From: Marivita hallyeonensis
GTDB taxonomy: Bacteria; Pseudomonadota; Alphaproteobacteria; Rhodobacterales; Rhodobacteraceae
NCBI RefSeq assembly: GCF_900129875.1
Contig: NZ_FQXC01000001.1
Span: 496,001-560,000, forward strand
Direction: 5' to 3'
Length of the DNA stretch: 64,000 nt
Below, one piece after another: positions 1 to 64,000 of this stretch. The notes under the pieces were generated by a model. The model was not told the origin of the DNA. It was given only the letters and a program-made list of their open reading frames with translations, and searched no databases. Every line of letters begins with the position of its first letter. The stretch's first letter is position 1. A program made the position numbers and the translations under genes.

Positions 1-1
1 A

Positions 2-73
2 ACGTGCGAATTCTTCGAAGAACGTCAGGCCTGTCGAGAGTATCTGGCACGGGCCAAGGCGCGTCCAGCTTAA
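2..73 (+). CDS. C-terminal end of an unidentified protein (cut by window start)
   Basis: An open frame runs in from the left edge and stops at TAA 71-73, giving a 23-residue tail rich in Glu, Arg and Ala (it ends LARAKARPA). The composition fits a helical C-terminus. Too little is present to name a family. Confidence 0.4.
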   Translation, partial: TCEFFEERQACREYLARAKARPA

Positions 74-211
74 AAAAGGCATATGCCGAACTGATCGCGC
101 ATTTTGAGGCGGCGGACAAATAGCGCGCCAAGCAGGTCTTGGCGTCTCGTGACCGACGTCACCTGCGTTTGTAGTGCTGAGACACTTGCGCATCCATACA
201 TTTGCGATCGC

Positions 212-281
212 GCGAATGGCCGCAATGCGGGCTGCAAGCGCAGCAATTGGGATATATGGCGAGTTACCGCTATGGGCCGTC
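212..281 (+). repeat. Dispersed oriented repeat, copy R1
   Basis: It has the palindromic core GCTGCAAGCGCAGC at 231-244 and the terminal GGGCCGT at 274-280. GGGCCGT also pairs with ACGGCCC at 289-295 to form a hairpin. The copy lies 21 nt past the stop of the int1 gene. See the finding on the twelve-copy repeat family. Confidence 0.75.
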
Positions 282-301
282 CTCTCGAACGGCCCTTCAG
301 T

Positions 302-934
302 CTAGATTTCAATAGCTTCCGCAATCGCCAAGGCATCCTCAAGTTCGACGCCCAAGTACCGGACTGTGCTGTCCATCTTGGTGTGTCCAAGGAGAAGCTG
401 AACGGCACGAAGATTGCCCGTCTTCTTGTAAATCTGCGTCACCTTCGTCCGCCTCATCGAATGCGTGCCATATGCGCTGGCTTCTAGGCCAATTGATGTG
501 ACCCAGTCCCGGACAATGCGGGCATATTGGCGGGTGGAAATGTGAAGGCGTTCGTGAAACCGGCCTGGCCAAAGATACTCGGACCCGACCATGAGCTCGT
601 CTTCCATCCACTTTTCGACCGAAGCGCGCGTACCTTCTGATATCTCAAATCGAACGGGCTTCTGTGTTTTGCTTTGAAGCACCGATGCCCGTTCTTTGAT
701 CTGACCAGACGCCATGACATCGACAACTTTCATCCTCACTAGGTCACATCCACGCAGTTTGCTGTCGATCGCCATGTTGAACAACGCGAGGTCTCGATGG
801 TTCTCCGCAAGTTCAAGTCTGACGCGGATCGCCCAGACGTGTTTTGGTTTCAGTGGTCGTTTCTGGCCAACGATACGTCCCTTGTTCCATGCGGGTCTTA
901 GCGCGCGAATGGCTGGTAGGTTTGGTGTTTCCAT
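302..934 (-). CDS. Small tyrosine recombinase (phage-integrase family), copy int1
   Basis: A 210-aa tyrosine recombinase that would cut and rejoin DNA through a 3'-phosphotyrosine. It consists of little more than the catalytic domain; the usual N-terminal core-binding domain is almost absent. Visible catalytic elements are the Arg of SKLRGCDLV, the Lys of QSKTQKP, the HSMRR box (HxxR), the LLLGHTKM histidine and the Tyr of VRYLGV. The start at 934 is chosen because GGAGG sits 7 nt upstream; an upstream in-frame start at 973 has no comparable site. The protein is about 99% identical to int2 at 20.8 kb and clearly related to the pseudogene at 3.6 kb. Oriented repeat R1 lies just past its stop. 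The target site is unknown. Confidence 0.85.
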   Translation of the reverse strand: METPNLPAIRALRPAWNKGRIVGQKRPLKPKHVWAIRVRLELAENHRDLALFNMAIDSKLRGCDLVRMKVVDVMASGQIKERASVLQSKTQKPVRFEISEGTRASVEKWMEDELMVGSEYLWPGRFHERLHISTRQYARIVRDWVTSIGLEASAYGTHSMRRTKVTQIYKKTGNLRAVQLLLGHTKMDSTVRYLGVELEDALAIAEAIEI

Positions 935-1244
935 GACTGATCCTCCGATCCGCCATGCCCTCCACAACGACAACCCGACGTTGACAAGACATCATATCAC
1001 AGGATTGCTGCGCTGCCTCTGAGGTCGGCTTCGAGCCCAAACCCGGTCATTGTGGTCTTATGCTGCGCGCGTGTGCAGCACAAAAAAACGCCGCATTTGC
1101 TCCGATGGTGGCGCTGCGTGGCGGCGAAGATACTGCCATTCGTTGGCAGTGCTGCGACTATTTTGAGGGGAACTCACAGGTCGCGGGACGAAGTGTGAAT
1201 TCGCTGCGAGTGCACCAATGTCGGCCTAAAGTCTTCTTCTAAGC
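935..1244. other. Intergenic region without recognisable genes
   Basis: About 310 bp between int1 and the GNAT gene. It must hold the int1 promoter. I see no conserved ORF, terminator or repeat core; the short frames here have no ribosome-binding site and no family resemblance. Confidence 0.5.
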
Positions 1245-1715
1245 TCAGGCCAGGGTGTACTTCTTACAGACCGCACCGGGTTTGCTTTGATAAGTATGAA
1301 AGCCAATCGCATCGTAGAAAGCGAGACCGGATTCATTGGCCGCTCCAATCGTGGCGTCTATTTCAGTCACGTTCGCTTCCCGCGCAGCATCCAGCGAAGA
1401 GGCAAATAATGCCTTGCCTACGCCACGACCTGCCGCTTTGGCGTTTACATAAGTTCCGATGATGCCCCATCCTTCAGGAAGACCATATGCGTTGACTTCT
1501 GTCGCCCGTTTCAATGACTGGAAACCGAGGATTTCACCATCGTCATCGACTGCAACTGAGCAACGCAAACGATCTGGGTGATTGACGTAATGTGTCGACA
1601 CGTGCGCAACGCTGCTGGGTCTCTCACTTTTCCAAACTGATAGAATGTCTCGCAAGATTTGGCTCATTGCAGCAGCGTCTTCTGCCAAAGCCTCTCTGAC
1701 CGTCACCTGCGTCAT
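1245..1715 (-). CDS. GNAT-family N-acetyltransferase
   Basis: A 156-aa single-domain acetyltransferase of the GNAT fold. The acetyl-CoA loop is visible as KAAGRGVGKALF (about residues 94-105, the R/QxxGxG/A motif), followed by the usual C-terminal AFYDAIGFH segment. The start at 1715 (MTQVTVREA) is preferred to the frame's upstream start at 1796, which would run back through the stop of the preceding gene. The ATG lies 5 nt after that stop, so the two are very likely one transcript. The acceptor substrate cannot be read from the sequence. Confidence 0.8.
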   Translation of the reverse strand: MTQVTVREALAEDAAAMSQILRDILSVWKSERPSSVAHVSTHYVNHPDRLRCSVAVDDDGEILGFQSLKRATEVNAYGLPEGWGIIGTYVNAKAAGRGVGKALFASSLDAAREANVTEIDATIGAANESGLAFYDAIGFHTYQSKPGAVCKKYTLA

Positions 1716-1720
1716 GCGGA

Positions 1721-2191
1721 TTATAAGCCGAAATTCAAGTAATCTGACACTTGGGCCAGACGGTTTTGCGACCGTCCGAGCATAGTTTCTGTCCATGCTG
1801 TGACCTCATCTCGAACGATATTCATTTCCCAGATGCAGCCCACAATCTCATCCACACCATCTTTGAAAACTGTGGGTTCGTCCCAATGCGCCTTTATCTG
1901 AAACGGCTGTGCTAACACGCTGCCCCACTGCCAATAGAAGACGGGGGAGACCACTGCGGTTTCGGCAAAGTGTATAATCTGAAATCCAATTCCATGGTTT
2001 CCCGCCGTATCGGTCAAGGAACCAGCTTTCGGGAGGCGTTTCAGTGTCTCGTCTGTTGCCGCTGCCGCCACTTCCGCGTCAAAAGCTCTGCCGTCTGCAA
2101 GGATCGCATATCGCTTCAATTGCCAGCCCTGCGTGTTCACAGACTCTATGCGCAAGACTTCACGCTCTTTGAACGGTTTGAGGTGTTCCAA
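1721..2191 (-). CDS. Conserved-looking hypothetical protein upstream of GNAT
   Basis: A 156-aa soluble protein of no family I recognise. It is mixed alpha/beta in composition, rich in Trp (ending YLNFGL after a WTETMLGRSQNRL segment), with no signal peptide or membrane span. Its stop is 5 nt before the ATG of the GNAT gene, so the two probably form a two-gene operon and it may be made with, or act on the same substrate as, the acetyltransferase. That link is inference from spacing only. Confidence 0.6.
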   Translation of the reverse strand: MEHLKPFKEREVLRIESVNTQGWQLKRYAILADGRAFDAEVAAAATDETLKRLPKAGSLTDTAGNHGIGFQIIHFAETAVVSPVFYWQWGSVLAQPFQIKAHWDEPTVFKDGVDEIVGCIWEMNIVRDEVTAWTETMLGRSQNRLAQVSDYLNFGL

Positions 2192-2304
2192 GTTTGGTCT
2201 CCAAGGCTTCAGCGTCCACCCTACTGATGTGTGTGAGATTCAACAGGGTCAAAAAGTGTGGAAGCTGACATTTGCCGCAGAACAGTCTCTCGGGAGGTTT
2301 GGGC

Positions 2305-3050
2305 TCACTTCGGACCTGTCAAGGTTTGGTGTCGCTCGAAAGTCGCGAACGCTTTTGATGCGAGGGCTTCACGATACTACTTCGAATGTCGATAACAGCT
2401 TGCTCAACATTTCAGAGAGGAGAACTTTAGTGACGGTCAATTGTCTGATGCTCGACGTTGATGGCGTACTAGTGGATGGCCGTCCAAAGGATGGATTGCG
2501 TTGGGACCATGATCTGCAGAAGCACATGAAAATACCGACTGATGTTCTCGTCGAAGAGTTCTTCGAAGCTGAGTGGAATGACATCGTCGTTGGCAAAAAG
2601 GCACTATTGCCGACGCTTGCGGGGGTCCTAAGGCGCATCGCGCCCACGGTCGAAGCTAATGATTTGGTAGCTTACTGGTTTAAAATGGACTCCAGAGTTG
2701 TCGAACCAGTTCTCTCCGACATTCGTGCTGCAAGGCGAGGTGGGATTTCTGTCTATTTGGCAACGAACCAAGAGCACATGCGCGCGGCCTATCTGATGGA
2801 GGTGATGCGACTGTCTGAAGACGTGGACGGGATCGTGTACTCGGCGCAAGCAAGAAGCAAGAAGCCTCAGCCTGAGTTTTTTCGTTTCGCGGAGAACGCA
2901 GTCGGCCGCCGACCGCATGAGTTGCTTTTGGTTGATGACACAATGCCAAACGTCAGTGCTGCGCAATCGGAGGGTTGGAACGCTGTCCACTGGGATCGAA
3001 CTGAAGAACTGCGCACCATATTGCAACGTCACATCAAGAACTAGGGCTCG
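2305..3050 (+). repeat. Duplicated segment carrying HAD copy 1 (pairs with 37277-38025)
   Basis: About 745 bp, including upstream sequence from GGGCTCACTT to just after the stop codon, recurs in inverted orientation at about 37277-38025. By eye the copies differ at a few per cent of positions. The sharp end just past the stop codon suggests a defined duplication unit. Confidence 0.7.
2430..3044 (+). CDS. HAD-like hydrolase (phosphatase), copy 1
   Basis: A 204-aa haloacid-dehalogenase-like hydrolase. Motif I is LDVDGVL (nucleophile D9, second Asp D11), motif II is LATNQ, motif III the Lys of SKKPQPEFF and motif IV LLVDDTMPNV, so the catalytic set is complete. It probably dephosphorylates a small metabolite. 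The GTG start at 2430 follows GAGAGGAG by about 6 nt; the frame extends further upstream but has no better site. A nearly identical copy lies inverted at 37283-37897, and the similarity starts about 125 bp upstream of the start codon and stops 5-7 bp after the stop codon. The natural substrate is unknown. Confidence 0.8.
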   Translation: MTVNCLMLDVDGVLVDGRPKDGLRWDHDLQKHMKIPTDVLVEEFFEAEWNDIVVGKKALLPTLAGVLRRIAPTVEANDLVAYWFKMDSRVVEPVLSDIRAARRGGISVYLATNQEHMRAAYLMEVMRLSEDVDGIVYSAQARSKKPQPEFFRFAENAVGRRPHELLLVDDTMPNVSAAQSEGWNAVHWDRTEELRTILQRHIKN

Positions 3051-3160
3051 AAGCCGACATTGGTTTCGCGCAACCAGTTCGCCATAATGTTCGGCGAGCG
3101 CTTCGACGCTTGAGCATCTGAAACCGCATGGGCCGGACCGGATACACAAAGTTCAGGACA

Positions 3161-3259
3161 CTCCCGACTGACAACGCCAGCATTGAAGCCTTCAGAGGCT
3201 ACAACAATGAAGTCCCGCACAGTGCAATCGGGAACAACGTCCCAGCCGCGCTTATGTAA
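3161..3259 (+). pseudogene. IS3-family transposase (OrfB) remnant
   Basis: A short open frame reads PTDNASIEAF directly joined to RGYNNEVPHSAIGN and ends VPAALM-stop. These are two hallmark pieces of the IS3 OrfB integrase core C-terminus (PTDNAFIEAFNGRF... and ...YNxVRPHSAIG). The stretch of about 25 residues that normally separates them is missing, so this is an internally deleted fossil. No terminal inverted repeats or OrfA are visible nearby. Confidence 0.7.
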
Positions 3260-3612
3260 TTGCGGGGCACGGCCAGCCAGTCTGTGTTATCATATAGTCG
3301 GGAAGCTTCCCCCAAGCAGGGGCAGTTTCGGTAGCACTTCAAAACTTGAACAGACCTAACGTACCAGCACGGATTCAAAAAGTGAGCATGTCTTAGGTTC
3401 GGTTCATCTTCGCCGGTTTTCGTAAAGGCCTCTGAAGCCGATACTCATTTTCGATGCAGCATCAGGCAAGGACGACTCAAAGCGGCCTTTTGCAATCCCA
3501 GCGATGGAACAGCTTGAGATCCTCCGACAGCGGTCATCCGTTCCGACCGTACACTTATTCCGTAAGCGCGGTGCTGATGTCTTGGGATGGAGGGAGGATT
3601 GGAGGGCAAATC
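3260..3612. other. Intergenic region without recognisable genes
   Basis: About 350 bp of low-complexity-free sequence between the IS3 remnant and the recombinase pseudogene. Its short open frames look like shadows and lack ribosome-binding sites. I see nothing else in it. Confidence 0.5.
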
Positions 3613-4246
3613 ATGCCAAGAGTGCAACCTCCCGCAGTCACACCGAAACGAAAAGCATGAAACAAGGGGAGGATCATCGGTCAAAAACGTCCGTTGCTGC
3701 CTAAACAGGTCTGGGCAATCCGCGCACGATTAGAGCTTGCGGGTGACCTACGCGACCTGGCTTTCTTCAACGTCGCAATTCATAGCAAACTGCGCGGCTG
3801 CGATCTGGTCAAACTTGCCGTGACGGATCTTGTGCAGAATGATCGTTTCCGAGAGCGTGTTTCGGTGATCCAGAGCAAGACCAAGCGACCAGTTCAATTC
3901 GAACTGACGGAAAACACGCGACAAACCGTGTTGGATTGGATCAAGTCGCCAGAGGTGTTTGCCTACAGGTTCATGTTCCCAAGTCGGTTTCATGACCGTC
4001 CGCACGTATCAACCCGACAGTATGGACGGCTTGTTCCGCGACTGGGTGACTTAGGTTGGCCTAAAATCGAGCGGCTACGGCACCCATTCGCTTCGCCGTA
4101 CGAAGGCAGCTGAGATTTACCGAAACACAAGTAACCTCCGCGCGGGGCAATTGTTGCTCGGTCACACCAAGGTCGACAGTACTGTACGCTATCTTGGTGT
4201 TGAAGTCGAAGACGCTCCGACAATTGCTGAACGGATCGACATCTGA
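3613..4246 (+). pseudogene. Decayed third copy of the small tyrosine recombinase
   Basis: ATG 3613 follows GGAGG at the same kind of spacing as int1. The frame hits a TGA where int1 and int2 have Trp (PAWNKG became A-stop-NKG). It then continues as GRIIGQKRPLLPKQVWAIR, SKLRGCDLV and STRQYGRLV, before losing frame in the region of the HxxR box near 4040-4115. The remainder, NLRAGQLLLGHTKVDSTVRYLGV, resumes in the next frame to TGA 4244-4246. One nonsense codon plus one frameshift make it inactive. It faces opposite to int1 and int2. Confidence 0.85.
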
Positions 4247-4901
4247 GTCATCTTGGCGAACGGTCCTGCGGTTCGCCATACCATAGCAGTTGTCCGTCAT
4301 TCGTGCGTCGTTGGATCATTCCGAGCCCATCCTGTGAATTACCGTTTTTCGCTGCGAGCGCATGCAGCAGGGATTTGCCGCTTACGCTCATCTTGTGATC
4401 TGGAATGCGGCGTAGAATTCGACCATTGGTGCCGGGCGTAGAGAGATCTCGTCAGGCAGTGCGCAAAACGCGGGTGAAGCATGGGCTACTTGCTGAACAA
4501 GTCCGATATTGGCGTGAACTTGCTGTGATCAAAGGCATTTCGGACGTGGATAATGCGCGTGCAGCGATTCAGCTTTATGACGGGTCTGAGGCCATCATCA
4601 CTGCTACAGTGGCTCAGACAGACGCGTTCCACGCGACGGCTTCGAATGACGCAACAGGAGACTTCCTAATGCCTATGGTCGGAGTAGTCCCTGACCCGTT
4701 TGCAGCCGAGGGAAACCCGGCACTGAGCACAGCAAAAAGCCGCGCCATCCCACCGCGGCCTTTTTGATCCGGAAGGTCAGCATACACCCCGGGACCAATT
4801 TCAGATCTTGTAAAATCAAATGATCGCTAAGTTACAGTCATTGCGTTGACACAATTAGCACCCAAAAAATGGCTTTGCACTGAACGTGTTAAGGGGGCCA
4901 C
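4247..4901. other. Gene-poor stretch before the DUF805 gene
   Basis: About 655 bp. A hairpin GGCGAAC-N9-GTTCGCC follows the recombinase pseudogene (about 4256-4278). A frame at 4405-4767 is open but has no ribosome-binding site or family resemblance; it may be eroded coding sequence. It ends in the terminator-like hairpin listed separately. Confidence 0.45.
4734..4765 (+). terminator. Candidate Rho-independent terminator
   Basis: AAAAAGCCGCG pairs with CGCGGCCTTTTT across an 8-9 nt loop with one bulged base. The flanking A and T runs would let it work in both directions. No intact gene clearly ends here, so it may belong to a lost upstream gene. Confidence 0.6.
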
Positions 4902-7229
4902 ATGGGCAAAGAATTCCAGACCTATCTGAAACAGCACGCCTTCGCGTTCAAGGGACGCGCATCTGCGGGGGAGTTTTGGCATTTTACCAGCCAGATCGCG
5001 GTTCACCTGATGATCGCTGTGGTCGTTCTGGCCGTTTGCGAAGCTTTCACCTCCAGCGCTGCGTCACGCCCGGACGGAATTCTCTGGTTCCGCATGTTGT
5101 TGATCGTCGGTGGCATCGTCGCCTTTCTGGCGCTCGCGCTGCCAGTCACCGCACTCGCAGTCAGGCGCATGCACGATCTGGACCGCTCGGGCTGGTGGCT
5201 TCTGCCGTTGGCCCTGAGCGGGCTCGTGTCGTCCATCGCGCTCTGGGCGCTTCTGGGGATCACGCTGCTTATACTTTTGAAAAAAGGTCAGGGGCATGCA
5301 AACAAGTTCGGTGACGTCTCGGCGTTCGACAAAGAAGACTATCTGACGTCCCTGCAACTGCTTTGGCGACGTCACAAGGTGGCACCGCCCGCAATGGTCG
5401 CCTGCCTTGCCGGTCTCAGCTACGTTGGGTTCTACAGCCCACATACGGACACCCAACCGAAATCGCTCGGCGATGGCCAGTCCGAGTACTACCTCATCGA
5501 TCGCCAAATGCCCGCGGATTGGGCCCTGATCTTGCCGGATGACAGGTTGGTTCGTCCCTCAAACGTCCGGTTTGATAATCTGCCATCTTTCGGAGGCCGC
5601 CAGCCCACAAAGTTCTCGAATGGGGAACTGGTGTTTGATCTGACCGAGCGCGATCTTGGTCTTTCGCTCAGCGGCGAAAAAACTGTTCGCATACACCTTG
5701 TAGGTGACCCGACGCCGCGGGCCGCTTGGCGCGGTGGGCAAACACATCGCAACTGCAAACGTGGAGAAGAGGTTGTTGAAAACCTCTACAGCATGCGGGA
5801 CACCACGCGTCTGGAGCTCGAAATAGAGTATGAAAGGCTCACTCGCGGAGAAACGTTCGAGGAGTTCTTTAAACGCCAGTCTCGCCTAGGCTGCATACCG
5901 GGAGACGGACCCATTCGTGCCAAGTACCAACTGATTGACGAACAGAACAGGCCGTTGGCCTATGGCAACTGCTTCACAGAGGAAAAGCTGTGCAAATTCG
6001 CGACATGGCTGCCATTCGAGCGCAAGGGCTGGCTGGCTGTGGCCGAAGAGGATTTCGACAAGATCGCCGAGATCCGCACCCGAGTGGTGCGCTACCTTTT
6101 GGACGCGACAAATGAGAACGCAAGCACAAACATCGTCATTCCTGACCTCGACGCGCTTGAACCCGCGCCGTTCGATCCAGAGATTTTCGTACCGGCGCCG
6201 TCCTTTACATCTGCTGTTCTCGATCCCGCAAGGATACCCGATCAAGGATACCTGCAAGCCGTGTTTGATCGCCAGACCCCTGAAACGGTCGCACATCAAC
6301 AGACCGTTCCCCAGATTTCGCTGAATTACAGCAGATCCGGCCCGAGCGGGATTCCGTCCAAACGGCTCGCAGCATATTGGGTTGGAAAGCGGACGTTTGC
6401 AGAACCGACGCGCCAGAAACTTGCACTTGATGTCGCCCACGCCATCGCCACCGTGCGCATCAACGGCAAAACCGTGTACGAGTTCGCACCCAGACCCATC
6501 ACCGGCCAGGACATCAAGACATCCCTGGAAAACCCGATGTTTGACAATAGGCATATCAGGGCCAGCGTTGTTTCAGGCGGACCACGACCCGAGAACCCGT
6601 TTGAATTTGAGTTTCCGGCAGGGGACAGCATTGTTGAAATTGAATACGTCAACGACTTCCACGTGGCCCAATTTGCCTTTGCCATCGGCGACATCATTGG
6701 GCCTCTTCCCCGTAGCGCGATGAAGGAGCAACTTGACCGTCTGGGCGTAACAAACGCCGAGGTCTTCTATTTCGGCGTCTACGCTTCTTCGCGTCCGGAT
6801 GCGCGTATCGACATCACGCTGCCCCCTTCTGACAGCCCTGCAATATTGATCCTGGACAGCTTTAGCTCGGTTGGTTGGACAGTGGACACAGCCCGGCCAA
6901 TCGCCGCCACGATTGTCAGCTCAAGCTCGGCAACGACAACCGTACGCAACGGCGACTGGGGCACCGTCCTGCATCTGAATCGCCCCATAGGGCTGCACGA
7001 CGAAACACAGGATTGCAAATGTAGCCGCGGTTCCGTCAGATGCGGTTCAAATCAAGATGTGATCGACGTGGCAGACGCAGTGCTTGGCGTGACTGGCCTG
7101 CCGCTGTCCGGCTATCATATGGAATACGACATAGGGCTTATGAAAGCGAAACCTTATAACGCAAGCGTCCGCGACCGCATTCAGCAATTGCGCAGAGAGT
7201 TTGACGCATTACATCAGACCTGCAGCTAG
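4902..7229 (+). CDS. DUF805 membrane domain fused to a large extracytoplasmic region
   Basis: A 775-aa protein. Residues 1-130 match DUF805: FKGRASAGEFWHF near the start, LAVRRMHDLDRSGWWLLPLAL in the middle, then LLKKGQGHANKFG. There are three predicted membrane segments at about 28-50, 62-85 and 93-120. A fourth hydrophobic segment (about 157-176, MVACLAGLSYVGFYS) leads into some 600 residues of soluble, beta-rich sequence with several Cys (C251, a CFTEEKLC pair and CKCSRGSVRC near the end) that I do not recognise and that is probably periplasmic. DUF805 proteins are usually only 100-160 aa, so this is an unusual fusion. The start follows AAGGGGG. Function unknown. Confidence 0.75.
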   Translation: MGKEFQTYLKQHAFAFKGRASAGEFWHFTSQIAVHLMIAVVVLAVCEAFTSSAASRPDGILWFRMLLIVGGIVAFLALALPVTALAVRRMHDLDRSGWWLLPLALSGLVSSIALWALLGITLLILLKKGQGHANKFGDVSAFDKEDYLTSLQLLWRRHKVAPPAMVACLAGLSYVGFYSPHTDTQPKSLGDGQSEYYLIDRQMPADWALILPDDRLVRPSNVRFDNLPSFGGRQPTKFSNGELVFDLTERDLGLSLSGEKTVRIHLVGDPTPRAAWRGGQTHRNCKRGEEVVENLYSMRDTTRLELEIEYERLTRGETFEEFFKRQSRLGCIPGDGPIRAKYQLIDEQNRPLAYGNCFTEEKLCKFATWLPFERKGWLAVAEEDFDKIAEIRTRVVRYLLDATNENASTNIVIPDLDALEPAPFDPEIFVPAPSFTSAVLDPARIPDQGYLQAVFDRQTPETVAHQQTVPQISLNYSRSGPSGIPSKRLAAYWVGKRTFAEPTRQKLALDVAHAIATVRINGKTVYEFAPRPITGQDIKTSLENPMFDNRHIRASVVSGGPRPENPFEFEFPAGDSIVEIEYVNDFHVAQFAFAIGDIIGPLPRSAMKEQLDRLGVTNAEVFYFGVYASSRPDARIDITLPPSDSPAILILDSFSSVGWTVDTARPIAATIVSSSSATTTVRNGDWGTVLHLNRPIGLHDETQDCKCSRGSVRCGSNQDVIDVADAVLGVTGLPLSGYHMEYDIGLMKAKPYNASVRDRIQQLRREFDALHQTCS

Positions 7230-7641
7230 CCTCTGGATCTGCGGTTAAACCTGCAAGCTTTGACCCGAGGCTTGAACGCGTAGGCCTATAAAAACTCCAC
7301 GGCCTGTGCTTCCAGCGCCTCTATTGGCACAGCCTTCAGTGTGGTGTCAGTTTTGCAGAAGTCGACGATTGCGAACGGCTGCAACGGTGACATGCGCCGC
7401 GCCGCAACACCAAACATGCCGCAGGCGCAAGCGGATGCTGCGTCAGCAAAGATGCGAAACTCAAAGTTGGAAATGTCCGGCTGAGCAGACCTTGGCTCCG
7501 CCAAAATGCTGCGCGATCGATCAATGTCCGCTTCGGGGAAGCTGCATCGCGGCGACGCGACACAAGGTCAATGGCCGGTAAGGGCCGTAAGTCATTTACG
7601 CTCAGCTCAAGTACACATTGGGGGATATTCTGACCATCAGG
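7230..7641. other. Convergent intergenic region carrying repeat R2
   Basis: About 410 bp between two converging genes. Apart from repeat R2 I see no supported feature. A 72-codon minus-strand frame at 7286-7504 has no ribosome-binding site or family resemblance. Confidence 0.5.
7524..7592 (+). repeat. Dispersed oriented repeat, copy R2
   Basis: The left half is of the GTCCGCTTCGGGGAAGCTGC type, followed by a degenerate GCGGC arm, with the terminal GGGCCGT at 7582-7588. It lies between converging genes. Confidence 0.7.
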
Positions 7642-8694
7642 TCAATCCTGTAAACTTGCCTTCAGATTGTAAGAAGCCGTAATGAAATCGTCGAACAGCG
7701 TCGGCAAAAGGTGTTCTTTGATCGCATTGTTCAGGGCGATGTCGGCGCGTGCCTCTTCTTGGCTTGATTGACCTACAGCCGCTTTCTCGAGTTCCAAGGC
7801 ATCCAACAAGGCAACAGGTGTGCCTGCGACGGCTTGCAGCAGGGCGCTGACGGTCAGATGCTCGACCTGGTTGTTGTTTTGGGGCGGGCCGACGAACCGT
7901 TCGTGGAAACCGCTGACGCCCCAGACTTCGCCAACCGACATCGGTTTTGCCGCGTCATACTGGTAAATCGTTTTCACGCTGAAGCGCCCGACATATCCGT
8001 GGTCGAATACCGGTCGGCCAAGCCCGGGGATGCGCCGCGTCGTGCCAGCGACAAGGGTTTGCCAAGACATCAACGTTGCGGCTTCGATGGAGCGCAGTTT
8101 GGGCCCGTGCTCTAGTCGGCGGTCTTCGGGCAAAGACAGGATATAGGCGTGCGACACATCCAGAATGTCGAATGCCGCATCAAGGGCTGTGTCGTCAGGA
8201 TTGCCACCTGCGCGGTATGCGTAGAACCGTGCATAGGCCTGTGACAGCACGTTGAGATACGGACGACCACGTTCATCAGCCAGATGCGCAACAATCGCGA
8301 GTGGCGTCCAACCATCTTTGGCAAGAGCAGGTGTTTCTACATCCCAGAAAGCGCTTGGGATGGCTCTGCCGTAGGCAGCGGACACGTTCGATAGCGTGGT
8401 CAGGTCCTCGGCATACTCCAAGAGTGACGCGGGACTGACCTGCGCGCGTTCTAGACGCGCCAGATGCGCGGCGACTCCGGTGTCACCCAATACTGGTTTT
8501 TCGTTTAGACCCGCAGCCAGGAGGGCGCGACGGACGTCTTCAGCCGTTGCAGTCACCTGAACCTGTGTTGCACGAGGCGGGAGGGTGCGCGGCGGATCGG
8601 TTGCCACGTCTATGATCTCGCGTTGTATCCAAAAGACCGCGACCGTGATCCCGGCAACGACACAAAGCGCGATTCCCAATATCCACTTCATCAC
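7642..8694 (-). CDS. Membrane-anchored hypothetical protein
   Basis: A 350-aa protein with an N-terminal hydrophobic segment (about residues 4-24, WILGIALCVVAGITVAVFWI) that should anchor it in the inner membrane with the rest in the periplasm. The remainder is largely helical, with a Trp/Tyr-rich centre (HAYILSLPEDRR, YVGRFSVKTIYQYD), and has no motif I recognise. It is the last gene of the minus-strand run that begins with the metalloprotease. The 43-nt gap to the next gene upstream suggests co-transcription and an envelope role. Confidence 0.65.
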   Translation of the reverse strand: MMKWILGIALCVVAGITVAVFWIQREIIDVATDPPRTLPPRATQVQVTATAEDVRRALLAAGLNEKPVLGDTGVAAHLARLERAQVSPASLLEYAEDLTTLSNVSAAYGRAIPSAFWDVETPALAKDGWTPLAIVAHLADERGRPYLNVLSQAYARFYAYRAGGNPDDTALDAAFDILDVSHAYILSLPEDRRLEHGPKLRSIEAATLMSWQTLVAGTTRRIPGLGRPVFDHGYVGRFSVKTIYQYDAAKPMSVGEVWGVSGFHERFVGPPQNNNQVEHLTVSALLQAVAGTPVALLDALELEKAAVGQSSQEEARADIALNNAIKEHLLPTLFDDFITASYNLKASLQD

Positions 8695-8737
8695 ATCTTC
8701 TCTGGGTCAGGGTCGATGCTAGTCAGACCCACCCTGG

Positions 8738-9037
8738 TCAGAACCTCTCATAACCGATCACTTCGTCTCCGCTGTATTCGCATTGGCCAGCGGCACGAAT
8801 GTCTGGATCAGTCCAGTCAACGACCCAGTAGATCTTTGTCAGGCCACCATTTGATGAGGCGGGCCAGACCGATAGCGCGGCATTTGGCAGCTCCGCGAAT
8901 TCCGGCACGTCCCAGAGGTAGTCGTGGCATGCTTTGAGGGCATCCGTCGTTTGCCGGTCAAACGCCAGAACAGCCGTTGTCATCGACAAAGCGACAATAC
9001 CAGCAATCGGAAATGTGCGGGTCAAGAGTGTCATCAT
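8738..9037 (-). CDS. Small exported protein
   Basis: 99 aa with a Sec-type signal peptide (TRTFPIAGIVALSMTTAVLA, probable cleavage before FDRQTT). The mature part has two Cys (KACHDYLWD and GQCEYSGD) that could form a disulfide. No family recognised. It sits 6 nt downstream of the lipoprotein gene, in the same operon as the metalloprotease. Confidence 0.65.
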   Translation of the reverse strand: MMTLLTRTFPIAGIVALSMTTAVLAFDRQTTDALKACHDYLWDVPEFAELPNAALSVWPASSNGGLTKIYWVVDWTDPDIRAAGQCEYSGDEVIGYERF

Positions 9038-9043
9038 TCGCTC

Positions 9044-9439
9044 CTATTGGCCAAGGTTTTCGAGACCGGACGTATCGATGCCGGACATGATCTTGCGTGC
9101 GTCAATGCCATCCGCGCCGTGGTTGCTTCCCGCGCCAGACGCGATGGCCGCACCAATTGCGCTGGCAATTGCCTCGTTTCGCGCTTCGGTATTGCGGCAT
9201 TGAATGAAGCCGTAATCCCAACCGGTCCGGTAATCGCCTCCAGCTGCATAGGCAGAAGTGTTCTGAACGCGTTGTGAGAATACATCTCCGCCTGCGCGTT
9301 TTCCGCTTGGGCATCCGTCGTGGTAACCCGCAACATAGGTTTCTGAATACCCGTGCTGACGCAGAGTTTCTTCGCTAGACTGAGGTGCGCTGCACGCCGT
9401 GAGTACAATGCAAACCGACATAAGTGCGATGGGTTTCAT
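9044..9439 (-). CDS. Small lipoprotein
   Basis: 131 aa with a clear lipobox: MKPIALMSVCIVLTAC, with Cys16 as the lipidated residue. The mature part contains GYHDGCPSGKRAGGD and GWDYGFIQC, so two further Cys could pair, and then an Ala/Gly-rich tail. Its ATG overlaps the stop of the metalloprotease gene by 4 nt, which implies translational coupling. It could be a partner or inhibitor of the protease; that is inference from position. Confidence 0.7.
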   Translation of the reverse strand: MKPIALMSVCIVLTACSAPQSSEETLRQHGYSETYVAGYHDGCPSGKRAGGDVFSQRVQNTSAYAAGGDYRTGWDYGFIQCRNTEARNEAIASAIGAAIASGAGSNHGADGIDARKIMSGIDTSGLENLGQ

Positions 9440-11895
9440 GGATCATTTTCTCCGGAAGGTGTTTCGGTTTCTTCGGCATCATCCGGTTCGATGCCGAGCA
9501 GCCGTTCGACATCCTTGAAAAGCCGCGTTGCCAGCCCGTCTTCTTGCGGGGCCAGTGCCTCGACCAGTTTTTCCAACTCAGCGGCCGCCGCCGCGTCGAT
9601 ACCGGTGTCGGTCAAACTCGCAGTGCTCAGATCGACAAGACCTTGCGGGAAACCTAGGAGCGCCAAAATCTCGGCGGACGGATCACCTTCATACAAGGGT
9701 AGGGCCTGAAGCAAACCAACATACTCCGCCAGTGCCGCGCGTTTTGGGGAAGGCATGTCCTCAATCGCCGTGGCGTCCTGCAAAAAGGCATCGGTGATCG
9801 TTGCCAACATCTCGGCCACGCCGAAATCGCGATCAGGTTGAAGTTGGTTTTGTGTGTAGACCAGGCGGATTATTGATGGGTCCAGAAGGCTTGCCACGAT
9901 CCTGCGCGCCATCGCGTCGGCCCCTTCCAGCCCGCCAACAGGTCGGAACTCTGCCAGCAACTGCGGGTCGGCAAACATATCGAGCCCGGAAATACCGTCT
10001 GACATCAGGTAGGTCAGAGCGGCTTTCTGATCTTCTACGCTCACGTATCCGGTCGGCAAACCGTCCGATGCGGTCGATGTCAGACCGCCGACCATCTGGG
10101 TCACGCTGTCGATGGAGCCGAGGTAGCGTTCCTTGGCCTGGTCAAAGACCCGGCCCATCGTGTCGCCTTTTGTCGGCGATGGGGCAATAGCATCTGGCAA
10201 GCGGGCCAGAGAGCTTTGAAGGGCTGCAATGCCCGCGCGGGTAGCCTCAATGCGATCTGCACCGATGTTCTCGGTCAGAATGCCCGGATCAAAATGTCCA
10301 TAAACCTCTGACGGCAGCTCCCCGGCACCCCAAACCAGTTCGTGTTGATCGGTCGATTCGGATGCAATGGCGTCCAGCGCGTCGGCGTCGAGGTTTGGCG
10401 TGTACCCCCATTCGATTGCGTGCGTGTCATAAGCACTGATTAACGGAAAGAACTGATCGATGCCATCTTCAGGCCGCGCGACATAGTTAAAGCGGCCATA
10501 CGCCATGATCGAAGATGTTGATCCCTGTTCCGCAACAAAGGCCGCATCGCGCAGCTGGTCCGTGCTCCACGCCGTGGAGGCATGGTGATTATGGCGCAGC
10601 CCAAGCGTATGACCCACTTCGTGGCTGACTGCATATCGCAGGATGCGGCCCTGCACCTCTTCGGGAAGTGGGAGCGACTGCGCGTGCGGATCAAGGTCCG
10701 ACATCAGCAGGTAGTAATAGTCTGAAAAGACGTTCAGCACGTCAGGCCAGACCAGAATATGCGCTGAAATGATCTCACCCGTGCGAGGATCGTGGACATT
10801 CGGCCCAAGGGCGTTGGCAATCGGCTGCGTGATCCAGCGGATGACATTGTGGCTGGCGTCGTTGATGGACCAGTCGGGGTCTTCAGCTGGCGTCGGGGCG
10901 TCCCGTGCCACGATGGCGTTGGAAAAACCTGCTGCCTCAAACGCCGGTTGCCAGTCTTCAATAGCGGCGCGGATATAAGGCCGCCATCTTTCGGGGATTT
11001 CCGGCGACAGGTAATAAACCAGCGGCTCCGCCGGATCAGACGGGCGCGGGGCATTCGGATCGGCGTGTGTAAGACGGTGGCGCAAAGCGAGTTGCAGCAC
11101 ACCGGCGGGCGATCCGTCATCACCTTCAAAGTCAAGCACTTCTGTCGCGAAGTACCCCACGCGCGGATCAAACCGCCGCCGCTCCATCGGGTCTTCGGGC
11201 AAAAGCGTGATGGTATGGGCCACCTCGACCGACAGCGCGCGATCTTGCCCCGTCTGGTCCTGCGCCATGAAAGTGAGATGCGAGACGAGAAAGATGTTCG
11301 TCGGATGGGCCGAGGCTTGGGCGATGTAGGATCGCGAAGGGTCTACCGCAATCGGCGTGATCCCTGTGCTACTCAATTGGCCTTTCACCGAGTAATCGGC
11401 AATGTCCGAGGTGAATGGCGCCGTCGCATCCAGAAGGATCCGTCCGTCCGAATTTTCTGCCAAAACATCGAAGGAGAGCAAGACCGGACCAATCTGCGCG
11501 TTTGCGAATGCAATATCGATTGGCGTCATCTTCAGATCATCGGTGGGAAACCGCTCCGTACCACTTGTGCGGATCGACCCGGAGGAGAGCGACCGCACAA
11601 GCACGCGGTTTCCCTGTCTTTCAAGCTTAACCGCGCGCGTCGCGATCTCGGTTCCGGCCAGCGAAATCGCGTCCGCGGGATACCGCGCCACCTCGGCAGA
11701 CCAAATCAGCGTCCGGTCAAATACTTCGGGCGGAAGCGACAGATAGTGCTGCACGTCTTTCGTGAGAATTTGAACGGGCCCGGCGCTGATCTCGGCACCC
11801 GAAACGATCTGCTCATAATCCTCTGTGGCCTGCGCGGACGTGGGCAGGGGCATGAGATGGCAGAGAACAATCGCGATAGCCCATGTAATTCTCAT
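9436..11895 (-). CDS. Secreted zinc metalloprotease (HExxHxxGxxH, DUF5117/DUF4953-like)
   Basis: An 819-aa exported protease-like protein. It starts with a signal peptide (MRITWAIAIVLCHL... to TSAQA). The metzincin-type zinc motif HEVGHTLGLRH is at about residues 424-434 and SIMAYGRFN at about 463 fits the Met-turn. The upstream YYLSPEIPERWRPYIRAAIEDW segment is typical of the large zinc-dependent metalloproteases that carry DUF5117/DUF4953. The start at 11895 is chosen because GAGGA precedes the ATG at 7 nt and it begins the signal peptide; the frame's upstream start at 11946 would bury it. It heads a four-gene minus-strand operon. The substrate is unknown. Confidence 0.85.
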   Translation of the reverse strand: MRITWAIAIVLCHLMPLPTSAQATEDYEQIVSGAEISAGPVQILTKDVQHYLSLPPEVFDRTLIWSAEVARYPADAISLAGTEIATRAVKLERQGNRVLVRSLSSGSIRTSGTERFPTDDLKMTPIDIAFANAQIGPVLLSFDVLAENSDGRILLDATAPFTSDIADYSVKGQLSSTGITPIAVDPSRSYIAQASAHPTNIFLVSHLTFMAQDQTGQDRALSVEVAHTITLLPEDPMERRRFDPRVGYFATEVLDFEGDDGSPAGVLQLALRHRLTHADPNAPRPSDPAEPLVYYLSPEIPERWRPYIRAAIEDWQPAFEAAGFSNAIVARDAPTPAEDPDWSINDASHNVIRWITQPIANALGPNVHDPRTGEIISAHILVWPDVLNVFSDYYYLLMSDLDPHAQSLPLPEEVQGRILRYAVSHEVGHTLGLRHNHHASTAWSTDQLRDAAFVAEQGSTSSIMAYGRFNYVARPEDGIDQFFPLISAYDTHAIEWGYTPNLDADALDAIASESTDQHELVWGAGELPSEVYGHFDPGILTENIGADRIEATRAGIAALQSSLARLPDAIAPSPTKGDTMGRVFDQAKERYLGSIDSVTQMVGGLTSTASDGLPTGYVSVEDQKAALTYLMSDGISGLDMFADPQLLAEFRPVGGLEGADAMARRIVASLLDPSIIRLVYTQNQLQPDRDFGVAEMLATITDAFLQDATAIEDMPSPKRAALAEYVGLLQALPLYEGDPSAEILALLGFPQGLVDLSTASLTDTGIDAAAAAELEKLVEALAPQEDGLATRLFKDVERLLGIEPDDAEETETPSGENDP

Positions 11896-12350
11896 AGATA
11901 TCCTCACGAACCAAAATCGGGCACAACCGACAAAGATGTGTGTCATACTCGCTTGAGTTGAAAAGACCGCATTTTTCGGTGATCTTCAAAGGCTTTGTTT
12001 TAACTTCACCAGTATTCTTTGACCGGGAAAACAAGGTCTGAGCACCCACGCTCCCTTTTCGTCACGAAAGACAAGCACTTTATGGACCCTAAATTGCATC
12101 GGAGAGCGATTGCATTTGGCAGTTTTTGCAGTGACTTCAAGCAACATCGAAAAAGGCGGATGCCCTGTACTGCATTGTGTAGGGCCATTCTTGCAGCAAA
12201 GAACCGCAATCGTGGGCCTCGTTCACGCGTCGAATTGCCTTTTTTTGGGGAGGTTCCGTAATGACTATGCACGCGCAATCGTACCAACTTGGGATCAGAC
12301 GACGAAGGATGCGTCCGCCCCAAAATGACCGTCTCGCACGAGATAAGGTT

Positions 12351-12418
12351 AACGTCTGCTTCCGGGAAGCTGCAATGCAGCATTGAAGCGCACTCTCAGC
12401 GTCTGATAAGGGCCGTCC
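12351..12418 (+). repeat. Dispersed oriented repeat, copy R3
   Basis: Core GCTGCAATGCAGC at 12369-12381 (perfect 6-bp arms) and GGGCCGT at 12410-12416. Confidence 0.75.
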
Positions 12419-12519
12419 CCTTCAGAGCTCAAAGCAGCCACAACGGCTGGTGATTTCCCGAAGTTACAATCGCATAAGGGCAGATGGCATTCATCGACCG
12501 GAAGAATTGCCTACGTGGT

Positions 12520-12539
12520 TTTGGTGCGGAAGCACCAAA
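12520..12539 (+). other. Stem-loop with GGAA tetraloop
   Basis: TTTGGTGC and GCACCAAA form a perfect 8-bp stem around GGAA, a GNRA-class tetraloop. There is no T-tract, so it is not a standard terminator. It lies about 90 nt upstream of the regulator gene and could be in its leader. Confidence 0.4.
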
Positions 12540-12564
12540 GCCTCATACGACCCTCAGGTCAGCT

Positions 12565-12579
12565 TGTTATACCAGTTAA
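12565..12579 (+). promoter_or_regulatory. Candidate GntR operator, site 1
   Basis: TGTTATACCAGTTAA lies upstream of the regulator gene. ATACCAGTTA recurs at 13424-13433 in front of the RuBisCO-like gene, and both are next to GTTATAC. FadR-type regulators often bind TGGTAT/ATACCA arms. Binding is inferred. Confidence 0.45.
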
Positions 12580-12627
12580 GCGGATATAGGCTCGCTCAGA
12601 GGTAACTCAGAGGAAGTCAGCGAAGCA

Positions 12628-13365
12628 ATGGCACGCTACCGTTCAAAACAAACAGAATTTGATGTCGAGCCCATCACGCGCCAAAAGCTTTCGGATCAAG
12701 TGTTTGATCGGCTTTGGGAGATGATCGTGTCCGGAGAACTCAAGCCGGGCGATATAATTCCGTCTGAGCGGAAGCTAATGGAAAAATTCGCCGTCGGTCG
12801 TCCCGCTGTCCGTGAAGCTTTGCAGGCGCTGGCGAATAAAGGTGTCATCACGATTTCGCATGGCGAACGGAGCCGCGTGAATGAGCTGAGCGCCAATATT
12901 GCGCTGGACCAGGTGGATGATGTGGCGAAATTGCTTTTGTCGGCTGAGCCTTCCAACTTGGAGCATCTCAAACAAGTTAGGAAAATCCTTGAAGCGGGCA
13001 CCGTGCGCATTGCAGCGGAACAGCGCAACGACGAGGACGTGCGTCAACTACGCAAGCTGGTCGATAAACAAAAGGGCCAACTGAACAATCCCAAAGGGTT
13101 CATCGAAACCGACATCGCGTTTCACACGGCAATCGCCAATGCCTCGCGAAATCCTGTGTTGCAAGCGGTGACGCGCCCGATGCTGACGTGGCTATTTGAG
13201 TACTACAAGCCTTTGCTTCACTGGTCTGGTCGCGAAGACACGACCCTGTTGGAGCATATGAAGTTGGTCGATCACTTAGAGGCCCGCGATGCGGATGCTG
13301 CGGCAGCTTTGATGCGTGAGCATCTGGACCGATCTGATCCGCTCTACACGAATTCTGAGATCTGA
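12628..13365 (+). CDS. FadR/GntR-family (FCD) regulator of the apionate locus
   Basis: A 245-aa repressor-type protein. An N-terminal winged helix (about residues 17-85: LSDQVFDRLWEMIVSGELKPGD, then VGRPAVREALQALANKG) is followed by a helical FCD ligand domain (about 100-235) with the conserved Asp and His of ETDIAFHTAIANASRN. Its position directly upstream of the RuBisCO-like, kinase and oxidoisomerase genes, and the shared ATACCAGTTA element in front of both, suggest that it controls that operon and itself. The inducer is probably a pathway acid, but this is not shown. Confidence 0.8.
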   Translation: MARYRSKQTEFDVEPITRQKLSDQVFDRLWEMIVSGELKPGDIIPSERKLMEKFAVGRPAVREALQALANKGVITISHGERSRVNELSANIALDQVDDVAKLLLSAEPSNLEHLKQVRKILEAGTVRIAAEQRNDEDVRQLRKLVDKQKGQLNNPKGFIETDIAFHTAIANASRNPVLQAVTRPMLTWLFEYYKPLLHWSGREDTTLLEHMKLVDHLEARDADAAAALMREHLDRSDPLYTNSEI

Positions 13366-13410
13366 TTTCTCATCCGAGCGGATGAGACAAGGCTTGACTG
13401 TCCGCCACAG

Positions 13411-13434
13411 TGTTATACTGATCATACCAGTTAG
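13411..13434 (+). promoter_or_regulatory. Candidate GntR operator, site 2
   Basis: GTTATACTGATCATACCAG is an imperfect inverted repeat centred on TGATCA, ahead of the RuBisCO-like gene. A TTGACT at 13394-13399 could be a -35 element, but the nearest TATACT is only 14 nt away, so the promoter itself is uncertain. Confidence 0.5.
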
Positions 13435-13545
13435 AGTTGAGCCTGCATTGATCACCAAACAGACTTACTGTGGTGAGCGACATCTGCGGGACATGGGGAG
13501 GTCCATCATGCGCCGTAATGACTGCACTTGTCCCGGTAGGTGCTC

Positions 13546-14802
13546 ATGACCGATCCGATCCGCATTGAAGCCGACTACCTGATTGAAACAGCCTACGTCC
13601 CTGAACAGGCCGCAGAAATCATGGCGGGCGAGCAGTCTTCTGGCACATTCCGTCCGGTTCCAGGGGAGACACCCGAACTGAAGGAACGCGCTGCAGCACG
13701 AGTTGAGCGGTTGACGTCGATGGGTACGTTTGAAGCACCATCCTTGCCCGGTGCTTGCCAACCTACTGATGGCCAAAACTACCAACGCGCGCATGTCACC
13801 CTGTCATGGCCGCAAGACAACCTCGGACCATCCTTGCCGAACCTGATCGCGACGATCGCGGGCAACCTTTTCGAACTAAAGCCATTCTCTGGCCTGCGTC
13901 TGCTGGATGTGCGTCTGCCATCGCCCTTTGCTGCCGCCTATCCCGGGCCGAAGTTCGGAATCGAAGGGACACGCAGACTTGCCGGTGTCGAAGGCCGACC
14001 GTTGATCGGGACGATCATCAAACCCAGCGTTGGACTTAACGCCGAAGACACCGGCGCGTTAGCTTCCGAACTCTGCCAAGGCGGCATCGACTTTATCAAG
14101 GATGACGAATTGCAGGCCGATGGTCCCGCGTGCCCGTTCGATGATCGGGTGCGTACCGTGATGGCTGCGGTCAACGCGGCGGCGGACCGCACAGGCAAAA
14201 AGACCATGGTGGCTTTTAACCTGACCGGCGAAATTGACGAGATGCGTCGTCGCCACGATCTGGTTCTGGCAGAGGGTGGCACCTGTATCATGGCGAGCGT
14301 CAATGCAGTCGGTATGTCAGGCATGATCGCGCTTGGACGTCACACGCAACTGCCAATCCATGCGCATCGGTGTGGCTGGGGCGCGCTGACGCGGTCCCCC
14401 ATGCTTGGTTGGGCCTATCCGGCATGGTCCAAGCTTTGGCGATTGGCCGGGGCGGACCACATGCACGTCAACGGGATCGACAACAAGTTCAGCGAAGACA
14501 ATGACAGCGTCATCGCTTCGGCTCGGTCCCTGTCCGATCCGATGTTCAAGGCCAACCCGATGCGGGCCGTGCCAGTTTTTTCTTCGGGCCAAACCGTGCA
14601 TCAAGCCCCTGCCACATTGGCAGCAGCCGGATCAGATGATTTGCTCGTGACGGCAGGTGGCGGCGTCGTCGCGCACCCGGATGGCGTCGCGGCTGGAGTA
14701 ACTGCGATGCGAGAGGCGTATGAGGCGGCCCTGTCCGGCGTTGATCTGCAGGCCTACGCCAAGGATCATCCAGCCCTCGCCGCAGCGCTGAAAGCCTTTT
14801 GA
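13546..14802 (+). CDS. oiaX: RuBisCO-like protein, probable 3-oxo-isoapionate-4-phosphate decarboxylase or transcarboxylase/hydrolase (OiaX/OiaT type)
   Basis: A 418-aa form IV RuBisCO-large-chain homologue. The active-site set can be followed: K159 in TIIKPSVG, the carbamylation-type K185 with metal ligands D187/E188 in GGIDFIKDDE, His in IHAHRCGWG (271-279), HMHVNG (305-310), K314 of the loop-6 equivalent, SSGQTVHQ and the phosphate-site TAGGGVVAHP. The neighbours (DUF1537 kinase, then ApnO-like protein) match the D-apionate pathway, in which an RLP acts on 3-oxo-isoapionate 4-phosphate. OiaX decarboxylates it and OiaT splits it to 3-phosphoglycerate and glycolate; the sequence alone does not let me choose, so the symbol is tentative. 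ATG 13546 is preferred to GTG 13540. Confidence 0.75.
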   Translation: MTDPIRIEADYLIETAYVPEQAAEIMAGEQSSGTFRPVPGETPELKERAAARVERLTSMGTFEAPSLPGACQPTDGQNYQRAHVTLSWPQDNLGPSLPNLIATIAGNLFELKPFSGLRLLDVRLPSPFAAAYPGPKFGIEGTRRLAGVEGRPLIGTIIKPSVGLNAEDTGALASELCQGGIDFIKDDELQADGPACPFDDRVRTVMAAVNAAADRTGKKTMVAFNLTGEIDEMRRRHDLVLAEGGTCIMASVNAVGMSGMIALGRHTQLPIHAHRCGWGALTRSPMLGWAYPAWSKLWRLAGADHMHVNGIDNKFSEDNDSVIASARSLSDPMFKANPMRAVPVFSSGQTVHQAPATLAAAGSDDLLVTAGGGVVAHPDGVAAGVTAMREAYEAALSGVDLQAYAKDHPALAAALKAF

Positions 14803-14804
14803 TC

Positions 14805-16151
14805 GTGACCGCCCCGCTGCTTACCTTCTATGGCGACGACTTCACCGGCTCGTCCGCGGTGATGGAGGTGCTGAGTTTCGCTGGTATCCCCACGATGCTG
14901 TTTCTGGAAGCTCCGGACGCCGACGTTCTGGCCCGCTTTCCCGGGTTGCAAGCTGTCGGGGTGGCCGGGGTCGCGCGCTCAAAAGACCCTGCCTGGATGC
15001 GCGCGCATCTTCCAACCGTTTTTGAAGGTTTGAAACAGCTTGGCGCGCCGTTGATGCACTACAAAGTCTGCTCGACCTTCGACAGCGCACCGGACATTGG
15101 CTCTATCGGTGTGGCGGCGGAAATCGGGAAACAGGTCTTTGACCCTGATTGGATACCGCTTGTCGTCGGCGCGCCTGCGATTGGGCGGTATCAGGTCTTT
15201 GGGAACCTGTTCGCGGCGGCGGGGGATGCCGTTCACCGACTTGACCGTCATCCCGTTATGTCGCGCCATCCCGTGACCCCCATGGATGAAGCAGATCTGG
15301 GACGGCATTTGTCCCACCAGACCGAATTGCGCACAGGTTGTGTCGATTTCCGTGCCATGAAGACCGGACAGGCGGATGCGGCGTTAAAGTCGGCCCTCTC
15401 TAAAGGTGCTCAGATCATTGCGATGGACGCGATGGACGACGCGACCTTGCAGGAAGCCGGACGCATGATCGCCGAAGGCAACACATCGTTTGCCATCGGA
15501 TCCCAAGGGGTGGAATACGCGCTGGTTGCCCATTGGCGCGCGTCAGGTCAGCTGGCGCAGGAACATGCAACGCCACGGCTCAGTACGGTTGATCAACTTT
15601 TTGCCGTCTCCGGTTCTTGTGCGCCGACAACTGCCGCGCAGATTGACCATGCGCAGGCCAAAGGGTTCGAAATCCTCGACTTTGACGCCGCGCAAGCGGT
15701 CGACCCGAACGCGCTACAGGCCGAGACGGATCGCGTGCGACAGACATCATTGCAGCTCCTGTCCGAAGGCCGAGATGTTCTGGTGACCTCTGCACGTGGG
15801 CCAAACGATCCGTCCCTCGCGCGTATGTCCGAGGCAATAAATCGCGCCGGGATAAGCAATGCTCAAGCCAACGAGTATTTGGGGCAAGCCTTGGGCAATC
15901 TGGTTGCAGACATCCGGCTTGCAACAGGGTTGCCACGCGCAGCAATCGGCGGCGGGGATACGTCAGGCCACGCGCTGACCGCATTGCAGGCCGACGCGTT
16001 GTCGGCAGTCGCACCTCTCGCACCGGGCGCACCTCTGTGTCGTATCCACAGCGCGCGTGCGCCACAGATCGACGGCCTGGAGGTCACGTTAAAAGGGGGC
16101 CAGATGGGCGCTCCGGACTTCTTTATTCACGCAAAAGGAACGACAACATGA
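14805..16151 (+). CDS. oiaK: DUF1537 four-carbon-acid-sugar kinase family, probable 3-oxo-isoapionate kinase
   Basis: A 448-aa ATP-dependent sugar-acid kinase. It has the N-terminal YGDDFTGSSAV (the family's xDDxTGA motif, about residues 8-18) and the C-terminal nucleotide-binding part with GGDTSGHAL and the LKGGQMGAPDFF tail. In the apionate pathway this family phosphorylates 3-oxo-isoapionate for the RLP. The GTG at 14805 begins 2 nt after the RLP stop; a TTG at 14799 would overlap it, and either would be coupled. The specificity is inferred from the neighbours, since other DUF1537 kinases act on threonate, erythronate and related acids. Confidence 0.75.
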   Translation: MTAPLLTFYGDDFTGSSAVMEVLSFAGIPTMLFLEAPDADVLARFPGLQAVGVAGVARSKDPAWMRAHLPTVFEGLKQLGAPLMHYKVCSTFDSAPDIGSIGVAAEIGKQVFDPDWIPLVVGAPAIGRYQVFGNLFAAAGDAVHRLDRHPVMSRHPVTPMDEADLGRHLSHQTELRTGCVDFRAMKTGQADAALKSALSKGAQIIAMDAMDDATLQEAGRMIAEGNTSFAIGSQGVEYALVAHWRASGQLAQEHATPRLSTVDQLFAVSGSCAPTTAAQIDHAQAKGFEILDFDAAQAVDPNALQAETDRVRQTSLQLLSEGRDVLVTSARGPNDPSLARMSEAINRAGISNAQANEYLGQALGNLVADIRLATGLPRAAIGGGDTSGHALTALQADALSAVAPLAPGAPLCRIHSARAPQIDGLEVTLKGGQMGAPDFFIHAKGTTT

Positions 16152-16984
16152 CAAGCATCGCTCTCTTCGGCGCAGGTGGCAAAATGGGCGTGCGTCTGGC
16201 CACGAACCTCAAGACGGCGCCATACGATCTGCTTCCGGTCGAAGTGAAACCCGAAGGTCAGGCCCGGCTTAAAGCGGAAACAGGATTGACCTGTGTAGAC
16301 CAAGGGCAAGCCCTAAGCGCTGCCGACACCGTAATCCTCGCCGTGCCGGATCGGGCCATCGGCAAGGTGCTTTCGGGCTTTGTGGATGACCTAAAACCGG
16401 GCACCGCCGTGATTATGCTGGATGCCGCTGCCCCCCACGCCGAGACATTGCCAGAACGCGACGACATCACGTATTTCGTGGCCCACCCGTGCCACCCTCC
16501 GCTGTTCAATGACGAAACCGACGCGGCTGCCAAGACAGACTACTTTGGTGGCATCGCGGCCAAGCAACACATCGTATGCGCATTGGCGCAAGGCCCCGAA
16601 GATCACTATGCCAAATGCGAGGAAATCGCCCGCGTCTTTTATGGTCCTGTCATGCGATCTCACCGCGTCACGGTCGAGCAGATGGCTCTTCTGGAACCAG
16701 CGTTGTCGGAATCGGTCGGGGCAACTTTTGCCAAAGTCTTGAAAGACGCCACAGATGAGGCAGCCCGCCGGGGCATCCCCTATCAGGCGGCAGAAGACTT
16801 TTTACTTGGCCACCTGACGATCCTCTTGGCCGTGGCCTTTGGTGTCCAGCCCGGTGGCAAACTGTCGGACGGCTGCATGAAGGCCATCGAAGAGGCCGAA
16901 CCCGTGATCTTCAGGGATGGGTGGATGGACAACATTTTTTCAGCCGAGGCGGTGAAGGCGTCTGTGAAATCCATTTGCGATTGA
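16148..16984 (+). CDS. apnO: ApnO-like D-apionate oxidoisomerase (6-phosphogluconate-dehydrogenase-type C-terminal domain)
   Basis: A 278-aa NAD(P)-binding protein. The Rossmann motif ALFGAGGKMGVRL starts at residue 5 and DTVILAVPDRAIGK follows; the C-terminal helical part corresponds to the PGDH_C-type domain. ApnO oxidises and rearranges D-apionate to 3-oxo-isoapionate, the substrate of the neighbouring kinase. The ATG overlaps the kinase stop by 4 nt, so the three genes form one coupled operon in the order RLP, kinase, oxidoisomerase. The family also includes uncharacterised dehydrogenases, but the context strongly favours ApnO. Confidence 0.75.
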   Translation: MTSIALFGAGGKMGVRLATNLKTAPYDLLPVEVKPEGQARLKAETGLTCVDQGQALSAADTVILAVPDRAIGKVLSGFVDDLKPGTAVIMLDAAAPHAETLPERDDITYFVAHPCHPPLFNDETDAAAKTDYFGGIAAKQHIVCALAQGPEDHYAKCEEIARVFYGPVMRSHRVTVEQMALLEPALSESVGATFAKVLKDATDEAARRGIPYQAAEDFLLGHLTILLAVAFGVQPGGKLSDGCMKAIEEAEPVIFRDGWMDNIFSAEAVKASVKSICD

Positions 16985-17230
16985 TGAACGTTGGTGGCTT
17001 TCGGCGATCATTCAGCCGGACGTACTCAACACACAGATCGGCTTGCACAGCACAGGTGCCGTGAAATAGTGGATTGTTTTGGACCAAAATGGCTTTGGGG
17101 AAATCTGCTTGGTCAAAAGCTTCCAGTGCCGCCGTCGCGCGTGGTCACGCGTTAGCAACAGCTGTATTTACAATAGCCCGATTTGTCCGCGTCGCAGCCA
17201 TTTCGGCCTTAGATATGCTGCGCAACCGAT

Positions 17231-17299
17231 CAAGGTCCGCTTTGGGGAAGCTGCACTGCGGCAAAGTATCTCGCGGTGAACGGCTGGTAGGGGCCGTGA
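17231..17299 (+). repeat. Dispersed oriented repeat, copy R4
   Basis: AAGGTCCGCTTTGGGGAAGC opens the copy, GCTGCACTGCGGC is the core at 17250-17262 and GGGCCGT closes it at 17291-17297. It is one of the best-preserved copies. Confidence 0.8.
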
Positions 17300-17441
17300 G
17301 TGTTTACACGAACTGTGCGCGCATAGCGGCAGATCGTTCTCAGATCGATTTGTATGAGTTCAGCACATCGTCGAGTCTGCAGTTTAGGTTATTTGGACCG
17401 CTCATCTGTGAGTGGTTCCAAAGGGTTCTCTCCATGGTTTG

Positions 17442-17459
17442 CGAATGCATTTGCATTCG
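17442..17459 (+). promoter_or_regulatory. Palindrome upstream of the TAXI-TRAP genes
   Basis: CGAATGCA-TT-TGCATTCG is a perfect 8-bp-arm inverted repeat about 50 nt upstream of the binding-protein start. It differs from the candidate GntR site upstream, so a separate regulator may act here. Function inferred. Confidence 0.45.
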
Positions 17460-17510
17460 TGTGCATTGGGGTTCTAGACTAAAGCCATAAACATGAATTG
17501 GGAGGAAGCT

Positions 17511-18470
17511 ATGAATACGTTTACGAAGATGGCTGCTGTCGCCGCGATGGTGCTTGCCACACCAGCAATCGCGCAAGAGCGCCTGGCACTTGGTGCAACT
17601 AATGCCCAATCGTCCCATTACGCATATTTTGCCTCGCTCGCAAAGATCATCAACGAAAGCTATCCGGACAAGTATCAGGCAAGCGTGGTTGAGACTGGTG
17701 CAACCGTCGACAACCTGAAGCGGATGGCGCGGGGTCAGTTGGATGTGGGGCTTATCACCACGTCCGCCTTGTTCCATGCGAACAATGGCATCAAGACATT
17801 TGATGGTGAACAGATCGATTCACCTTTGCTGTGGGCCTACAGTCTGGCCCCGCAGAATGTAATTGTGCGTCGGGATGCGGGCGTAAATAGCCTCGAAGAA
17901 CTTGCAGGTACCCGATTTGGCCCGGGTCAGCGTGGTAGCTCGACTGAAGCCACTAGCCAAGAGGTGCTTTCGCTGTTCGGGGTAGAACCGGAATGGGTGC
18001 GTGGATCAAACGGCGAACTGGCAGCTGCGATCAAGGACAATCGCGCAATTGGCTTTATAAAATCCGCTGTTGGAACACGCTTTGATGCGCTGACCACGGA
18101 TATTGCGACATTCACACCGGTACAGGTGCTGCCGGTTCCGGAAGACAAGATCGCGATGATCCGTGAGCAACTCCCCGAGCTGTCCATTGTCGACATGCCC
18201 GGCGGTGACATGGAAAACACGGGTCCGTACCAGACCTGGGGCTTTATGATTGGTGTCTCCGCGCGTCCAGATATGCCAGATGAGGTTGCTTATGACCTGG
18301 TCAAAGCGGTTATGGAAGACGATGTCGAGCAGGTCACGGCGTTTCCGGCTATTGAGGGCGCGAACCTTGCCGAACTGACGCTGAACTATGCTACGTCGCC
18401 CTTGCATCCTGGTGCGATCCGTTGGTTTGAAGAAAACGGGTACGACGTTCCGGACCGTCTGCGGCCATAA
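17511..18470 (+). CDS. TAXI-family TRAP transporter solute-binding protein
   Basis: A 319-aa periplasmic binding protein with a signal peptide (MNTFTKMAAVAAMVLATPAIAQ, cleaved before ERLALG). LALGATNAQSSHYAYFASLAKIIN opens the mature chain in the TAXI manner, and GTRFGPGQRGSSTEAT is the central ligand-binding loop. It should deliver the substrate to the fused permease encoded next. The start at 17511 follows GGGAGG; the upstream frame start at 17493 precedes that site. Placed directly behind the apionate genes, it probably imports the pathway substrate. Confidence 0.85.
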   Translation: MNTFTKMAAVAAMVLATPAIAQERLALGATNAQSSHYAYFASLAKIINESYPDKYQASVVETGATVDNLKRMARGQLDVGLITTSALFHANNGIKTFDGEQIDSPLLWAYSLAPQNVIVRRDAGVNSLEELAGTRFGPGQRGSSTEATSQEVLSLFGVEPEWVRGSNGELAAAIKDNRAIGFIKSAVGTRFDALTTDIATFTPVQVLPVPEDKIAMIREQLPELSIVDMPGGDMENTGPYQTWGFMIGVSARPDMPDEVAYDLVKAVMEDDVEQVTAFPAIEGANLAELTLNYATSPLHPGAIRWFEENGYDVPDRLRP

Positions 18471-18495
18471 ACCTTAGCTGAGCGGCAATATTTTA

Positions 18496-18520
18496 ACCCG
18501 CGCATTTCTTACGCGCGGGT
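18496..18520 (+). other. Intercistronic stem-loop between TRAP binding-protein and permease genes
   Basis: ACCCGCGC and GCGCGGGT form a perfect 8-bp stem with a 9-nt loop and no T-tract. Such hairpins often protect the upstream message or partly stop transcription, giving more binding protein than permease. The role is inferred. Confidence 0.6.
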
Positions 18521-18543
18521 CATGCCATCTAGTGGGGGGCCAA

Positions 18544-20457
18544 ATGGCAACGCAGGACATCGATCCAGACGCAGGCATTGACGACAAAAGCGACAACTCG
18601 CTGCGCATGCGCGCTGCTGAGGCCATCGCGGTTGGTATCGGCCTTTTCGTCTTCTACACGTCGTTCTTTGGTGCCTTCGAGACCCTCATTCAACGGGCCT
18701 CGTTTGTTGGTCTGATTGTCATCATGGCAATACTGCTGTACCCCACTGGACATGGCAAACCTTGGCGCTGGTTAGGCATTGTGGTCGACCTCGCCATGGT
18801 GGGCTGGGTGATTGTATCAGCGATCTACGTTGTTGCGAATTTCGAACGCATTATGGTCGATCTGCCGTTTGCCGAACCCTTGGACGCGTGGTTGGGCTTT
18901 GGCACATTGATCGTCATCCTTGAACTGGCTCGGCGTACGGCATCGCTTGTGTTTCCGATTATTGTCGGGGGCATGGTGGCGTACGCCTTCTTTGGTGACG
19001 TCATTCCCGGCGCATTTGGTCACCGGGGTTTTGACATTTTCTACATCACAGAAGTGATCTTCTTGTCCGACCGGGGCTTGTGGGGCATGTTGGTCTCCAT
19101 TGCCTCCACAACACTTGCCGCGTTTATCCTATTTGGCGCATTGCTGCTGCACACTGGCGCAGGGCAGACGTTTTTCGACCTATCCGCGCGAGCCGGCGGA
19201 GCAAGCCCAGGCGGTGCTGCAAAGATTGCGACCATCGCGAGCGGATTGTTCGGGTCGATCTCGGGCTCATCCGTCGCCAACATTGCAACCACCGGTAACT
19301 TTACCATCCCATTGATGAAACGCTTGCGCTACCCGGCACCCTTTGCAGGTGGCGTCGAGGCCGTTGCGTCCACCGGAGGCCAATTGGCCCCGCCCATCAT
19401 GGGCACAGCCGCATTTGTCATGGCCGAACTTGTCGGTGTGAACTACTGGACCATTGCCGCGGTCGCTTTCATGCCCGCGTTCCTGTTCTATCTGGGTGTC
19501 TTTACGACGATCCACCTGATCGCCAAGCGCACCCACCTGGGCCAAGTGGATGCCGACGACCTGCCTGATTGGAAAGCCGCACTGAACTGGCAACGACTTG
19601 CCCCGATCCTTGCTGGCATCGCAGGGCTTGCGTGGGGCATCTGGAACGGAAACTCGATCCAGTTGACCGCCTGTTTTGGCATGATCGGCATAATTGTTGC
19701 ATACACCATCGGCACAATGGCCGGCGGGGGCACATGGTCTGAAATCGCGGCGACACTTCTACGCGCGTTTCGCGATGGGGGCAAAGGAGTTGTCATCGTC
19801 GGCATCCTGCTGGTGGCGGCACAAGTCTTCGTGGCGATGGTAAACCTGACCGGTGTCGGCATTGCCGTCACGTCCCAGATCATTGGCATTGCGGGGGGTA
19901 ACATCTGGGCAATTGCGGGCATCATGGCGGTGGTCTGCCTGATTGCCGGGATGGGACTTCCCACCTCCGCTGCCTATGTGTTGGTTGCCGCCGTCTTTGC
20001 ACCTGTCCTCATCCAACAGGGCCTGGATCCAGTGATGGTGCACCTTTTCGTTTTTTATTACGCGGCGCTTTCGGTCATTACACCACCGGTATGTGTGGCG
20101 GTTTTTGTCTCGTCTACCATTGCGCAAGCTCCGTGGACGCAGGTGGCTCGGGATACGCTGCGACTTGGCGGCGTAGGTTACGCTCTGCCCATGCTGTTCA
20201 TCGCCTATCCTGGCTTGCTGTTGCAAGGCGGCCCAGAGGCCATTGCACACGCGGCGTTTTCCGGGGTTGTGTTTGTCATTGCTGTGGCTGCCTTGTCCGC
20301 GAACCAAAAGGTCCCCGTCTTGCGGTTTGCCTCCGCGTTATTCTGGATCGGTGTGGCAGTGATCGCGCTATTACCAGGGTGGACGGCGTCAATCATCGCA
20401 GCCGTGCTTCTCATCGCCGCCTTGCGATGGCCCGAGCGCCAGGCTGTGTCCGTTTAG
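18544..20457 (+). CDS. TRAP transporter fused permease (DctQ-DctM, TAXI type)
   Basis: A 637-aa inner-membrane protein. The N-terminal part (about residues 20-190) carries the four-helix DctQ-like unit, and the rest the 12-helix DctM unit with the conserved SGSSVANIATTGNFTIPLM and LAPPIMGTAAFVMAE regions and GMGLPTSAAYVL near residue 480. Fused permeases of this layout pair with TAXI binding proteins. Transport is driven by an ion gradient, not ATP. ATG 18544 follows GTGGGGGGC; the frame's GTG at 18532 overlaps that ribosome-binding site. Confidence 0.85.
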   Translation: MATQDIDPDAGIDDKSDNSLRMRAAEAIAVGIGLFVFYTSFFGAFETLIQRASFVGLIVIMAILLYPTGHGKPWRWLGIVVDLAMVGWVIVSAIYVVANFERIMVDLPFAEPLDAWLGFGTLIVILELARRTASLVFPIIVGGMVAYAFFGDVIPGAFGHRGFDIFYITEVIFLSDRGLWGMLVSIASTTLAAFILFGALLLHTGAGQTFFDLSARAGGASPGGAAKIATIASGLFGSISGSSVANIATTGNFTIPLMKRLRYPAPFAGGVEAVASTGGQLAPPIMGTAAFVMAELVGVNYWTIAAVAFMPAFLFYLGVFTTIHLIAKRTHLGQVDADDLPDWKAALNWQRLAPILAGIAGLAWGIWNGNSIQLTACFGMIGIIVAYTIGTMAGGGTWSEIAATLLRAFRDGGKGVVIVGILLVAAQVFVAMVNLTGVGIAVTSQIIGIAGGNIWAIAGIMAVVCLIAGMGLPTSAAYVLVAAVFAPVLIQQGLDPVMVHLFVFYYAALSVITPPVCVAVFVSSTIAQAPWTQVARDTLRLGGVGYALPMLFIAYPGLLLQGGPEAIAHAAFSGVVFVIAVAALSANQKVPVLRFASALFWIGVAVIALLPGWTASIIAAVLLIAALRWPERQAVSV

Positions 20458-20801
20458 ATGCTTCAATCAATCTGGCTACTCGGTGTGAATTTGATGAGCT
20501 CTTTCTTGAACGGAGCAGCGTTGTCAGTTTCTCGAAAACATGGCCAGCCTTACAGCGTGGACAAAATCTGTCAAAGAAAACGTTAGTACTGAAGCGGTTG
20601 GCAAAGAAGTCGACTTCTTTTGTCTGAATCGCCATTGGCAATAATGCCTGTCTCTGCAAAGAATCTTTAGCAATGCCGGTATGTGTGACGCGATCGACAG
20701 TGCAGCTGCAGCGAATTGCGGCTATGCGGGCTGCGAACGCAGCAGCTTGACTGGTCGGTCAATGGCAGGAGCGGGCCGCCCGCGAAGGCAGCCCAACTTG
20801 G
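20458..20801. other. Convergent intergenic region carrying repeat R5
   Basis: About 340 bp between the TRAP permease and int2, which face each other. Only repeat R5 is recognisable. Confidence 0.5.
20711..20780 (+). repeat. Dispersed oriented repeat, copy R5
   Basis: Core GCTGCGAACGCAGC at 20730-20743 and GGGCCGC at 20773-20779. It lies 22 nt past the int2 stop, the same relation as R1 to int1. Confidence 0.7.
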
Positions 20802-21437
20802 TTAGATTTCAATCGCCTCTGCGATCGCGAGGGCGTCTTCGAGCTCAACCCCGAGATACCGGACTGTACTGTCCATCTTGGTATGGCCGAGAAGAAGCTG
20901 GACCGCGCGCAGGTTGCCCGTCTTCTTGTAGATCTGCGTCACCTTGGTTCTTCGCATTGAATGGGTCCCGTAGGCGCTTGCCTCAAGGCCGATCGATGTC
21001 ACCCAATCTCGGACGATCCGGGCGTACTGCCGGGTCGAGATATGCAAACGCTCATGGAAGCGGCCTGGCCAAAGATACTCTGACCCGACCATCAACTCAT
21101 CCTCCATCCACTTTTCGACGGAGGCGCGCGTGCCCTCGGATATCTCGAACCGTACCGGCTTCTGAGTTTTGCTTTGCAGGACTGAGGCGCGCTCCTTGAT
21201 CTGACCAGATGCCATTACATCGACGACTTTCATCTTCACGAGATCACAGCCGCGCAGCTTGCTGTCGATCGCCATATTGAACAATGCAAGGTCACGATGG
21301 TTCTCGGCGAGTTCAAGGCGAACCCGGATCGCCCAGACATGCTTTGGCTTCAGCGGACGCTTTTGACCGACAATCCGTCCCTTGTTCCAGGCTGGGCGAA
21401 GCGCACGAATTGCAGGTAGGGTAGGGGTTGGTTCCAT
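20802..21437 (-). CDS. Small tyrosine recombinase, copy int2
   Basis: A 211-aa protein that differs from int1 only at the extreme N-terminus and at one Arg/Lys position (CDLVKMK against CDLVRMK). All catalytic elements are intact (SKLRGC, QSKTQ, HSMRR, LLLGHTKM, VRYLGV). The DNA, however, differs at many third codon positions, so it is an old paralogue or independent arrival kept under strong protein-level selection. The start at 21437 has GGAGG 7 nt upstream, and the sequence around the site is conserved with int1. A ParDE pair follows on the other strand. Confidence 0.85.
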   Translation of the reverse strand: MEPTPTLPAIRALRPAWNKGRIVGQKRPLKPKHVWAIRVRLELAENHRDLALFNMAIDSKLRGCDLVKMKVVDVMASGQIKERASVLQSKTQKPVRFEISEGTRASVEKWMEDELMVGSEYLWPGRFHERLHISTRQYARIVRDWVTSIGLEASAYGTHSMRRTKVTQIYKKTGNLRAVQLLLGHTKMDSTVRYLGVELEDALAIAEAIEI

Positions 21438-21514
21438 GACTGATCCTCCGATCCACCGCATGCCACCCCATCGTCAGTTCGCTGACGTGCCACTGTAACA
21501 CGTCTCTTGTGATA

Positions 21515-21541
21515 TTGAAAAATACCGAATATTGGTATAAA
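21515..21541 (+). promoter_or_regulatory. parDE promoter and autoregulatory palindrome
   Basis: ATACC-GAATATT-GGTAT at 21522-21538 is an inverted repeat lying between TTGAAA (21515-21520, possible -35) and TATAAA (21536-21541, possible -10), just before the parD ribosome-binding site. ParD antitoxins usually repress their own operon from such a site. Confidence 0.6.
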
Positions 21542-21560
21542 TGTGTCTCAGGAGGCAAAC

Positions 21561-21806
21561 ATGGCTAAGAACACTTCTATGTCTCTGGGAGATCATTTCG
21601 CCGGCTTCATCGAGACTCAAGTCAGCAACGGGCGCTACGGCTCCGCGAGCGACGTCGTACGGGCAGGCCTAAGGCTTCTTGAGGAGCATGAAACCAGAGT
21701 CCAGGCGCTGAAGGACGCATTGATCGCTGGTGAAAACTCGGGTGAACCGCGTGCCTTTGATCGCGAGGTGTTTCAAGAACGCATGCGCCAGAAGAACGGC
21801 ACCTGA
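21561..21806 (+). CDS. parD: Type II antitoxin, ParD/CC2985 family
   Basis: An 81-aa antitoxin. The N-terminal ribbon-helix-helix (SMSLGDHFAGFIETQVSNGR, then SASDVVRAGLRLLEEHE) binds DNA and the C-terminal tail (about 50-81) neutralises the toxin. AGGAGG precedes the ATG at 21561. Its stop overlaps the toxin start (TGATG), the usual coupling that keeps antitoxin in excess. Confidence 0.85.
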   Translation: MAKNTSMSLGDHFAGFIETQVSNGRYGSASDVVRAGLRLLEEHETRVQALKDALIAGENSGEPRAFDREVFQERMRQKNGT

Positions 21807-22096
21807 TGTCTCGGAAATATGTGCTTTCGCCGATGGCGGAAGCTGATCTCGAGGGGATCTGGATTTACACGGCGCAAAAATGGTCCACCGCGCAGGCCGA
21901 GAGTTATACCAACGACATCATCGACGCGTTTGAAGGCATCGCCACGGGGAGGAAGGTGGGCAGACCAGCTTTGGTCCGCGAGGGATATCTCAAGGCACTG
22001 ATCGGCATGCATGCGATCTACCATCAAATCCGAGGCGAAGTGATCGCGATCATCAGAATCCTGCATCAAAGCATGGATGTGGACCGGCATTTGTAG
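21806..22096 (+). CDS. parE: Type II toxin, ParE/RelE family
   Basis: A 96-aa RelE/ParE-fold toxin. YVLSPMAEADLEGIWIYTAQ is the family's opening strand and helix, GRPALVREGYLKALIGMHAIYHQ the centre and IIRILHQSMDVDRHL the typical end. ParE toxins act on DNA gyrase. The pair next to int2 may stabilise this stretch of DNA. Confidence 0.85.
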   Translation: MSRKYVLSPMAEADLEGIWIYTAQKWSTAQAESYTNDIIDAFEGIATGRKVGRPALVREGYLKALIGMHAIYHQIRGEVIAIIRILHQSMDVDRHL

Positions 22097-22102
22097 CCTC
22101 CA

Positions 22103-22172
22103 CGAACGGCCGCTTTCCGGGCTGCAACTGCAGCATCCGAGCACAGCGTTGTGAGTCCGCAATGGGCCGATG
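22103..22172 (+). repeat. Dispersed oriented repeat, copy R6
   Basis: Core GCTGCAACTGCAGC at 22121-22134 (perfect 6-bp arms) and GGGCCGA at 22164-22170. It starts 7 nt after the parE stop. Confidence 0.75.
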
Positions 22173-22300
22173 GCGTTAACGGAAATAGGACCCGCTTCTT
22201 ATTACTTTTAGAGTGGACGCTCAGCTAAGCGGAGAACCAAACTCTGATAAACCAAGTTGCCGAGTTGGGTTCCCATTGTGAATTGTGAGGTGTCTTACTG

Positions 22301-22945
22301 CTACTGCGCGCTACCGGAAGGGGCATTGTCGCGCACGTGACGCCAAGAGATGTCGCGGGCTTGCGATGGCTCTCCGGATGCGATTGCGTCAATGATTGCC
22401 TGATGCGACTCTGCTAGAAGCTGCAAATCAGCAGCTGTGCGAGACATGTTCAGTCGGGTGCGGCTGCGGACGCTCAAACTCTCCCACATCTCGCGCAAGG
22501 TACTGTTTTTGCTCGCCTCCACGATAGTGCTGTGAAACTCGGAATTGAGCATGGCGAACTTCTTTTCGTCTGCGCGGGTTGCTGCTTTGCGCATGCGATC
22601 AAGGATTTTTTCCAGCGAGTTTGCCGTCTGGGGGGCGTCGCGCGCAACGATTTCGCCGGCGAGCGCCTCCAACTCCGCGCGCACGGAATAGATCTCGGCC
22701 AGTTCCGCTTCATCGATAACGCGGACGCGGGCACCGCGGTTGCGCTGTGTTTCGATCAGTCCAATGGCTTCCAGCTCGCGTAGAGCTTCCCGGACCGGGG
22801 CTTGGCTCGTCTGCATTTCATCCGCGATCTTGAGTTCGATTAACCGGTCACCCGGCTTGAGACTGCCGGATACGATCCTCTCCAGAAGAGTGTCTCTGAT
22901 CTGCTGCGACAGAGAAGCGCGATTGATAACAGCGACTTCAGCCAT
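22301..22945 (-). CDS. GntR/FCD-family regulator of the TTT locus
   Basis: A 214-aa regulator: N-terminal winged helix (about residues 5-75, LSQQIRDTLLERIVSGSLKPGDRL, then TSQAPVREALRELEAIG) and an FCD domain (about 85-205) with NSEFHSTIVEASKN. ATG 22945 is chosen because GGAGC lies 5-6 nt upstream; upstream starts would place the operator inside the gene. A half-perfect copy of the ATTATCGATAAT palindrome overlaps its leader and a perfect one lies in front of the divergent tctB, so it probably represses itself and the locus out to about 37 kb. Confidence 0.85.
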   Translation of the reverse strand: MAEVAVINRASLSQQIRDTLLERIVSGSLKPGDRLIELKIADEMQTSQAPVREALRELEAIGLIETQRNRGARVRVIDEAELAEIYSVRAELEALAGEIVARDAPQTANSLEKILDRMRKAATRADEKKFAMLNSEFHSTIVEASKNSTLREMWESLSVRSRTRLNMSRTAADLQLLAESHQAIIDAIASGEPSQARDISWRHVRDNAPSGSAQ

Positions 22946-22955
22946 GATTTGCTCC

Positions 22956-22968
22956 ATAATCGATAATC
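22956..22968 (-). promoter_or_regulatory. TTATCGATAA-type operator, site 1 (regulator leader)
   Basis: ATAATCGATAATC lies 11 nt upstream of the regulator's ATG. It is an imperfect match to the perfect palindrome at 23011 and suggests autoregulation. Confidence 0.6.
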
Positions 22969-23005
22969 CAATCATATGGCGTGAGGCGTCATCAAGACAA
23001 GGGCA

Positions 23006-23030
23006 TTGACGATTATCGATAATCTATATT
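23006..23030 (+). promoter_or_regulatory. TTATCGATAA-type operator, site 2, in the tctB promoter
   Basis: The perfect 14-bp palindrome GATTATCGATAATC (23011-23024) sits between TTGACG (23006-23011) and TATATT (23025-23030), where a bound regulator would block RNA polymerase. Confidence 0.7.
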
Positions 23031-23064
23031 AGCGTTTGTTAGACACGAGGGAGGCATGTGAGTC

Positions 23065-23562
23065 GTGACGCAAGGTTTGAAGCCATTCGGCAGTGATACT
23101 CGGTCCGTTTCCGCACTGACTCTTGTCTATGGCGTGGTTGCCGGTATTTCGGCAGGTTTGCTGGTGGTCACGTCGGGCCAGGTTGGAGCACCCGTTACGC
23201 TGTTCGGCGCACCGCCTGAAGGTCTTGCCCCTGATACGATGCCGCGCCTTGTCCTCGTTGCTTTGCTCTGCGTAGCAGGGCTTGGCATTTTCACGACGTG
23301 GAACGACGCCCCCGAGGGCTTTGCGCGCCCGGTTAGGGCGGTCTTTGTCACATGCACGGCGAGCTTTGCGTTCGCTGCTTTGTTGGTCCCATTGGGTTTT
23401 GTCATTGCCAGCGCGTTGACCGTTGTATGTGTCGCTGTCTACCTTGGCGGACGTCACCCGGTCGGGCTTGCGCTCAGCGGTGTGGCGGTTCCGGTCGTGA
23501 TTTACCTCGTTTTTACCCGCGGGTTGCACATCGCGCTGCCCCAGGGTTTGGCAGGGTTCTGA
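23065..23562 (+). CDS. tctB: TTT transporter small membrane subunit (TctB family), system 1
   Basis: A 165-aa protein with four hydrophobic segments (about 18-40, 58-76, 90-112 and 118-150), the TctB layout. It starts at GTG 23065 after GAGGGAGG. With the next two genes it forms a complete tripartite tricarboxylate-type transporter, driven by an ion gradient. The stop is 3 nt before tctA. Confidence 0.8.
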   Translation: MTQGLKPFGSDTRSVSALTLVYGVVAGISAGLLVVTSGQVGAPVTLFGAPPEGLAPDTMPRLVLVALLCVAGLGIFTTWNDAPEGFARPVRAVFVTCTASFAFAALLVPLGFVIASALTVVCVAVYLGGRHPVGLALSGVAVPVVIYLVFTRGLHIALPQGLAGF

Positions 23563-23565
23563 TCG

Positions 23566-25056
23566 ATGTGGGCAGAGCTTCTCACCGGGTTGGAGATGAT
23601 CTTGCGCCTCGACACGGTCGCAATGACGGCTATCGGTTTGGTGTTGGGGATCTTCGTTGGGTCCTTGCCGGGTTTCACCACCGTTATGGCCATGGCCGTG
23701 TTGCTGCCGATTTCCTTCTTCCTCGATCCTTTGGTGGGGATCCCCTTTCTTATCGGTGTGTACAAAGGCGGGATTTATGGCGGGTCGATCCCCGCGATCC
23801 TGATCGGCGTGCCGGGAACAGGGGCGTCCGTGGCGACGACTTTTGATGGACCGGCGCTGACAAAGCAGGGCAAATCCAAAAAGGCGCTTGAGATGGCGCT
23901 TTACGCGTCGGTTTTCGGCGATACCGCTTCCAGCATATTTACCATCTTCCTCATTGGACCCATTGCACTCTTGGCCATGCGTATCGGCCCGCCCGAACTC
24001 GCTGTCGTGCTGGCTCTTTCGATGGCCATCATCGCAGCAACGTCGTCGACCTCGCTGATCAAGGGATTGCTCATGCTTTTGATCGGCATGTTCATCGCGC
24101 TCGTCGGGCAAGACCCGGTGCATGGTGTCAATCGGTACACCTTCGATATCTTTGCCCTGCAGGCCGGGATCGACCTGTTGCCAATGATTATTGGGCTGTT
24201 TGCGATCCCGGAAATTCTGCTGGCGGTCGAGGAAAAGATATCTCGTGTGCAAGCGACCAAGCCGGAAGGCGAAAGTCTGACACTTGACGAATTGAAAGCC
24301 TCACGTCGCACAATCCTGCGCTCGACCGCTATGGGTGGAGCGATTGGTGCGATCCCCGGTGTCGGGCAAGTCGTCGCGGCGTTCATGGGATACGCGGCAG
24401 CAAAAAGAGCTTCGTCCAAGCCTGAGACCTTTGGTCAGGGATCGCTGGACGGTATTGCGGCACCAGAAGCGGCGAACAACGCGGTGAACGGGCCGACCAT
24501 GGTGCCTCTGCTGACGCTTGGCATTCCCGGCGACAATATCACGGCGATCCTGCTGGGCGCGTTTGTGGCGCAAGGGCTGCGTCCGGGACCGCAGCTTTTC
24601 GCGACCGATGCACCCGTGATTTACGCGCTGTTGGGGTCCATGGTCATTGCCTGCCTGCTGTTGCTGGTACTGGGCAAGCTGCTGATCCCCGTCTTTGCCA
24701 AGGTCGTGTCGATCCCGCGCGCTTACATGGTGCCATTGACATTGGTTTTCGCAGTCGCGGGAACGTATGTGTACCGCTCTAATCCGATGGACCTCGTCTT
24801 TCTGATGGCCTTTGGGGTCTTCGGCTACATCGCCCGCAAGCTTGCCTTCGACGTGACGCCGCTTGTCATGGGTTTCATTCTGATGGGCCCGTTCGAATAC
24901 GCTGTCAGCCAGACCTTGTCTCTGAGCCAAGGCGACCTCGCCGGGTACATCGCCATGGAGCGTCCGGTCACCTTGATCCTGCTCGGCATGATCGGTGCGG
25001 GTCTTCTGTTTTTCTACTTTCGCCGCAAGAGCGGCCAAAGCGCGGTCTCGGCATGA
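23566..25056 (+). CDS. tctA: TTT transporter large membrane subunit (TctA family), system 1
   Basis: A 496-aa permease with about 12 membrane segments and both TctA signatures: GSLPGFTTVMAMAVLLPISF with YKGGIYGGSIPAILIGVPGT near the N-terminus, and IPGVGQVVAAFMGY followed by PEAANNAV and LLTLGIPGDN in the middle. It forms the substrate channel with TctB. Confidence 0.9.
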   Translation: MWAELLTGLEMILRLDTVAMTAIGLVLGIFVGSLPGFTTVMAMAVLLPISFFLDPLVGIPFLIGVYKGGIYGGSIPAILIGVPGTGASVATTFDGPALTKQGKSKKALEMALYASVFGDTASSIFTIFLIGPIALLAMRIGPPELAVVLALSMAIIAATSSTSLIKGLLMLLIGMFIALVGQDPVHGVNRYTFDIFALQAGIDLLPMIIGLFAIPEILLAVEEKISRVQATKPEGESLTLDELKASRRTILRSTAMGGAIGAIPGVGQVVAAFMGYAAAKRASSKPETFGQGSLDGIAAPEAANNAVNGPTMVPLLTLGIPGDNITAILLGAFVAQGLRPGPQLFATDAPVIYALLGSMVIACLLLLVLGKLLIPVFAKVVSIPRAYMVPLTLVFAVAGTYVYRSNPMDLVFLMAFGVFGYIARKLAFDVTPLVMGFILMGPFEYAVSQTLSLSQGDLAGYIAMERPVTLILLGMIGAGLLFFYFRRKSGQSAVSA

Positions 25057-25098
25057 CCGGCCGCATTCCTAGCCAACCAAACTGAAGGGAGAATTCAA

Positions 25099-26058
25099 AT
25101 GGCGTTTGGGAAGTTCATGAAAGGCCTTGCGGCGGCGGTCCTTGCCGCGACGCTTGGCACGGCGGCTGTGGCCGAATACCCGGAAAAACCGATCACCATG
25201 ATCATACCGCTGGGCGCGGGCGGCAGCCATGATCTTAACGCGCGTGTGATCGCGTCAGTACTGCCAAGCTATCTCGGACAGCCTGTGATCGTGCAACTGA
25301 TGCCAGGCTCTGCGGGGCAGATCGGCACGTCTGCCGCGGCGCAAGCGCCGGCAGATGGCTACACCATTCTGTTCACTCAGAACTTTATTGATGAGCTTCA
25401 ACAGCATGTCGCAGAACTGCCGTATGATCCAAACGGGGACTTCGTGGCAATTGCCAGAACCAATTTTGCGGCACCCTCGATCATCGTAAAATCCGACAGC
25501 TCGTTCAATACGATTGGTGATCTGGTCGCACATTCCAAGGCAAATCCGGGCAGCCTGAAGTTTGGCCATTCGGGCAATTGGGGCGCGTTCATGGTCCCTG
25601 GCGCGCTGGTGTTCAATGCGGCAGGCACGATGCCGACGATGGTCCCTCACAAGGGCGGTGGACCGGCTATGCAGGCGTTGCTTGCTGGCGATGTCGACGT
25701 CTCGATGGCGTTCAATTCGGTGATCGACAGCCAGGCTGGTGCGGTCAAGGCGCTTGTATCAGTTTCGCCAGATACGCAGATCGAAGGTGTGCCGACCACA
25801 GCTGAAGCGGGTTTGGACGGCGTCGATACGGTTGGCATCATGCACCGCGTGGTCTTGGTGCGACGGGATACCCCTCCAGAGATAGTCGACAAGCTGCGCG
25901 CTGCGTTTGCCGCGATGAAAGAAGACAAGAGCTATCAGAAGCTGTTGGCCAAGCTTGGCGAGAACAACGTCTACATGGACGGAGCCGAGTATGAGGCTGT
26001 CCGTGTGTCGCAGGGCGAAGCTTATCAGGCACTAGTCAAGACACTGACTGGTGGCTGA
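25099..26058 (+). CDS. tctC: TTT solute-binding protein (TctC/Bug family), system 1
   Basis: A 319-aa periplasmic protein with a signal peptide (FMKGLAAAVLAATLGTAAVA, cleaved before EYPEKP). The mature chain starts YPEKPITMIIPLGAGGSHD, the Bug-family opening, with PGSAGQIGTSAAAQA and ADGYTIL following. It presents a carboxylated or similar anionic solute to TctAB. The ligand is not predictable by eye. Confidence 0.85.
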   Translation: MAFGKFMKGLAAAVLAATLGTAAVAEYPEKPITMIIPLGAGGSHDLNARVIASVLPSYLGQPVIVQLMPGSAGQIGTSAAAQAPADGYTILFTQNFIDELQQHVAELPYDPNGDFVAIARTNFAAPSIIVKSDSSFNTIGDLVAHSKANPGSLKFGHSGNWGAFMVPGALVFNAAGTMPTMVPHKGGGPAMQALLAGDVDVSMAFNSVIDSQAGAVKALVSVSPDTQIEGVPTTAEAGLDGVDTVGIMHRVVLVRRDTPPEIVDKLRAAFAAMKEDKSYQKLLAKLGENNVYMDGAEYEAVRVSQGEAYQALVKTLTGG

Positions 26059-26998
26059 CGCCAAAAGGACGGGGCAGGGAACTGCCCTGGCTTGGTTCAT
26101 GTCGAATGATGTGATCATCGCCGGATACCAGGGGCCGCGGTCGATTTTGACCCGCGGTCTCACCGCGTTTGCCGAGGCCTCCCTTCCCTCGGCAACGCTG
26201 GTTCCGGACGTGACCGCCGACGGTCTACCTGCGCAGGCGCTGTTCGACGGGATCGAAATGGGCACCTATGCGGCGGGCTACATGGCCAGCGGGTACCTGA
26301 CCGCGCGCGTGCCAGAGCTCGCCGTTCTTGATCTCCCCTTCAGCGTGACGGATCGGCGTCAGGCGTTCGCCAAATTGGACGGCGACCTCGGTCGCGCGCT
26401 TTCCGCAGCGGTGGCGCGTGAAACCAACCTTGTGGTTCTGGCCTTCTGGGACAACGGTTTCCGTCATATCACGAACGCCAGTCACCCGATCCGATCTCCG
26501 GCAGAATGCAAAGGCCTCAGGATCCGCACGCTGAATAATCAGCTCTATCAGGACACCTTAACTGCTCTTGGATTTGAGCCGGTTGTGACCGACGTAAAGG
26601 AACTGATCCAGGCGTGTGAGACGGGTGCTGTCCACGCGCAGGAAAACCCGCTGACAAATATGCTGACCTTTGGGCTAGACCGATGGCACAAACACGTATC
26701 TCTGACCGGTCATATTTTTGGAATTGTCCTGCTCACTGCCAACAAGGACTGGTTTTGCGCCCTCAGCGAAGATGACCAAGAAACGCTGCTCAAAGGGGCG
26801 GCGGATGCGACCGTATGCCAACGCTTTTGGGCAGAAGAAGAAGACAGTGTCGGGTTGCAAACGCTAAAGGCAAGAGGCGTCGAGGTTCTCGAGCAGGCTG
26901 ATCTCGATACGCAGGCATTCCGGGCAGCGGCAGAGCGCATTCGCAGCACATCTGTTGCCAAGCTGCCCAAAGAAATCGTCGATCTTTATCTCGCATAG
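26051..26998 (+). CDS. DctP-like TRAP binding protein lacking a signal peptide
   Basis: A 315-aa protein with the DctP fold: LPEL-type core with LDLPFSVTDRRQAFAKLDG, then WDNGFRHITNASHPIRSPAECKGLRIR, the substrate-Arg region, and VHAQENPLTNML. The GTG start at 26051 overlaps the tctC stop by 8 nt. Neither that start nor the later ATG at 26099 gives a hydrophobic leader, and no DctQ/DctM genes are nearby, so it would stay in the cytoplasm unless exported otherwise. It may be a repurposed soluble binding or sensing protein. This is unusual for the family. Confidence 0.75.
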   Translation: MADAKRTGQGTALAWFMSNDVIIAGYQGPRSILTRGLTAFAEASLPSATLVPDVTADGLPAQALFDGIEMGTYAAGYMASGYLTARVPELAVLDLPFSVTDRRQAFAKLDGDLGRALSAAVARETNLVVLAFWDNGFRHITNASHPIRSPAECKGLRIRTLNNQLYQDTLTALGFEPVVTDVKELIQACETGAVHAQENPLTNMLTFGLDRWHKHVSLTGHIFGIVLLTANKDWFCALSEDDQETLLKGAADATVCQRFWAEEEDSVGLQTLKARGVEVLEQADLDTQAFRAAAERIRSTSVAKLPKEIVDLYLA

Positions 26999-27010
26999 TT
27001 ATCGATAATC
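26998..27010 (+). promoter_or_regulatory. TTATCGATAA-type operator, site 3
   Basis: GTTATCGATAATC overlaps the stop region of the DctP-like gene, immediately before a TTGACA (27012-27017) that fits a -35 box for the dehydrogenase operon. Confidence 0.65.
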
Positions 27011-27011
27011 G

Positions 27012-27050
27012 TTGACATCGACACTTCTTTCGTTTGTATTATCGATAATC
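27012..27050 (+). promoter_or_regulatory. Promoter with TTATCGATAA-type operator, site 4
   Basis: TTGACA (27012-27017) and TTGTAT (27034-27039) are separated by 16 nt. The perfect palindrome ATTATCGATAAT (27038-27049) covers the -10/start region. With site 3 it brackets the promoter, 40 nt centre to centre, about four helical turns. Confidence 0.65.
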
Positions 27051-27065
27051 GAAAAGGAAAGACAA

Positions 27066-28220
27066 ATGCCTGATTCCGGCTCGCTGCCAATTGACCATAT
27101 TCAGACCGTCCCAGAGACAATGCGCGCTTGGGTGCTTGGTGGCCCAGACGAAATGACGCTGGTGGAAAAGCCGGTCCCGACGCCCGGCAAGGCCGAGGTG
27201 TTGATCCGCATCGATGCCGTTGCGATCTGTGCAACCGATCTCGAGATCATCCATTACGGTACGCCCGCGATCGTCGATGGCGGGCCCCCATTCCACAAGA
27301 ACTTCACCATCGGCCATGAATACATGGGCACAGTTGCCGCCCTAGGGCCGGGTGTTGACGAGTACAAGGTTGGCGAGCGCGTTACGGTCGAAGTGCATGC
27401 CGGATGCGGTCGTTGCAAGCGGTGTCGGCAGGGGATGTATACCTCGTGCCACAACTATGGTCTGCGCGAGAAGGGCCACCGCGCCAACGGCATGACGACC
27501 GATGGCGGATTTGCCGAATACGCCGTCAATCACATCAACACGCTGGTGCGCGTACCGGACACGATGACAGATGAAGAAGCGACCCTTGTCGTCACGGCGG
27601 GTACTTCGATGTACGGGTTGACCGAGCTGGGTGGCCTCGTGGCGGGCGAAAGCGTTGTGGTAAGTGGCCCCGGTCCGATTGGCTTGCTTGCGGTCTCTGT
27701 CGCTCGATCTCTGGGCGCAGGCCCTGTTATCCTGACTGGCACCCGCGAAGACCGGCTCGCGATCGGGCGCAAACTGGGCGCGACCCACACGATCAACGTG
27801 CGCGAACAGGAAACGGTCGAAGCCGTCACGGCGATCGTAGGTGCGAAAGGGGCCGATTACGTTATTGAATGTGCCGGGACGGAAGCAGCCATCAACGATG
27901 CGATCCGTATGACAAACCGCGGCGGCAAGGTTTGCCTGGCGGGGTTCCCGCACGACCTCGCCAAGGTCGACCTGCCGCATGTCGTCAAGAACAACATCTA
28001 CCTCTACGGCATCCGCGGAGAGGGCAAGAGCGCCACCCATCGCGCCATGTCATTCATGGCCGAAGGCCGGTTCGACGCTTCCCTGATCCACACCCACACC
28101 TTCGCCCTCGAAGACCTTCAGGAAGCGCTGCGATACGCGCGTGAGAGGGTTGAAGATGCGCTGAAGGTGGTCGTGAAGCCGCGAGGCGTTGCCTCGCTCA
28201 AAGCAAAGGCAGCAGAATGA
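27066..28220 (+). CDS. Zinc-dependent alcohol/polyol dehydrogenase (MDR family)
   Basis: A 384-aa medium-chain dehydrogenase. CATDLEIIHYG carries the catalytic-zinc Cys, GHEYMGTVAALGPGV the catalytic His/Glu segment and CGRCKRCRQGMYTSC the four structural-zinc Cys; GPGPIGLLAV is the NAD(P)-binding motif. It should oxidise a secondary alcohol or polyol. ATG 27066 follows AAAAGGAAAG; the earlier frame start at 27012 lies inside the operator-promoter. First gene of the second transcription unit of the locus. Confidence 0.85.
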   Translation: MPDSGSLPIDHIQTVPETMRAWVLGGPDEMTLVEKPVPTPGKAEVLIRIDAVAICATDLEIIHYGTPAIVDGGPPFHKNFTIGHEYMGTVAALGPGVDEYKVGERVTVEVHAGCGRCKRCRQGMYTSCHNYGLREKGHRANGMTTDGGFAEYAVNHINTLVRVPDTMTDEEATLVVTAGTSMYGLTELGGLVAGESVVVSGPGPIGLLAVSVARSLGAGPVILTGTREDRLAIGRKLGATHTINVREQETVEAVTAIVGAKGADYVIECAGTEAAINDAIRMTNRGGKVCLAGFPHDLAKVDLPHVVKNNIYLYGIRGEGKSATHRAMSFMAEGRFDASLIHTHTFALEDLQEALRYARERVEDALKVVVKPRGVASLKAKAAE

Positions 28221-29143
28221 CCCACAAAGCCCGCAAAGGCGTTTACGCCGCCGCCATCACCCCTGTTGCCGCCGACGGGCGTCCAGACACCGCAAAACTG
28301 ATCGCCTATTGCAAGCGCTTGATTGGCGAGGGTCTCGACGGCGTTGCACCTACTGGAACGACCGGAGAAGGGAATTCTCTCCCTTTTGATTGGCGATTGG
28401 ACCTTCCGGGGCAGTTCGCAGAAGCCGAGTTACCTCCCGACCGGGTCATTTTTGGCACCGGCTCCTGTTCGGCGGACGATGCCGTGGCCCTGACCAAAGC
28501 CGGGGTCGATGCGGGTTATCCAAATGCACTCCTCCTGCCGCCCTTTTATCTCAAGAACGTCAGCGACGATGGCCTCTTCGCGTATTACGCGCGGCTGATC
28601 GATGGTGTGGGGTCCGACGCGCTGCGCGTCTATCTCTATCATTTTCCGCAGATGTCCCAGACGCCGATTTCGATCCCGCTGATCCAGAGGCTCAAGGCCG
28701 AGTTCGGCCCGATCATCGCGGGCCTCAAGGACAGCTCGGGCGATTACGAAGGGTCTCTTGCCTTCGCGGAAGCGGCGGACGAATTCGATGTCTTCCCTTC
28801 AAATGAAGGCGTGCTGGTTGATGCGCTGGCCAAGGGGTGCGGCGGTGTGATCTCAGCCACAACCAACGTTTCCGCAGGTCTTGCGCGGCGCACGTTGAAT
28901 GCGACAGGCGCAGAACAAGATCGTTTGCAAAGCTTGCTCAATCAGGTGCGCCAGACCGTTGCCAAATACCCGTTGTCGGCGGCGATCAAGCAGGTTGAAT
29001 CATGGAAAAGCGATGACGACACGTGGTGCGCGGTGTTCCCGCCACTCGTCCCGCTCACCGCCACGCAAAAGGCAAGTCTTCGCGCAGACCTTGAGGCGTT
29101 GCCAGCAGAAACCGGCGTTCTTGCGGCTTTGGAACTGGCCTGA
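28217..29143 (+). CDS. Dihydrodipicolinate synthase/N-acetylneuraminate lyase family protein
   Basis: A 308-aa class I aldolase-type barrel. PTGTTGEGNSL is the family's GTTGE loop, the Tyr of YLYHFPQ and the Schiff-base Lys of GLKDSSGDYE are present. Members cleave or dehydrate 2-oxo acids (for example 2-keto-3-deoxy sugar acids) or build dihydrodipicolinate. Catabolic use is likely here, since the ATG overlaps the dehydrogenase stop by 4 nt and lysine genes are absent. The exact 2-oxo acid is not predictable. Confidence 0.8.
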   Translation: MTHKARKGVYAAAITPVAADGRPDTAKLIAYCKRLIGEGLDGVAPTGTTGEGNSLPFDWRLDLPGQFAEAELPPDRVIFGTGSCSADDAVALTKAGVDAGYPNALLLPPFYLKNVSDDGLFAYYARLIDGVGSDALRVYLYHFPQMSQTPISIPLIQRLKAEFGPIIAGLKDSSGDYEGSLAFAEAADEFDVFPSNEGVLVDALAKGCGGVISATTNVSAGLARRTLNATGAEQDRLQSLLNQVRQTVAKYPLSAAIKQVESWKSDDDTWCAVFPPLVPLTATQKASLRADLEALPAETGVLAALELA

Positions 29144-29217
29144 CGGAACGTTGAAAAGACTTCGGTTCACGAAGCGCAAAACACTGTAGCCAAAACAGCC
29201 ATTAGGAGGAGAGATCG

Positions 29218-30033
29218 ATGGCTTTCAAGGGAACCCGATTTTCGGGAATGGTCGCGGCTGGCCTGATCGTGGCCGCAACCGCAGCCACCGCTGAAATCGA
29301 ATTGAAAAACGGCGAGGTGATTTCTGAATCGCCGACCTTTATTGTGACATATGTAGAAGTGGGCGCCGACCACTCTGGCGCGGCACTAGAACTGCTCAAA
29401 GCGCAGGCCGCCGCCGCCAAGGGCCACGACGGTCTTGTGCGCTTCGAAGTCATTCAGCGCATGGGCCAGGACAACCATTTCGTGGTGCTTGAGGCATGGG
29501 AAGACAGGGCAACCCGTGACGCCCATGCCGCTTCGGCAGAGACCGTCGCGTATCGCGAGGCTTTGGAGCCCATGCTCTACGCACCTTACGATGAACGCCC
29601 GCATGTCGGACTTGTGGCGGCGGACCTCGCAAGCATGCCCGAAGGAACGGCGGATACTGTCTATGTCGTGACCCACGCCGATATCATCCCGCCCGAGCAG
29701 TTCGCGCCGTGTGACCGCCAGATAAATCCGGCGGGGCCTTGTGGCAACGAGATGCTGGTGGGGCTCGCCAACTTCAGCCGCGAGCACGACGGCAACCTGC
29801 GTTACGACGTACTGACCCAGAACAACCGCACCAACCACATGAGCGTGGTCGAGATGTGGGACAGTCTCGAGGCGCAGCAGGCGCACCAGATGCACCCCGA
29901 GAAAAAGCAGTTCCGCAACGAGCTGGCCGGGATCGCTCCCGAAGGCGGGGTCAACGCCGACGCGCAGTTCGTGCCGAACATGCTGACCGGCAGCCTTTGG
30001 GACGAACGTCTCTACAAGCTAGTCGTGAACTGA
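29218..30033 (+). CDS. Exported protein with two ABM-type (ferredoxin-like) domains
   Basis: A 271-aa protein with a signal peptide (FSGMVAAGLIVAATAATA, cleaved before EIELKN). It carries two copies of the antibiotic-biosynthesis-monooxygenase fold: about 38-125 (FIVTYVEVGADHSGAALELLKAQ ... FVVLEAWEDRATRDAHAAS) and about 145-245 (YVVTHADIIPP ... MSVVEMWDSLEAQQAHQMH). ABM domains are normally small cytoplasmic dimers that act on aromatic, quinone or haem-like substrates. A secreted tandem form is uncommon and may bind or oxidise the transported compound. RBS AGGAGGAG. Confidence 0.7.
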   Translation: MAFKGTRFSGMVAAGLIVAATAATAEIELKNGEVISESPTFIVTYVEVGADHSGAALELLKAQAAAAKGHDGLVRFEVIQRMGQDNHFVVLEAWEDRATRDAHAASAETVAYREALEPMLYAPYDERPHVGLVAADLASMPEGTADTVYVVTHADIIPPEQFAPCDRQINPAGPCGNEMLVGLANFSREHDGNLRYDVLTQNNRTNHMSVVEMWDSLEAQQAHQMHPEKKQFRNELAGIAPEGGVNADAQFVPNMLTGSLWDERLYKLVVN

Positions 30034-30099
30034 TCGCGCCAACGGGCCGGGCGGTTTCGTCGCCCGGCCACTCACACCCCGTCACGGGAGGAGGACCCA

Positions 30100-31185
30100 A
30101 TGACCACAAGACGCAACTTCATGGCCGGGCTCGGAGCGACCGCCGCATCTGCCTTTGTCATCACGCCTGGCGCAGGCCACGCCAACGGTTGGCCGACACA
30201 ACCCATCACGCTGGTTGTCATGTACGGGCAGGGCGGTGGCACCGATGTCATCATGCGCACGCTTGCCAATGAAATGGCGAGTGCGAAGGGCTGGAACATC
30301 AATGTCATCAACAAGCCCGGTGCCGTCGGTGCCGTCGCCACCGAGTTCGTGCATGGCAAGGAGGCCGATGGCCACTGGATGCTGGGCGCCGCCAATTACA
30401 ACAAATTCGTTCGTGTCATGGGTCATACCGATGCGGTGCCGTGGGAGAACTGGACCTACCTGCAAGCAGCCTCTGCGCTGGCCTCTTGGGCTGTGCCCGT
30501 GGACAGCCCGTTCCAAACGCTGGAAGACGTCATTTCGGCCGCAAAGGACAACCCCGGAAGCCTTGCCATCTCGACATCGGGAACCGGTGGTATCTGGCAC
30601 GAGCTTGCCTTGATCGTCGCGGATGCGGCGGGCATCGAGCTTAGCTTCGTGCCGTACAAGGGCGGAAAGGCGGCGACACTTGCGGGCCTGCAAGGCGAGA
30701 CCGACATCGCAGGTGGCGGCGTACATGAACACGTCGATCTGATCCGCGCGGGCCAGCTTCGGTGCCTTCAGCAATGCGGCGTGGAGGACATCGTATTGGA
30801 TGATGGAACCGTTCTGCCATCGGTCGGAAACCTGCTGTCCAGCCTGAAACCAGTTCTGCCGCTTGGTCCGCAGTACAACCTGATCCTTCGGCGCGATACT
30901 CCCCCGGCCGTTCTCAAAGAGGTGGAAGAGGCATTCGCCACGGCGGTCAACAGCCAGGCTTTTCAGGATATTGCCAAATCCAAGTACTTCAGCGTCGATA
31001 TCCGGTCGGGCGAAGCCGCAGACAAGCGCGCAGCGCAGCTTGAGGCGATCACTGCCGCGACCTTCACGAAATATGCCGACCAGATTGGCGCGGCTGTGAA
31101 GTCACCGGCTGACCTTGGCCTTCCAGAGCCCGAAGGATTTGAGGCCTGGTGGCCGCCTGAAGGTTACACTCCGGTCGCTGGCTGA
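30100..31185 (+). CDS. TTT solute-binding protein (TctC/Bug family), system 2
   Basis: A 361-aa protein with a Tat-like leader (TTRRNFMAGLGATAASAF, ending AGHA). The mature part begins NGWPTQPITLVVMYGQGGGTD, and FVPYKGGKAATLAGLQGETD is the family's ligand-side loop. The Tat leader contrasts with the Sec leader of the system 1 protein, so this binding protein may fold before export. It opens a second complete TTT set in the order C-B-A. GGGAGGAGG is the ribosome-binding site. Confidence 0.85.
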   Translation: MTTRRNFMAGLGATAASAFVITPGAGHANGWPTQPITLVVMYGQGGGTDVIMRTLANEMASAKGWNINVINKPGAVGAVATEFVHGKEADGHWMLGAANYNKFVRVMGHTDAVPWENWTYLQAASALASWAVPVDSPFQTLEDVISAAKDNPGSLAISTSGTGGIWHELALIVADAAGIELSFVPYKGGKAATLAGLQGETDIAGGGVHEHVDLIRAGQLRCLQQCGVEDIVLDDGTVLPSVGNLLSSLKPVLPLGPQYNLILRRDTPPAVLKEVEEAFATAVNSQAFQDIAKSKYFSVDIRSGEAADKRAAQLEAITAATFTKYADQIGAAVKSPADLGLPEPEGFEAWWPPEGYTPVAG

Positions 31186-31727
31186 TGCCGGAAGACACCG
31201 CAGCCTTCCGTGGTGAAGATGAAAGCGCGGGAGAGGCGTCTCCCGCGCTTGATCTGATCGCCTCCGGTTTCCTGTTTGCGCTTGGCCTGTTCTTTGCCGC
31301 GCTGTCGTTGGCGCTGCCAGTTCCGGGCGGGCTTGTCAGCGCTCCGGGGCTATTGCCGTTTGTGGTATCGGCCAGCCTTGCCGTCATGGCCATTGTTCTG
31401 GGTTTGTCGGCATGGCGCAGAAGGGTCTTTGTCGCGCCGCTACAAGTTGAGATCGACAGTGAAATCGCGCGCCGGATCGCGGCCGCAGGTGCCGTTGCGG
31501 TCTATCTTGCCGCGCTTCAAACTTTGTCACTCGAAGGCTTTGTCGCCATTCTCGGGCGTCAAATCCCGATAGGCGGATTTGAACCCGCGACAATCGTTTT
31601 CCTGACCGCACTGCTGCGCCTGTTCTGGACGGATCGTTTGGCCGCTGTGGTCACAGTTTCGGTGGGATGGACGCTTTGCCTGTCGTTTGCCTTCCGCGGC
31701 CTCTTTGGCGTTCCACTCCCGGGATAA
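31185..31727 (+). CDS. tctB: TTT transporter small membrane subunit (TctB family), system 2
   Basis: A 180-aa protein with an acidic N-terminus and four to five hydrophobic segments (from LIASGFLFALGLFFAALSLAL at about 22-44). The start codon overlaps the binding-protein stop (TGATG), and the stop is 3 nt before tctA. Confidence 0.75.
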   Translation: MPEDTAAFRGEDESAGEASPALDLIASGFLFALGLFFAALSLALPVPGGLVSAPGLLPFVVSASLAVMAIVLGLSAWRRRVFVAPLQVEIDSEIARRIAAAGAVAVYLAALQTLSLEGFVAILGRQIPIGGFEPATIVFLTALLRLFWTDRLAAVVTVSVGWTLCLSFAFRGLFGVPLPG

Positions 31728-31730
31728 AAC

Positions 31731-33221
31731 ATGCTCGACGCGTTCATCACCCTCGCTGACCCTTTGCTTCTTGGGACGACCCTTTTGGGTGTGACTCTCG
31801 GCATAATCTGGGGCGCGCTGCCGGGCCTTTCGACCACAATGGCGATGGGGCTTCTGATCGGGCTAACGGCCAGCATGGGGCAGAATCCCGCTTTGTGTTT
31901 CATGCTCGGCGTCTATACGGGGTCCGTTTTTGGCGGGGCGATTTCGGCTGTTCTAATCAACATCCCCGGAACGCCTGACGCGGTGCCCACGATGATCGAG
32001 GGTCATACGCTGGCCAAACGCGGCGAGGGCGGACAGGCACTAGGCATGGCTATCGGCGCGTCATTTATCGGAAATTGGGTCGGGATCATCCTTCTGATCC
32101 TCTTCATCCCAATGCTGCTGAGCTTCGCGCTTAACTTCAAATCCTACGAGATGTTCATCCTGTCGATGCTGGGCATTCTGGTTTGCGGATCGATGGCGGC
32201 GGGCTCCATGCCGCTGAAAGGGTGGATTGCCGGATGGCTTGGCCTTCTTGTGGCCTTCATCGGGATCGACATGATCCACGGCGTGCCGCGTTTCACCTTT
32301 GGCGTGCGCGCGCTGGAGGATGGTCTAAGCTACGTCGCGATTTTGATCGGTGTCTTTGGCATGACCGAAATCCTCAAAACCCTGCCGCAGCTCAGTGCGC
32401 CGCCAATCCCTCCAACGGCAGGTAGGGTCGTGCCCTCGATCGGCCGTTTGATAAAGTATAGCGGTGCCGCGGTTCGATCCTCGATTATCGGCACGCTGGC
32501 CGGGGCAGTTCCGGGGGCAGGGGCCAACGTAGCGTCCTTTCTGGCTTATGATATTGGCCGCCGTCGCGCAAAACCGGAAGAGCGGGCGAAATGGGGCAAG
32601 GGCAGTTATGAAGCCATCGTCTGCGCCGAAACGGCCAACAACGCCAATATCGGCGGTTCTATGTTGCCGACGTTGGCGCTTGGCATCCCCGGAAACGCCC
32701 CGGCAGCCGCGTTGATCGCAGCCTTGCAGCTTAAGGCCGTCAATGTGGGTCCGACCATCGAGATCGATCATCCAGGTTTGATCTGGTTCATCTATGCGGC
32801 TTTGATCGTCGCAAACCTCTTCATGTACGGCGCCGCCATCGCGCTGATCAAACCGTGTGTCCGGCTGTTTTCGCTGCCCAAGGGGTTGCTGCTGACGCTC
32901 ATCACCCCGGTCTGCGTTCTGGGGGCATGGTCAGTACGGCTATCCATGTTCGATGTCTGGACGATGTTTGCCGCCGGACTTGCGGGATATGCCCTGATCG
33001 CCTTCCGCTTCCCGGTTGCGCCGGTGGTACTTGGCGTCATCCTGGCGCCGCTGGCCGATGAAAACCTGCGGCGTACGCTAATCCTTTTCGAGCGACGGGG
33101 GTGGGACTATGCCTTGGATCAGTGGATCGGAAATATCCTCTTGGCCGGCTTCATCCTGCTGATTGTAGAAGGCATATGGCGTGGGCGCCGCAATCAGAGG
33201 CAGGTGCCAACGGGATCATGA
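31731..33221 (+). CDS. tctA: TTT transporter large membrane subunit (TctA family), system 2
   Basis: A 496-aa permease, the same length as the system 1 TctA but well diverged. It has ALPGLSTTMAMGLLIGLTA, YTGSVFGGAISAVLINIPGTP, GAVPGAGANVASFLAYDIG and CAETANNANIGGSMLPTLAL. The 3' end overlaps the convergent TSUP gene by 6 nt. Two diverged TTT systems in one regulon suggest two related solutes, or uptake of one and release of another. Confidence 0.9.
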   Translation: MLDAFITLADPLLLGTTLLGVTLGIIWGALPGLSTTMAMGLLIGLTASMGQNPALCFMLGVYTGSVFGGAISAVLINIPGTPDAVPTMIEGHTLAKRGEGGQALGMAIGASFIGNWVGIILLILFIPMLLSFALNFKSYEMFILSMLGILVCGSMAAGSMPLKGWIAGWLGLLVAFIGIDMIHGVPRFTFGVRALEDGLSYVAILIGVFGMTEILKTLPQLSAPPIPPTAGRVVPSIGRLIKYSGAAVRSSIIGTLAGAVPGAGANVASFLAYDIGRRRAKPEERAKWGKGSYEAIVCAETANNANIGGSMLPTLALGIPGNAPAAALIAALQLKAVNVGPTIEIDHPGLIWFIYAALIVANLFMYGAAIALIKPCVRLFSLPKGLLLTLITPVCVLGAWSVRLSMFDVWTMFAAGLAGYALIAFRFPVAPVVLGVILAPLADENLRRTLILFERRGWDYALDQWIGNILLAGFILLIVEGIWRGRRNQRQVPTGS

Positions 33222-33950
33222 CAAAGCATTCAGGATCAGCTTGATCCCGGCCAGGATCATCAACCCGTTCACAGTATATTTGAAAACGGCCTTGGGTAAG
33301 CGCCGGGCGACGACAAATCCCAAACCCGCAGCAATGCCCGCGACAGGGACAAGCCAGATGGCAAATCGCAGTGTTTCCGCGCTGAGAGCGCCGACCGCAA
33401 AGAAGGGCCAGACCTTCAGGACATTCACTGACGCCATGAACATGTTCGATGTGGCGGCAAAGCGCAGCTGCTCATAGCCGCGCGACAACAGGAAGATGTG
33501 AATCGGCGGGCCGCCAGCATGCGCGATGCTGCTGGTGAAACCAGAAGCCGCTCCGAAAGGCAAAGCCATCCATCGGGGCAATCCTCTTGCCCCTAAGGGT
33601 TTGCTCCACAGTGCGTGTACCGCAAATAAGATGGCGATGATGCCAATTCCGCCACCGATCAACTTGCCGGGCAGGATGTGTATCATGAGGGCGCCAAGGC
33701 CGACACCGATAAACGCGCCTGGCAGGGCCAGCGCAATCGTAGGGTAGTCGGCATTTTTGCGGTGGTTCACCACGTTCACGATATCCATCGTCAACAGGAC
33801 CGGTAAAAGCACACCAATGGCCGTCTCAACCGGTATGCCGGTTGCCATAACAGGAAGGGCAACGGGTGCGCCGACGCCACCAAAGCCGCCCTTTGCCAAC
33901 CCGAGGATCACCACTGCGACTAAAGGGAACAGAATTTCTTCCAGTAGCAT
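33216..33950 (-). CDS. TSUP-family (TauE/SafE) membrane exporter
   Basis: A 244-aa protein with seven to eight membrane segments. The family repeats are visible as GLAKGGFGGVGAPVALPVMA near residue 18 and FGAASGFTSSIAHAGGPPIHIFLLSRG near 130. TSUP proteins export sulfite, sulfoacetate or related anions and often sit with organosulfur pathways. It faces the rest of the locus, with the operator at 33988 in its promoter region, so it probably belongs to the same regulon. Confidence 0.8.
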   Translation of the reverse strand: MLLEEILFPLVAVVILGLAKGGFGGVGAPVALPVMATGIPVETAIGVLLPVLLTMDIVNVVNHRKNADYPTIALALPGAFIGVGLGALMIHILPGKLIGGGIGIIAILFAVHALWSKPLGARGLPRWMALPFGAASGFTSSIAHAGGPPIHIFLLSRGYEQLRFAATSNMFMASVNVLKVWPFFAVGALSAETLRFAIWLVPVAGIAAGLGFVVARRLPKAVFKYTVNGLMILAGIKLILNALS

Positions 33951-33987
33951 TGCGCGATCCCGAAAGCTTGTACTTGTGTTGTAAATC

Positions 33988-33999
33988 GATTATCGATAA
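33988..33999 (+). promoter_or_regulatory. TTATCGATAA-type operator, site 5, between divergent genes
   Basis: GATTATCGATAA, also extended leftwards by ATCGATT, lies between the TSUP gene and the b561-like gene. One site could control both directions. Confidence 0.65.
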
Positions 34000-34055
34000 A
34001 AAATGATCGATGCAACGAAGAATCTACCGTTGGCCGAAGTCAAAGGAGTGGCCCC

Positions 34056-34772
34056 ATGGCGCTAGAACAAACACATATTCCGACTGAAGTGTATCTGGGC
34101 ATTCTTAGCAGAACGATCGAAATCCATTGGAACTACCACGCGATCCTCATGGCCGGTATCTGGCTCATCCTCGTGCCGCTCTGCATCACGATCATCCGCT
34201 ACGGCAAACCCAAGCCGACAGAATTCGGGGTGCGCTCCAAAGTGAGCCTCTGGAACCGGGAATGGTGGTGGTTCAGCATCCACAAATACGGACTTTACGC
34301 CGCGGTTTTGTTATCTCTTGCGGGGTTGACGGTCGCATTGGTTGTCAGCCAGGGGTTCAGCGGGTCGGTGCATTCCATCTTGGGGCTGCTCACGATCCTT
34401 ATGGGCTGTTTGCAGGCCATCTCTGGTATGCTCCGCGGCACCCATGGCGGCAAGTTTTACTACACCGCCCGCCCGGATGACCCGGCATCGTGGCAGGGCG
34501 ACCATTACAGTCGCACCACGCGTCGCCGCATGTTCGAGGCCTATCACAAAACGGCTGGCTACTTCGCCGTTCTATTTGCCATCGGAGCGACCGGATCAGG
34601 TCTTATGCAATATCCGATGCCCATCTTCGCGTCTGTCCTGCTGTCACTCCCCTTTGTGTTCCTTGTTGTCTGGGTCGTGCTTGAGTTCTTCGAGCGGCGT
34701 TATGACGGCTACAAGGCCGTGCACGGCTACGGGCTCGAACATCCTTACAACAAGGCGCGCGAGTATCTTTGA
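34056..34772 (+). CDS. Cytochrome b561-like membrane protein
   Basis: A 238-aa protein with about five membrane segments and His residues placed as in the CYB561 domain: HWNYHAILMAGIWLILVP (about 24-41), WWFSIHKYGL (about 71-80), VHSILGLLTILMGCLQ (about 107-122) and YHKTAGYFAVLF (about 165-176). Such proteins carry two haems b and move electrons across the membrane. It would give a redox enzyme of this locus access to the respiratory chain. No covalent haem motif is seen. Confidence 0.65.
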   Translation: MALEQTHIPTEVYLGILSRTIEIHWNYHAILMAGIWLILVPLCITIIRYGKPKPTEFGVRSKVSLWNREWWWFSIHKYGLYAAVLLSLAGLTVALVVSQGFSGSVHSILGLLTILMGCLQAISGMLRGTHGGKFYYTARPDDPASWQGDHYSRTTRRRMFEAYHKTAGYFAVLFAIGATGSGLMQYPMPIFASVLLSLPFVFLVVWVVLEFFERRYDGYKAVHGYGLEHPYNKAREYL

Positions 34773-34804
34773 GCGCCCATTGATCTGACCTGAAAGGACG
34801 CAGA

Positions 34805-35755
34805 ATGGCCGATGTTGTCATACCCGAATTCATGGACGAACCCACGGCGCAAAGCCTGATCGCAGCCTTTGATGTGCATTGGGACCGAACGCTGTGGAGC
34901 AGACGCGCCGAACTGTTGGAGCGTGTCAGGAATGCCCGCGCTCTCATTGTGCGGAATGATACGCTTGTGAACACCGAGCTTCTTGATGCGGCCCCTCGGT
35001 TGCAGGTCGTGGCGCGCATGGGTGTGGGTCTGGACACAATCGATGTAGAAGCATGTGCCGCTCACGGGGTTGAGGTTGTTCCTTCAATCGGGGCCAACGC
35101 CGTGTCGGTCGCCGAGTATGTGATCGCAACAGCCATGATCCTTCTGCGTGGTCCCGCATATTATGCCACCTCGGATGTTGCTGGCGGCATCTGGGACCGA
35201 CCGAGGTTTGCGGGCGGGCGCGAGATTGCAGGGCGCACCATGGGCATCGTCGGGTTTGGTTCGATCGGACAAACCGTGGGCGACAAGGCCCGCGCGATGG
35301 GCATGGACGTGATCGCCTATGACGCTGTGATGCCTGATACCGCAGCAGCCTGGTCAAAGGCGCGGCGCGTCGATCTCGAGACCCTCTTGGCGCAATCCGA
35401 CGTCATCAGCCTGCATTGCCCAAAACTGCCCCAGACCATTGATCTGATAGACGCCGACGCCTTTGCGCAGATGAAATCCGGTGCCGTCCTGATCAACTCG
35501 GCGCGTGGCGGCATCGTCAATGAGGCGGCCTGCGCGGCAGCGTTGAAATCAGGTCAGATCTCCGGTGCCGCGCTCGACACGCTGGATGTCGAACCCATTG
35601 ATGCGACCGCCCAAGCCATCTTTCGAGACGTCCCCAACCTGATCCTCTCGCCGCATATTGCTGGCGTAACGCAGGAAGCGAACCGCCGCATTGCCGAGGT
35701 GGCGGCCGATACCGTGCGGCGCGTTCTGGGTGCCGCGCAGCCCATTCCAGCCTGA
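34805..35755 (+). CDS. D-isomer-specific 2-hydroxyacid dehydrogenase
   Basis: A 316-aa NAD(H)-dependent dehydrogenase of the SerA/LdhA type. GRTMGIVGFGSIGQTVGDKA is the coenzyme-binding motif (about 140-159), and the catalytic Arg (INSARGGIVNE), Glu (LDVEPID) and His (SPHIAGVT) are all present. It should interconvert a 2-hydroxy acid and a 2-oxo acid. (S)-Sulfolactate dehydrogenase SlcC belongs to this family and the opening (VVIPEFMDE) recalls it, but I cannot assign the substrate. It follows the b561-like gene by 32 nt. Confidence 0.85.
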   Translation: MADVVIPEFMDEPTAQSLIAAFDVHWDRTLWSRRAELLERVRNARALIVRNDTLVNTELLDAAPRLQVVARMGVGLDTIDVEACAAHGVEVVPSIGANAVSVAEYVIATAMILLRGPAYYATSDVAGGIWDRPRFAGGREIAGRTMGIVGFGSIGQTVGDKARAMGMDVIAYDAVMPDTAAAWSKARRVDLETLLAQSDVISLHCPKLPQTIDLIDADAFAQMKSGAVLINSARGGIVNEAACAAALKSGQISGAALDTLDVEPIDATAQAIFRDVPNLILSPHIAGVTQEANRRIAEVAADTVRRVLGAAQPIPA

Positions 35756-35764
35756 GGCCCGACC

Positions 35765-37042
35765 ATGCTGAACACGATCTCCAAATCGAATACCGATCTT
35801 CCCACGCCGGATTACGCCTATAACCTCAAACTGCTTGGTTACTCTGACCAAGGTGGCCGTCCCGACGGTGTGCAACTTATGGTCAACAAGGGCCACGCGA
35901 TTGTCGGACACATGTTCTCAGACGGCTTCAGCGTCATTGATTGCCGTGATCCGCGCGACCCGAAACCTGTGGCCTATGTGCCGGCGCCCCCGAACACCTG
36001 GAACATTCACCTGCAAAGCCATGAAGACCTGCTTTTGGTCATCAACGCAAAGAACATGTTTGCCGCGGCCGAATTTCAGGACGAGACCGAATACTACAAA
36101 GGCAAGCTTGGGAAGAAGGTCGGCACCGCAGACACCATGCTGTCGAAGACACGCGACTGGACGGCCGGCCTTTCCGTCTACGACATCTCCGATCCGGCCA
36201 ACCCACGTCAAATCGGGTTTATGGATGTCGAAGGTGGGGGCATTCATCGCCTCTGGTATGTCGGCGGCCGTTGGGCCTATGCCTCTGTGCTTCTCGATGG
36301 GTTCACCGACTACATCTTCGTGACCATCGACATGGCCGACCCGACCAACCCTAAGGAAGCTGGTCGGTATTGGCTGCCCGGCATGAACGCCGCCGCCGGG
36401 GAAAAGCCTGAGGACGGTCAAGCCCGAGCAGGTCTGCATCACGCAATTGTCCATGGAGATACGGCCTATGGTGCATGGCGAGATGCGGGCATGGTCATCA
36501 TGGATGTGAAAGACCGCAGTAATCCCGATTTGATTGTACACCGCAATTGGTCGCCGCCCTTCGGCGGCGGCACGCACAACTGCCTTCCGCTTCCCGACCG
36601 CGATCTGCTTGTGGTGGCCGATGAGGCCGTCCTGGACAATTGCGCTGATGGTATCAAGCACATCTGGCTCTTTGATACTCGCGAACTATCCAACCCGGTA
36701 AGCATATCGACCGTGCCGATCCCGGATGATGCCGATTATGTCAACAAGGGCGCGCATTTCGGTCCGCACAATATCCATGAAAACCGGCCAGATGGCCTAG
36801 TTAGTGACCAGCTGATCTTTGCGACCCAGCAGAATGCTGGGCTGCGCGTGTATGATATCTCGAATGAGTACCGTCCTGACGAAGTCGCAGCGTTTGTGCC
36901 GCCGGCCCCCGCGCGTCTGATGGACAAACGACCAAACCGCGAAAAGGTGATCCAGTCCTGCGATGTCTGGGTATCCAAGGAGGGCTTGGTTTACACTTCA
37001 GACTACAATGCCGGGTTGTACGTGCTCGAATACCAGGGGTGA
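35765..37042 (+). CDS. LVIVD-repeat beta-propeller protein
   Basis: A 425-aa protein made of repeats of the form GLSVYDISDPANPRQIGF, VTIDMADPTNPKEAGRY, GMVIMDVKDRSNPDLIV and LRVYDISNEYRPDEVAAF, spaced about 50-100 residues apart as in LVIVD propellers. There is no signal peptide. The GGGTHNCLPLPDRDLLVVADE segment has a His-x-Cys that could bind metal. Function unknown. It ends the transcription unit 9 nt after the dehydrogenase gene. Confidence 0.7.
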   Translation: MLNTISKSNTDLPTPDYAYNLKLLGYSDQGGRPDGVQLMVNKGHAIVGHMFSDGFSVIDCRDPRDPKPVAYVPAPPNTWNIHLQSHEDLLLVINAKNMFAAAEFQDETEYYKGKLGKKVGTADTMLSKTRDWTAGLSVYDISDPANPRQIGFMDVEGGGIHRLWYVGGRWAYASVLLDGFTDYIFVTIDMADPTNPKEAGRYWLPGMNAAAGEKPEDGQARAGLHHAIVHGDTAYGAWRDAGMVIMDVKDRSNPDLIVHRNWSPPFGGGTHNCLPLPDRDLLVVADEAVLDNCADGIKHIWLFDTRELSNPVSISTVPIPDDADYVNKGAHFGPHNIHENRPDGLVSDQLIFATQQNAGLRVYDISNEYRPDEVAAFVPPAPARLMDKRPNREKVIQSCDVWVSKEGLVYTSDYNAGLYVLEYQG

Positions 37043-37151
37043 TGCCTACTACGTTCGACCTCGAACCAAGGCACCGGATGTCAGGTGACCAGTAACCGAA
37101 ATCCACGTAACGCCTCTCGCCTGAACGTGTTTGTTCCTTTGAGCCTTTCCT

Positions 37152-37220
37152 AAGGTCCGCTTTGGAGAAGCTGCGCTGCCGCATTGATTGAACCAATGAA
37201 AGGCAACTCTGGGCCGTCCC
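37152..37220 (+). repeat. Dispersed oriented repeat, copy R7
   Basis: AAGGTCCGCTTTGGAGAAGC opens it, with GCTGCGCTGCCGC as a degenerate core and GGGCCGT at 37211-37217. It lies just outside the second HAD copy. Confidence 0.75.
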
Positions 37221-37276
37221 GGATGGTCGATCCCGGGCTTCAGATGGAGATGCTGCGCCGCCTCCGAGGTCTGTTG

Positions 37277-38025
37277 TGAGACCTAGTTCTTGATGTGACG
37301 TTGCAATATGGTGCGCAGTTCTTCAGTTCGATCCCAGTGGACAGCGTTCCAACCCTCCGATTGAGCAGCACTGACGTTTGGCATTGTGTCATCAACCAAA
37401 AGCAACTCATGCGGTCGGCGGCCGACTGCGTTCTCCGCGAAACGAAAAAACTCAGGCTGAGGCTTCTTGCTTCTTGCTTGCGCCGAGTACACGATCCCGT
37501 CCACATCTTCAGACAGTCGCATCACCTCCATCAGATAGGCCGCGCGCATGTGCTCCTGGTTCGTTGCCAAATAGACAGAAATCCCATCTCGCCTTGCAGC
37601 ACGAATATCGGAGAGAACTGGTTCGACAACTCTGGAGTCCATTTTAAACCAGTAAGCTACCAAATCATTAGCTTCGATCGTGGGCGCGATGCGCCTCAGG
37701 ATCCCCGCCAGCGTCGGCAACAGTGCCTTTTTGCCAACGACAATGTCATTCCACTCAGCTTCGAAGAACTCTTTGACGAGAACATCAGTCGGTATTTTCA
37801 TGTGCTTCTGCAGATCATGGTCCCAACGCAATCCATCGTTTGGACGGCCATCCACTAGTACGCCATCAACGTCGAGCATCAGACAATTGACCGTCACTGA
37901 AGTTTTCCTCTCTGAAATGTTGAGCAAGCTGTTATCGACATTCGAAGTAGTATCGTGAAGCCCTCGCATCAAAAGCGTTCGCTTCTTTCGAGCAACACCA
38001 AACCTTGACAGGTCCAAAGTGAGCC
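37277..38025 (-). repeat. Duplicated segment carrying HAD copy 2 (pairs with 2305-3050)
   Basis: Inverted second copy of the 745-bp unit at 2.3-3.05 kb. Recombination between the two would invert about 34 kb that includes both catabolic loci. Confidence 0.7.
37283..37897 (-). CDS. HAD-like hydrolase (phosphatase), copy 2
   Basis: A 204-aa near-duplicate of the protein at 2430-3044, with the same intact motifs (LDVDGVL, LATNQ, SKKPQPEFF, LVDDTMPNV). Visible changes are conservative (for example K/N at RPKDG, V/I at AGVLRR and RRGG/RRDG). Both copies keep the GTG start and a GAGAGGA ribosome-binding site, so both look functional. The base changes are scattered, which suggests a duplication that is not very recent. 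Confidence 0.8.
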   Translation of the reverse strand: MTVNCLMLDVDGVLVDGRPNDGLRWDHDLQKHMKIPTDVLVKEFFEAEWNDIVVGKKALLPTLAGILRRIAPTIEANDLVAYWFKMDSRVVEPVLSDIRAARRDGISVYLATNQEHMRAAYLMEVMRLSEDVDGIVYSAQARSKKPQPEFFRFAENAVGRRPHELLLVDDTMPNVSAAQSEGWNAVHWDRTEELRTILQRHIKN

Positions 38026-38208
38026 CAAAGTACCTGATGCTACGAAGATCGCGAATGTCTATTTCAGCACCGTGATAGCGTTAGCGAGGAAGAAGACCGC
38101 ATGCGCTTCTCAGGAACTTCTTTGGGCTGCTGCTTCCCACCATACTCTGCTTTGAAAGCCGTCCAATCCATCGTGAAAATCCAACCAACTCTGACAGGTG
38201 GAATTCCA
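37898..38208. other. Intergenic region upstream of HAD copy 2
   Basis: The first 130 bp belong to the duplicated unit. The remainder holds only a 35-codon minus-strand frame beginning MDWTAFKAEYGG (38171 to 38064) with no clear ribosome-binding site. Nothing else is recognised. Confidence 0.4.
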
Positions 38209-38901
38209 CTACATAGCGATATCTTCAAACGTGGTCTCCAGGAATAGAGATGGCATATTCGGAGCTGTGGCACGTTGTTGGGACAAGGCAAATCCGCGGG
38301 CAGCCAAGGTTTCCTGATCGCGACCGCCGACGGTGCAGTGTTTGGCAAAAGCGAAGGTTCTACCAAAACCGCTTCCTTTTGCGACATAGGCGTCTGTACG
38401 CACCAAATGCTGATGCTTTCGATCAGCATGTTTAGCGGCTTTGAGTGACGCCAGTCGCTTGTTGCGTCCGTTCTGCTCCGCTGCTCCGTTGACAGCCGTG
38501 AAATGGAACAGTGCCGCTGCGGATTTTCCGTAGGGCCGCGAATACGTATACGGCAGCGTTATGGCAAGCGTGTCTTCGCTTGGATGAGACCAGAGCAAAC
38601 AATGCGGTGCATTTATCCACCGGTCCAGCTTTTCGACATCGCCATCTATTTCGACCGGTTGCGCCCCTCTGACCGCTTTGCCCAAATCCGGTATCATCTT
38701 CCAGACCGTCGCCATGGCTGAACGCATCCTGGCCAAGTCGTCATTGGACCTTGTCTGCACGAAACCTAGACCTGACAAATCGCCTGCAAAGGTGCGTGTA
38801 TCAACTGTGTCATCCAAAGCCCTTGCGCTGGCCCAGAAGGCGGGCGCATCGTCATCGACGTCTTGCGAAGCGCTTCGCTTTTCTATCTTGGGAATCCTCA
38901 C
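38209..38901 (-). CDS. Hypothetical protein
   Basis: A 230-aa protein of no family I recognise. GTG 38901 has AGGAGACGAA directly upstream, which supports translation. Features are an acidic start (QDVDDDAPAFW), IDGDVEKLDRWINAPHCLLWSHPSEDT in the middle, and a C-terminal half rich in Arg, Lys and His without membrane segments. It stands alone between the duplicated HAD unit and a repeat, so it could be transferred cargo. Confidence 0.5.
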   Translation of the reverse strand: MRIPKIEKRSASQDVDDDAPAFWASARALDDTVDTRTFAGDLSGLGFVQTRSNDDLARMRSAMATVWKMIPDLGKAVRGAQPVEIDGDVEKLDRWINAPHCLLWSHPSEDTLAITLPYTYSRPYGKSAAALFHFTAVNGAAEQNGRNKRLASLKAAKHADRKHQHLVRTDAYVAKGSGFGRTFAFAKHCTVGGRDQETLAARGFALSQQRATAPNMPSLFLETTFEDIAM

Positions 38902-39221
38902 TTCGTCTCCTATCTAGTGCATTGGATTTCACAGCAATACACTCTGCTTGCAAGCGTGCCCAATTCTTTACGCATATTGCGAAACACCCAAAGGTCTGGT
39001 GCGTACTGACGGATTGCGATCACCCGAAAGTCGACCTTGGCAACCAAAGATCAGAGGTCCGCTTGGTCCGCGTTGCGGTCATCTGCTTCGGCGAAATGCT
39101 GCTCTCGCGAGGCAATGTTCGCTATGGGGGCTGCAACCGCAGCATCTGGAAAGACGGGCGAAGGTCCACTCAGGGCCGTTAATTCCCTTTCCCCATCTCA
39201 ATCGTCGCTGCCATCCTTGGC
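38902..39221. other. Intergenic region carrying repeat R8
   Basis: About 320 bp; repeat R8 is the only recognisable element. Its short plus-strand frames read through the repeat and are not credible genes. Confidence 0.5.
39112..39182 (+). repeat. Dispersed oriented repeat, copy R8
   Basis: Core GCTGCAACCGCAGC at 39130-39143, AAGGTCC at 39161-39167 and GGGCCGT at 39173-39179. It is a full copy. Confidence 0.8.
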
Positions 39222-40685
39222 TCACTCGCGCACGTACCGTCCTGTGGAGCTTTGGTCTACCGTGTAGTCCCAGGCCGTTCGATTTGTTTTCATCGCGTTG
39301 TTCACGACTTGCTTGAGCGGGAGTCGTTCCCACACTTCGGATCTGATTTTTGCCAGATCGAAGGTGCCGCCCGTTACCACCTTGTTCAGCTGCGCTTCGA
39401 TCTCTTGACAGTCGGCGTCTCCGGCGCGGTTGGTCCATTCGTTCGGATCTTCGGCGAGGTTGAAGAGCTGCGGTGCAGAACCGTGACAGTAATGATACTT
39501 CCAATCGCCCAAGCGGACCATGAATGAGGGCCGCATGATGCCCTCACCGTGGTATTCAGAGACAATCGGGATCACGTCGAGGTCCGCGCCCTGTATCGCC
39601 GCGAGCAGCGACCGCCCCTCCAAGGGCGCAACCGGCTCTTGGCCAGCGATATCGATCAGGGTGGCTGGCACGTCGATCAGAGACACGGGCGTGTCAATTT
39701 TGCAGGGTTCGGCATCGGGCAGATCAATGAACAGCGGAATCCGTGCCGACCATTCGTAGAGGCTCCGCTTTTGGATCATGCCCTTCTCGCCCAGCATTTC
39801 GCCATGGTCGGAGGTGACGATGACGACCGTATCATCGCAGAGCCCATTGTCTTCGAGAACCTCCAGAAGCTCCCCGATCTTGTCGTCGACGTAATGAGCA
39901 AGCGCGGCAAAGCCACGGCGCATGGCGATGAGGTTCTCGGGATCGCGTATCTCGTCGCCCCTGTGATGAAGGCCGTGCCAGCGCCGCATGGCCAGATCAA
40001 AGTCCGAATAGGTATCGTCCATGTCGTCGGGATAGTCAGGCAACGGGATGTCCGCGTCCTTGTACATCTCCCAGTATTTCTTGGGGACGTTGTAGGGCGG
40101 GTGAGGATTGGTAAAGGAGACGGTCAGCATCCATGGATTGGCGGGCGTATGGCGCAGATATTCCATGGATTTGAAATGGGTCTCCTCATCATATTGCAGC
40201 TCTTTGGACCATCCCGGCCCGATGTTTTCCGCCAGATATTGAGGGGTGAAATCAAACGCTTTGAAACCGGGATCATCCTCAGGCGGGAGAGGGTACGACC
40301 AGATAAACCCCGATGGATAAATGTCTGTGTTCAGGCGGCGCTGAAAGCCGTGCAACTGATCGGCGCCGATGAAGTGCATCTTGCCCGCCAAAACGGTCTC
40401 GTAACCGGCATTGGTGAGGTAATGCGCGAAGGTGGGAATGAAGCTGTGATAGGGGTCACCGTTGTCATAGCAGCCGGTCGTCGAGGTATTGAGCCCTGTC
40501 ATGAAACAGGATCGCGCTGGCACGCAAATCGGGCTTGGCGTATAGGCATTGGTGAAATTGGCCGAGCGCTTGGCAAGAGCGGAGATATTCTTGGTCTTTG
40601 CGCCAATCCCACCGCAAGCTTCCAACATGAAGGGTGTCATCTGATCGGCCATGATCAATAGGATGTTGGGTTGTCTGCCTGTCAT
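39222..40685 (-). CDS. betC: Choline-sulfatase-like sulfatase
   Basis: A 487-aa type I sulfatase. The N-terminal metal site (NILLIMADQ), the formylglycine motif PICVPARSCFMTG with C54 as the residue to be modified, and TSDHGEMLGEKG are all present. KMHFIGADQLHGFQ, shortly after the active site, is typical of choline-sulfatase. It would release sulfate from choline-O-sulfate and give choline for osmoprotection or growth. No signal peptide, as in BetC. ATG 40685 follows GGAGG by 10 nt. Choline oxidation genes and a transporter are not in the window, so a related substrate is possible. Confidence 0.75.
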   Translation of the reverse strand: MTGRQPNILLIMADQMTPFMLEACGGIGAKTKNISALAKRSANFTNAYTPSPICVPARSCFMTGLNTSTTGCYDNGDPYHSFIPTFAHYLTNAGYETVLAGKMHFIGADQLHGFQRRLNTDIYPSGFIWSYPLPPEDDPGFKAFDFTPQYLAENIGPGWSKELQYDEETHFKSMEYLRHTPANPWMLTVSFTNPHPPYNVPKKYWEMYKDADIPLPDYPDDMDDTYSDFDLAMRRWHGLHHRGDEIRDPENLIAMRRGFAALAHYVDDKIGELLEVLEDNGLCDDTVVIVTSDHGEMLGEKGMIQKRSLYEWSARIPLFIDLPDAEPCKIDTPVSLIDVPATLIDIAGQEPVAPLEGRSLLAAIQGADLDVIPIVSEYHGEGIMRPSFMVRLGDWKYHYCHGSAPQLFNLAEDPNEWTNRAGDADCQEIEAQLNKVVTGGTFDLAKIRSEVWERLPLKQVVNNAMKTNRTAWDYTVDQSSTGRYVRE

Positions 40686-41311
40686 CCCGCGTTCGCCTCC
40701 CCCAACCAACAATCGATGCCGTGATGTCAGGAGAGTGAAACAGTGCTGGTCGCGGTTGTCTAGCGTCGCCTGAACCCGAACTTGCGATCAGTATATAAAT
40801 GATCGGTGAGGCGGGCAGCGCAATTGCGGAACGAAGGGCAAGCATAGTCGGGTTTTCCGCGGGTTCACCCATGGCTACGTTTTTGCCAGTGCAGCGAACG
40901 GCGGCTATTTGGGCTGCAATTGCGGAACCTAAGACCACGTTTGAACGGCAGGAAAGGGCCGTAAGCGACGCGACGTTCTCCCTCACGTCGTGGGATTCTG
41001 AATCGCCCTTCAGGTCAGTTTCGATTCAAGGCCTGCTGGATCCTGCGCTTTGGGCGGAGGATCTCCTGAAACCAGTCCTCGAGTTGCTGACGAGGTTCTT
41101 GCTTCGATTTTACCCACCTCCAAGGTCGGCAGAGAGCCAAACTACTCTGATGCCGCGGAATTGGGCAACATAGTTTTTCTTCATCTTGCAGCAGTGGTCA
41201 CCTTGCCTTTCGTATGGTCCTGGCCTCGTCGACGAAAGCGTTCAGGACATCCCCCAGGGTGCTGCTGAAGTGGCCGAAACGTTCTGTGGCATCTTCCTTT
41301 TGCATTGCAAT
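40686..41311. other. Intergenic region carrying repeat R9
   Basis: About 625 bp. R9 lies in the middle. The 41.0-41.3 kb part has short frames on both strands that may be eroded coding sequence, but I recognise none. Confidence 0.45.
40894..40965 (+). repeat. Dispersed oriented repeat, copy R9
   Basis: GCTGCAATTGCGG is a partly decayed core (from 40913); GGGCCGT is at 40956-40962. Confidence 0.7.
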
Positions 41312-42538
41312 TCAACCAGATAGCACGATTTGTGCAGCCCTTGCGCCGGCACCGTGCGCTGCAGCGACGGAGATCGGGTGTGGTTCCTGCGCGGCATCAC
41401 CAGCGAAGAACACACGATCGGCTACGGGAACCCCATAATCAATGCGCGCACTGTCAGCGCCAAGTGCTCTCACCGAATAGGCCCCGAGCGCGAACGGGTC
41501 TGCCGATCAATCGTAGTGGTCGTGCGCCACGATCGCCGGGTGCGCGGCGCCGAATGCTTCGCGACATGCATCCGTTACGTGCGCGATGCGATCCCGCCCT
41601 GGCATTCGGGCTACGTCTCGCGCGTGATCGCCTGCGACGATGGCTGTAATCAATGGGAGGCTTGGATGTACGTGAAACCCGACCGCCTGGCCGCGGTTCG
41701 CCCGTGAAATGTCGAAGGCATACTCGGGAACATCTCGCAATCGGCTCTCGAGGCGTAGTCCGATCTTCATGAAACGACCCATCGGCAGCGCCTCGATTGC
41801 CGCCAAGGTCCGGTCTGGCAGTTCCGGCACGAAGTGTATTCGTCCGTCGCGCAGCACGCCCGTGGGAACCGTGACGATGACAGCGCGACCCTTGACGCTT
41901 CCCCAGGGGCCGGAGACAGTGACTGCCCCGCCGTCGTCCCAAGCGATCCGGTCCGCAGCGTGTTTGAGACGCGCAGGTATGTTCTTTCCCCAGTCTGCGA
42001 TCAGGCGACCGAGACCATTCTCGACGGTTCGGTCCTCGCCGTCCACGAAACTCATATAGTCGTCTACCGATAAGCGGTGGGGATCGGTGGCCATAGTGAA
42101 CGCCGCAAGTCGCTCGGCTGCTCCTGTCCATTCATCCGCGTCGGGCACCGTACCGAAGGAGAAGTCGCCCCGCACGAGGCTGCGCCATCCAAGGGACCAT
42201 TCAAGGCGTCTCGCGCCAGTGTCCAGTCTCTCGGCGCCATCCGGTACGATAGCGCCAGACCTCAGCACGCGCATGTCCTTGATCGGGCTGGGTCGGGTCG
42301 CCCTCCCCATTGCCCGCGCAATATCGGCGAATGGATTGGTTTCATAAGCATGCAGCCATTGTGCGCCCCGATCAAAAGGCAAGCCTAGAGCGGCATCGTG
42401 CGTCCACGCCCGCCCGCCGATGCGGTCGCGTGCTTCGAGTAGGGCGAAGGAGGCTCCGGCCGCTTGGAAAGTCCGAGCTGCCGAGAGGCCTGCAGCTCCC
42501 GCACCTGCAACTTGCCGCCGAGGACGGTTCTTGGGCAA
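41312..42538 (-). pseudogene. FAD-dependent amine oxidase interrupted by a stop codon
   Basis: The frame has the N-terminal FAD motif VAGAGAAGLSAART, then LLEARDRIGGRAW and FDRGAQWLH, as in flavin monoamine oxidases. It stops at TGA 41509-41507 after HDHYD, but the same frame continues SADPFALGAYSV, RVFFAGDAAQEPHPISVAAAHGAGARAA to TGA 41314-41312, which is the expected FAD-binding C-terminus. The family usually has Trp before xADPFA, so a TGG-to-TGA change explains it. The truncated 343-aa product would lack the C-terminal FAD contacts. The first Gly of the dinucleotide motif is also replaced and the start (TTG 42538) is weak. Confidence 0.75.
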
Positions 42539-42816
42539 GGGATGCCGAGTGCGCGATTGCGGGTTATCTGAAGCACTGTTCCGACAGGAGCGGTTGAGCG
42601 TTCCGCCTGTTTCATATCCCGTCCAGCGGTCCGGTTCTTACAATGCAGCTCAGTCCGGCCGAAACAATCCTGCGACGCTGCTGCCGCGAAAGCACGCTTC
42701 TCACCAAGAAATATGAGCTCGACCTGTCGTTGAATTTGCGTTCACAGCGTGTTTTCGGAAAGCGGGGCGCGCCAATGCAATAAGGCTGACCGGTGAAACA
42801 TTGCAATGGCCCGAAA

Positions 42817-43680
42817 TTATCTTCCTGAAACTTTGTCTTTCAGCGTTGTGATCCGTCTGAAGATAAAGTCGGCAAACACGCGTACTCTTTCTAGGCGCCG
42901 CAAGTCTTGATGCTGTAGCAGCCACGCAGGAAGTGTGGGCTGAGTGAAGTCCGCATCCATCCGCTTCATCTTCTGATCTTGATCGCCCATGATGCAAGGT
43001 AGAAGGCCAATCCCTCTACCTTGTCGAACCGCTTCGGCTTGAAGCTCGAGTCCGGGCAATTGCCACGCTATTGGACGATCGGAGTAGGGAGTTGAGGCGA
43101 TGCGTTCTTGAAACCTACGTCTATCCGGCCATCCGACCCAACCGAGCGAGAGATCGGAAGGGTCTGCATCCTTGCTCACATAGATCGCATCATGAAATTC
43201 TGGCAGTCGTCGCCCGACGAGATGTTCGTCCGGAGAATTCGAAAACCTGATCGCTAAATCGGCATCCCTTCGGTCAAGGTCAGCAAAGCTGTCAGTGGAA
43301 GCAACTTCCAAGTCAATCCCGGGATACCGCTCTTGGAATTCAGCAAGCATGGGCAACAAAAGGTACTTTAGAACGGCCGGTGGCGCTGTCAGCTTGACAG
43401 GGCCTTCAAGCTCTATGTCCGAGCCGGCGATTTCGCGTTGAACATCGAATACTTCGGCTTCGATTTGTTGAGCCTTCACAAGAAGTCGCTCGCCTGGTCC
43501 CGTCAGAACAAATCCTTCAGGTGTGCGATCGAACAGCTGAGCGTTCAAAGCGTCTTCGAGAGCTTGGAGCCGGCGCAGAACAGTTGAGTGACTCGTTCCA
43601 AGTTGTGCAGCCGCAGCGCGCGCAGACGCTCCTCGCTCAAGCGCAAGAAATACGCGCAGATCATTCCAATCAAGCTTCAA
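42817..43680 (-). CDS. LysR-family transcriptional regulator
   Basis: A 287-aa LTTR. The winged helix is at residues 3-62 (LDWNDLRVFLALERGASARAAA, then GTSHSTVLRRLQALEDALN), followed by the effector domain. TTG 43680 is preferred because GGAGAC precedes it and two TTGGTCCA boxes lie between it and the frame's alternative start at 43725. It diverges from a three-gene operon (DUF2892, DUF1330, SRPBCC) that it probably controls. Confidence 0.8.
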   Translation of the reverse strand: MKLDWNDLRVFLALERGASARAAAAQLGTSHSTVLRRLQALEDALNAQLFDRTPEGFVLTGPGERLLVKAQQIEAEVFDVQREIAGSDIELEGPVKLTAPPAVLKYLLLPMLAEFQERYPGIDLEVASTDSFADLDRRDADLAIRFSNSPDEHLVGRRLPEFHDAIYVSKDADPSDLSLGWVGWPDRRRFQERIASTPYSDRPIAWQLPGLELQAEAVRQGRGIGLLPCIMGDQDQKMKRMDADFTQPTLPAWLLQHQDLRRLERVRVFADFIFRRITTLKDKVSGR

Positions 43681-43694
43681 AGCTGGTCTCCCGC

Positions 43695-43713
43695 TTGGTC
43701 CAAATTTGGTCCA
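43695..43713. promoter_or_regulatory. Candidate LysR binding site (two TTGGTCCA boxes)
   Basis: TTGGTCCA occurs at 43695-43702 and 43706-43713, an 11-nt repeat that puts both on one DNA face; each box is nearly palindromic. It lies just upstream of the LysR start, in the divergent promoter region. Confidence 0.5.
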
Positions 43714-43794
43714 TCCATAGGTCAATTATAGTCCGTTTGTTCCATTTTGATCCAGTGTAGTTGTTTGATGTCCCAATCGAAGGAGCTAATTCCC

Positions 43795-44028
43795 ATGTCA
43801 CTTCTCAAACGCCTGACGACCCGAAATGTCGGTACAGTCGATCGTATCGTCCGCGCTGTCCCCGCCGTTCTCGTTGCTTTTCTTTGGCTGAATAATGCGC
43901 TTACGGGCACGGCATTGATCGTCGGCGCTATCCTTTCCGGAATGCTGCTGCTCACCGCGATCACCTCGCGGTGTTCGATCTACGCGATGCTCGGATTCAG
44001 CACCTGTTCGACAAACCAATCAAACTGA
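43795..44028 (+). CDS. DUF2892 inner-membrane protein
   Basis: A 77-aa protein with the DUF2892 pattern: NVGTVDRIVRAVPAVLVAF, two membrane segments and the closing CSIYAMLGFSTC, whose two Cys are conserved in the family. Such proteins occur alone or fused to rhodanese domains (YgaP) and are linked to sulfur or redox metabolism, though their role is unclear. ATG 43795 has GGAG 9 nt upstream. Confidence 0.8.
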   Translation: MSLLKRLTTRNVGTVDRIVRAVPAVLVAFLWLNNALTGTALIVGAILSGMLLLTAITSRCSIYAMLGFSTCSTNQSN

Positions 44029-44041
44029 AAGGAGACATCAT

Positions 44042-44425
44042 ATGATGAAGCGTATTATTGCGGCTGCGGTTTTGACCTCAGCACTTTCTGGTGCGGCATA
44101 TGCAGAGAACCAGCCCGCTTACCTTGTTGCAGCTTTGGAGGTTTCAGACCTTAACGCATACTTCCAGACCTACGGAGGGCCGGTCTTCCCGATGCTTGCG
44201 GCGGCTGGCGCAGAGGTTCTGGTCGGAAGCCCATCGGTCAGCGTCTTGGAGGGGAAATATGGCGCAACCTGGACCGCGATTGTCAGGTTCCCGTCAATGG
44301 AGGCGCTCGAAGCCTGGTACGGCAGTGTCGAGTATCAGGCCATCGCGCCTGCACGTCGCGAACTGAGCAACCAATCTGTATCAGTGCTGGTCGCTGCTCC
44401 GGCCTTTCAAATGCCCCAGCAGTGA
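44042..44425 (+). CDS. Exported DUF1330-like (ferredoxin-fold) protein
   Basis: A 127-aa protein with a signal peptide (IIAAAVLTSALSGAAYA, cleaved before ENQPAY). The mature part has the DUF1330 layout: YLVAALEVSDLNAYFQTYGGPVFPML, then VLEGKYGATWTAIVRFPSMEALEAWY. DUF1330 proteins are normally cytoplasmic and poorly understood, so the leader is notable. It is 13 nt behind the DUF2892 gene. Confidence 0.75.
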   Translation: MMKRIIAAAVLTSALSGAAYAENQPAYLVAALEVSDLNAYFQTYGGPVFPMLAAAGAEVLVGSPSVSVLEGKYGATWTAIVRFPSMEALEAWYGSVEYQAIAPARRELSNQSVSVLVAAPAFQMPQQ

Positions 44426-44482
44426 ACAAAGGCTCGGGCTCCGCTGCCCGAGCACACAAATGTCCAAAGAAAGAGCGTTGAG

Positions 44483-44911
44483 ATGACCCATCATGTTCGA
44501 GCCGAACGCACCATACCAGTAGAGGCTGCCGACCTTTGGCAAACCGTCAGCAAGATGACCGGAATGGAGGATTGGTACCCTGAACTGATAAGCGACAGCG
44601 CTGTCACAGATGTTGACGGCCGGGAGCCTGCACGTGTCTGCACTCTGAAAGATGGAGCCATGTTGAAGGAACGGGTCATCCTACGAGATGTCGCGACACG
44701 AACCTTCTGTTACGCCATCGATGAGCACGGAATGCCTGCCAAGAACGTCGTCGGGACAATCCGCATTGATGACCTTGGCGACGGAAACAGCTTCGTGTCT
44801 TGGTCAGCAAACCTCATGCTAGAGCCGGAGAATGCTGGCCAATTCGCTCCCTTGGTTCAGGGCATGTACGAAGCGGGGCTCGCGTCGCTAGAGGCCTATC
44901 ACTGCAAATGA
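44483..44911 (+). CDS. SRPBCC-family (START-like) protein
   Basis: A 142-aa helix-grip protein. HVRAERTIPVEAADLWQTVS is the family's first strand and helix, GMEDWYPELISDS the loop after it, and NSFVSWSANLMLEPEN the late strand. These proteins bind hydrophobic ligands or cyclise polyketides; no catalytic assignment is possible. Third gene of the operon divergent from the LysR gene. Confidence 0.75.
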   Translation: MTHHVRAERTIPVEAADLWQTVSKMTGMEDWYPELISDSAVTDVDGREPARVCTLKDGAMLKERVILRDVATRTFCYAIDEHGMPAKNVVGTIRIDDLGDGNSFVSWSANLMLEPENAGQFAPLVQGMYEAGLASLEAYHCK

Positions 44912-45044
44912 CTGCAAAACGATGCGAGATGCCGCCCGAACGAAAGGTTTGGGGCGGCACCGGTAATTGTAGAAAGAAGCTCTGCTCAAAGGCCAATAAT
45001 CTGGAGTAGTTGAGTGTTCGTCGAATTCTGACATTGCGCTTGCT

Positions 45045-45116
45045 GCGAACGGCGGCTTTGCCGACTGCATCCGCAGCATCTTGACGGTTGGGCGAAGGTC
45101 CGGTCTGGGCCGTCCC
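45045..45116 (+). repeat. Dispersed oriented repeat, copy R10
   Basis: The core is partly decayed (ACTGCATCCGCAGC, about 45064-45077). AAGGTCC (45095-45101) and GGGCCGT (45107-45113) are intact. Confidence 0.75.
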
Positions 45117-45184
45117 TGTCGGTGTGATCGCAGCCAATCTGCAGTGATGTCGCGAAGCGGCTAACGACAGGAGTGAGCTCAGAT

Positions 45185-45550
45185 TTACCGCTTGGCAAAC
45201 TGCCGACTCGAAACGGAAATCGAATTCTTGGCCGGGTCTTTTGCATTGGCGAAGCTGTAACCGTCTGCTTGGTGAATGGTGCCGAACTTGAGCCCGCGAC
45301 TTTCGGCGTCCCGGCAAAATGCTTCGACATCTTCAACATCGAAGACCAGCTTCACCAGCGTCTGTCCGTCCTTTCGACCTGCCGACATCGGGTGCAAAAG
45401 TATATTGCTGCCAGCACCTTGGCTGACAAGTTCGACGATCCGGTCGCCTTCGAGCCTCAGGATTTCAAAGCCAAAGTACTTACAGTAGAATTCCGCAACC
45501 TCTTCGAGTCGCTTTGTGTAAATGATGACGCGGCCAAGTGGTGCAGACAT
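45185..45550 (-). CDS. VOC-superfamily (glyoxalase-like) protein
   Basis: A 121-aa single VOC module: RVIIYTKRLEEVAEFYCKYFGFEIL at the start, then LVKLVFDVEDVEAFCRDAESRGLKFG. It ends in KNSISVSSRQF, without the usual metal-ligand Glu of a glyoxalase, so a binding or resistance role is as likely as enzymatic activity. It is a single gene flanked by two repeats, R10 and R11. Confidence 0.7.
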   Translation of the reverse strand: MSAPLGRVIIYTKRLEEVAEFYCKYFGFEILRLEGDRIVELVSQGAGSNILLHPMSAGRKDGQTLVKLVFDVEDVEAFCRDAESRGLKFGTIHQADGYSFANAKDPAKNSISVSSRQFAKR

Positions 45551-45859
45551 TACGACCTCAAGTTTACTTGCGACCCAAGTCTACTTTGAAACAAGCCCTT
45601 CGCAAATGGCAGCTCCGTCCCGCGCTGCCGTCACACGATTGAACCGTCGTTGCGGCGCTGCAGCGAATGGCAGGAAAGCAGGCTGCGACCGCAGCATTCG
45701 AACACCGAGCTCAAAGGCAGCAAAGGGCCGTCAAGTTACACTCCCCTTCGATATTTCATTTGCCTTCGTGAACCCTGAAAGGGGCGTTCTCAATTCGGAA
45801 TGCGCGATTTTGGCTTCAGCGATGCTACTCCCTGACCAAACGAACGATGGGAGCGGCAT
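45551..45859. other. Intergenic region carrying repeat R11 and the sugar-acid operon promoter
   Basis: About 310 bp between divergent genes. R11 occupies the centre. No operator palindrome was recognised. Confidence 0.5.
45662..45735 (+). repeat. Dispersed oriented repeat, copy R11
   Basis: Core GCTGCGACCGCAGC at 45682-45695 and GGGCCGT at 45725-45731. Confidence 0.75.
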
Positions 45860-46756
45860 ATGCGATTTGGATTTGTTGGCTTGGGCCAGATGGGGGCGCC
45901 GATGGCGGCAAACCTCGCGGCATCACACGATGTAAAGGTTTTCGATCTCAGCGAAGAAGCGATGAATCTAGCCAACAATGCTGGCGCCTCGAAGGCTGAA
46001 GATGCGGGCGATTTTGCGGGCGTTGACGTGATGATCACCTGCCTGCCGAGTGGTGCGATCGTCGAAAGAACACTCTTTGATCCCGAGCACGGGATTGCGC
46101 GGCATCTCCGACCCGGCACGATGGTCGTCGATACCTCCACCATCGAGTACGGCCTTACGCTTAGCATTGGGGAGCGTCTTGCGGCCCTTGGCATGACGTT
46201 TCTCGACGCCCCGGTATCCGGCATGCGGAAACGGGCGGAGGACGGCACGCTTACGATGATGATCGGTGGGGAGTGTGAGGCAGTAGGTCAGTTGACGCCC
46301 GCGCTCTCGACCATGGCCAACCGCATCTTGCACACGGGCACCGTTGGATCGGGGCAGTTGACGAAACTAATCAACCAGCTTCTCTTTGACATCAACGCCG
46401 CCGCACTCGCGGAAATCCTGCCGATGGCAGTGAAACTCGGGCTCGACCCTGAAACCACAGCCGAGGTGGTGAACTCCGGCACCGGGCGCAGCTATGCGTC
46501 GGAGTATTTCATTCCGCAGATCCTGGAGGGTGTTTTCGACACCGGCTACCCGCTGCAATCGGCCTACAAGGACCTTGTCAGCGGCGCGGAAATCTCCGCC
46601 CGATACCAAATACCGGCGCCTGTTTTGGCGGCCGCAACAACAACCTACCAGCAGGCCCTTCTGGAGGGACATGGTGCCAAGGACAAGGGTGCGATGGTTC
46701 GCGTCTACGAGCGTCTGCTGGGTGTGACTTGCCGAAAGGAGACGGCCAATGGCTGA
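45860..46756 (+). CDS. Beta-hydroxyacid dehydrogenase (3-HIBADH/tartronate-semialdehyde-reductase type)
   Basis: A 298-aa NAD(P)-dependent dehydrogenase. FGFVGLGQMGAPMAANL is the nucleotide-binding start, DAPVSGMRKRAEDGTL the substrate-binding loop (normally DAPVSGG) and the catalytic Lys is in GQLTKLINQLL. The family oxidises 3-hydroxyisobutyrate, glycerate, gluconate-type acids and similar. It leads a coupled operon with a dehydratase and a SAF oxidoreductase, so a sugar-acid substrate is likely. Confidence 0.85.
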   Translation: MRFGFVGLGQMGAPMAANLAASHDVKVFDLSEEAMNLANNAGASKAEDAGDFAGVDVMITCLPSGAIVERTLFDPEHGIARHLRPGTMVVDTSTIEYGLTLSIGERLAALGMTFLDAPVSGMRKRAEDGTLTMMIGGECEAVGQLTPALSTMANRILHTGTVGSGQLTKLINQLLFDINAAALAEILPMAVKLGLDPETTAEVVNSGTGRSYASEYFIPQILEGVFDTGYPLQSAYKDLVSGAEISARYQIPAPVLAAATTTYQQALLEGHGAKDKGAMVRVYERLLGVTCRKETANG

Positions 46757-48461
46757 AGACAAAGGGATCAAGGGCGGGCTGACGAACTACGGTGACAAGG
46801 ACTTTGCCTCCTATCTGCGCCGTTCCTTCGCGCGGTCCATGGGCCTGTCACGCGACATGCTCGACAAACCGATCGTCGGCATCGCGATGACGCCGTCCGG
46901 CTTCAACAATTGCCATCGCTCGATGCCCGATCTGGTGGAAGCGGTGTCGCGTGGCGTTCTGGCGGCGGGTGCGTTGCCGAGGCCGTTCCCGACCGTCTCC
47001 TTGGGCGAGGTGTTCCTCAAGCCGACCAGCATGGTCTACCGCAATCTCATGTCGATGGACACCGAGGAGATGGTGCGCGCCCAGCCGGTGGACGCAGTGG
47101 TGCTGATCGGCGGATGCGACAAGACCGTTCCAGCCCAACTCATGGGGGCCGCGTCGGCGGATCTTCCTGCCGTGCAACTTGTGACCGGTCCGATGATGAC
47201 CGGCCGCCACAAGGGGGAACGCCTTGGTGCCTGCACCGATTGCGGCCGCTTCTGGGGCAAGTTCCGGGCCGGCGAGGTCGAAGCCGAAGAAATCGCCGAG
47301 ATCGAGGGCCGTCTGGCCACCACGGCGGGCACCTGCGCGGTGATGGGCACCGCCAGCACCATGGCATGTATTGCCGAAACCTTGGGCATGTCCTTGCCGG
47401 GAACCGCAGCCATCCCCGCCGTGCATGCCGATAGGCTCGTGGCGGCGGAGCACTGCGGCAAGCTGGCGGTCGAGCTGATCCAGACCCCCCGCAGACCAAG
47501 CGAGATCATCACCGAGAAATCCGTCGAAAACGCGTTCCGCGTGCTGATGGCCGTGAGCGGGTCGACCAATGCCATTGTTCACCTCACGGCGGTCGCCGGG
47601 CGGCTTGGCATCCGGATCGCGCCGGAGCGTCTGAACCAGATTTCCGATGAAACACCGGTCCTTGTCGACCTCAAACCGGTGGGCGAGGGCTACATGGAAG
47701 ACTTTTTCGCTGCTGGCGGGGTCGGGGCGGTGCTGAGGGAAATCCGGCACCTTCTTCATCTCGATACGGTGGATGTCACGGGCCAGACACTGGCAGAGCG
47801 ACTGGACAACGAACCCGACTGGGTGGACCGCAGGGTCATCCGCAGTTTTGACGATCCGGTCTCGGACGAAGGCGGGCTGATCAGCCTGACGGGCAACATC
47901 GCGCCGCAGGGTGCGATTTTCAAACGGGCCGCAGCAACGCAGGGCTTGTTCGAGGTCGAAGGACGCGCCGTCGTCTTCGAAAGCCTCGAGGATCTGGCCA
48001 ATCGCGTCGATGATACAGACCTCGACATCACGGCCAATGACATCATGGTGCTGAAGAACGCGGGTCCCGTCGCGGCGGGCATGCCGGAGGCAGGGTATCT
48101 GCCGATCCCCAAGAAACTGGCCCGTCAGGGCGTGAAGGACATCGTTCGGATTTCCGACGCGCGCATGTCCGGCACCGCCTTCGGCACAATTGTCCTGCAC
48201 ATGTCGCTCAAGGCGGCGGTTAGTGGTCCCTTGGCGATTGTTCAAAATGGCGACCGGGTCCGATTGTCCGTGGCCGAGAAGCGGATTGATCTTCTGGTCG
48301 ATAGCGCGGAAATCGCCCGCCGTCTTGAAAGTCATCAAGCGCCGGAGCCTGAGAGGCGGGGCTATCGGGGCCTTTACAGCCGAACCGTGCTGCAGGCCGA
48401 TGCAGGCTGCGATTTCGATTTCCTCACCCATGAAGGCTGCTCGAAGGAGGGGAGCAAATGA
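46749..48461 (+). CDS. IlvD/Edd-family sugar-acid dehydratase
   Basis: A 570-aa Fe-S dehydratase. The three cluster Cys are in GGCDKTVPAQL, GACTDCGRFWG and AGTCAVMGTASTMA; VSGSTNAIVHL and the C-terminal SDARMSGTAFGTIVLH with THEGCSKEG follow the family. A length near 570 fits the pentonate (xylonate/arabinonate-type) branch rather than IlvD or Edd. It would turn an aldonate into a 2-keto-3-deoxy acid. Its start overlaps the upstream gene by 8 nt. Confidence 0.85.
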   Translation: MAEDKGIKGGLTNYGDKDFASYLRRSFARSMGLSRDMLDKPIVGIAMTPSGFNNCHRSMPDLVEAVSRGVLAAGALPRPFPTVSLGEVFLKPTSMVYRNLMSMDTEEMVRAQPVDAVVLIGGCDKTVPAQLMGAASADLPAVQLVTGPMMTGRHKGERLGACTDCGRFWGKFRAGEVEAEEIAEIEGRLATTAGTCAVMGTASTMACIAETLGMSLPGTAAIPAVHADRLVAAEHCGKLAVELIQTPRRPSEIITEKSVENAFRVLMAVSGSTNAIVHLTAVAGRLGIRIAPERLNQISDETPVLVDLKPVGEGYMEDFFAAGGVGAVLREIRHLLHLDTVDVTGQTLAERLDNEPDWVDRRVIRSFDDPVSDEGGLISLTGNIAPQGAIFKRAAATQGLFEVEGRAVVFESLEDLANRVDDTDLDITANDIMVLKNAGPVAAGMPEAGYLPIPKKLARQGVKDIVRISDARMSGTAFGTIVLHMSLKAAVSGPLAIVQNGDRVRLSVAEKRIDLLVDSAEIARRLESHQAPEPERRGYRGLYSRTVLQADAGCDFDFLTHEGCSKEGSK

Positions 48462-49810
48462 ACCTGTTCGCAAAACTCCAAGAGCGTGCCGCCATGGGAA
48501 ATCCGATCCGCGTGGGCATGATCGGCGCTGGCAAGTTCGGGACGATGTTTCTCTCTCAGGCGTTGCGACTGAAGGGCATCCATATTGTCGGCGTCGTGGA
48601 TCTGAACCCCGGTACAGCGAAGTCCAACATGAAGCTCGTCGGCTGGGAGGGGGAGGCGTATTCCGCCGCCAGCCTTAACGCGGGGGCCGCGTCGGGCGCG
48701 ACCTTTGTGGGCGATGATTGGCAGGCGCTTATCGCTCATCCTGCCGTCGAAATCATCATTGAGTGCACCGGCAATACGATCGCCGCCGTGACCCATGCGT
48801 TGACGGCGTTTCAAAACGGCAAACATGTGATCAATGTCACGGTCGAAGCGGATGCCTTCGTCGGGCCGGGTCTCGCTGACAGGGCGCGGGAGGCGGGGGT
48901 GATCTACAGCATGGCCTATGGCGATCAGCCAGCGCTGGCGAGTGATCTGGTCGATTGGGCCCGTGCCTGCGGGTTCAGCGTGGTTGCTGCCGGACGCGGG
49001 CACAAGTGGATGCCGCATTATCGGCAATCCACACCCGACACCGTCTGGGACCACTGGGGCCTCACGCGCGAACAGGCCGAACGCGGTCGTCTGAACCCCA
49101 AGATATTCAACGCCCTCCTCGATGGATCGAAACCTGCAATTGAAAGCGCCGCGATTGCCAATGTCTGCGGCTTGGACGCGCCGGCGGATGGGCTCGTCTT
49201 CCCGTCGGGCGGGATTGACGACGTACCCAATCTGGCACGTGCACGCGCGGAGGGCGGGGTGCTCGATCATAAGGGAATGGTCGACTTCATCTCTTGCTTG
49301 ACGCCGGACGGGGCGCAAATCCCGCATGACATTCGCAAAGGCGTCTGGGTCTGTTTCGAAGGGGATACCGAATACCTGCGCAACTGCTTCGAGGAATACA
49401 AGGTAGTGACCGACGACAGAGGTCGCTACAGGTGCAACTACAAGCGCTGGCACCTGATCGGGCTGGAGCTTGGGATATCGGTGGCCTCTGTTGGACTGCG
49501 CGGCGAACCGACAGGCGCTGCTCAAGACTTCCGCGCCGATGTGGCGGCGGTCACAAAGCGCAATCTGAAGAAAGGCGAGATCCTGGACGGCGAAGGGGGT
49601 TATTCCGTCGCGGGCGGATTGCGACCCGCGTCGCTGTCGTTGGAGGGCGGCTATGTGCCACTTGGTCTCGCCCATAACGTGACCTTGATCCGGGATGTGC
49701 CAGAGGGTCAGCCGATCACGTGGAACGACATCAAAGCCGACACGAATACAGATGCCTACCGTCTGCGGCGAGAGGTGGAGACACGGTTTTCGAAGACCGC
49801 TGCAGCGTGA
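48458..49810 (+). CDS. NAD(P)-dependent oxidoreductase with C-terminal SAF domain
   Basis: A 450-aa protein. A homoserine-dehydrogenase/Gfo-Idh-type Rossmann domain (VGMIGAGKFGTMFLSQAL, about 19-36; IIIECTGNTIAAVTHAL, HVINVTVEAD) comes first, then a middle domain with GRGHKWMPHYRQSTPDTVWDHWG. The last part (about 355-450: VAAVTKRNLKKGEILDGEGGYSV) is a SAF fold, as in FlgA and sialic-acid synthase ends. It overlaps the dehydratase by 4 nt. The combination occurs in uncharacterised sugar-acid clusters and the reaction is unknown. Confidence 0.75.
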   Translation: MNLFAKLQERAAMGNPIRVGMIGAGKFGTMFLSQALRLKGIHIVGVVDLNPGTAKSNMKLVGWEGEAYSAASLNAGAASGATFVGDDWQALIAHPAVEIIIECTGNTIAAVTHALTAFQNGKHVINVTVEADAFVGPGLADRAREAGVIYSMAYGDQPALASDLVDWARACGFSVVAAGRGHKWMPHYRQSTPDTVWDHWGLTREQAERGRLNPKIFNALLDGSKPAIESAAIANVCGLDAPADGLVFPSGGIDDVPNLARARAEGGVLDHKGMVDFISCLTPDGAQIPHDIRKGVWVCFEGDTEYLRNCFEEYKVVTDDRGRYRCNYKRWHLIGLELGISVASVGLRGEPTGAAQDFRADVAAVTKRNLKKGEILDGEGGYSVAGGLRPASLSLEGGYVPLGLAHNVTLIRDVPEGQPITWNDIKADTNTDAYRLRREVETRFSKTAAA

Positions 49811-49840
49811 TAGAACCCGCTAAACCGGGAAACAGGCTGG

Positions 49841-50743
49841 ATGCGGAAACGATTTGATCTCTTGACGCTCGAACTCTTCGTGGCCGTGGCTGCCGCGAAG
49901 AGCATAGCCCAGGCCGCCGCGCAGGAAAACATCGCTGCCTCTGCCATCAGTAAGCGCATCTCCGACCTTGAGACAGAGATCGGAACGCCGCTCTTCTACC
50001 GCCAGCAGAAGGGGGTCGAACTGACCCCTGCTGGCGACGAAATGCTCAGACATGCGCGAGACCTCCAAAGGCTTCTCGACCGTATCGACGATCACATGAG
50101 CGATTTCGCGCAGGGCGTGCGTGGTACCGTGCGGATCGCCGCGAATACCTCGGCCATCACGCAGTTTTTGCCGGAAGATCTTGCGCTTTTCGTGGACGCG
50201 CATCCTGACATGCGGATCGATCTGACCGAACTGACATCGCCCGAGATTGTGGCCGCCGTGCGCGACGGCACCGACGATATTGGCATCTTCTCCGGCCTTG
50301 TTCCCGATCCCGATCTGGACGTCTTTGAATGCCGCCGCGACACCTTGATGGTTCTGACCCCAAAAGGGCATCCGCTTGGCACCGATGGGCCGGTGGCCTT
50401 TCGCGAATTTTCATCCCACGACCTTGTTGGCCTGCAAAAGGGTAGCTCCCTGCAGGCTTTCATCGACAGGAAAGCCGCCGAGGAGGGTCTGGAATTGCGC
50501 ACGCGAGTCGAAGTGCTCAGCTTTGATGGCGTCCGCCGGATGGTCGAGGCTGGTCTCGGAATTGCGATCCTGCCGCTGGGCGCGGTGCAGCCCTATCTTG
50601 CTGCGTCAAACCTGCGGATGGCCCCTGTTGCAGAGCCTTGGGCAGAGCGTAGCCTGAGAATTGCTGTGCGCGACAAGGCCGCGCTGGCCCGCCCGATCCG
50701 CGCCTTGCTGGGGCATCTGAGCGCGGATGATGCCATCTTATGA
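49841..50743 (+). CDS. LysR-family transcriptional regulator of the sugar-acid operon
   Basis: A 300-aa LTTR with a winged helix at about residues 5-65 (LLTLELFVAVAAAKSIAQAAA, then AASAISKRISDLETEIG) and a substrate-binding-protein-like effector domain (VRIAANTSAITQFLPEDL onward). It follows the SAF gene by 30 nt in the same direction, so it is probably co-transcribed with the operon it regulates, unlike most LTTRs, which are divergent. Confidence 0.8.
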   Translation: MRKRFDLLTLELFVAVAAAKSIAQAAAQENIAASAISKRISDLETEIGTPLFYRQQKGVELTPAGDEMLRHARDLQRLLDRIDDHMSDFAQGVRGTVRIAANTSAITQFLPEDLALFVDAHPDMRIDLTELTSPEIVAAVRDGTDDIGIFSGLVPDPDLDVFECRRDTLMVLTPKGHPLGTDGPVAFREFSSHDLVGLQKGSSLQAFIDRKAAEEGLELRTRVEVLSFDGVRRMVEAGLGIAILPLGAVQPYLAASNLRMAPVAEPWAERSLRIAVRDKAALARPIRALLGHLSADDAIL

Positions 50744-50813
50744 GGCTGCATCTTTAGCTAAGACGGGGGCGGTCTCCAATAGGAACGGGGCTGTCCGTCC
50801 AAGTTGCACTTAG

Positions 50814-51233
<420 letters not shown>

Positions 51234-51251
51234 CAAAGCGGAGGTTTCGGC

Positions 51252-52082
51252 ATGGATGGATCCCGCCTGTCAGCGGATGTTACCTGTGGGCAGCCAGTGC
51301 GTTATGTCGAGTTTCGACAATGTTGCAGCGCCGAGTTTCAGCAGTTGCACATCTCCAAAACCTGCCTCCTGCGGATCCGCTCGGGCCGCAAGACAGTGCA
51401 AAGCGTCGCAGGCGCCGAAACTACTGTACCGCGGGGTGAGTTTGTCTATCTGCGCCAAGGCGAAACCCTCCGGATCGGCAACATCATTGGGGAGACCGGC
51501 CAGTATCTGTCGGAGGGGCTGATCATCGACGATGCAGTGATCGAGCGGTTTCTGAGGGTCCACCCGAATCCGCCGCATGCTCGCGAACTTCGGAAAGGAG
51601 AGATGGCTTGCGGCTTCCGTGACGCGTTCTCACACGTGGTCGCCAGCCTCCGGAGCCCTGCGCTGCCCGACAGGATCACGACACATCGGATGCAGGAACT
51701 GCTGCTATGGCTCCAGTTTCACGGGGTCGCTCATCGTATCCACTCTTCCGATGCGCTGAAGCACCGTCTGCGGAAGCTTCTGGAAGGTGATGTCGCACAC
51801 CCGTGGAAAGCACCCGATGTCGCGCGAGCGCTTGCGATGAGCGAAGCCACCCTGCGACGGGCGCTCAGCCGGGAAGGCACCAGCTTCTCACGGGTGCTGC
51901 GCGACGTGCGGGTGACATTCGCACTTTCGCGCATCCAAACCACGCAGCAACCGCTCGCGCAGATCGCCCTCGAATGCGGCTTCAGCTCGCAATCCCGCCT
52001 CAGCGAGGCGTTCAAGACCCGCTTCGGTATCACACCAGGGCGGCTACGTGCGATGCCGAAGCCATTTGCGCGAATTGCGTAA
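51252..52082 (+). CDS. AraC-family transcriptional regulator
   Basis: A 276-aa regulator with the C-terminal double helix-turn-helix (about residues 170-270: PWKAPDVARALAMSEATLRRALSREGTSF, then PLAQIALECGFSSQSRLSEAFKTRFGITPGRLR). The N-terminal part (about 15-110) is a cupin-like sensing domain. GGAGG lies 7 nt before the ATG. The PEBP-like gene 83 nt downstream may be a target or a co-transcribed partner. Confidence 0.8.
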   Translation: MDGSRLSADVTCGQPVRYVEFRQCCSAEFQQLHISKTCLLRIRSGRKTVQSVAGAETTVPRGEFVYLRQGETLRIGNIIGETGQYLSEGLIIDDAVIERFLRVHPNPPHARELRKGEMACGFRDAFSHVVASLRSPALPDRITTHRMQELLLWLQFHGVAHRIHSSDALKHRLRKLLEGDVAHPWKAPDVARALAMSEATLRRALSREGTSFSRVLRDVRVTFALSRIQTTQQPLAQIALECGFSSQSRLSEAFKTRFGITPGRLRAMPKPFARIA

Positions 52083-52165
52083 AACCTTGATCGGCGTCGG
52101 GGATCATTCGCGATGCCTTGGTGAAATACAGGTCCCATCCGAAACACTTCAGATGGAGATTGACC

Positions 52166-52714
52166 ATGAAACACCTGATCACCACCGCAGCGCTCGCTGT
52201 ATCCCTCGTTGCCCCGGCCTTCGCGGATACAGGCTTCACGCTTTCGAGCCCGGACATCGCCGAAGGCAAGCAACTCGACAACACCTTTGTCCTGAACGCG
52301 TTCGGTTGCGAGGGTGACAGCATTTCTCCCGCGCTCGAATGGAGCAATCCGCCCGAAGGCACCAAAAGCTTCGTTGTCACAGCTTACGACCCCGATGCCC
52401 CGACGGGCTCCGGATGGTGGCACTGGGTGGCTTTCGACATTCCTGCCAATGCAACCGCATTGGCCCGCGGCGCAGGATCCGAAGGGGGCGAGATGCCCGC
52501 CGGGACGGTGCAAAGCCGCACCGATTTCGGAACGGCAGGCTTCGGCGGCGCATGCCCTCCTCCCGGCGAGGTGCACCGCTACCAATTCGCCGTGCACGCA
52601 CTTCGGGTTGAAAGCCTCGGGCTGGATGAAAATGCCAGCGCCGCACTGGTCGGCTTCATGACGGGCGCCAATTCATTGGCCTCAGCACGCATTACCGCCG
52701 TCTATTCCTGCTGA
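52166..52714 (+). CDS. Exported YbhB/YbcL-family (PEBP-like) protein
   Basis: A 182-aa protein with a signal peptide (HLITTAALAVSLVAPAFA, cleaved before DTGFTL). The phosphatidylethanolamine-binding-protein fold shows as SPALEWSNPPEGTKSF, VTAYDPDAPTGSGWWHWV, GACPPPGEVHRYQF and the C-terminal ARITAVYSC. These periplasmic proteins bind small anions; no catalytic role is established. ATG 52166 begins the leader; the upstream start at 52118 does not. Confidence 0.8.
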   Translation: MKHLITTAALAVSLVAPAFADTGFTLSSPDIAEGKQLDNTFVLNAFGCEGDSISPALEWSNPPEGTKSFVVTAYDPDAPTGSGWWHWVAFDIPANATALARGAGSEGGEMPAGTVQSRTDFGTAGFGGACPPPGEVHRYQFAVHALRVESLGLDENASAALVGFMTGANSLASARITAVYSC

Positions 52715-52727
52715 GCCGATCAAAAAC

Positions 52728-52755
52728 CCAGCCGCCCGGTAATCCGAGCGGCTGG
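52728..52755 (+). terminator. Rho-independent terminator after the PEBP-like gene
   Basis: CCAGCCGC and GCGGCTGG form an 8-bp stem with a 12-nt loop, 14 nt after the stop; a T-run follows about 10 nt later. Confidence 0.6.
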
Positions 52756-52839
52756 TTGACGTCGTGTTTTTAGCAGATTGAAGCTACGCTCAACATTATA
52801 TCGAGCTTGATCGGTCTTCAGCGTAATTCGCCACCCCAA

Positions 52840-53634
52840 TTACTCAGCAGCCATATCCCAGTGTTCGAGCAGTTTCATGCCGTCCGTGCGGAACACGTCA
52901 ATGATGGTCTGCGAGGCGCTCCAACCTTCGGGCGGAACGTCAAACGAAACGCGGGTTGACGAGACCACAAGCGTCTCCGCCTCTATCAAGCCTAAAACCT
53001 CTGCCTTCATGCCTTGACTGCTTGCAAGAACGTCTCGAAAGAAGGCCTTGAACCCTTCGGGGCCCTGGCCGATGCCAACAGCATGTTGCTTGTAGTCTTT
53101 GGCCATGAGCGCGTCGGCGGCGTCGGGGTCGTGAGCGTTTATGACCTTGCTCCAAAAACTCCGGACGAGCATTTCACCGCTGCCCAAGGGCGGTAATGCG
53201 CCAATGCCTAGCTGGGCACCGAACTCGGCCTGGTTCGCGAAGACCCAATCTGCCACGATTTTTCCGTTTTCGATCCGGTATAGCGAATTGCCTTTCAGCG
53301 TCACCATCTGGCCAGTCGGGGCTTCGCCCATGAATGAGCCAACGTGTTTTCCAGTGGCCGCCCACCTTGCTGCAACGTGATTTTCAGAAGCCATGATATG
53401 CTCGATAACGAAGCCCCAGCCCTCGAAGCAGTTGTGATTGTGGCGCATGCCGGCAATCAGCGTCTCCCGACTTCCTGAGTCCGTGCTTTGATCGTCAGCG
53501 ACCGCGCCGGCACTGGAGAGAGTGAAGTCTTTTGACAAGACTTCACGCAAAACGGCTGCGTTGTTTTTGGAAAACCCTTTCAGAAACAGCTTTTCGACAA
53601 GGACCGTGTTTTTTTCGGCAGTTGATATCGACAT
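52840..53634 (-). CDS. Two-domain SnoaL-like (NTF2-fold) protein
   Basis: A 264-aa protein of two NTF2-like halves: about 10-130 (NTVLVEKLFLKGFSKNNAAVLREVLSKDF ... GNSLYRIENGKIVADW) and about 140-262 (LVRSFWSKVINAHDPDAADALMAKDYKQHA ... LLEHWD). The FWSKVINAHDPDAADAL and EHWD pattern is that of SnoaL-like polyketide cyclases and related isomerases. ATG 53634 is preferred to 53676. The substrate is unknown. Probably co-transcribed with the cupin gene 60 nt upstream. Confidence 0.75.
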   Translation of the reverse strand: MSISTAEKNTVLVEKLFLKGFSKNNAAVLREVLSKDFTLSSAGAVADDQSTDSGSRETLIAGMRHNHNCFEGWGFVIEHIMASENHVAARWAATGKHVGSFMGEAPTGQMVTLKGNSLYRIENGKIVADWVFANQAEFGAQLGIGALPPLGSGEMLVRSFWSKVINAHDPDAADALMAKDYKQHAVGIGQGPEGFKAFFRDVLASSQGMKAEVLGLIEAETLVVSSTRVSFDVPPEGWSASQTIIDVFRTDGMKLLEHWDMAAE

Positions 53635-53694
53635 TATGACTGGCCTTCCACCATGAGTCCTGCTTGCCCGGATCATCTCTGCTGTTGATCGCGG

Positions 53695-54147
53695 TTATTC
53701 GGCCGGCTCGACGTCCAACGGGCCTTCGAACTGCACGTAAATGATTGTCGGCACGTCTGTCGGAAAACTGTCCTGGTGGGCTTCACCACCAATCTGGTAC
53801 CAGTAGTCGCCCGGCCGTTGAAGCGGCACATCTTCTTCGGATTGACCTGCAATCCAGTGTTTGGAGCCGCCGGAAATCACCACGGCATGGTACCCATGCG
53901 TGTGGGTGTGCATGGCCCCGGGAAAGTTGGGCGGGAATTTCAACAATACGGCGGATGGTCCTGTTTGCGGGTTCCCATTGAGCACAGCGATTTCAATCGG
54001 TGTGTCGCCGAATGGTTGAAACACAGCATCCGCAAGAGCGACCGCTGCATTGCCGACATGGCTGTCTGCCGAGACCGGCTGTGCGAGCAAGCCGACCGCG
54101 ATAAGCATGGGAAGGAAAGAGCGGCAGGAAGTTTTCAAGATCGTCAT
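53695..54147 (-). CDS. Exported cupin-domain protein
   Basis: A 150-aa protein with a signal peptide (SFLPMLIAVGLLAQPVSA, cleaved before DSHVGN). Cupin motif 1 is PGAMHTHTHGYHAVVISGG, whose His residues can bind a metal; motif 2 is less clear around PGDYWYQIGGEAHQD. A secreted cupin could detoxify or sense a small molecule. ATG 54147 has AAGGA upstream. It diverges from a LysR gene 80 nt away. Confidence 0.75.
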   Translation of the reverse strand: MTILKTSCRSFLPMLIAVGLLAQPVSADSHVGNAAVALADAVFQPFGDTPIEIAVLNGNPQTGPSAVLLKFPPNFPGAMHTHTHGYHAVVISGGSKHWIAGQSEEDVPLQRPGDYWYQIGGEAHQDSFPTDVPTIIYVQFEGPLDVEPAE

Positions 54148-54227
54148 TTTCTGGTCCTTGCTATTGTTGCCAGGAGAACGTCTTCGCATTATGCAATCGA
54201 GACAATGGATGATTATTGATACTAAAA

Positions 54228-55157
54228 ATGGAAAATTTCGATATAGAGGCTGTCGACGTGAAGTCAATGCGTCTGATCCTAGGAATCGCGCGATCAGGAT
54301 CGGTCACTGATGCCGCGTTCGACGAGGGATTGTCTCAATCAACTGCGAGTTATCGTTTGGACCGGCTTCGTGACGCGCTGAATGATCAGATCTTCATTCG
54401 CGGGCCCTCCGGCATGGAACTGACAATCGCGGGGGTTCGCATCATCCGGAGCTTTTCGAAGGTACTGGAAGAACTGGAAGCTCTGGGCAAATCTGCGGCC
54501 TTCGATCCGACGACCGCAACGATGGACTTCGTCGTCGCGGCGACCGCGTTTGAAATCGAAACGGTATTGGCTCCGTTTCTGAACGAAATAATGAATTCGG
54601 CTCCCGGGTGCCGTCTCATCGTTCGCCCGATGGAGACCCGGAAACTTGCAGAAGCGTTGCGCGATGATTTCGATATTGCGTTGCTGTCTGAACCGCCGAA
54701 ATCGGGTGCTTTGAAGCAGAAACTCTTACTGCGAGACGAGCTTGTAACCTATTTCGATCCAAAGGTTCGTACCGCGCCTCTGACGCTGGACGAGTTCTGC
54801 GCTGCGGAACATGCGGTTGCCAGTCTCGGCGGCAGTGCGCGTAGTGGAGTTGATTTGGAGCTGCGGAAACTGAACCGGAAACGCCGGATCAAACTTGAAA
54901 CGAGCAATATCGAGTCGCTTGCGCCGATGATGAAGGGCACGCCGCTGATCACAACGATCCCATCGAAACTGGGTCCAGGTCTCATGCGTGACTTCCACAG
55001 CGTCGCGTGTCCGCTGAACTTCCCGACAATTCCGTTTCACCTTGTCTGGCATGCCAGGAAGGATGGCGATGCGGCGCATGGCTGGTTGAGGAGAACTCTT
55101 TCTGAGGTCGCCCGAAGCGAGCGGGCTAGCTCGACCTCATCTCAACATGTGAAATGA
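54228..55157 (+). CDS. LysR-family transcriptional regulator
   Basis: A 309-aa LTTR. The winged helix lies at about residues 9-70 (DVKSMRLILGIARSGSVTDAA, then GLSQSTASYRLDRLRDALND), followed by the effector domain. No strong ribosome-binding site precedes ATG 54228; a TTG at 54216 is an alternative. It is divergent from the cupin/SnoaL pair and so probably regulates it. Confidence 0.75.
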   Translation: MENFDIEAVDVKSMRLILGIARSGSVTDAAFDEGLSQSTASYRLDRLRDALNDQIFIRGPSGMELTIAGVRIIRSFSKVLEELEALGKSAAFDPTTATMDFVVAATAFEIETVLAPFLNEIMNSAPGCRLIVRPMETRKLAEALRDDFDIALLSEPPKSGALKQKLLLRDELVTYFDPKVRTAPLTLDEFCAAEHAVASLGGSARSGVDLELRKLNRKRRIKLETSNIESLAPMMKGTPLITTIPSKLGPGLMRDFHSVACPLNFPTIPFHLVWHARKDGDAAHGWLRRTLSEVARSERASSTSSQHVK

Positions 55158-55225
55158 ATGTCCGCAATGCGGGCTGCGATCGCAGAATCTGGAAGTTAGG
55201 TCGAAGGTCCGGTAATGGGATGTAC
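55157..55225 (+). repeat. Dispersed oriented repeat, copy R12 (3' end decayed)
   Basis: GCTGCGATCGCAG is the core (from 55173) and AAGGTCC is at 55204-55210; the terminal GGGCCGT is lost (ATGGGATGT instead). Confidence 0.6.
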
Positions 55226-55285
55226 CGGCTGCTTCACCCAGCAGGTTAGGCTTGGCCTATTTCACCTGCAGATAGGAGAAGTAGC

Positions 55286-56345
55286 ATGGCGAAGAACACA
55301 ATTGATGAGTTGATGTCGATTGGCATCGATATCGGCAAAGACACATTCCATATCGTGGCATTCGACCCTTACGGGCAGTTGGTGATGCGCAAACAGATCA
55401 AACGGCTGGCGCTTGTTGCGACGTTTGAGAAGCTGCCCCGCTGCGTGGTCGGCATGGAGGCGTGCCTGAGTGCGCATTTCGTGAGCCGGACCCTTCGCAA
55501 GATGGGCTTTGAGCCTCGGATCATTCCCGCGATCTATGTGAAGCCGTTCATCAAGGGTCAGAAGAACGACTACAACGATGCGAAAGCCATCGCCGAAGCC
55601 GCGTTGCGACCCAATCTGCCGGTTGTCCTTGAGAAGAGCCAGGAACAGCTGCGACTTGCAGGCGCTGCATCGCGTTCGGTCACGGCTGGTGTCGCGCCGA
55701 ACAGCGACGATCAACCAGATCCGTGGATTTCTGATCGAACAGGGGATCACAGTGCGCAAAGGTTTGCGTGCTCTGAAGAGCTCATTCGAAGCGATCCTGG
55801 AAGAGCGCAAGGACGAGATATCCCCACGGATGCGGTCTATCCTGATTGGTCTCTACGGCGATTGGCTCTGGCTTGATGATCGGATCGAAACCGTCTCGAA
55901 GGAAGTCGAACAGATCAGCCGCACCGAAGAGAACTGCGTCAACGTCATGACGATCCCTGGCATCGGCCCAATGATCTCGACCGCGATGGTAGCAGCAATT
56001 GGAACGGGCGAGGCCTTTGGTCGGGGACGCGATTTTGCGGCCTGGATTGGCCTCGTACCGCAACAATACAGTACAGGCGGTCGCACAGTGCTTGGCCGGA
56101 TATCAAAGCGAGGTAGCCGATATCTCCGGATGTTGTTCGTTCAGGCGGCAAAGGTCATTTTGATGCGGACCAACAGATGGCCGGACTTCAGCTTTGGAGA
56201 ATGGCTGACCAAAGCCGCGGAACGGATGAACCGAAACAAGCTGGCGGTTGCACTGGCCAACAAACTGGCGCGGATCGCTTGGAGCATACTGAGATTCAAA
56301 ACGGCGTTTAACGCGCCCAAAGACGAAGTCGCTATCGGCGTGTAG
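55286..56345 (+). pseudogene. IS110-family transposase with a frameshift
   Basis: The N-terminal DEDD part (SIGIDIGKDTFHIVAFDPYG ... VVGMEACLSAHF ... KNDYNDAKAIAEAA) is in one frame. It shifts near 55650, where LEKSQEQL should continue into DLQALHRVRSRLVSRRTA but one extra base puts that in the next frame. The rest (PGIGPMISTAMVAAIGTGEAF, AWIGLVPQQYSTGGRTVLGRISKRGSRYLR) is the intact Tnp20-type C-terminal domain to TAG 56343-56345. IS110 elements move by a DEDD recombinase without inverted repeats, consistent with none being visible. Confidence 0.85.
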
Positions 56346-56885
56346 GCCGGATCGACCCAGAGGAGTTCGCGACTGAAAGAAAGCATGGAACGGAACAATT
56401 ACGCCCCCAGAGTCTGACGGCCCATTCGATCAACTTGGACCTTGCCGCTAATTAGACCACGGCGCGTGCGTAACCCCAACAAGGCCACGACCCGCGTGTC
56501 GATCAACAGGCCGGATACATATGAGCGACTTCCGAGAACATGCGAGAAATCATTTGCGAACAGCAGCCGGTACATACATATGGGCCATCCCATGGTCGCG
56601 CATTGTAGCAAATTAGGCCAAATGCTGCGTCGGCTTTGAGCCCTTTTTCCCGGATGCTGCGCTACTGACCAATGGCAGCTTTTAGTGCGCATTTTGCCCG
56701 TGTCGTACAAGTGGCACTCTGCCCTTGACGGAGCGCTTATTTGGTTTCATAAATAATGCTGCCTACCACATGTAGGTTTCAAAGACACGCATGAGGCGCT
56801 GTCAGAATAACCCCAAGACATTGGGGGGATCTGCAGTCATGCGTAGTACTGAGAATGCAGAGCTTCCCGTTTTCAGGAGAAGCTC
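56346..56885. other. Intergenic region between IS110 and the excisionase-like gene
   Basis: About 540 bp. It contains a short stretch at 56416-56440 that matches the 3' half of the dispersed repeat in reverse (ACGGCCC ... GGACCTT) but lacks a core. Otherwise it has only unsupported frames. It may hold an element boundary, which I cannot fix by eye. Confidence 0.4.
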
Positions 56886-57131
56886 ATGAGTCATCAACCT
56901 CACAATTCTCAGCGCAAAGCGAAGTCCGCAACCGAGCACCCCACTGCAAAGCACGGTGACGTCCTGTTGACGGTCAAAGAGGTCGCTGAACTCGATCGCT
57001 GTTCGGAAAAAACCGTGCGGCGCGCCATCGACGCCGGACATCTCAAGTGCATTCGCGTCGGCCCCAACGGGCGCTTGATCCGCATTCGAAAAGCCGACCA
57101 TGCGGCCTATCGCTATGCCCATACGATGTGA
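56886..57131 (+). CDS. Excisionase-like helix-turn-helix protein
   Basis: An 81-aa protein with a basic N-terminus and a MerR-type winged helix of the excisionase family (HTH_17) at about residues 24-75: LLTVKEVAELDRCSEKTVRRAIDAGHLKCIRVGPNGRLIRI. AGGAGAAGCTC precedes the ATG. Placed just upstream of two tyrosine recombinases, it is best read as a recombination directionality factor or repressor of the element. Confidence 0.75.
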   Translation: MSHQPHNSQRKAKSATEHPTAKHGDVLLTVKEVAELDRCSEKTVRRAIDAGHLKCIRVGPNGRLIRIRKADHAAYRYAHTM

Positions 57132-57295
57132 CCGTCATGTCCATAAATGTCCATATACTTCAGTGCTCTATCAAGTTATCGGGAAGACAGTGGCTCCGAA
57201 AATTTTTGATTTTCCATGTTAAGCTCTTCCCGAAAGTCCACTGCTGACAACCCCTGTCCACCCGAGACCCGTCATGTCCAAGGAGACCCGTTCCC

Positions 57296-58991
57296 ATGCA
57301 ACCGCTGGATCACAAGAAGTTACAGTTGGTCTTTGCTCCCAAAGACTGCCCGACGTTCTCAGATATCATTGATCGTGTTCTGTCCGACCCCGCACTGTCT
57401 CAAGCCAGAGCGCGTGACATGGTCTCCGGTCTGCGCCGAGTGTCAAAGGCACTTGGGCGGTCCTCTGCGGACGTCCCGGCCGACCCGAAATGGCTACAAC
57501 CGCGATTGCAGAAGATTGCTCCTGCGGCCCTTGGTTTGACGCCAAAGTCCTAGCAGAACATCGTGAGCAACGCGCGGGCCGCCCTGGTCTCCCAGGACAT
57601 CGTTCGCTCGCGATGGCGGCGTATCGATGACCTCTCGCCCGAATGGCAGGACCTCTGGGGTAGGGTGCTGGCATCCGAGGATAAGACGCTGCCAGCGCCT
57701 TGTCGGTTTGTGCATTTCCTCAGTAGGCAAGGGGTGTGTCCGTCAGAGGTGTGCGAGGCGCATGCCGAGGCGTATCACGATGCCCTTTGCTCAATGAAAT
57801 CAGCAAATCCCCGGAAACCGCCTACCGTGCAGCCGTGAACAACTGGAACCTCGCTGCGCGACGGATCCCGGAATGGCCGCAGGTTTTGCTAACCCTCCCG
57901 AGACGCCAAAAGAAAATCACACTCCCGCATGGAGCGTTGCCGAGTGCATTTCATGTGGATTTGCACGCGTTTCTTACCGGCTGGCAAACCCAAATCCCCT
58001 TGATCCGCATGGCTGTCAAAAACCGCTGAGGCCAGACACCCTCGAACAGTATCGCCGACAGATCCTGCGCTTTGCCTCTGAACTCGTACACTGCGGCGTG
58101 GATGCGGCGTCCATCGACAGCGTGGCGCGCCTCTGTGAGCCACAGCTGGCTGAACGCGGGCTGCGGCACATGCTGAAAGGGCAGGGGGACCGGACCACCC
58201 GCTATATTGCAGATACGGCGGGCCTGCTCAGGCGGATTGGACGTGTTCTAGGCGCAGAGGACGACGCTTCCGAGAAACTGGCGGATATGGCCCACCGCCT
58301 CAAAGCGCCAACGCAGAAGGGCATGACGCGCAAGAACCGTGATCGGCTCAGGGTCTTCAAAGAAGCGCACACCCTGCGCAGTCTTCTGTTGTTGCCGGAT
58401 CGGTTGTTCGCGCAATCGCAGCGGGTCACCCAAGCGCACAGCCGTGGTCTTATGCGTGAAGAGGCCATCAGCATTGCGATCCTGCTCTATTGCCCGATCC
58501 GGGCAAAAAACCTCTCTGGTTTACATCTCGAGCAGCACATTGCACGTCCGGGCGATGGCCGGGCCTATCTTGTCTTTGACGAAGACGACACCAAGACCTA
58601 TCAACCGATCGAGTTCGAACTGCCAGCCAGTGTAGTACGCATGATCGACCGACACTTGGCGACACGCGCTCCGGCGATGTGCCCAGGGAACTCACCGTGG
58701 CTGTTCCCTCGCCGAGATGGGTCTGGTCCAGTCGAACCAGGTCAATTGTCCGGTCGGCTTCGCCGCCGCATCCTTCGCGATGTGGGCATTGAGATGAATG
58801 CGCATTTGTTCCGGCACTTGGCTGTCATGCTCTGGCTGGATGCCAATCCAGGAGCATATGAGGCGGCACGGCGCTTGTTGGGCCACCGCGATGTCAGCCA
58901 GACCATCAACCTCTACTCGGGCCTCGAGACACGGTCCGCTATGGCGGAGTTTTCCGCGCTGGTCACATCCACAAAAGGGCGTCTGGCATGA
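57296..58991 (+). pseudogene. Tyrosine recombinase A of a tandem pair, broken in its N-terminal half
   Basis: One long recombinase gene can be pieced together. It starts MQPLDHKKLQLVFAPKDC, hits TAG 57551-57553 where Trp is expected before QNIVSNARAAL, loses frame near 57783 (a missing base before LNEISKSPETAYRAAVNNW) and again near 57990 (before PLDPHGCQKPLRPDTLEQYR). From there to TGA 58989-58991 the catalytic half is intact: CPIRAKNLSGL, DEDDTKTYQP, HLFRHLAV, LLGHRDVSQTINLYSG. A residual protein from about 57873 could still be made. It overlaps recombinase B by 4 nt. GGAGA precedes the first ATG. Confidence 0.8.
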
Positions 58992-60043
58992 GCCTTATCT
59001 TGCCATTTGCGCAATGGCCGGAAGCAGACCGTCAAATGTGGACGGACCTTATGGCACTATCCGGACCGTTGGATAGCGGGGGACAACTCGCGCATCTGAG
59101 AGAAACCTCGCGCACGCCCCTTCAAAACCATTACGGCCGTTGGCTGAAGTGGCTCGCGGTTTCCGATCCAGCCTCTTTGGACGAGATGCCTGTGAGGCGC
59201 GCGAGTATTGACCGCTGGCGGAGTTGGCTAAAGGCTCTGTCCCACACCCGTCCTATGACGCAATGGTCTTTTGTGCATGATACAGTACGCCTGCTTCGGG
59301 CTGCGCATCCAAATGCCAACTGGCGGGACCACAAACAACTGGTCAAACACTTGCGGCGTCAGGCGGGACAGGGGGATCGCACACGGAAAGCTGGCAGGGT
59401 TCTGGGCAGCCATGTCCTTCTTCAAGCGGGCCTGCGACACGCAATAGATGGGGCTGAAGACGCACCCACCGAAATCGACGCGCTTAAACGACAACGCGAT
59501 GGAACGATGGTGGCCTTTCTCGCGCTCATGCCCATAAGACGGCGGGCCGTTGTCAGTCTAACCATTGGCACGTCTATCCTCTTTGGTGCCGATGGTATCG
59601 AGATCGTCCTGTCGGAAGACCTTACGAAAACAGGTGTGCCTTGGGAGGCGCAAGTGCCCCAGGAGATCGAACCGCTGATGCGCAGATATGCTGACGACAC
59701 GCGGCCAAGACTCATGGCAGCTCGCAAAGAAACGCATGATTGGCTGTGGGTTAATGATCGCGGTGCCCCGTATCACTTGAACTACTTCGGAAACAGAATT
59801 GGTCGTATCACACAGGACCTTCTAGGAGTGCGCGTCACGCCACATCTGTTCCGCGACGCGGCCGCCACCACGCTATCGCGGCACTCGCCTGATGCTGCGA
59901 AGCTTATCCCGCCGGTCTTGTCACATTCCAGCAATCTCACCTCACAGAAGCATTACATCCACGCCGGAAGCATTGAGGCCGGGCGGGGATTGATGGACGT
60001 GATCAACCAGCTGAAAACAAGCAAAGCAGAATTCAACCAATGA
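58988..60043 (+). CDS. Tyrosine recombinase B of a tandem pair
   Basis: A 351-aa site-specific recombinase of a different subfamily from int1 and int2. Catalytic elements are MPIRRRAVVSL (Arg), EDLTKTG (Lys), VTPHLFRDAAATTL (HxxR) and LSHSSNLTSQKHYIHAG (His and Tyr). The N-terminal 150 residues are a helical core-binding domain. Its ATG overlaps the stop of recombinase A, so the pair is coupled, and the next gene overlaps it in turn. Paired recombinases behind an excisionase gene mark an integrative element. Confidence 0.85.
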   Translation: MSLILPFAQWPEADRQMWTDLMALSGPLDSGGQLAHLRETSRTPLQNHYGRWLKWLAVSDPASLDEMPVRRASIDRWRSWLKALSHTRPMTQWSFVHDTVRLLRAAHPNANWRDHKQLVKHLRRQAGQGDRTRKAGRVLGSHVLLQAGLRHAIDGAEDAPTEIDALKRQRDGTMVAFLALMPIRRRAVVSLTIGTSILFGADGIEIVLSEDLTKTGVPWEAQVPQEIEPLMRRYADDTRPRLMAARKETHDWLWVNDRGAPYHLNYFGNRIGRITQDLLGVRVTPHLFRDAAATTLSRHSPDAAKLIPPVLSHSSNLTSQKHYIHAGSIEAGRGLMDVINQLKTSKAEFNQ

Positions 60044-60645
60044 TGTGGAACCGAGGACACGACATCTTCAAGAAGGCATGTGCCTCTTCCCTCCAGCGCA
60101 TATTCGCAACCCGCATCGCCATTTCCCTCAGGGGCATATTTGTGCTGGTCTACAGTGTCTTGGCATTACTTCTGCCTTCGAGTGCGTCAGCTTGGACATA
60201 TCTTGGAACGGTTGGGGGTGAAATTGCCTTCCCGACAGACGTTTACGTCGACTGGGACACATACAATGCCCTCGACGGTGATGTCTTCGCCGTCGATACA
60301 CTCAGTGTGTATCCTCACACCATTGCAGGCATTGATTTTTTCGATGATGAAAGCGGTCAGGTCTATGACCTTAGGTACCCGCACCGGTCATATCTCACCG
60401 AAGCCTTGTTTGACTGTGAGGAAAGTACAGTCACGCTCATGCGAACGGTGTACTATTCGGGTTCAAGACCGTCCCCCAGTGGCGAAGTGTTCAACATGAT
60501 TGAAGATAATGTGGCGTTTCTTCCAGTAGGGCTGCTTCAACTCGGAGAAACGACCGTTCTCGATCTGGTCTGTGCGGCCATAAAAGAGAACGAGGGACAG
60601 CCGAGTTTGATGGTCTCGGTGAACCTCATCTCGTCACGCAGATGA
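60040..60645 (+). CDS. Exported protein coupled to recombinase B (probable cargo)
   Basis: A 201-aa protein with a long basic N-region and hydrophobic leader (LRGIFVLVYSVLALLLPSSASA, cleaved before WTYLGT). The mature part (WTYLGTVGGEIAFPTDVYVDWDTYN ...) resembles small surface-exposed proteins that begin WxYIG and describe a sodium- or adhesin-type domain, but I cannot name the family. Its ATG overlaps the recombinase stop by 4 nt, an unusual arrangement that makes it part of the element's operon. Confidence 0.6.
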   Translation: MMWNRGHDIFKKACASSLQRIFATRIAISLRGIFVLVYSVLALLLPSSASAWTYLGTVGGEIAFPTDVYVDWDTYNALDGDVFAVDTLSVYPHTIAGIDFFDDESGQVYDLRYPHRSYLTEALFDCEESTVTLMRTVYYSGSRPSPSGEVFNMIEDNVAFLPVGLLQLGETTVLDLVCAAIKENEGQPSLMVSVNLISSRR

Positions 60646-60930
60646 GTTCGCAAGAAGGAACTCTTTCATCAACTCTATAAAAGTCCTCGGACTGGACGAA
60701 GGAACAGTCTTCCTGAAGACAAGATTTGGCTGCCTACCGCGGCCTTAGCTTTGCATTCACATCTAGGGTTATCCCGCCACCAGTATCTTGGGTCCGCCAA
60801 TTTATCTATCATGAATTGGAATTCTTTGGGGGGCTGATTGGGGGGCTCTAACAGAGTGTCGGCATATTTCACATAAATTTCAATAATGTTTGGTGCGCAC
60901 CGCCCGCACCACCGCAACCGTATTCAGTGC

Positions 60931-61854
60931 TCACATGTTGTTGGGTGTAGGCAACTCCGGCAATTCAAGATGTGTGTGCACTCTGACTTCGCCCGCTTCT
61001 GACATGGAGACTACGCGCAAATACGGGGCGCCGGCTTCTGGTGCGGAAACGTGATCTTGTGCGATGCCGGCGACCACCGTACCGTTTCCGGGGTTTTCTG
61101 CATACTCTTTGATCAAGTTACTTCTGAACCTGCATTGATAACTATTGCAGATGTTGGCCCGAACCGAGCGCATTAGTGTGCAGCCCGCATTACCGTGATA
61201 AACGCAACTGTTGACGATACTGCGTTCTGGCAAGTGAGACATATACAAGTCGAAGATGTCTTCTGCATTCATCTCGGGATTCTGCCAGCGCACGTAGTCG
61301 ATTGTTTCTTTCTCTAGAAACGCTTGAGTATTGCGACCGTGCAGACAACAGTCGCCTTGGCACGCGATACAGGCCGCATCGAGAACGCGGAGTTCCGGCT
61401 CTTCATCCGCCAATCGTTCGGCGTAGTCTGGATCCTTCTCTGGCGGCGCGGGAGGGCCCTCGTCAGCATGTGTCTCTGCGAAACTGTCGGATATCACGGA
61501 TCGGACGTGGTTCTGGAATTCCGCTTTTCGCTCCGGTGGCAGGTAATCACAGGGTAGGCCAATGTAGGGCGCGATGGCGGACGCGACCGGGGTGTCTTCT
61601 GAGTGACCGGCCTCACGCTTTGCCTGTTCGATCACCCCGCGCGTGCGCGTTTCGGAGATTTTTATGTATGTCTCAAAACGTTGCTCGACGCGTCTTGCAG
61701 CTTCCCCGGCTTCTTTCACTCGTCGTTGTGTGACACAGGTTTGGCGGGAACAGAATTCTGCGGACGCAGTATCTTCTTCGGTCAAGGAAAGCCCACAGGC
61801 TTGGCACACATTGCCGAAGACTGCGGGTCGATGAACATGAACGTGAGGCTGCAT
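60931..61854 (-). CDS. Cysteine-cluster protein (YkgJ/UPF0153-like centre)
   Basis: A 307-aa protein. Near the N-terminus VCQACGLSLTEEDTASAEFCSRQTC looks like a zinc knuckle. A coiled-coil-like acidic and basic stretch follows (about 45-150). The centre has ACIACQGDCCLHG, SCVYHGNAGC and ICNSYQCRF, the order of Cys seen in CxxCxxCC-type zinc/iron-chelating proteins. ATG 61854 is preferred because GGAAAGAG lies upstream. It is convergent with the recombinase operon and may be cargo. Function unknown. Confidence 0.6.
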   Translation of the reverse strand: MQPHVHVHRPAVFGNVCQACGLSLTEEDTASAEFCSRQTCVTQRRVKEAGEAARRVEQRFETYIKISETRTRGVIEQAKREAGHSEDTPVASAIAPYIGLPCDYLPPERKAEFQNHVRSVISDSFAETHADEGPPAPPEKDPDYAERLADEEPELRVLDAACIACQGDCCLHGRNTQAFLEKETIDYVRWQNPEMNAEDIFDLYMSHLPERSIVNSCVYHGNAGCTLMRSVRANICNSYQCRFRSNLIKEYAENPGNGTVVAGIAQDHVSAPEAGAPYLRVVSMSEAGEVRVHTHLELPELPTPNNM

Positions 61855-61971
61855 CGCTAAGCTCTTTCCAAAGCACAAATGAAATACGTATCAATGCAAA
61901 TAAGCCTAAAGGCGCATGGCGCTGAAGACCACTCATTTGGCGGAGCGTTTGAAAGCTTACGCGTAGAAAAG

Positions 61972-61995
61972 AAAAAACCGGCCCGCGGGCCGGTT
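61972..61995 (-). terminator. Rho-independent terminator of the binding-protein gene
   Basis: The perfect palindrome AACCGGCCCGCGGGCCGGTT (61976-61995) is followed, on the minus strand, by a TTTTTT tract. It lies 25 nt past the binding-protein stop. Confidence 0.85.
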
Positions 61996-62020
61996 CCTCA
62001 ATCGGTAGCTGTTGAACGCC

Positions 62021-62797
62021 TCACAGGCCCCATTTTGCAGCGGTTTCTTCGAAGAACCCTTGGGCTTTCTTCAGTTCGATCCAGCTGTTGACGTAGTTGA
62101 TCCAAACCTGATCATCCTGCGGCAGAAGCATTGCAATGGGTGTCGGTGCGCGCGGGCCGTCGGTTTCGATCTGGCGCAAGTTGGGGAACTTGGTGAGCAG
62201 GGTGGAGCCTTCGATGTTCGACGTCACGAACACGTCGGACCGTCCCGACAGCACTTCCTGAAATCCCCGAGCGGGAGCTTCGACGACGGTGATTTCGGCA
62301 TCCGGGAACCAGTCTCGCACCATCTTTTCAAAGCTGGTGCCAAGCGTTGTGGCCACTTTGACATCGGCTTGGTTGATCGAGTCCCAGCCCGAGAAACGGT
62401 CGATCTTGTCATCTGTTGTGAACGGGAAGATCTCGACCGAAATGTAGCTGTCGGAATAGCCAGCCGCCTTGAGACGTGCCGGGCTGATCGAGGCCGATCC
62501 CGTCATGTGATAGTTGCCCGCAACCACACCGTTGACCAGCGTCTTCCAGTCGGTGGCGACGAATTCAAGTTCTACACCAAGGTCTTCTGCAAGCTGTGTC
62601 ATCACGTCGATGTCATAGCCGACATAGGTGTTTGTGGCGGGGTCGCGGACCGACATAGGGTTCCAGTCACCGGTCGTGCCGACCTTGAGCACGCCTTCGC
62701 TCAGAATGTCCTGCAAGGCGGATTGGGCCGAGGCGGGTGCGGCGAGCAACGACACGGCAAATGCCGCCGCCAAACCGATAGATTTCAGAAAACGCAT
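62021..62797 (-). CDS. Polar amino-acid ABC transporter binding protein (SBP family 3)
   Basis: A 258-aa periplasmic protein with a signal peptide (SIGLAAAFAVSLLAAPASA, cleaved before QSALQD). LSEGVLKVGTTGDWNPMSVRDP and YVGYDIDVMTQLAEDLGVELEF are the family's opening lobes, ISPARLKAAGYSDSYI the central part. It is divergent from the ATPase and permease genes it should serve, 128 bp away. The ligand class (amino acid, or a dehydratase-like relative) is not certain. Confidence 0.8.
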   Translation of the reverse strand: MRFLKSIGLAAAFAVSLLAAPASAQSALQDILSEGVLKVGTTGDWNPMSVRDPATNTYVGYDIDVMTQLAEDLGVELEFVATDWKTLVNGVVAGNYHMTGSASISPARLKAAGYSDSYISVEIFPFTTDDKIDRFSGWDSINQADVKVATTLGTSFEKMVRDWFPDAEITVVEAPARGFQEVLSGRSDVFVTSNIEGSTLLTKFPNLRQIETDGPRAPTPIAMLLPQDDQVWINYVNSWIELKKAQGFFEETAAKWGL

Positions 62798-62925
62798 GGT
62801 TCTTCCCTTTTCGTGGATGTCTTGGTGAGGTTACATGGGGCGGAACGCTCTGACGGCCATCCCGGAAACGCAATCTGTGTTGCGCGCGCTATCTTGAGAG
62901 CACTGAAGATGGATCGGAGACGAAG

Positions 62926-63666
62926 ATGAGGTCTGAGCGCGTCATAGACATATCTGCGCTGAACAAGTCTTTCGGCGACTTCCAGGTTCTGAAGACCGTC
63001 GATCTTGAGGTGGATCTTGGCGAGCGTATCGTCATTTGCGGACCTTCTGGATCAGGCAAGTCTACTCTAATCAGATGTGTAAATGGATTGGAACAGTATG
63101 ATTCCGGCACACTTATCGTTGACGGCATCAATCTTGCTGATCCCGGCGGCGTGGACCGGGTCCGTTCCGAAGTTGGAATGGTATTCCAGCAATTCAACCT
63201 GTTTCCCCATCTGAGCGTCCTCGACAACCTGACGCTTGGCCCGATGAAAGCGCGCGGCCTCTCGCGGGCGGACGCCGAAGCGCTTGCGATGGAATACCTG
63301 GAACGTGTCCGGATTCCGGAACAGGCAAAGAAGCGACCTCGCGAATTGTCAGGAGGGCAGCAGCAACGCGTGGCAATTGCGCGGTCTTTGTGCATGAAGC
63401 CCAAGATCATGCTCTTCGACGAACCCACTTCGGCTCTGGACCCCGAGATGATTTCAGAGGTGCTCGATGTGATGGTCGAACTGGCGGAAGAGGGGATGAC
63501 CATGTTGGTTGTCACACATGAGATGGGTTTTGCCCGCAAGGTGGCCGACCGGATGGTGTTCATGGACGCGGGTGAAATCGTTGAAACCGGCACGCCTTCA
63601 GTGGTCTTCGATGCACCAAAGTCGGCGCGCTTCCGCGCGTTTCTTGACAAGATCCTCCAGCATTGA
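62926..63666 (+). CDS. Polar amino-acid ABC transporter ATP-binding protein
   Basis: A 246-aa ABC ATPase. Walker A is GPSGSGKST (about 39-47), the Q-loop [12 protein letters not shown], the signature [13 protein letters not shown], Walker [15 protein letters not shown] and the switch His in VVTHEMGFA. The pattern ([19 protein letters not shown]) is that of GlnQ/HisP-type importers. It powers the permease encoded 11 nt downstream. Confidence 0.9.
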
Positions 63667-63677
63667 GGCACGCGGCG

Positions 63678-64000
63678 ATGATACGACCTTTCAAGGTTTG
63701 GGCGCTGCTTTTCGCTGTGCTGTTTGTGACCGGGTGCAGCGGCGGCGGCACCTGGGGCTGGTACGTGATCGACCCGAGCACCGAACAGGGCATGTCGAAC
63801 GTCCGTTTCCTTGTCGGTGGCTTTTGGGCAACGATCCAGCTGTCTTTGATCGCTGCGGCCATGTCCATGATGATCGGACTTCTTGTTGCGTTGCCGGGCA
63901 TGTCATCAAACCGCTGGATCCGCTTGCCCAGCCGCATCTACATCGAATTCATTCGCGCCATTCCGCTTTTGCCTATGCTATTCTGGGTATTCTACGGTTT
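63678..64000 (+). CDS. Polar amino-acid ABC transporter permease (cut by window end)
   Basis: The first 107 codons of a HisM/GlnP-type permease. A hydrophobic leader (WALLFAVLFVTGCSGGG, with a lipobox-like VTGC) is followed by RFLVGGFWATIQLSLIAAAMSMMIGLLVALPGM, a membrane segment, and RIYIEFIRAIPLLPMLFWVFY, the characteristic ExxRxxPLL segment. The 3' end is outside the window. Confidence 0.85.
   Translation, partial: MIRPFKVWALLFAVLFVTGCSGGGTWGWYVIDPSTEQGMSNVRFLVGGFWATIQLSLIAAAMSMMIGLLVALPGMSSNRWIRLPSRIYIEFIRAIPLLPMLFWVFYG

Follow-up and report, generated by a model that had tools for sequence, protein, structure and literature searches.

The window, by which we mean the whole 64,000-nucleotide stretch of Marivita hallyeonensis DNA analysed here, carries twelve repeats of about 70 bp (R1 to R12, hereafter site A), the tyrosine recombinase genes int1 and int2, a broken third gene (int3), copies of a second site, B, and an IS110-family element (Table 1). 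The start of int1 was set at the ATG matching Met9 of int2. The genes int1 and int2, which adjoin R1 and R5, were absent from the initial annotation of the region. An intact recombinase gene is found in two of the eleven blocks of the window. Cargo varies: the proteins named in the int1 block are GNAT, HAD and DUF805, the R6–R7 block additionally encodes a DHDPS-family protein, TauE and others, and the R10–R11 block is just 0.62 kb long. A non-systematic scan of window proteins found no conjugation or mobilisation genes among those scanned.

Table 1. Sites, genes, blocks and the IS element of the array, in window coordinates.
Feature	Position	Strand	Basis or content
R1, site A type 1	212-280	+	model; ~22 bp past int1 stop codon
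int1, ~210 aa tyrosine recombinase (PF00589)	302..934	-	Pfam
Site B, left part (model 2-41), core AGGTCGGCTTCGAGCCC	1014..1054	+	upstream of int1
int3, broken recombinase gene in two frames	3598..4243	+	pieces 56% and 70% identical to int2
R2, site A type 2 (GGGAAGCTGC)	7521-7588	+	model
R3, site A type 2	12349-12416	+	model
Block R3-R4, 4.9 kb	12411..17297		GntR regulator, RuBisCO-like protein, SBD_N/NBD_C protein, PGDH_C dehydrogenase
R4, site A type 2	17230-17297	+	model
Block R4-R5, 3.5 kb	17292..20779		NMT1_3 and DctM transporter proteins
R5, site A type 1	20711-20779	+	model; ~22 bp past int2 stop codon
int2, tyrosine recombinase, protein 99% identical to int1	20802..21461	-	Pfam, alignment
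int2 block, 1.39 kb			ends at R6
R6, site A type 1, closes int2 block	22103-22170	+	model
Block R6-R7, 15.0 kb	22165..37217		GntR/FCD regulator, two TctA and one TctC protein, dehydrogenases
R7, site A type 2-like (GGAGAAGCTGC)	37150-37217	+	model
R8, site A type 1, top score	39112-39179	+	model
R9, site A type 1	40894-40962	+	model
R10, site A type 1	45045-45113	+	model
R11, site A type 1	45663-45731	+	model
R12, site A type 1, right end displaced by IS	55154-55219	+	model
IS110-family element (PF01548, PF02371) in GGGCC end of R12	55220..56581	+	ends ambiguous by a few bases
GGGCC, then site B without int gene (56629-56684 by model)	56582..56690	+	array's right end in window

The twelve repeats described in the initial annotation were all recovered by a profile scan with a sequence-only model (no filters, both strands) at 41.4–60.9 bits (E <= 8.3e-12), and all 12 lie on the plus strand, as had been claimed; of the 38 matches listed at E up to 5 on either strand, the remaining 26 do not exceed 7.7 bits. 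Since the model was trained on the same twelve copies, this gap reflects separation from background rather than independent discovery; model-free repeat finding grouped eight copies as family D1 and four as family D3. The proposed division into two sub-types was confirmed, with type 1 reading GGGCTGC or close to it (R1, R5, R6, R8–R12) and type 2 reading GGGAAGCTGC (R2, R3 and R4), R7 differing with GGAGAAGCTGC. So was the absence of copies from the interiors of the large loci: none lies within 22.2–37.1 kb or 45.7–55.1 kb. The terminal GGGCCGT, ascribed earlier to every copy, holds except for R12, which lacks it because the IS110-family element is inserted there and interrupts its right end. 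In the consensus, conservation drops sharply past GGGCCG. A folded RNA or attC-like hairpin was considered for the site and rejected: there was no covariation, and 89.2% of hairpin cells were paired as compared to 89.5% in shuffles.

The int1 and int2 products belong to the tyrosine recombinase family, as judged by Pfam PF00589 scores of 62.1 and 61.6 bits (cut-off 27.1). The residues that we take to be catalytic, Arg70, Lys98, His167, Arg170, His193 and Tyr202 (P0001 numbering), are invariant in a 9-row alignment, although Arg70, His167 and Tyr202 are merely near-invariant in a 16-row one. A PDB sequence search matched the catalytic part to XerD, XerA and XerH (E 1e-8 to 2.4e-4), with IntI4 reaching E 0.038 at best; against the IntI profile TIGR02249, P0001 scores 23.1 bits (curated cut-off 265) and covers profile positions 233–308 of 315. 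The predicted structure was poor (pLDDT 42, pTM 0.28) and was set aside.

The association of site A with the recombinase extends to relatives. We collected 80 related loci (up to 10 kb on each side), 77 of which leave room for a site beside the recombinase gene. On the expected strand, site A follows the int stop codon in 51 of the 77 at E<10 and in 31 at E<0.01, as compared to one and none, respectively, for the opposite-strand control, and in 48 of the 51 it is 21–27 bp from the stop codon. Where present beside int, the site is at the gene's 3' end, which places int at an end of the block. Among loci with at least 88% int identity the site was found in 35 of 39 (E<10) or 26 of 39 (E<0.01). 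The model detected no site beside int in 26 of the 77 loci even at E<10; most of these have a more diverged int (22 of the 38 loci below 88% identity). The other sites in the 80 loci mostly share the orientation of the int-adjacent one (74 versus 5 at E<0.01, 57 versus 4 at E<1e-3). Furthermore, site copies occur in 15 of 15 genomes with int and in 14 of 46 in which nothing matches int2 at E<=1e-30.

Homology between int modules, where it runs as far as the sites, tends to break off at defined points on both sides. As hairpin lengths vary (a GC-rich hairpin follows the int stop codons), an identity profile anchored on GGCCC is uninformative, and we used pairwise end positions instead. On the A side, 817 of 2371 pair ends, which are interdependent (L104 and L194, for instance, are one contig), reach GGCCC; 406 stop at 0/+1 and 25 of the 817 continue more than 60 bp beyond it. 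Upstream, 260 of 1247 reach GGGCTC, 163 stopping at 0/−1 and one continuing more than 30 bp. This upstream homology ends at the GAGCCC of site B, which has the core GAGCC and precedes the recombinase start by about 105 bp; GGGCTC is present within 200 bp upstream in 56 of 94 int modules. Sites A and B also occur together, 35–44 bp apart, as a composite of about 195 bp without a recombinase gene (29 occurrences in the loci examined).

Genome-wide, the profile scan found 18 site copies in 4.19 Mb; they are spread over three contigs, and this window holds 12. In relatives, neighbouring copies within 16 kb are co-oriented in 30 of 35 pairs and opposite in 5, whereas beyond 16 kb 8 of 16 pairs are in the same and 8 in opposite orientation. 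As in integrons, same-orientation sites lie next to a recombinase (74 versus 5; 30 versus 5). Three copies are found on a Phaeobacter plasmid stretch (L034). A DNA search with the 22–46 kb part of the window against plasmids yielded nothing beyond matches of 63 bp, in six records.

We then asked where homology between loci starts and stops. In an all-versus-all comparison (65 HSPs, 122 ends), 2 of the 122 ends fall, by a strict criterion, at site A on both sides of the comparison, and one of these belongs to the IS110 element. Cross-species homology mostly fades before reaching the intergenic site, which makes this a weak test, and single junctions were therefore inspected. Swap junctions at GGGCC were seen between plasmid C16 and G013:C11 (a block of ~6.8 kb at 90–92% identity), between R1 and G007:C40 (homologous left flanks, divergence immediately past GGGCCG), between G007:C12 and G007:C45 (the copies visibly differ in their other parts), between G022:C75 and Cochlodiniinecator (G022:C75 holding a 0.85 kb block between two sites), and between C16 and Litoreibacter. 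Three further alignments gave no clear swap point and were left out of the evidence. This handful of junctions, as read from the alignments, shows that the exchanged block starts at GGGCC, the right end of one site; the C16/G013 block, seen at both ends, stops where the following site has its right end, so that a block carries its site on the right side, much as attC is carried by an integron cassette. In a single junction pair, G007:C33 and Limimaricola (94%), cargo shared by the two genomes adjoins A in one of them and B in the other.

A homologous system in E. coli provides an exact filled/empty pair, in which a 24 bp core either carries a 4.8 kb block or, in two strains, stands empty; the 24 bp of identity would be compatible with homologous recombination as well. 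No int match was found in the 4.8 kb block. A place covering at least 80% of the recombinase-module query is present in 712 of 5426 complete E. coli genomes. The E. coli-type core, searched as a regular expression, was absent from the Thauera, Cupriavidus, Vibrio, Novosphingobium and Paracoccus loci (five of seven loci).

Taken from sequence comparison, these observations very probably reflect an integron-like system that moves multigene blocks with its own tyrosine recombinase and sites A and B. The repeats would be the recombination sites of the recombinase encoded by int1 and int2 in the array, and this recombinase would itself carry out the exchange. Recombination between two A sites in the same orientation would release the block as a circle, which could enter again at an A or a B site; blocks without int would be moved in trans. 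Sites in opposite orientation would invert a block instead of moving it, which would explain why one orientation is maintained. Marine bacteria, and E. coli with related parts, seem to swap gene blocks in the manner of integron cassettes. Of the three options originally offered, the recombination site is strongly supported by the int association, the orientation and the exchange junctions at GGGCC.

A competing reading, which we consider rather unlikely, is an accretion array of small islands, each integrated into its predecessor's att site, with the sites being attL/attR relics, the int-less blocks decayed and CIME-like, and no cassette system at work. The same recombination chemistry would serve, and int at a block end with the site at its 3' end, one broken int and many int-less blocks all suit it, the window indeed holding tandem site-flanked units, some without a recombinase. 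However, with intact int in so few blocks, a 0.85 kb block between two sites, and blocks without an int match that have moved or been gained and lost (C16/G013; the E. coli 4.8 kb block), accretion is the poorer fit. It is improbable that the repeat is a MITE-like self-spreading element, its A–B composite derived from A-int-B and the block exchange due to homologous recombination between copies. While the A-to-B spacing is bimodal (29 pairs at 35–44 bp and 24 at 730–739 bp, of 68 listed), most A copies have no B partner (196 A hits as compared to 68 A/B pairs within 1.5 kb), neighbouring copies keep their orientation, and break points between differing copies (G007:C12/C45) fall at one fixed end rather than being spread along the repeat. 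The miniature mobile element suggested initially therefore stands at most in part: the composite without a recombinase gene exists, but the exchanged units seen are gene-bearing blocks.

The strand-polar chromosome motif, the remaining early option, would resemble KOPS, a motif of this kind, with its orientation set by replication direction. The shared orientation of all twelve copies is what it would predict, yet the clustering of the 18 copies found on three contigs, with a single 55 kb stretch holding 12, the even split between distant neighbours and the three copies on a plasmid stretch already contradict it, leaving it next to no probability. Structured RNAs or transcription terminators at operon ends deserve equally little credence: the GCTGC-GCAGC palindrome, for which RNAalifold gives 4 pairs in the twelve window copies, and the hairpin after int are countered by 0 pairs on 150 copies and by sites without an Rfam match, and block exchange at the site would be left unexplained.

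The resemblance to integrons comprises a recombinase gene with a proximal site, an array in one orientation, a site closing the mobile block on its right, exchange at one edge of the site and, in one junction pair, a possible exchange between an array site and the proximal site (attC x attI-like). Unlike integrons, the recombinase is ~210 aa long and far under the integron-integrase cut-off (23 bits versus 265), its genes lie within the array and read towards the A site, and the blocks are multigene, up to 15 kb. The integron attC core is GTTRRRY/RYYYAAC; inspected by eye, the consensus of 150 copies contains no such core, and no fold is supported. CIME/ICE/IME accretion arrays consist of tandem att-flanked units, some recombinase-less; they share with the array units with and without a recombinase in one orientation, but here many sites are intergenic and units go down to 0.6 kb. 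The pdif modules of Acinetobacter plasmids rely on host XerCD (XerC/XerD) and 28 bp sites and likewise place gene modules between short tyrosine-recombinase sites, whereas here a dedicated recombinase gene adjoins sites of ~70 bp. The matches listed in the open-access literature, a scope that leaves most subscription papers outside, include no description of this system.

We regard it as evenly balanced whether this is an independently evolved cassette-capture system distinct from integrons, in which a recombinase of ~200 aa and sites A and B would collect, excise and reshuffle operons, from Roseobacters to E. coli, with an IS110-type parasite recognising the site. If so, the textbook logic of the integron array would be run by a different recombinase and different sites and would move operons of 5–15 kb rather than single genes, which would explain how catabolic and other accessory operons of marine Alphaproteobacteria shuffle between chromosome and plasmid; a diverged form of the site would account for the turnover of accessory blocks at fixed E. 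coli loci. The analysis supplies a model with which such arrays can be searched for, together with a simple assay. As far as the cited passages describe them, GInts and the Pseudomonas integron-like elements are also tyrosine-recombinase islands with variable cargo; GInt recombination requires four genes (PMC5385486), and in the Pseudomonas elements, which carry three recombinase genes, the authors of that study found no attI site (PMC4542609).

Finally, the IS110-family element in R12 is followed on its far side by a second GGGCC, and relatives of it occupy the same base of sites at G009:C99:5673 (a model-detected site) and G000:C16:25389 (a degenerate site recognised by eye). Sites struck at a fixed base by this family are a further likeness to integrons, some attC sites being struck by IS1111 members. 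In the part of the literature cited here, IS1111/IS110 seekRNA elements are directed to one end of attC sites or of REP sequences (PMC11187229), whereas the element in the window targets the GGGCC end of a site that is not an attC.

With a sequence-only model built from the twelve window copies of the ~70 bp site A (R1–R12), we recovered the same twelve, all on the plus strand and scoring 41–61 bits against 7.7 for the next best match in the window, confirming the single direction reported in the initial annotation. Across the whole genome (4.19 Mb in 20 contigs, Roseobacter group; the window is bases 496001–560000 of the 1.11 Mb contig C9), the 150 candidates scored, out of 2264, include 18 copies: the twelve, three within 12 kb of contig C11 and three on contig C16. 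The ends of C16 (95.5 kb) overlap by 95 identical bp, which suggests that it is probably circular. Copies are present in 29 of 61 genomes, this one included; outside the family, one of 24 genomes has a copy, and a weak one (E 0.006). Where a contig has at least two listed copies, neighbours at most 16 kb apart share orientation in 30 cases and oppose each other in 5 (window excluded), as compared to 8 and 8 for neighbours farther apart. Orientation is therefore a property of local clusters, and the earlier suggestion of a strand-polar chromosome motif is rejected.

The window holds two intact tyrosine recombinase genes, int1 and int2 (~210 aa, proteins 99% identical, PF00589 at 62 bits), which stop ~22 bp from R1 and R5, respectively; a third recombinase gene is broken. 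A scan of genome contigs gave at least 580 relatives, and we kept the best 80 loci (71–99% identity), with record titles mostly of Rhodobacterales genera and a few of Hyphomicrobiales or Pseudovibrio. Among the 77 of these with at least 150 bp past the int stop codon, site A follows on the expected strand in 51 at E<10 and in 31 at E<0.01, and on the other strand in one and none, respectively. At int identities of at least 88% the expected-strand site is found in 35 of 39 loci (26 at E<0.01), and below 88% in 16 of 38 (5 at E<0.01). Further sites in the 80 loci follow the orientation of the int-adjacent site 74 times and run against it 5 times (E<0.01). All 15 genomes matching int2 (E≤1e-30) have the site, as compared to 14 of 46 without a match (inside the family, 15/15 versus 13/22). 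The recombinase belongs to the sites, which are tightly linked to this one recombinase family.

The right end of site A is abrupt: 1.7–2.0 bits per base in GGGCCG are followed by at most 0.43 bits over the next 16 bases (140 of 150 aligned copies, those with a recognisable end). We compared 94 recombinase modules in pairs that are not independent (L104 and L194 represent a single contig). At the 3′ end, 2371 pair ends were testable, of which 1554 stop short of the end of GGCCC (GGGCC of the site) and 817 reach it, 406 of these stopping at 0/+1, 756 within 14 bp and 25 continuing for at least 60 bp. Upstream, GGGCTC (GAGCCC in window direction) is reached by 260 of 1247 pair ends, with 163 stopping at 0/−1 and one continuing for more than 30 bp. 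The module therefore has sharp limits, and the DNA beyond either end is unrelated. At L141, L150, L152, L156, L167 and L179 the contigs end within ~30–180 bp of the recombinase gene, a pattern that repeated copies of the module inside those genomes would produce.

Site B, upstream of the recombinase, has a consensus of approximately GAGGTCGGCTTnGAGCCC-N7-CCGATGCTGC-N5-GCACGAATGTCCGCTTT. Of 68 same-strand A–B pairs listed within 1.5 kb, 29 are spaced by 35–44 bp and 24 by 730–739 bp with int between; the B model derives from sequences upstream of int, which leaves the spacing without int as the sole independent one. Within 15 kb, A–B pairs, which are not independent of each other, agree in orientation 249 times and disagree 28 times. 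R12, the last site of the window, is separated from a following B by an IS110-family element.

Block comparisons place breaks at the same position. A ~6.8 kb C16 block between two A sites is 90–92% identical to one in the related genome G013 (contig C11), with the aligned flanks unlike on both sides and identity stopping at GGGCCG; right of that C16 site lies a block common instead to Litoreibacter (76%). G007:C40 matches the left flank of R1 at 80% identity as far as GGGCCG, beyond which the window has int1 and G007 different DNA. Two G007 loci have 201 bp in common at 98.5%, running to a contig end, with unbroken identity from TGGGCCG on and unlike site halves to its left. A G022:C75 block matches Cochlodiniinecator directly after GGGCCG, the Cochlodiniinecator site at that point scoring below the model threshold and being recognised by eye. 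Finally, a 527 bp stretch (94% identical) adjoins GGGCC, the A core, in G007:C33, and in Limimaricola it adjoins GAGCC, the core of the B site upstream of the recombinase, with unbroken identity back four bases past the cores; this single case is evidence, from alignment, for a putative A × B exchange. A blind test of HSP ends was positive in only 2 of 122.

A homologue of the recombinase (58% identical) is found on an E. coli plasmid; its module with flanks, as query, has matches in 984 of 5426 complete genomes, in some cases to a flank alone, and at least 80% of the query is covered at one place in 712. Leaving out L217/L218 (a common locus), homology around int begins between −53 and −56 in eight of nine E. 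coli pairs and stops between +33 and +46 in all nine; for L219 it begins at −84/−85 on its own count, its annotated start lying 30 bp further in. Sites of the form GTCCGCTCCTGGCACAGAGCGGAC or close have a single orientation in AVS0662 (3/3) and Nissle (3/3, omitting one regex match inside a gene). A 4.8 kb AVS0662 block, encoding a small protein and an RNA-directed DNA polymerase whose gene is frameshifted, lies exactly at the place of a single site in Nissle and YZLc23-1; the 24 bp core is present at both junctions, and beyond it the sequence on either side agrees with the empty site. At least 80% of the block region is present in 77 of 5426 genomes. The recombinase presumably had a part in this difference, be it gain or loss. 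At a locus seen in a Rac-like prophage of E. coli NWU_4, the insert between ydaV and a hok gene differs among strains in the 40 rows listed (int together with a HEPN gene, P-loop ATPase, AbiH and others), and the flanks stop at nearly the same points; the interval is a possible prophage hot spot for this family of recombinases.

At the level of sequence, these comparisons show a fixed break point, blocks made of a body and its right-hand site, a shared orientation and, for the E. coli homologue, one exact pair of filled and empty sites. The recombinase would perform the block exchange, with circles as putative intermediates, and blocks without int would be mobilised in trans. Very probably, the best explanation is an integron-like system that moves multigene blocks with its own recombinase and sites. 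It works like an integron, yet two defining features were not found: the recombinase is not an integron integrase by test, and the sites, over 150 copies, have neither an attC-type core nor a supported fold. The nearest rival, small CIME-like islands accreting in tandem, differs mainly in whether int-less blocks move, and the C16/G013 and E. coli cases favour movement. Our search of open-access papers found no description of the system.

An IS110-family element targets site A. Relatives of the element at R12 occur in G009:C99 and on C16 in the same orientation, each after identical …TAATGGG; the G009 site is model-detected, and the C16 site is degenerate, not listed by the model and recognised by eye. 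G015 has a right-end fragment of an IS110-family element with a similar right junction. PMC11187229 describes IS1111 members targeting one end of attC sites. An IS3-family case is possibly a second IS type meeting the site (see table).

The cargo is operon-like in R3–R4 (RuBisCO-like protein, SBD_N/NBD_C protein, dehydrogenase), R4–R5 (transporter) and R6–R7 (15 kb, transport and dehydrogenase), and R8–R9 (sulfatase) is listed among such sets. The gene row with the GntR regulator resembles a sugar-acid catabolic operon. The second HAD-hydrolase copy begins ~47 bp past R7.

Positions of features in the window and in fetched loci (L numbers)
Feature	Position	Observation
GntR regulator, RuBisCO-like, SBD_N/NBD_C and PGDH_C dehydrogenase genes in a row	12628-16984	
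HAD-hydrolase gene, two inverted copies	2298-3063 and 37264-38029	97% alike over 766 bp
Stretch adjoining first HAD-hydrolase copy	3069-3166	Matches records annotated IS256-family or other transposases
Match to own contig C16	3164-3483	83%
Stretch common with IS3-family transposase region of Phaeobacter plasmid	L141:2778-2845 / L034:12009-13159	Ends ~1 bp from A crossover in Actibacterium
ydaV–hok region, E. coli NWU_4	L219:4374-9750	Variable inserts
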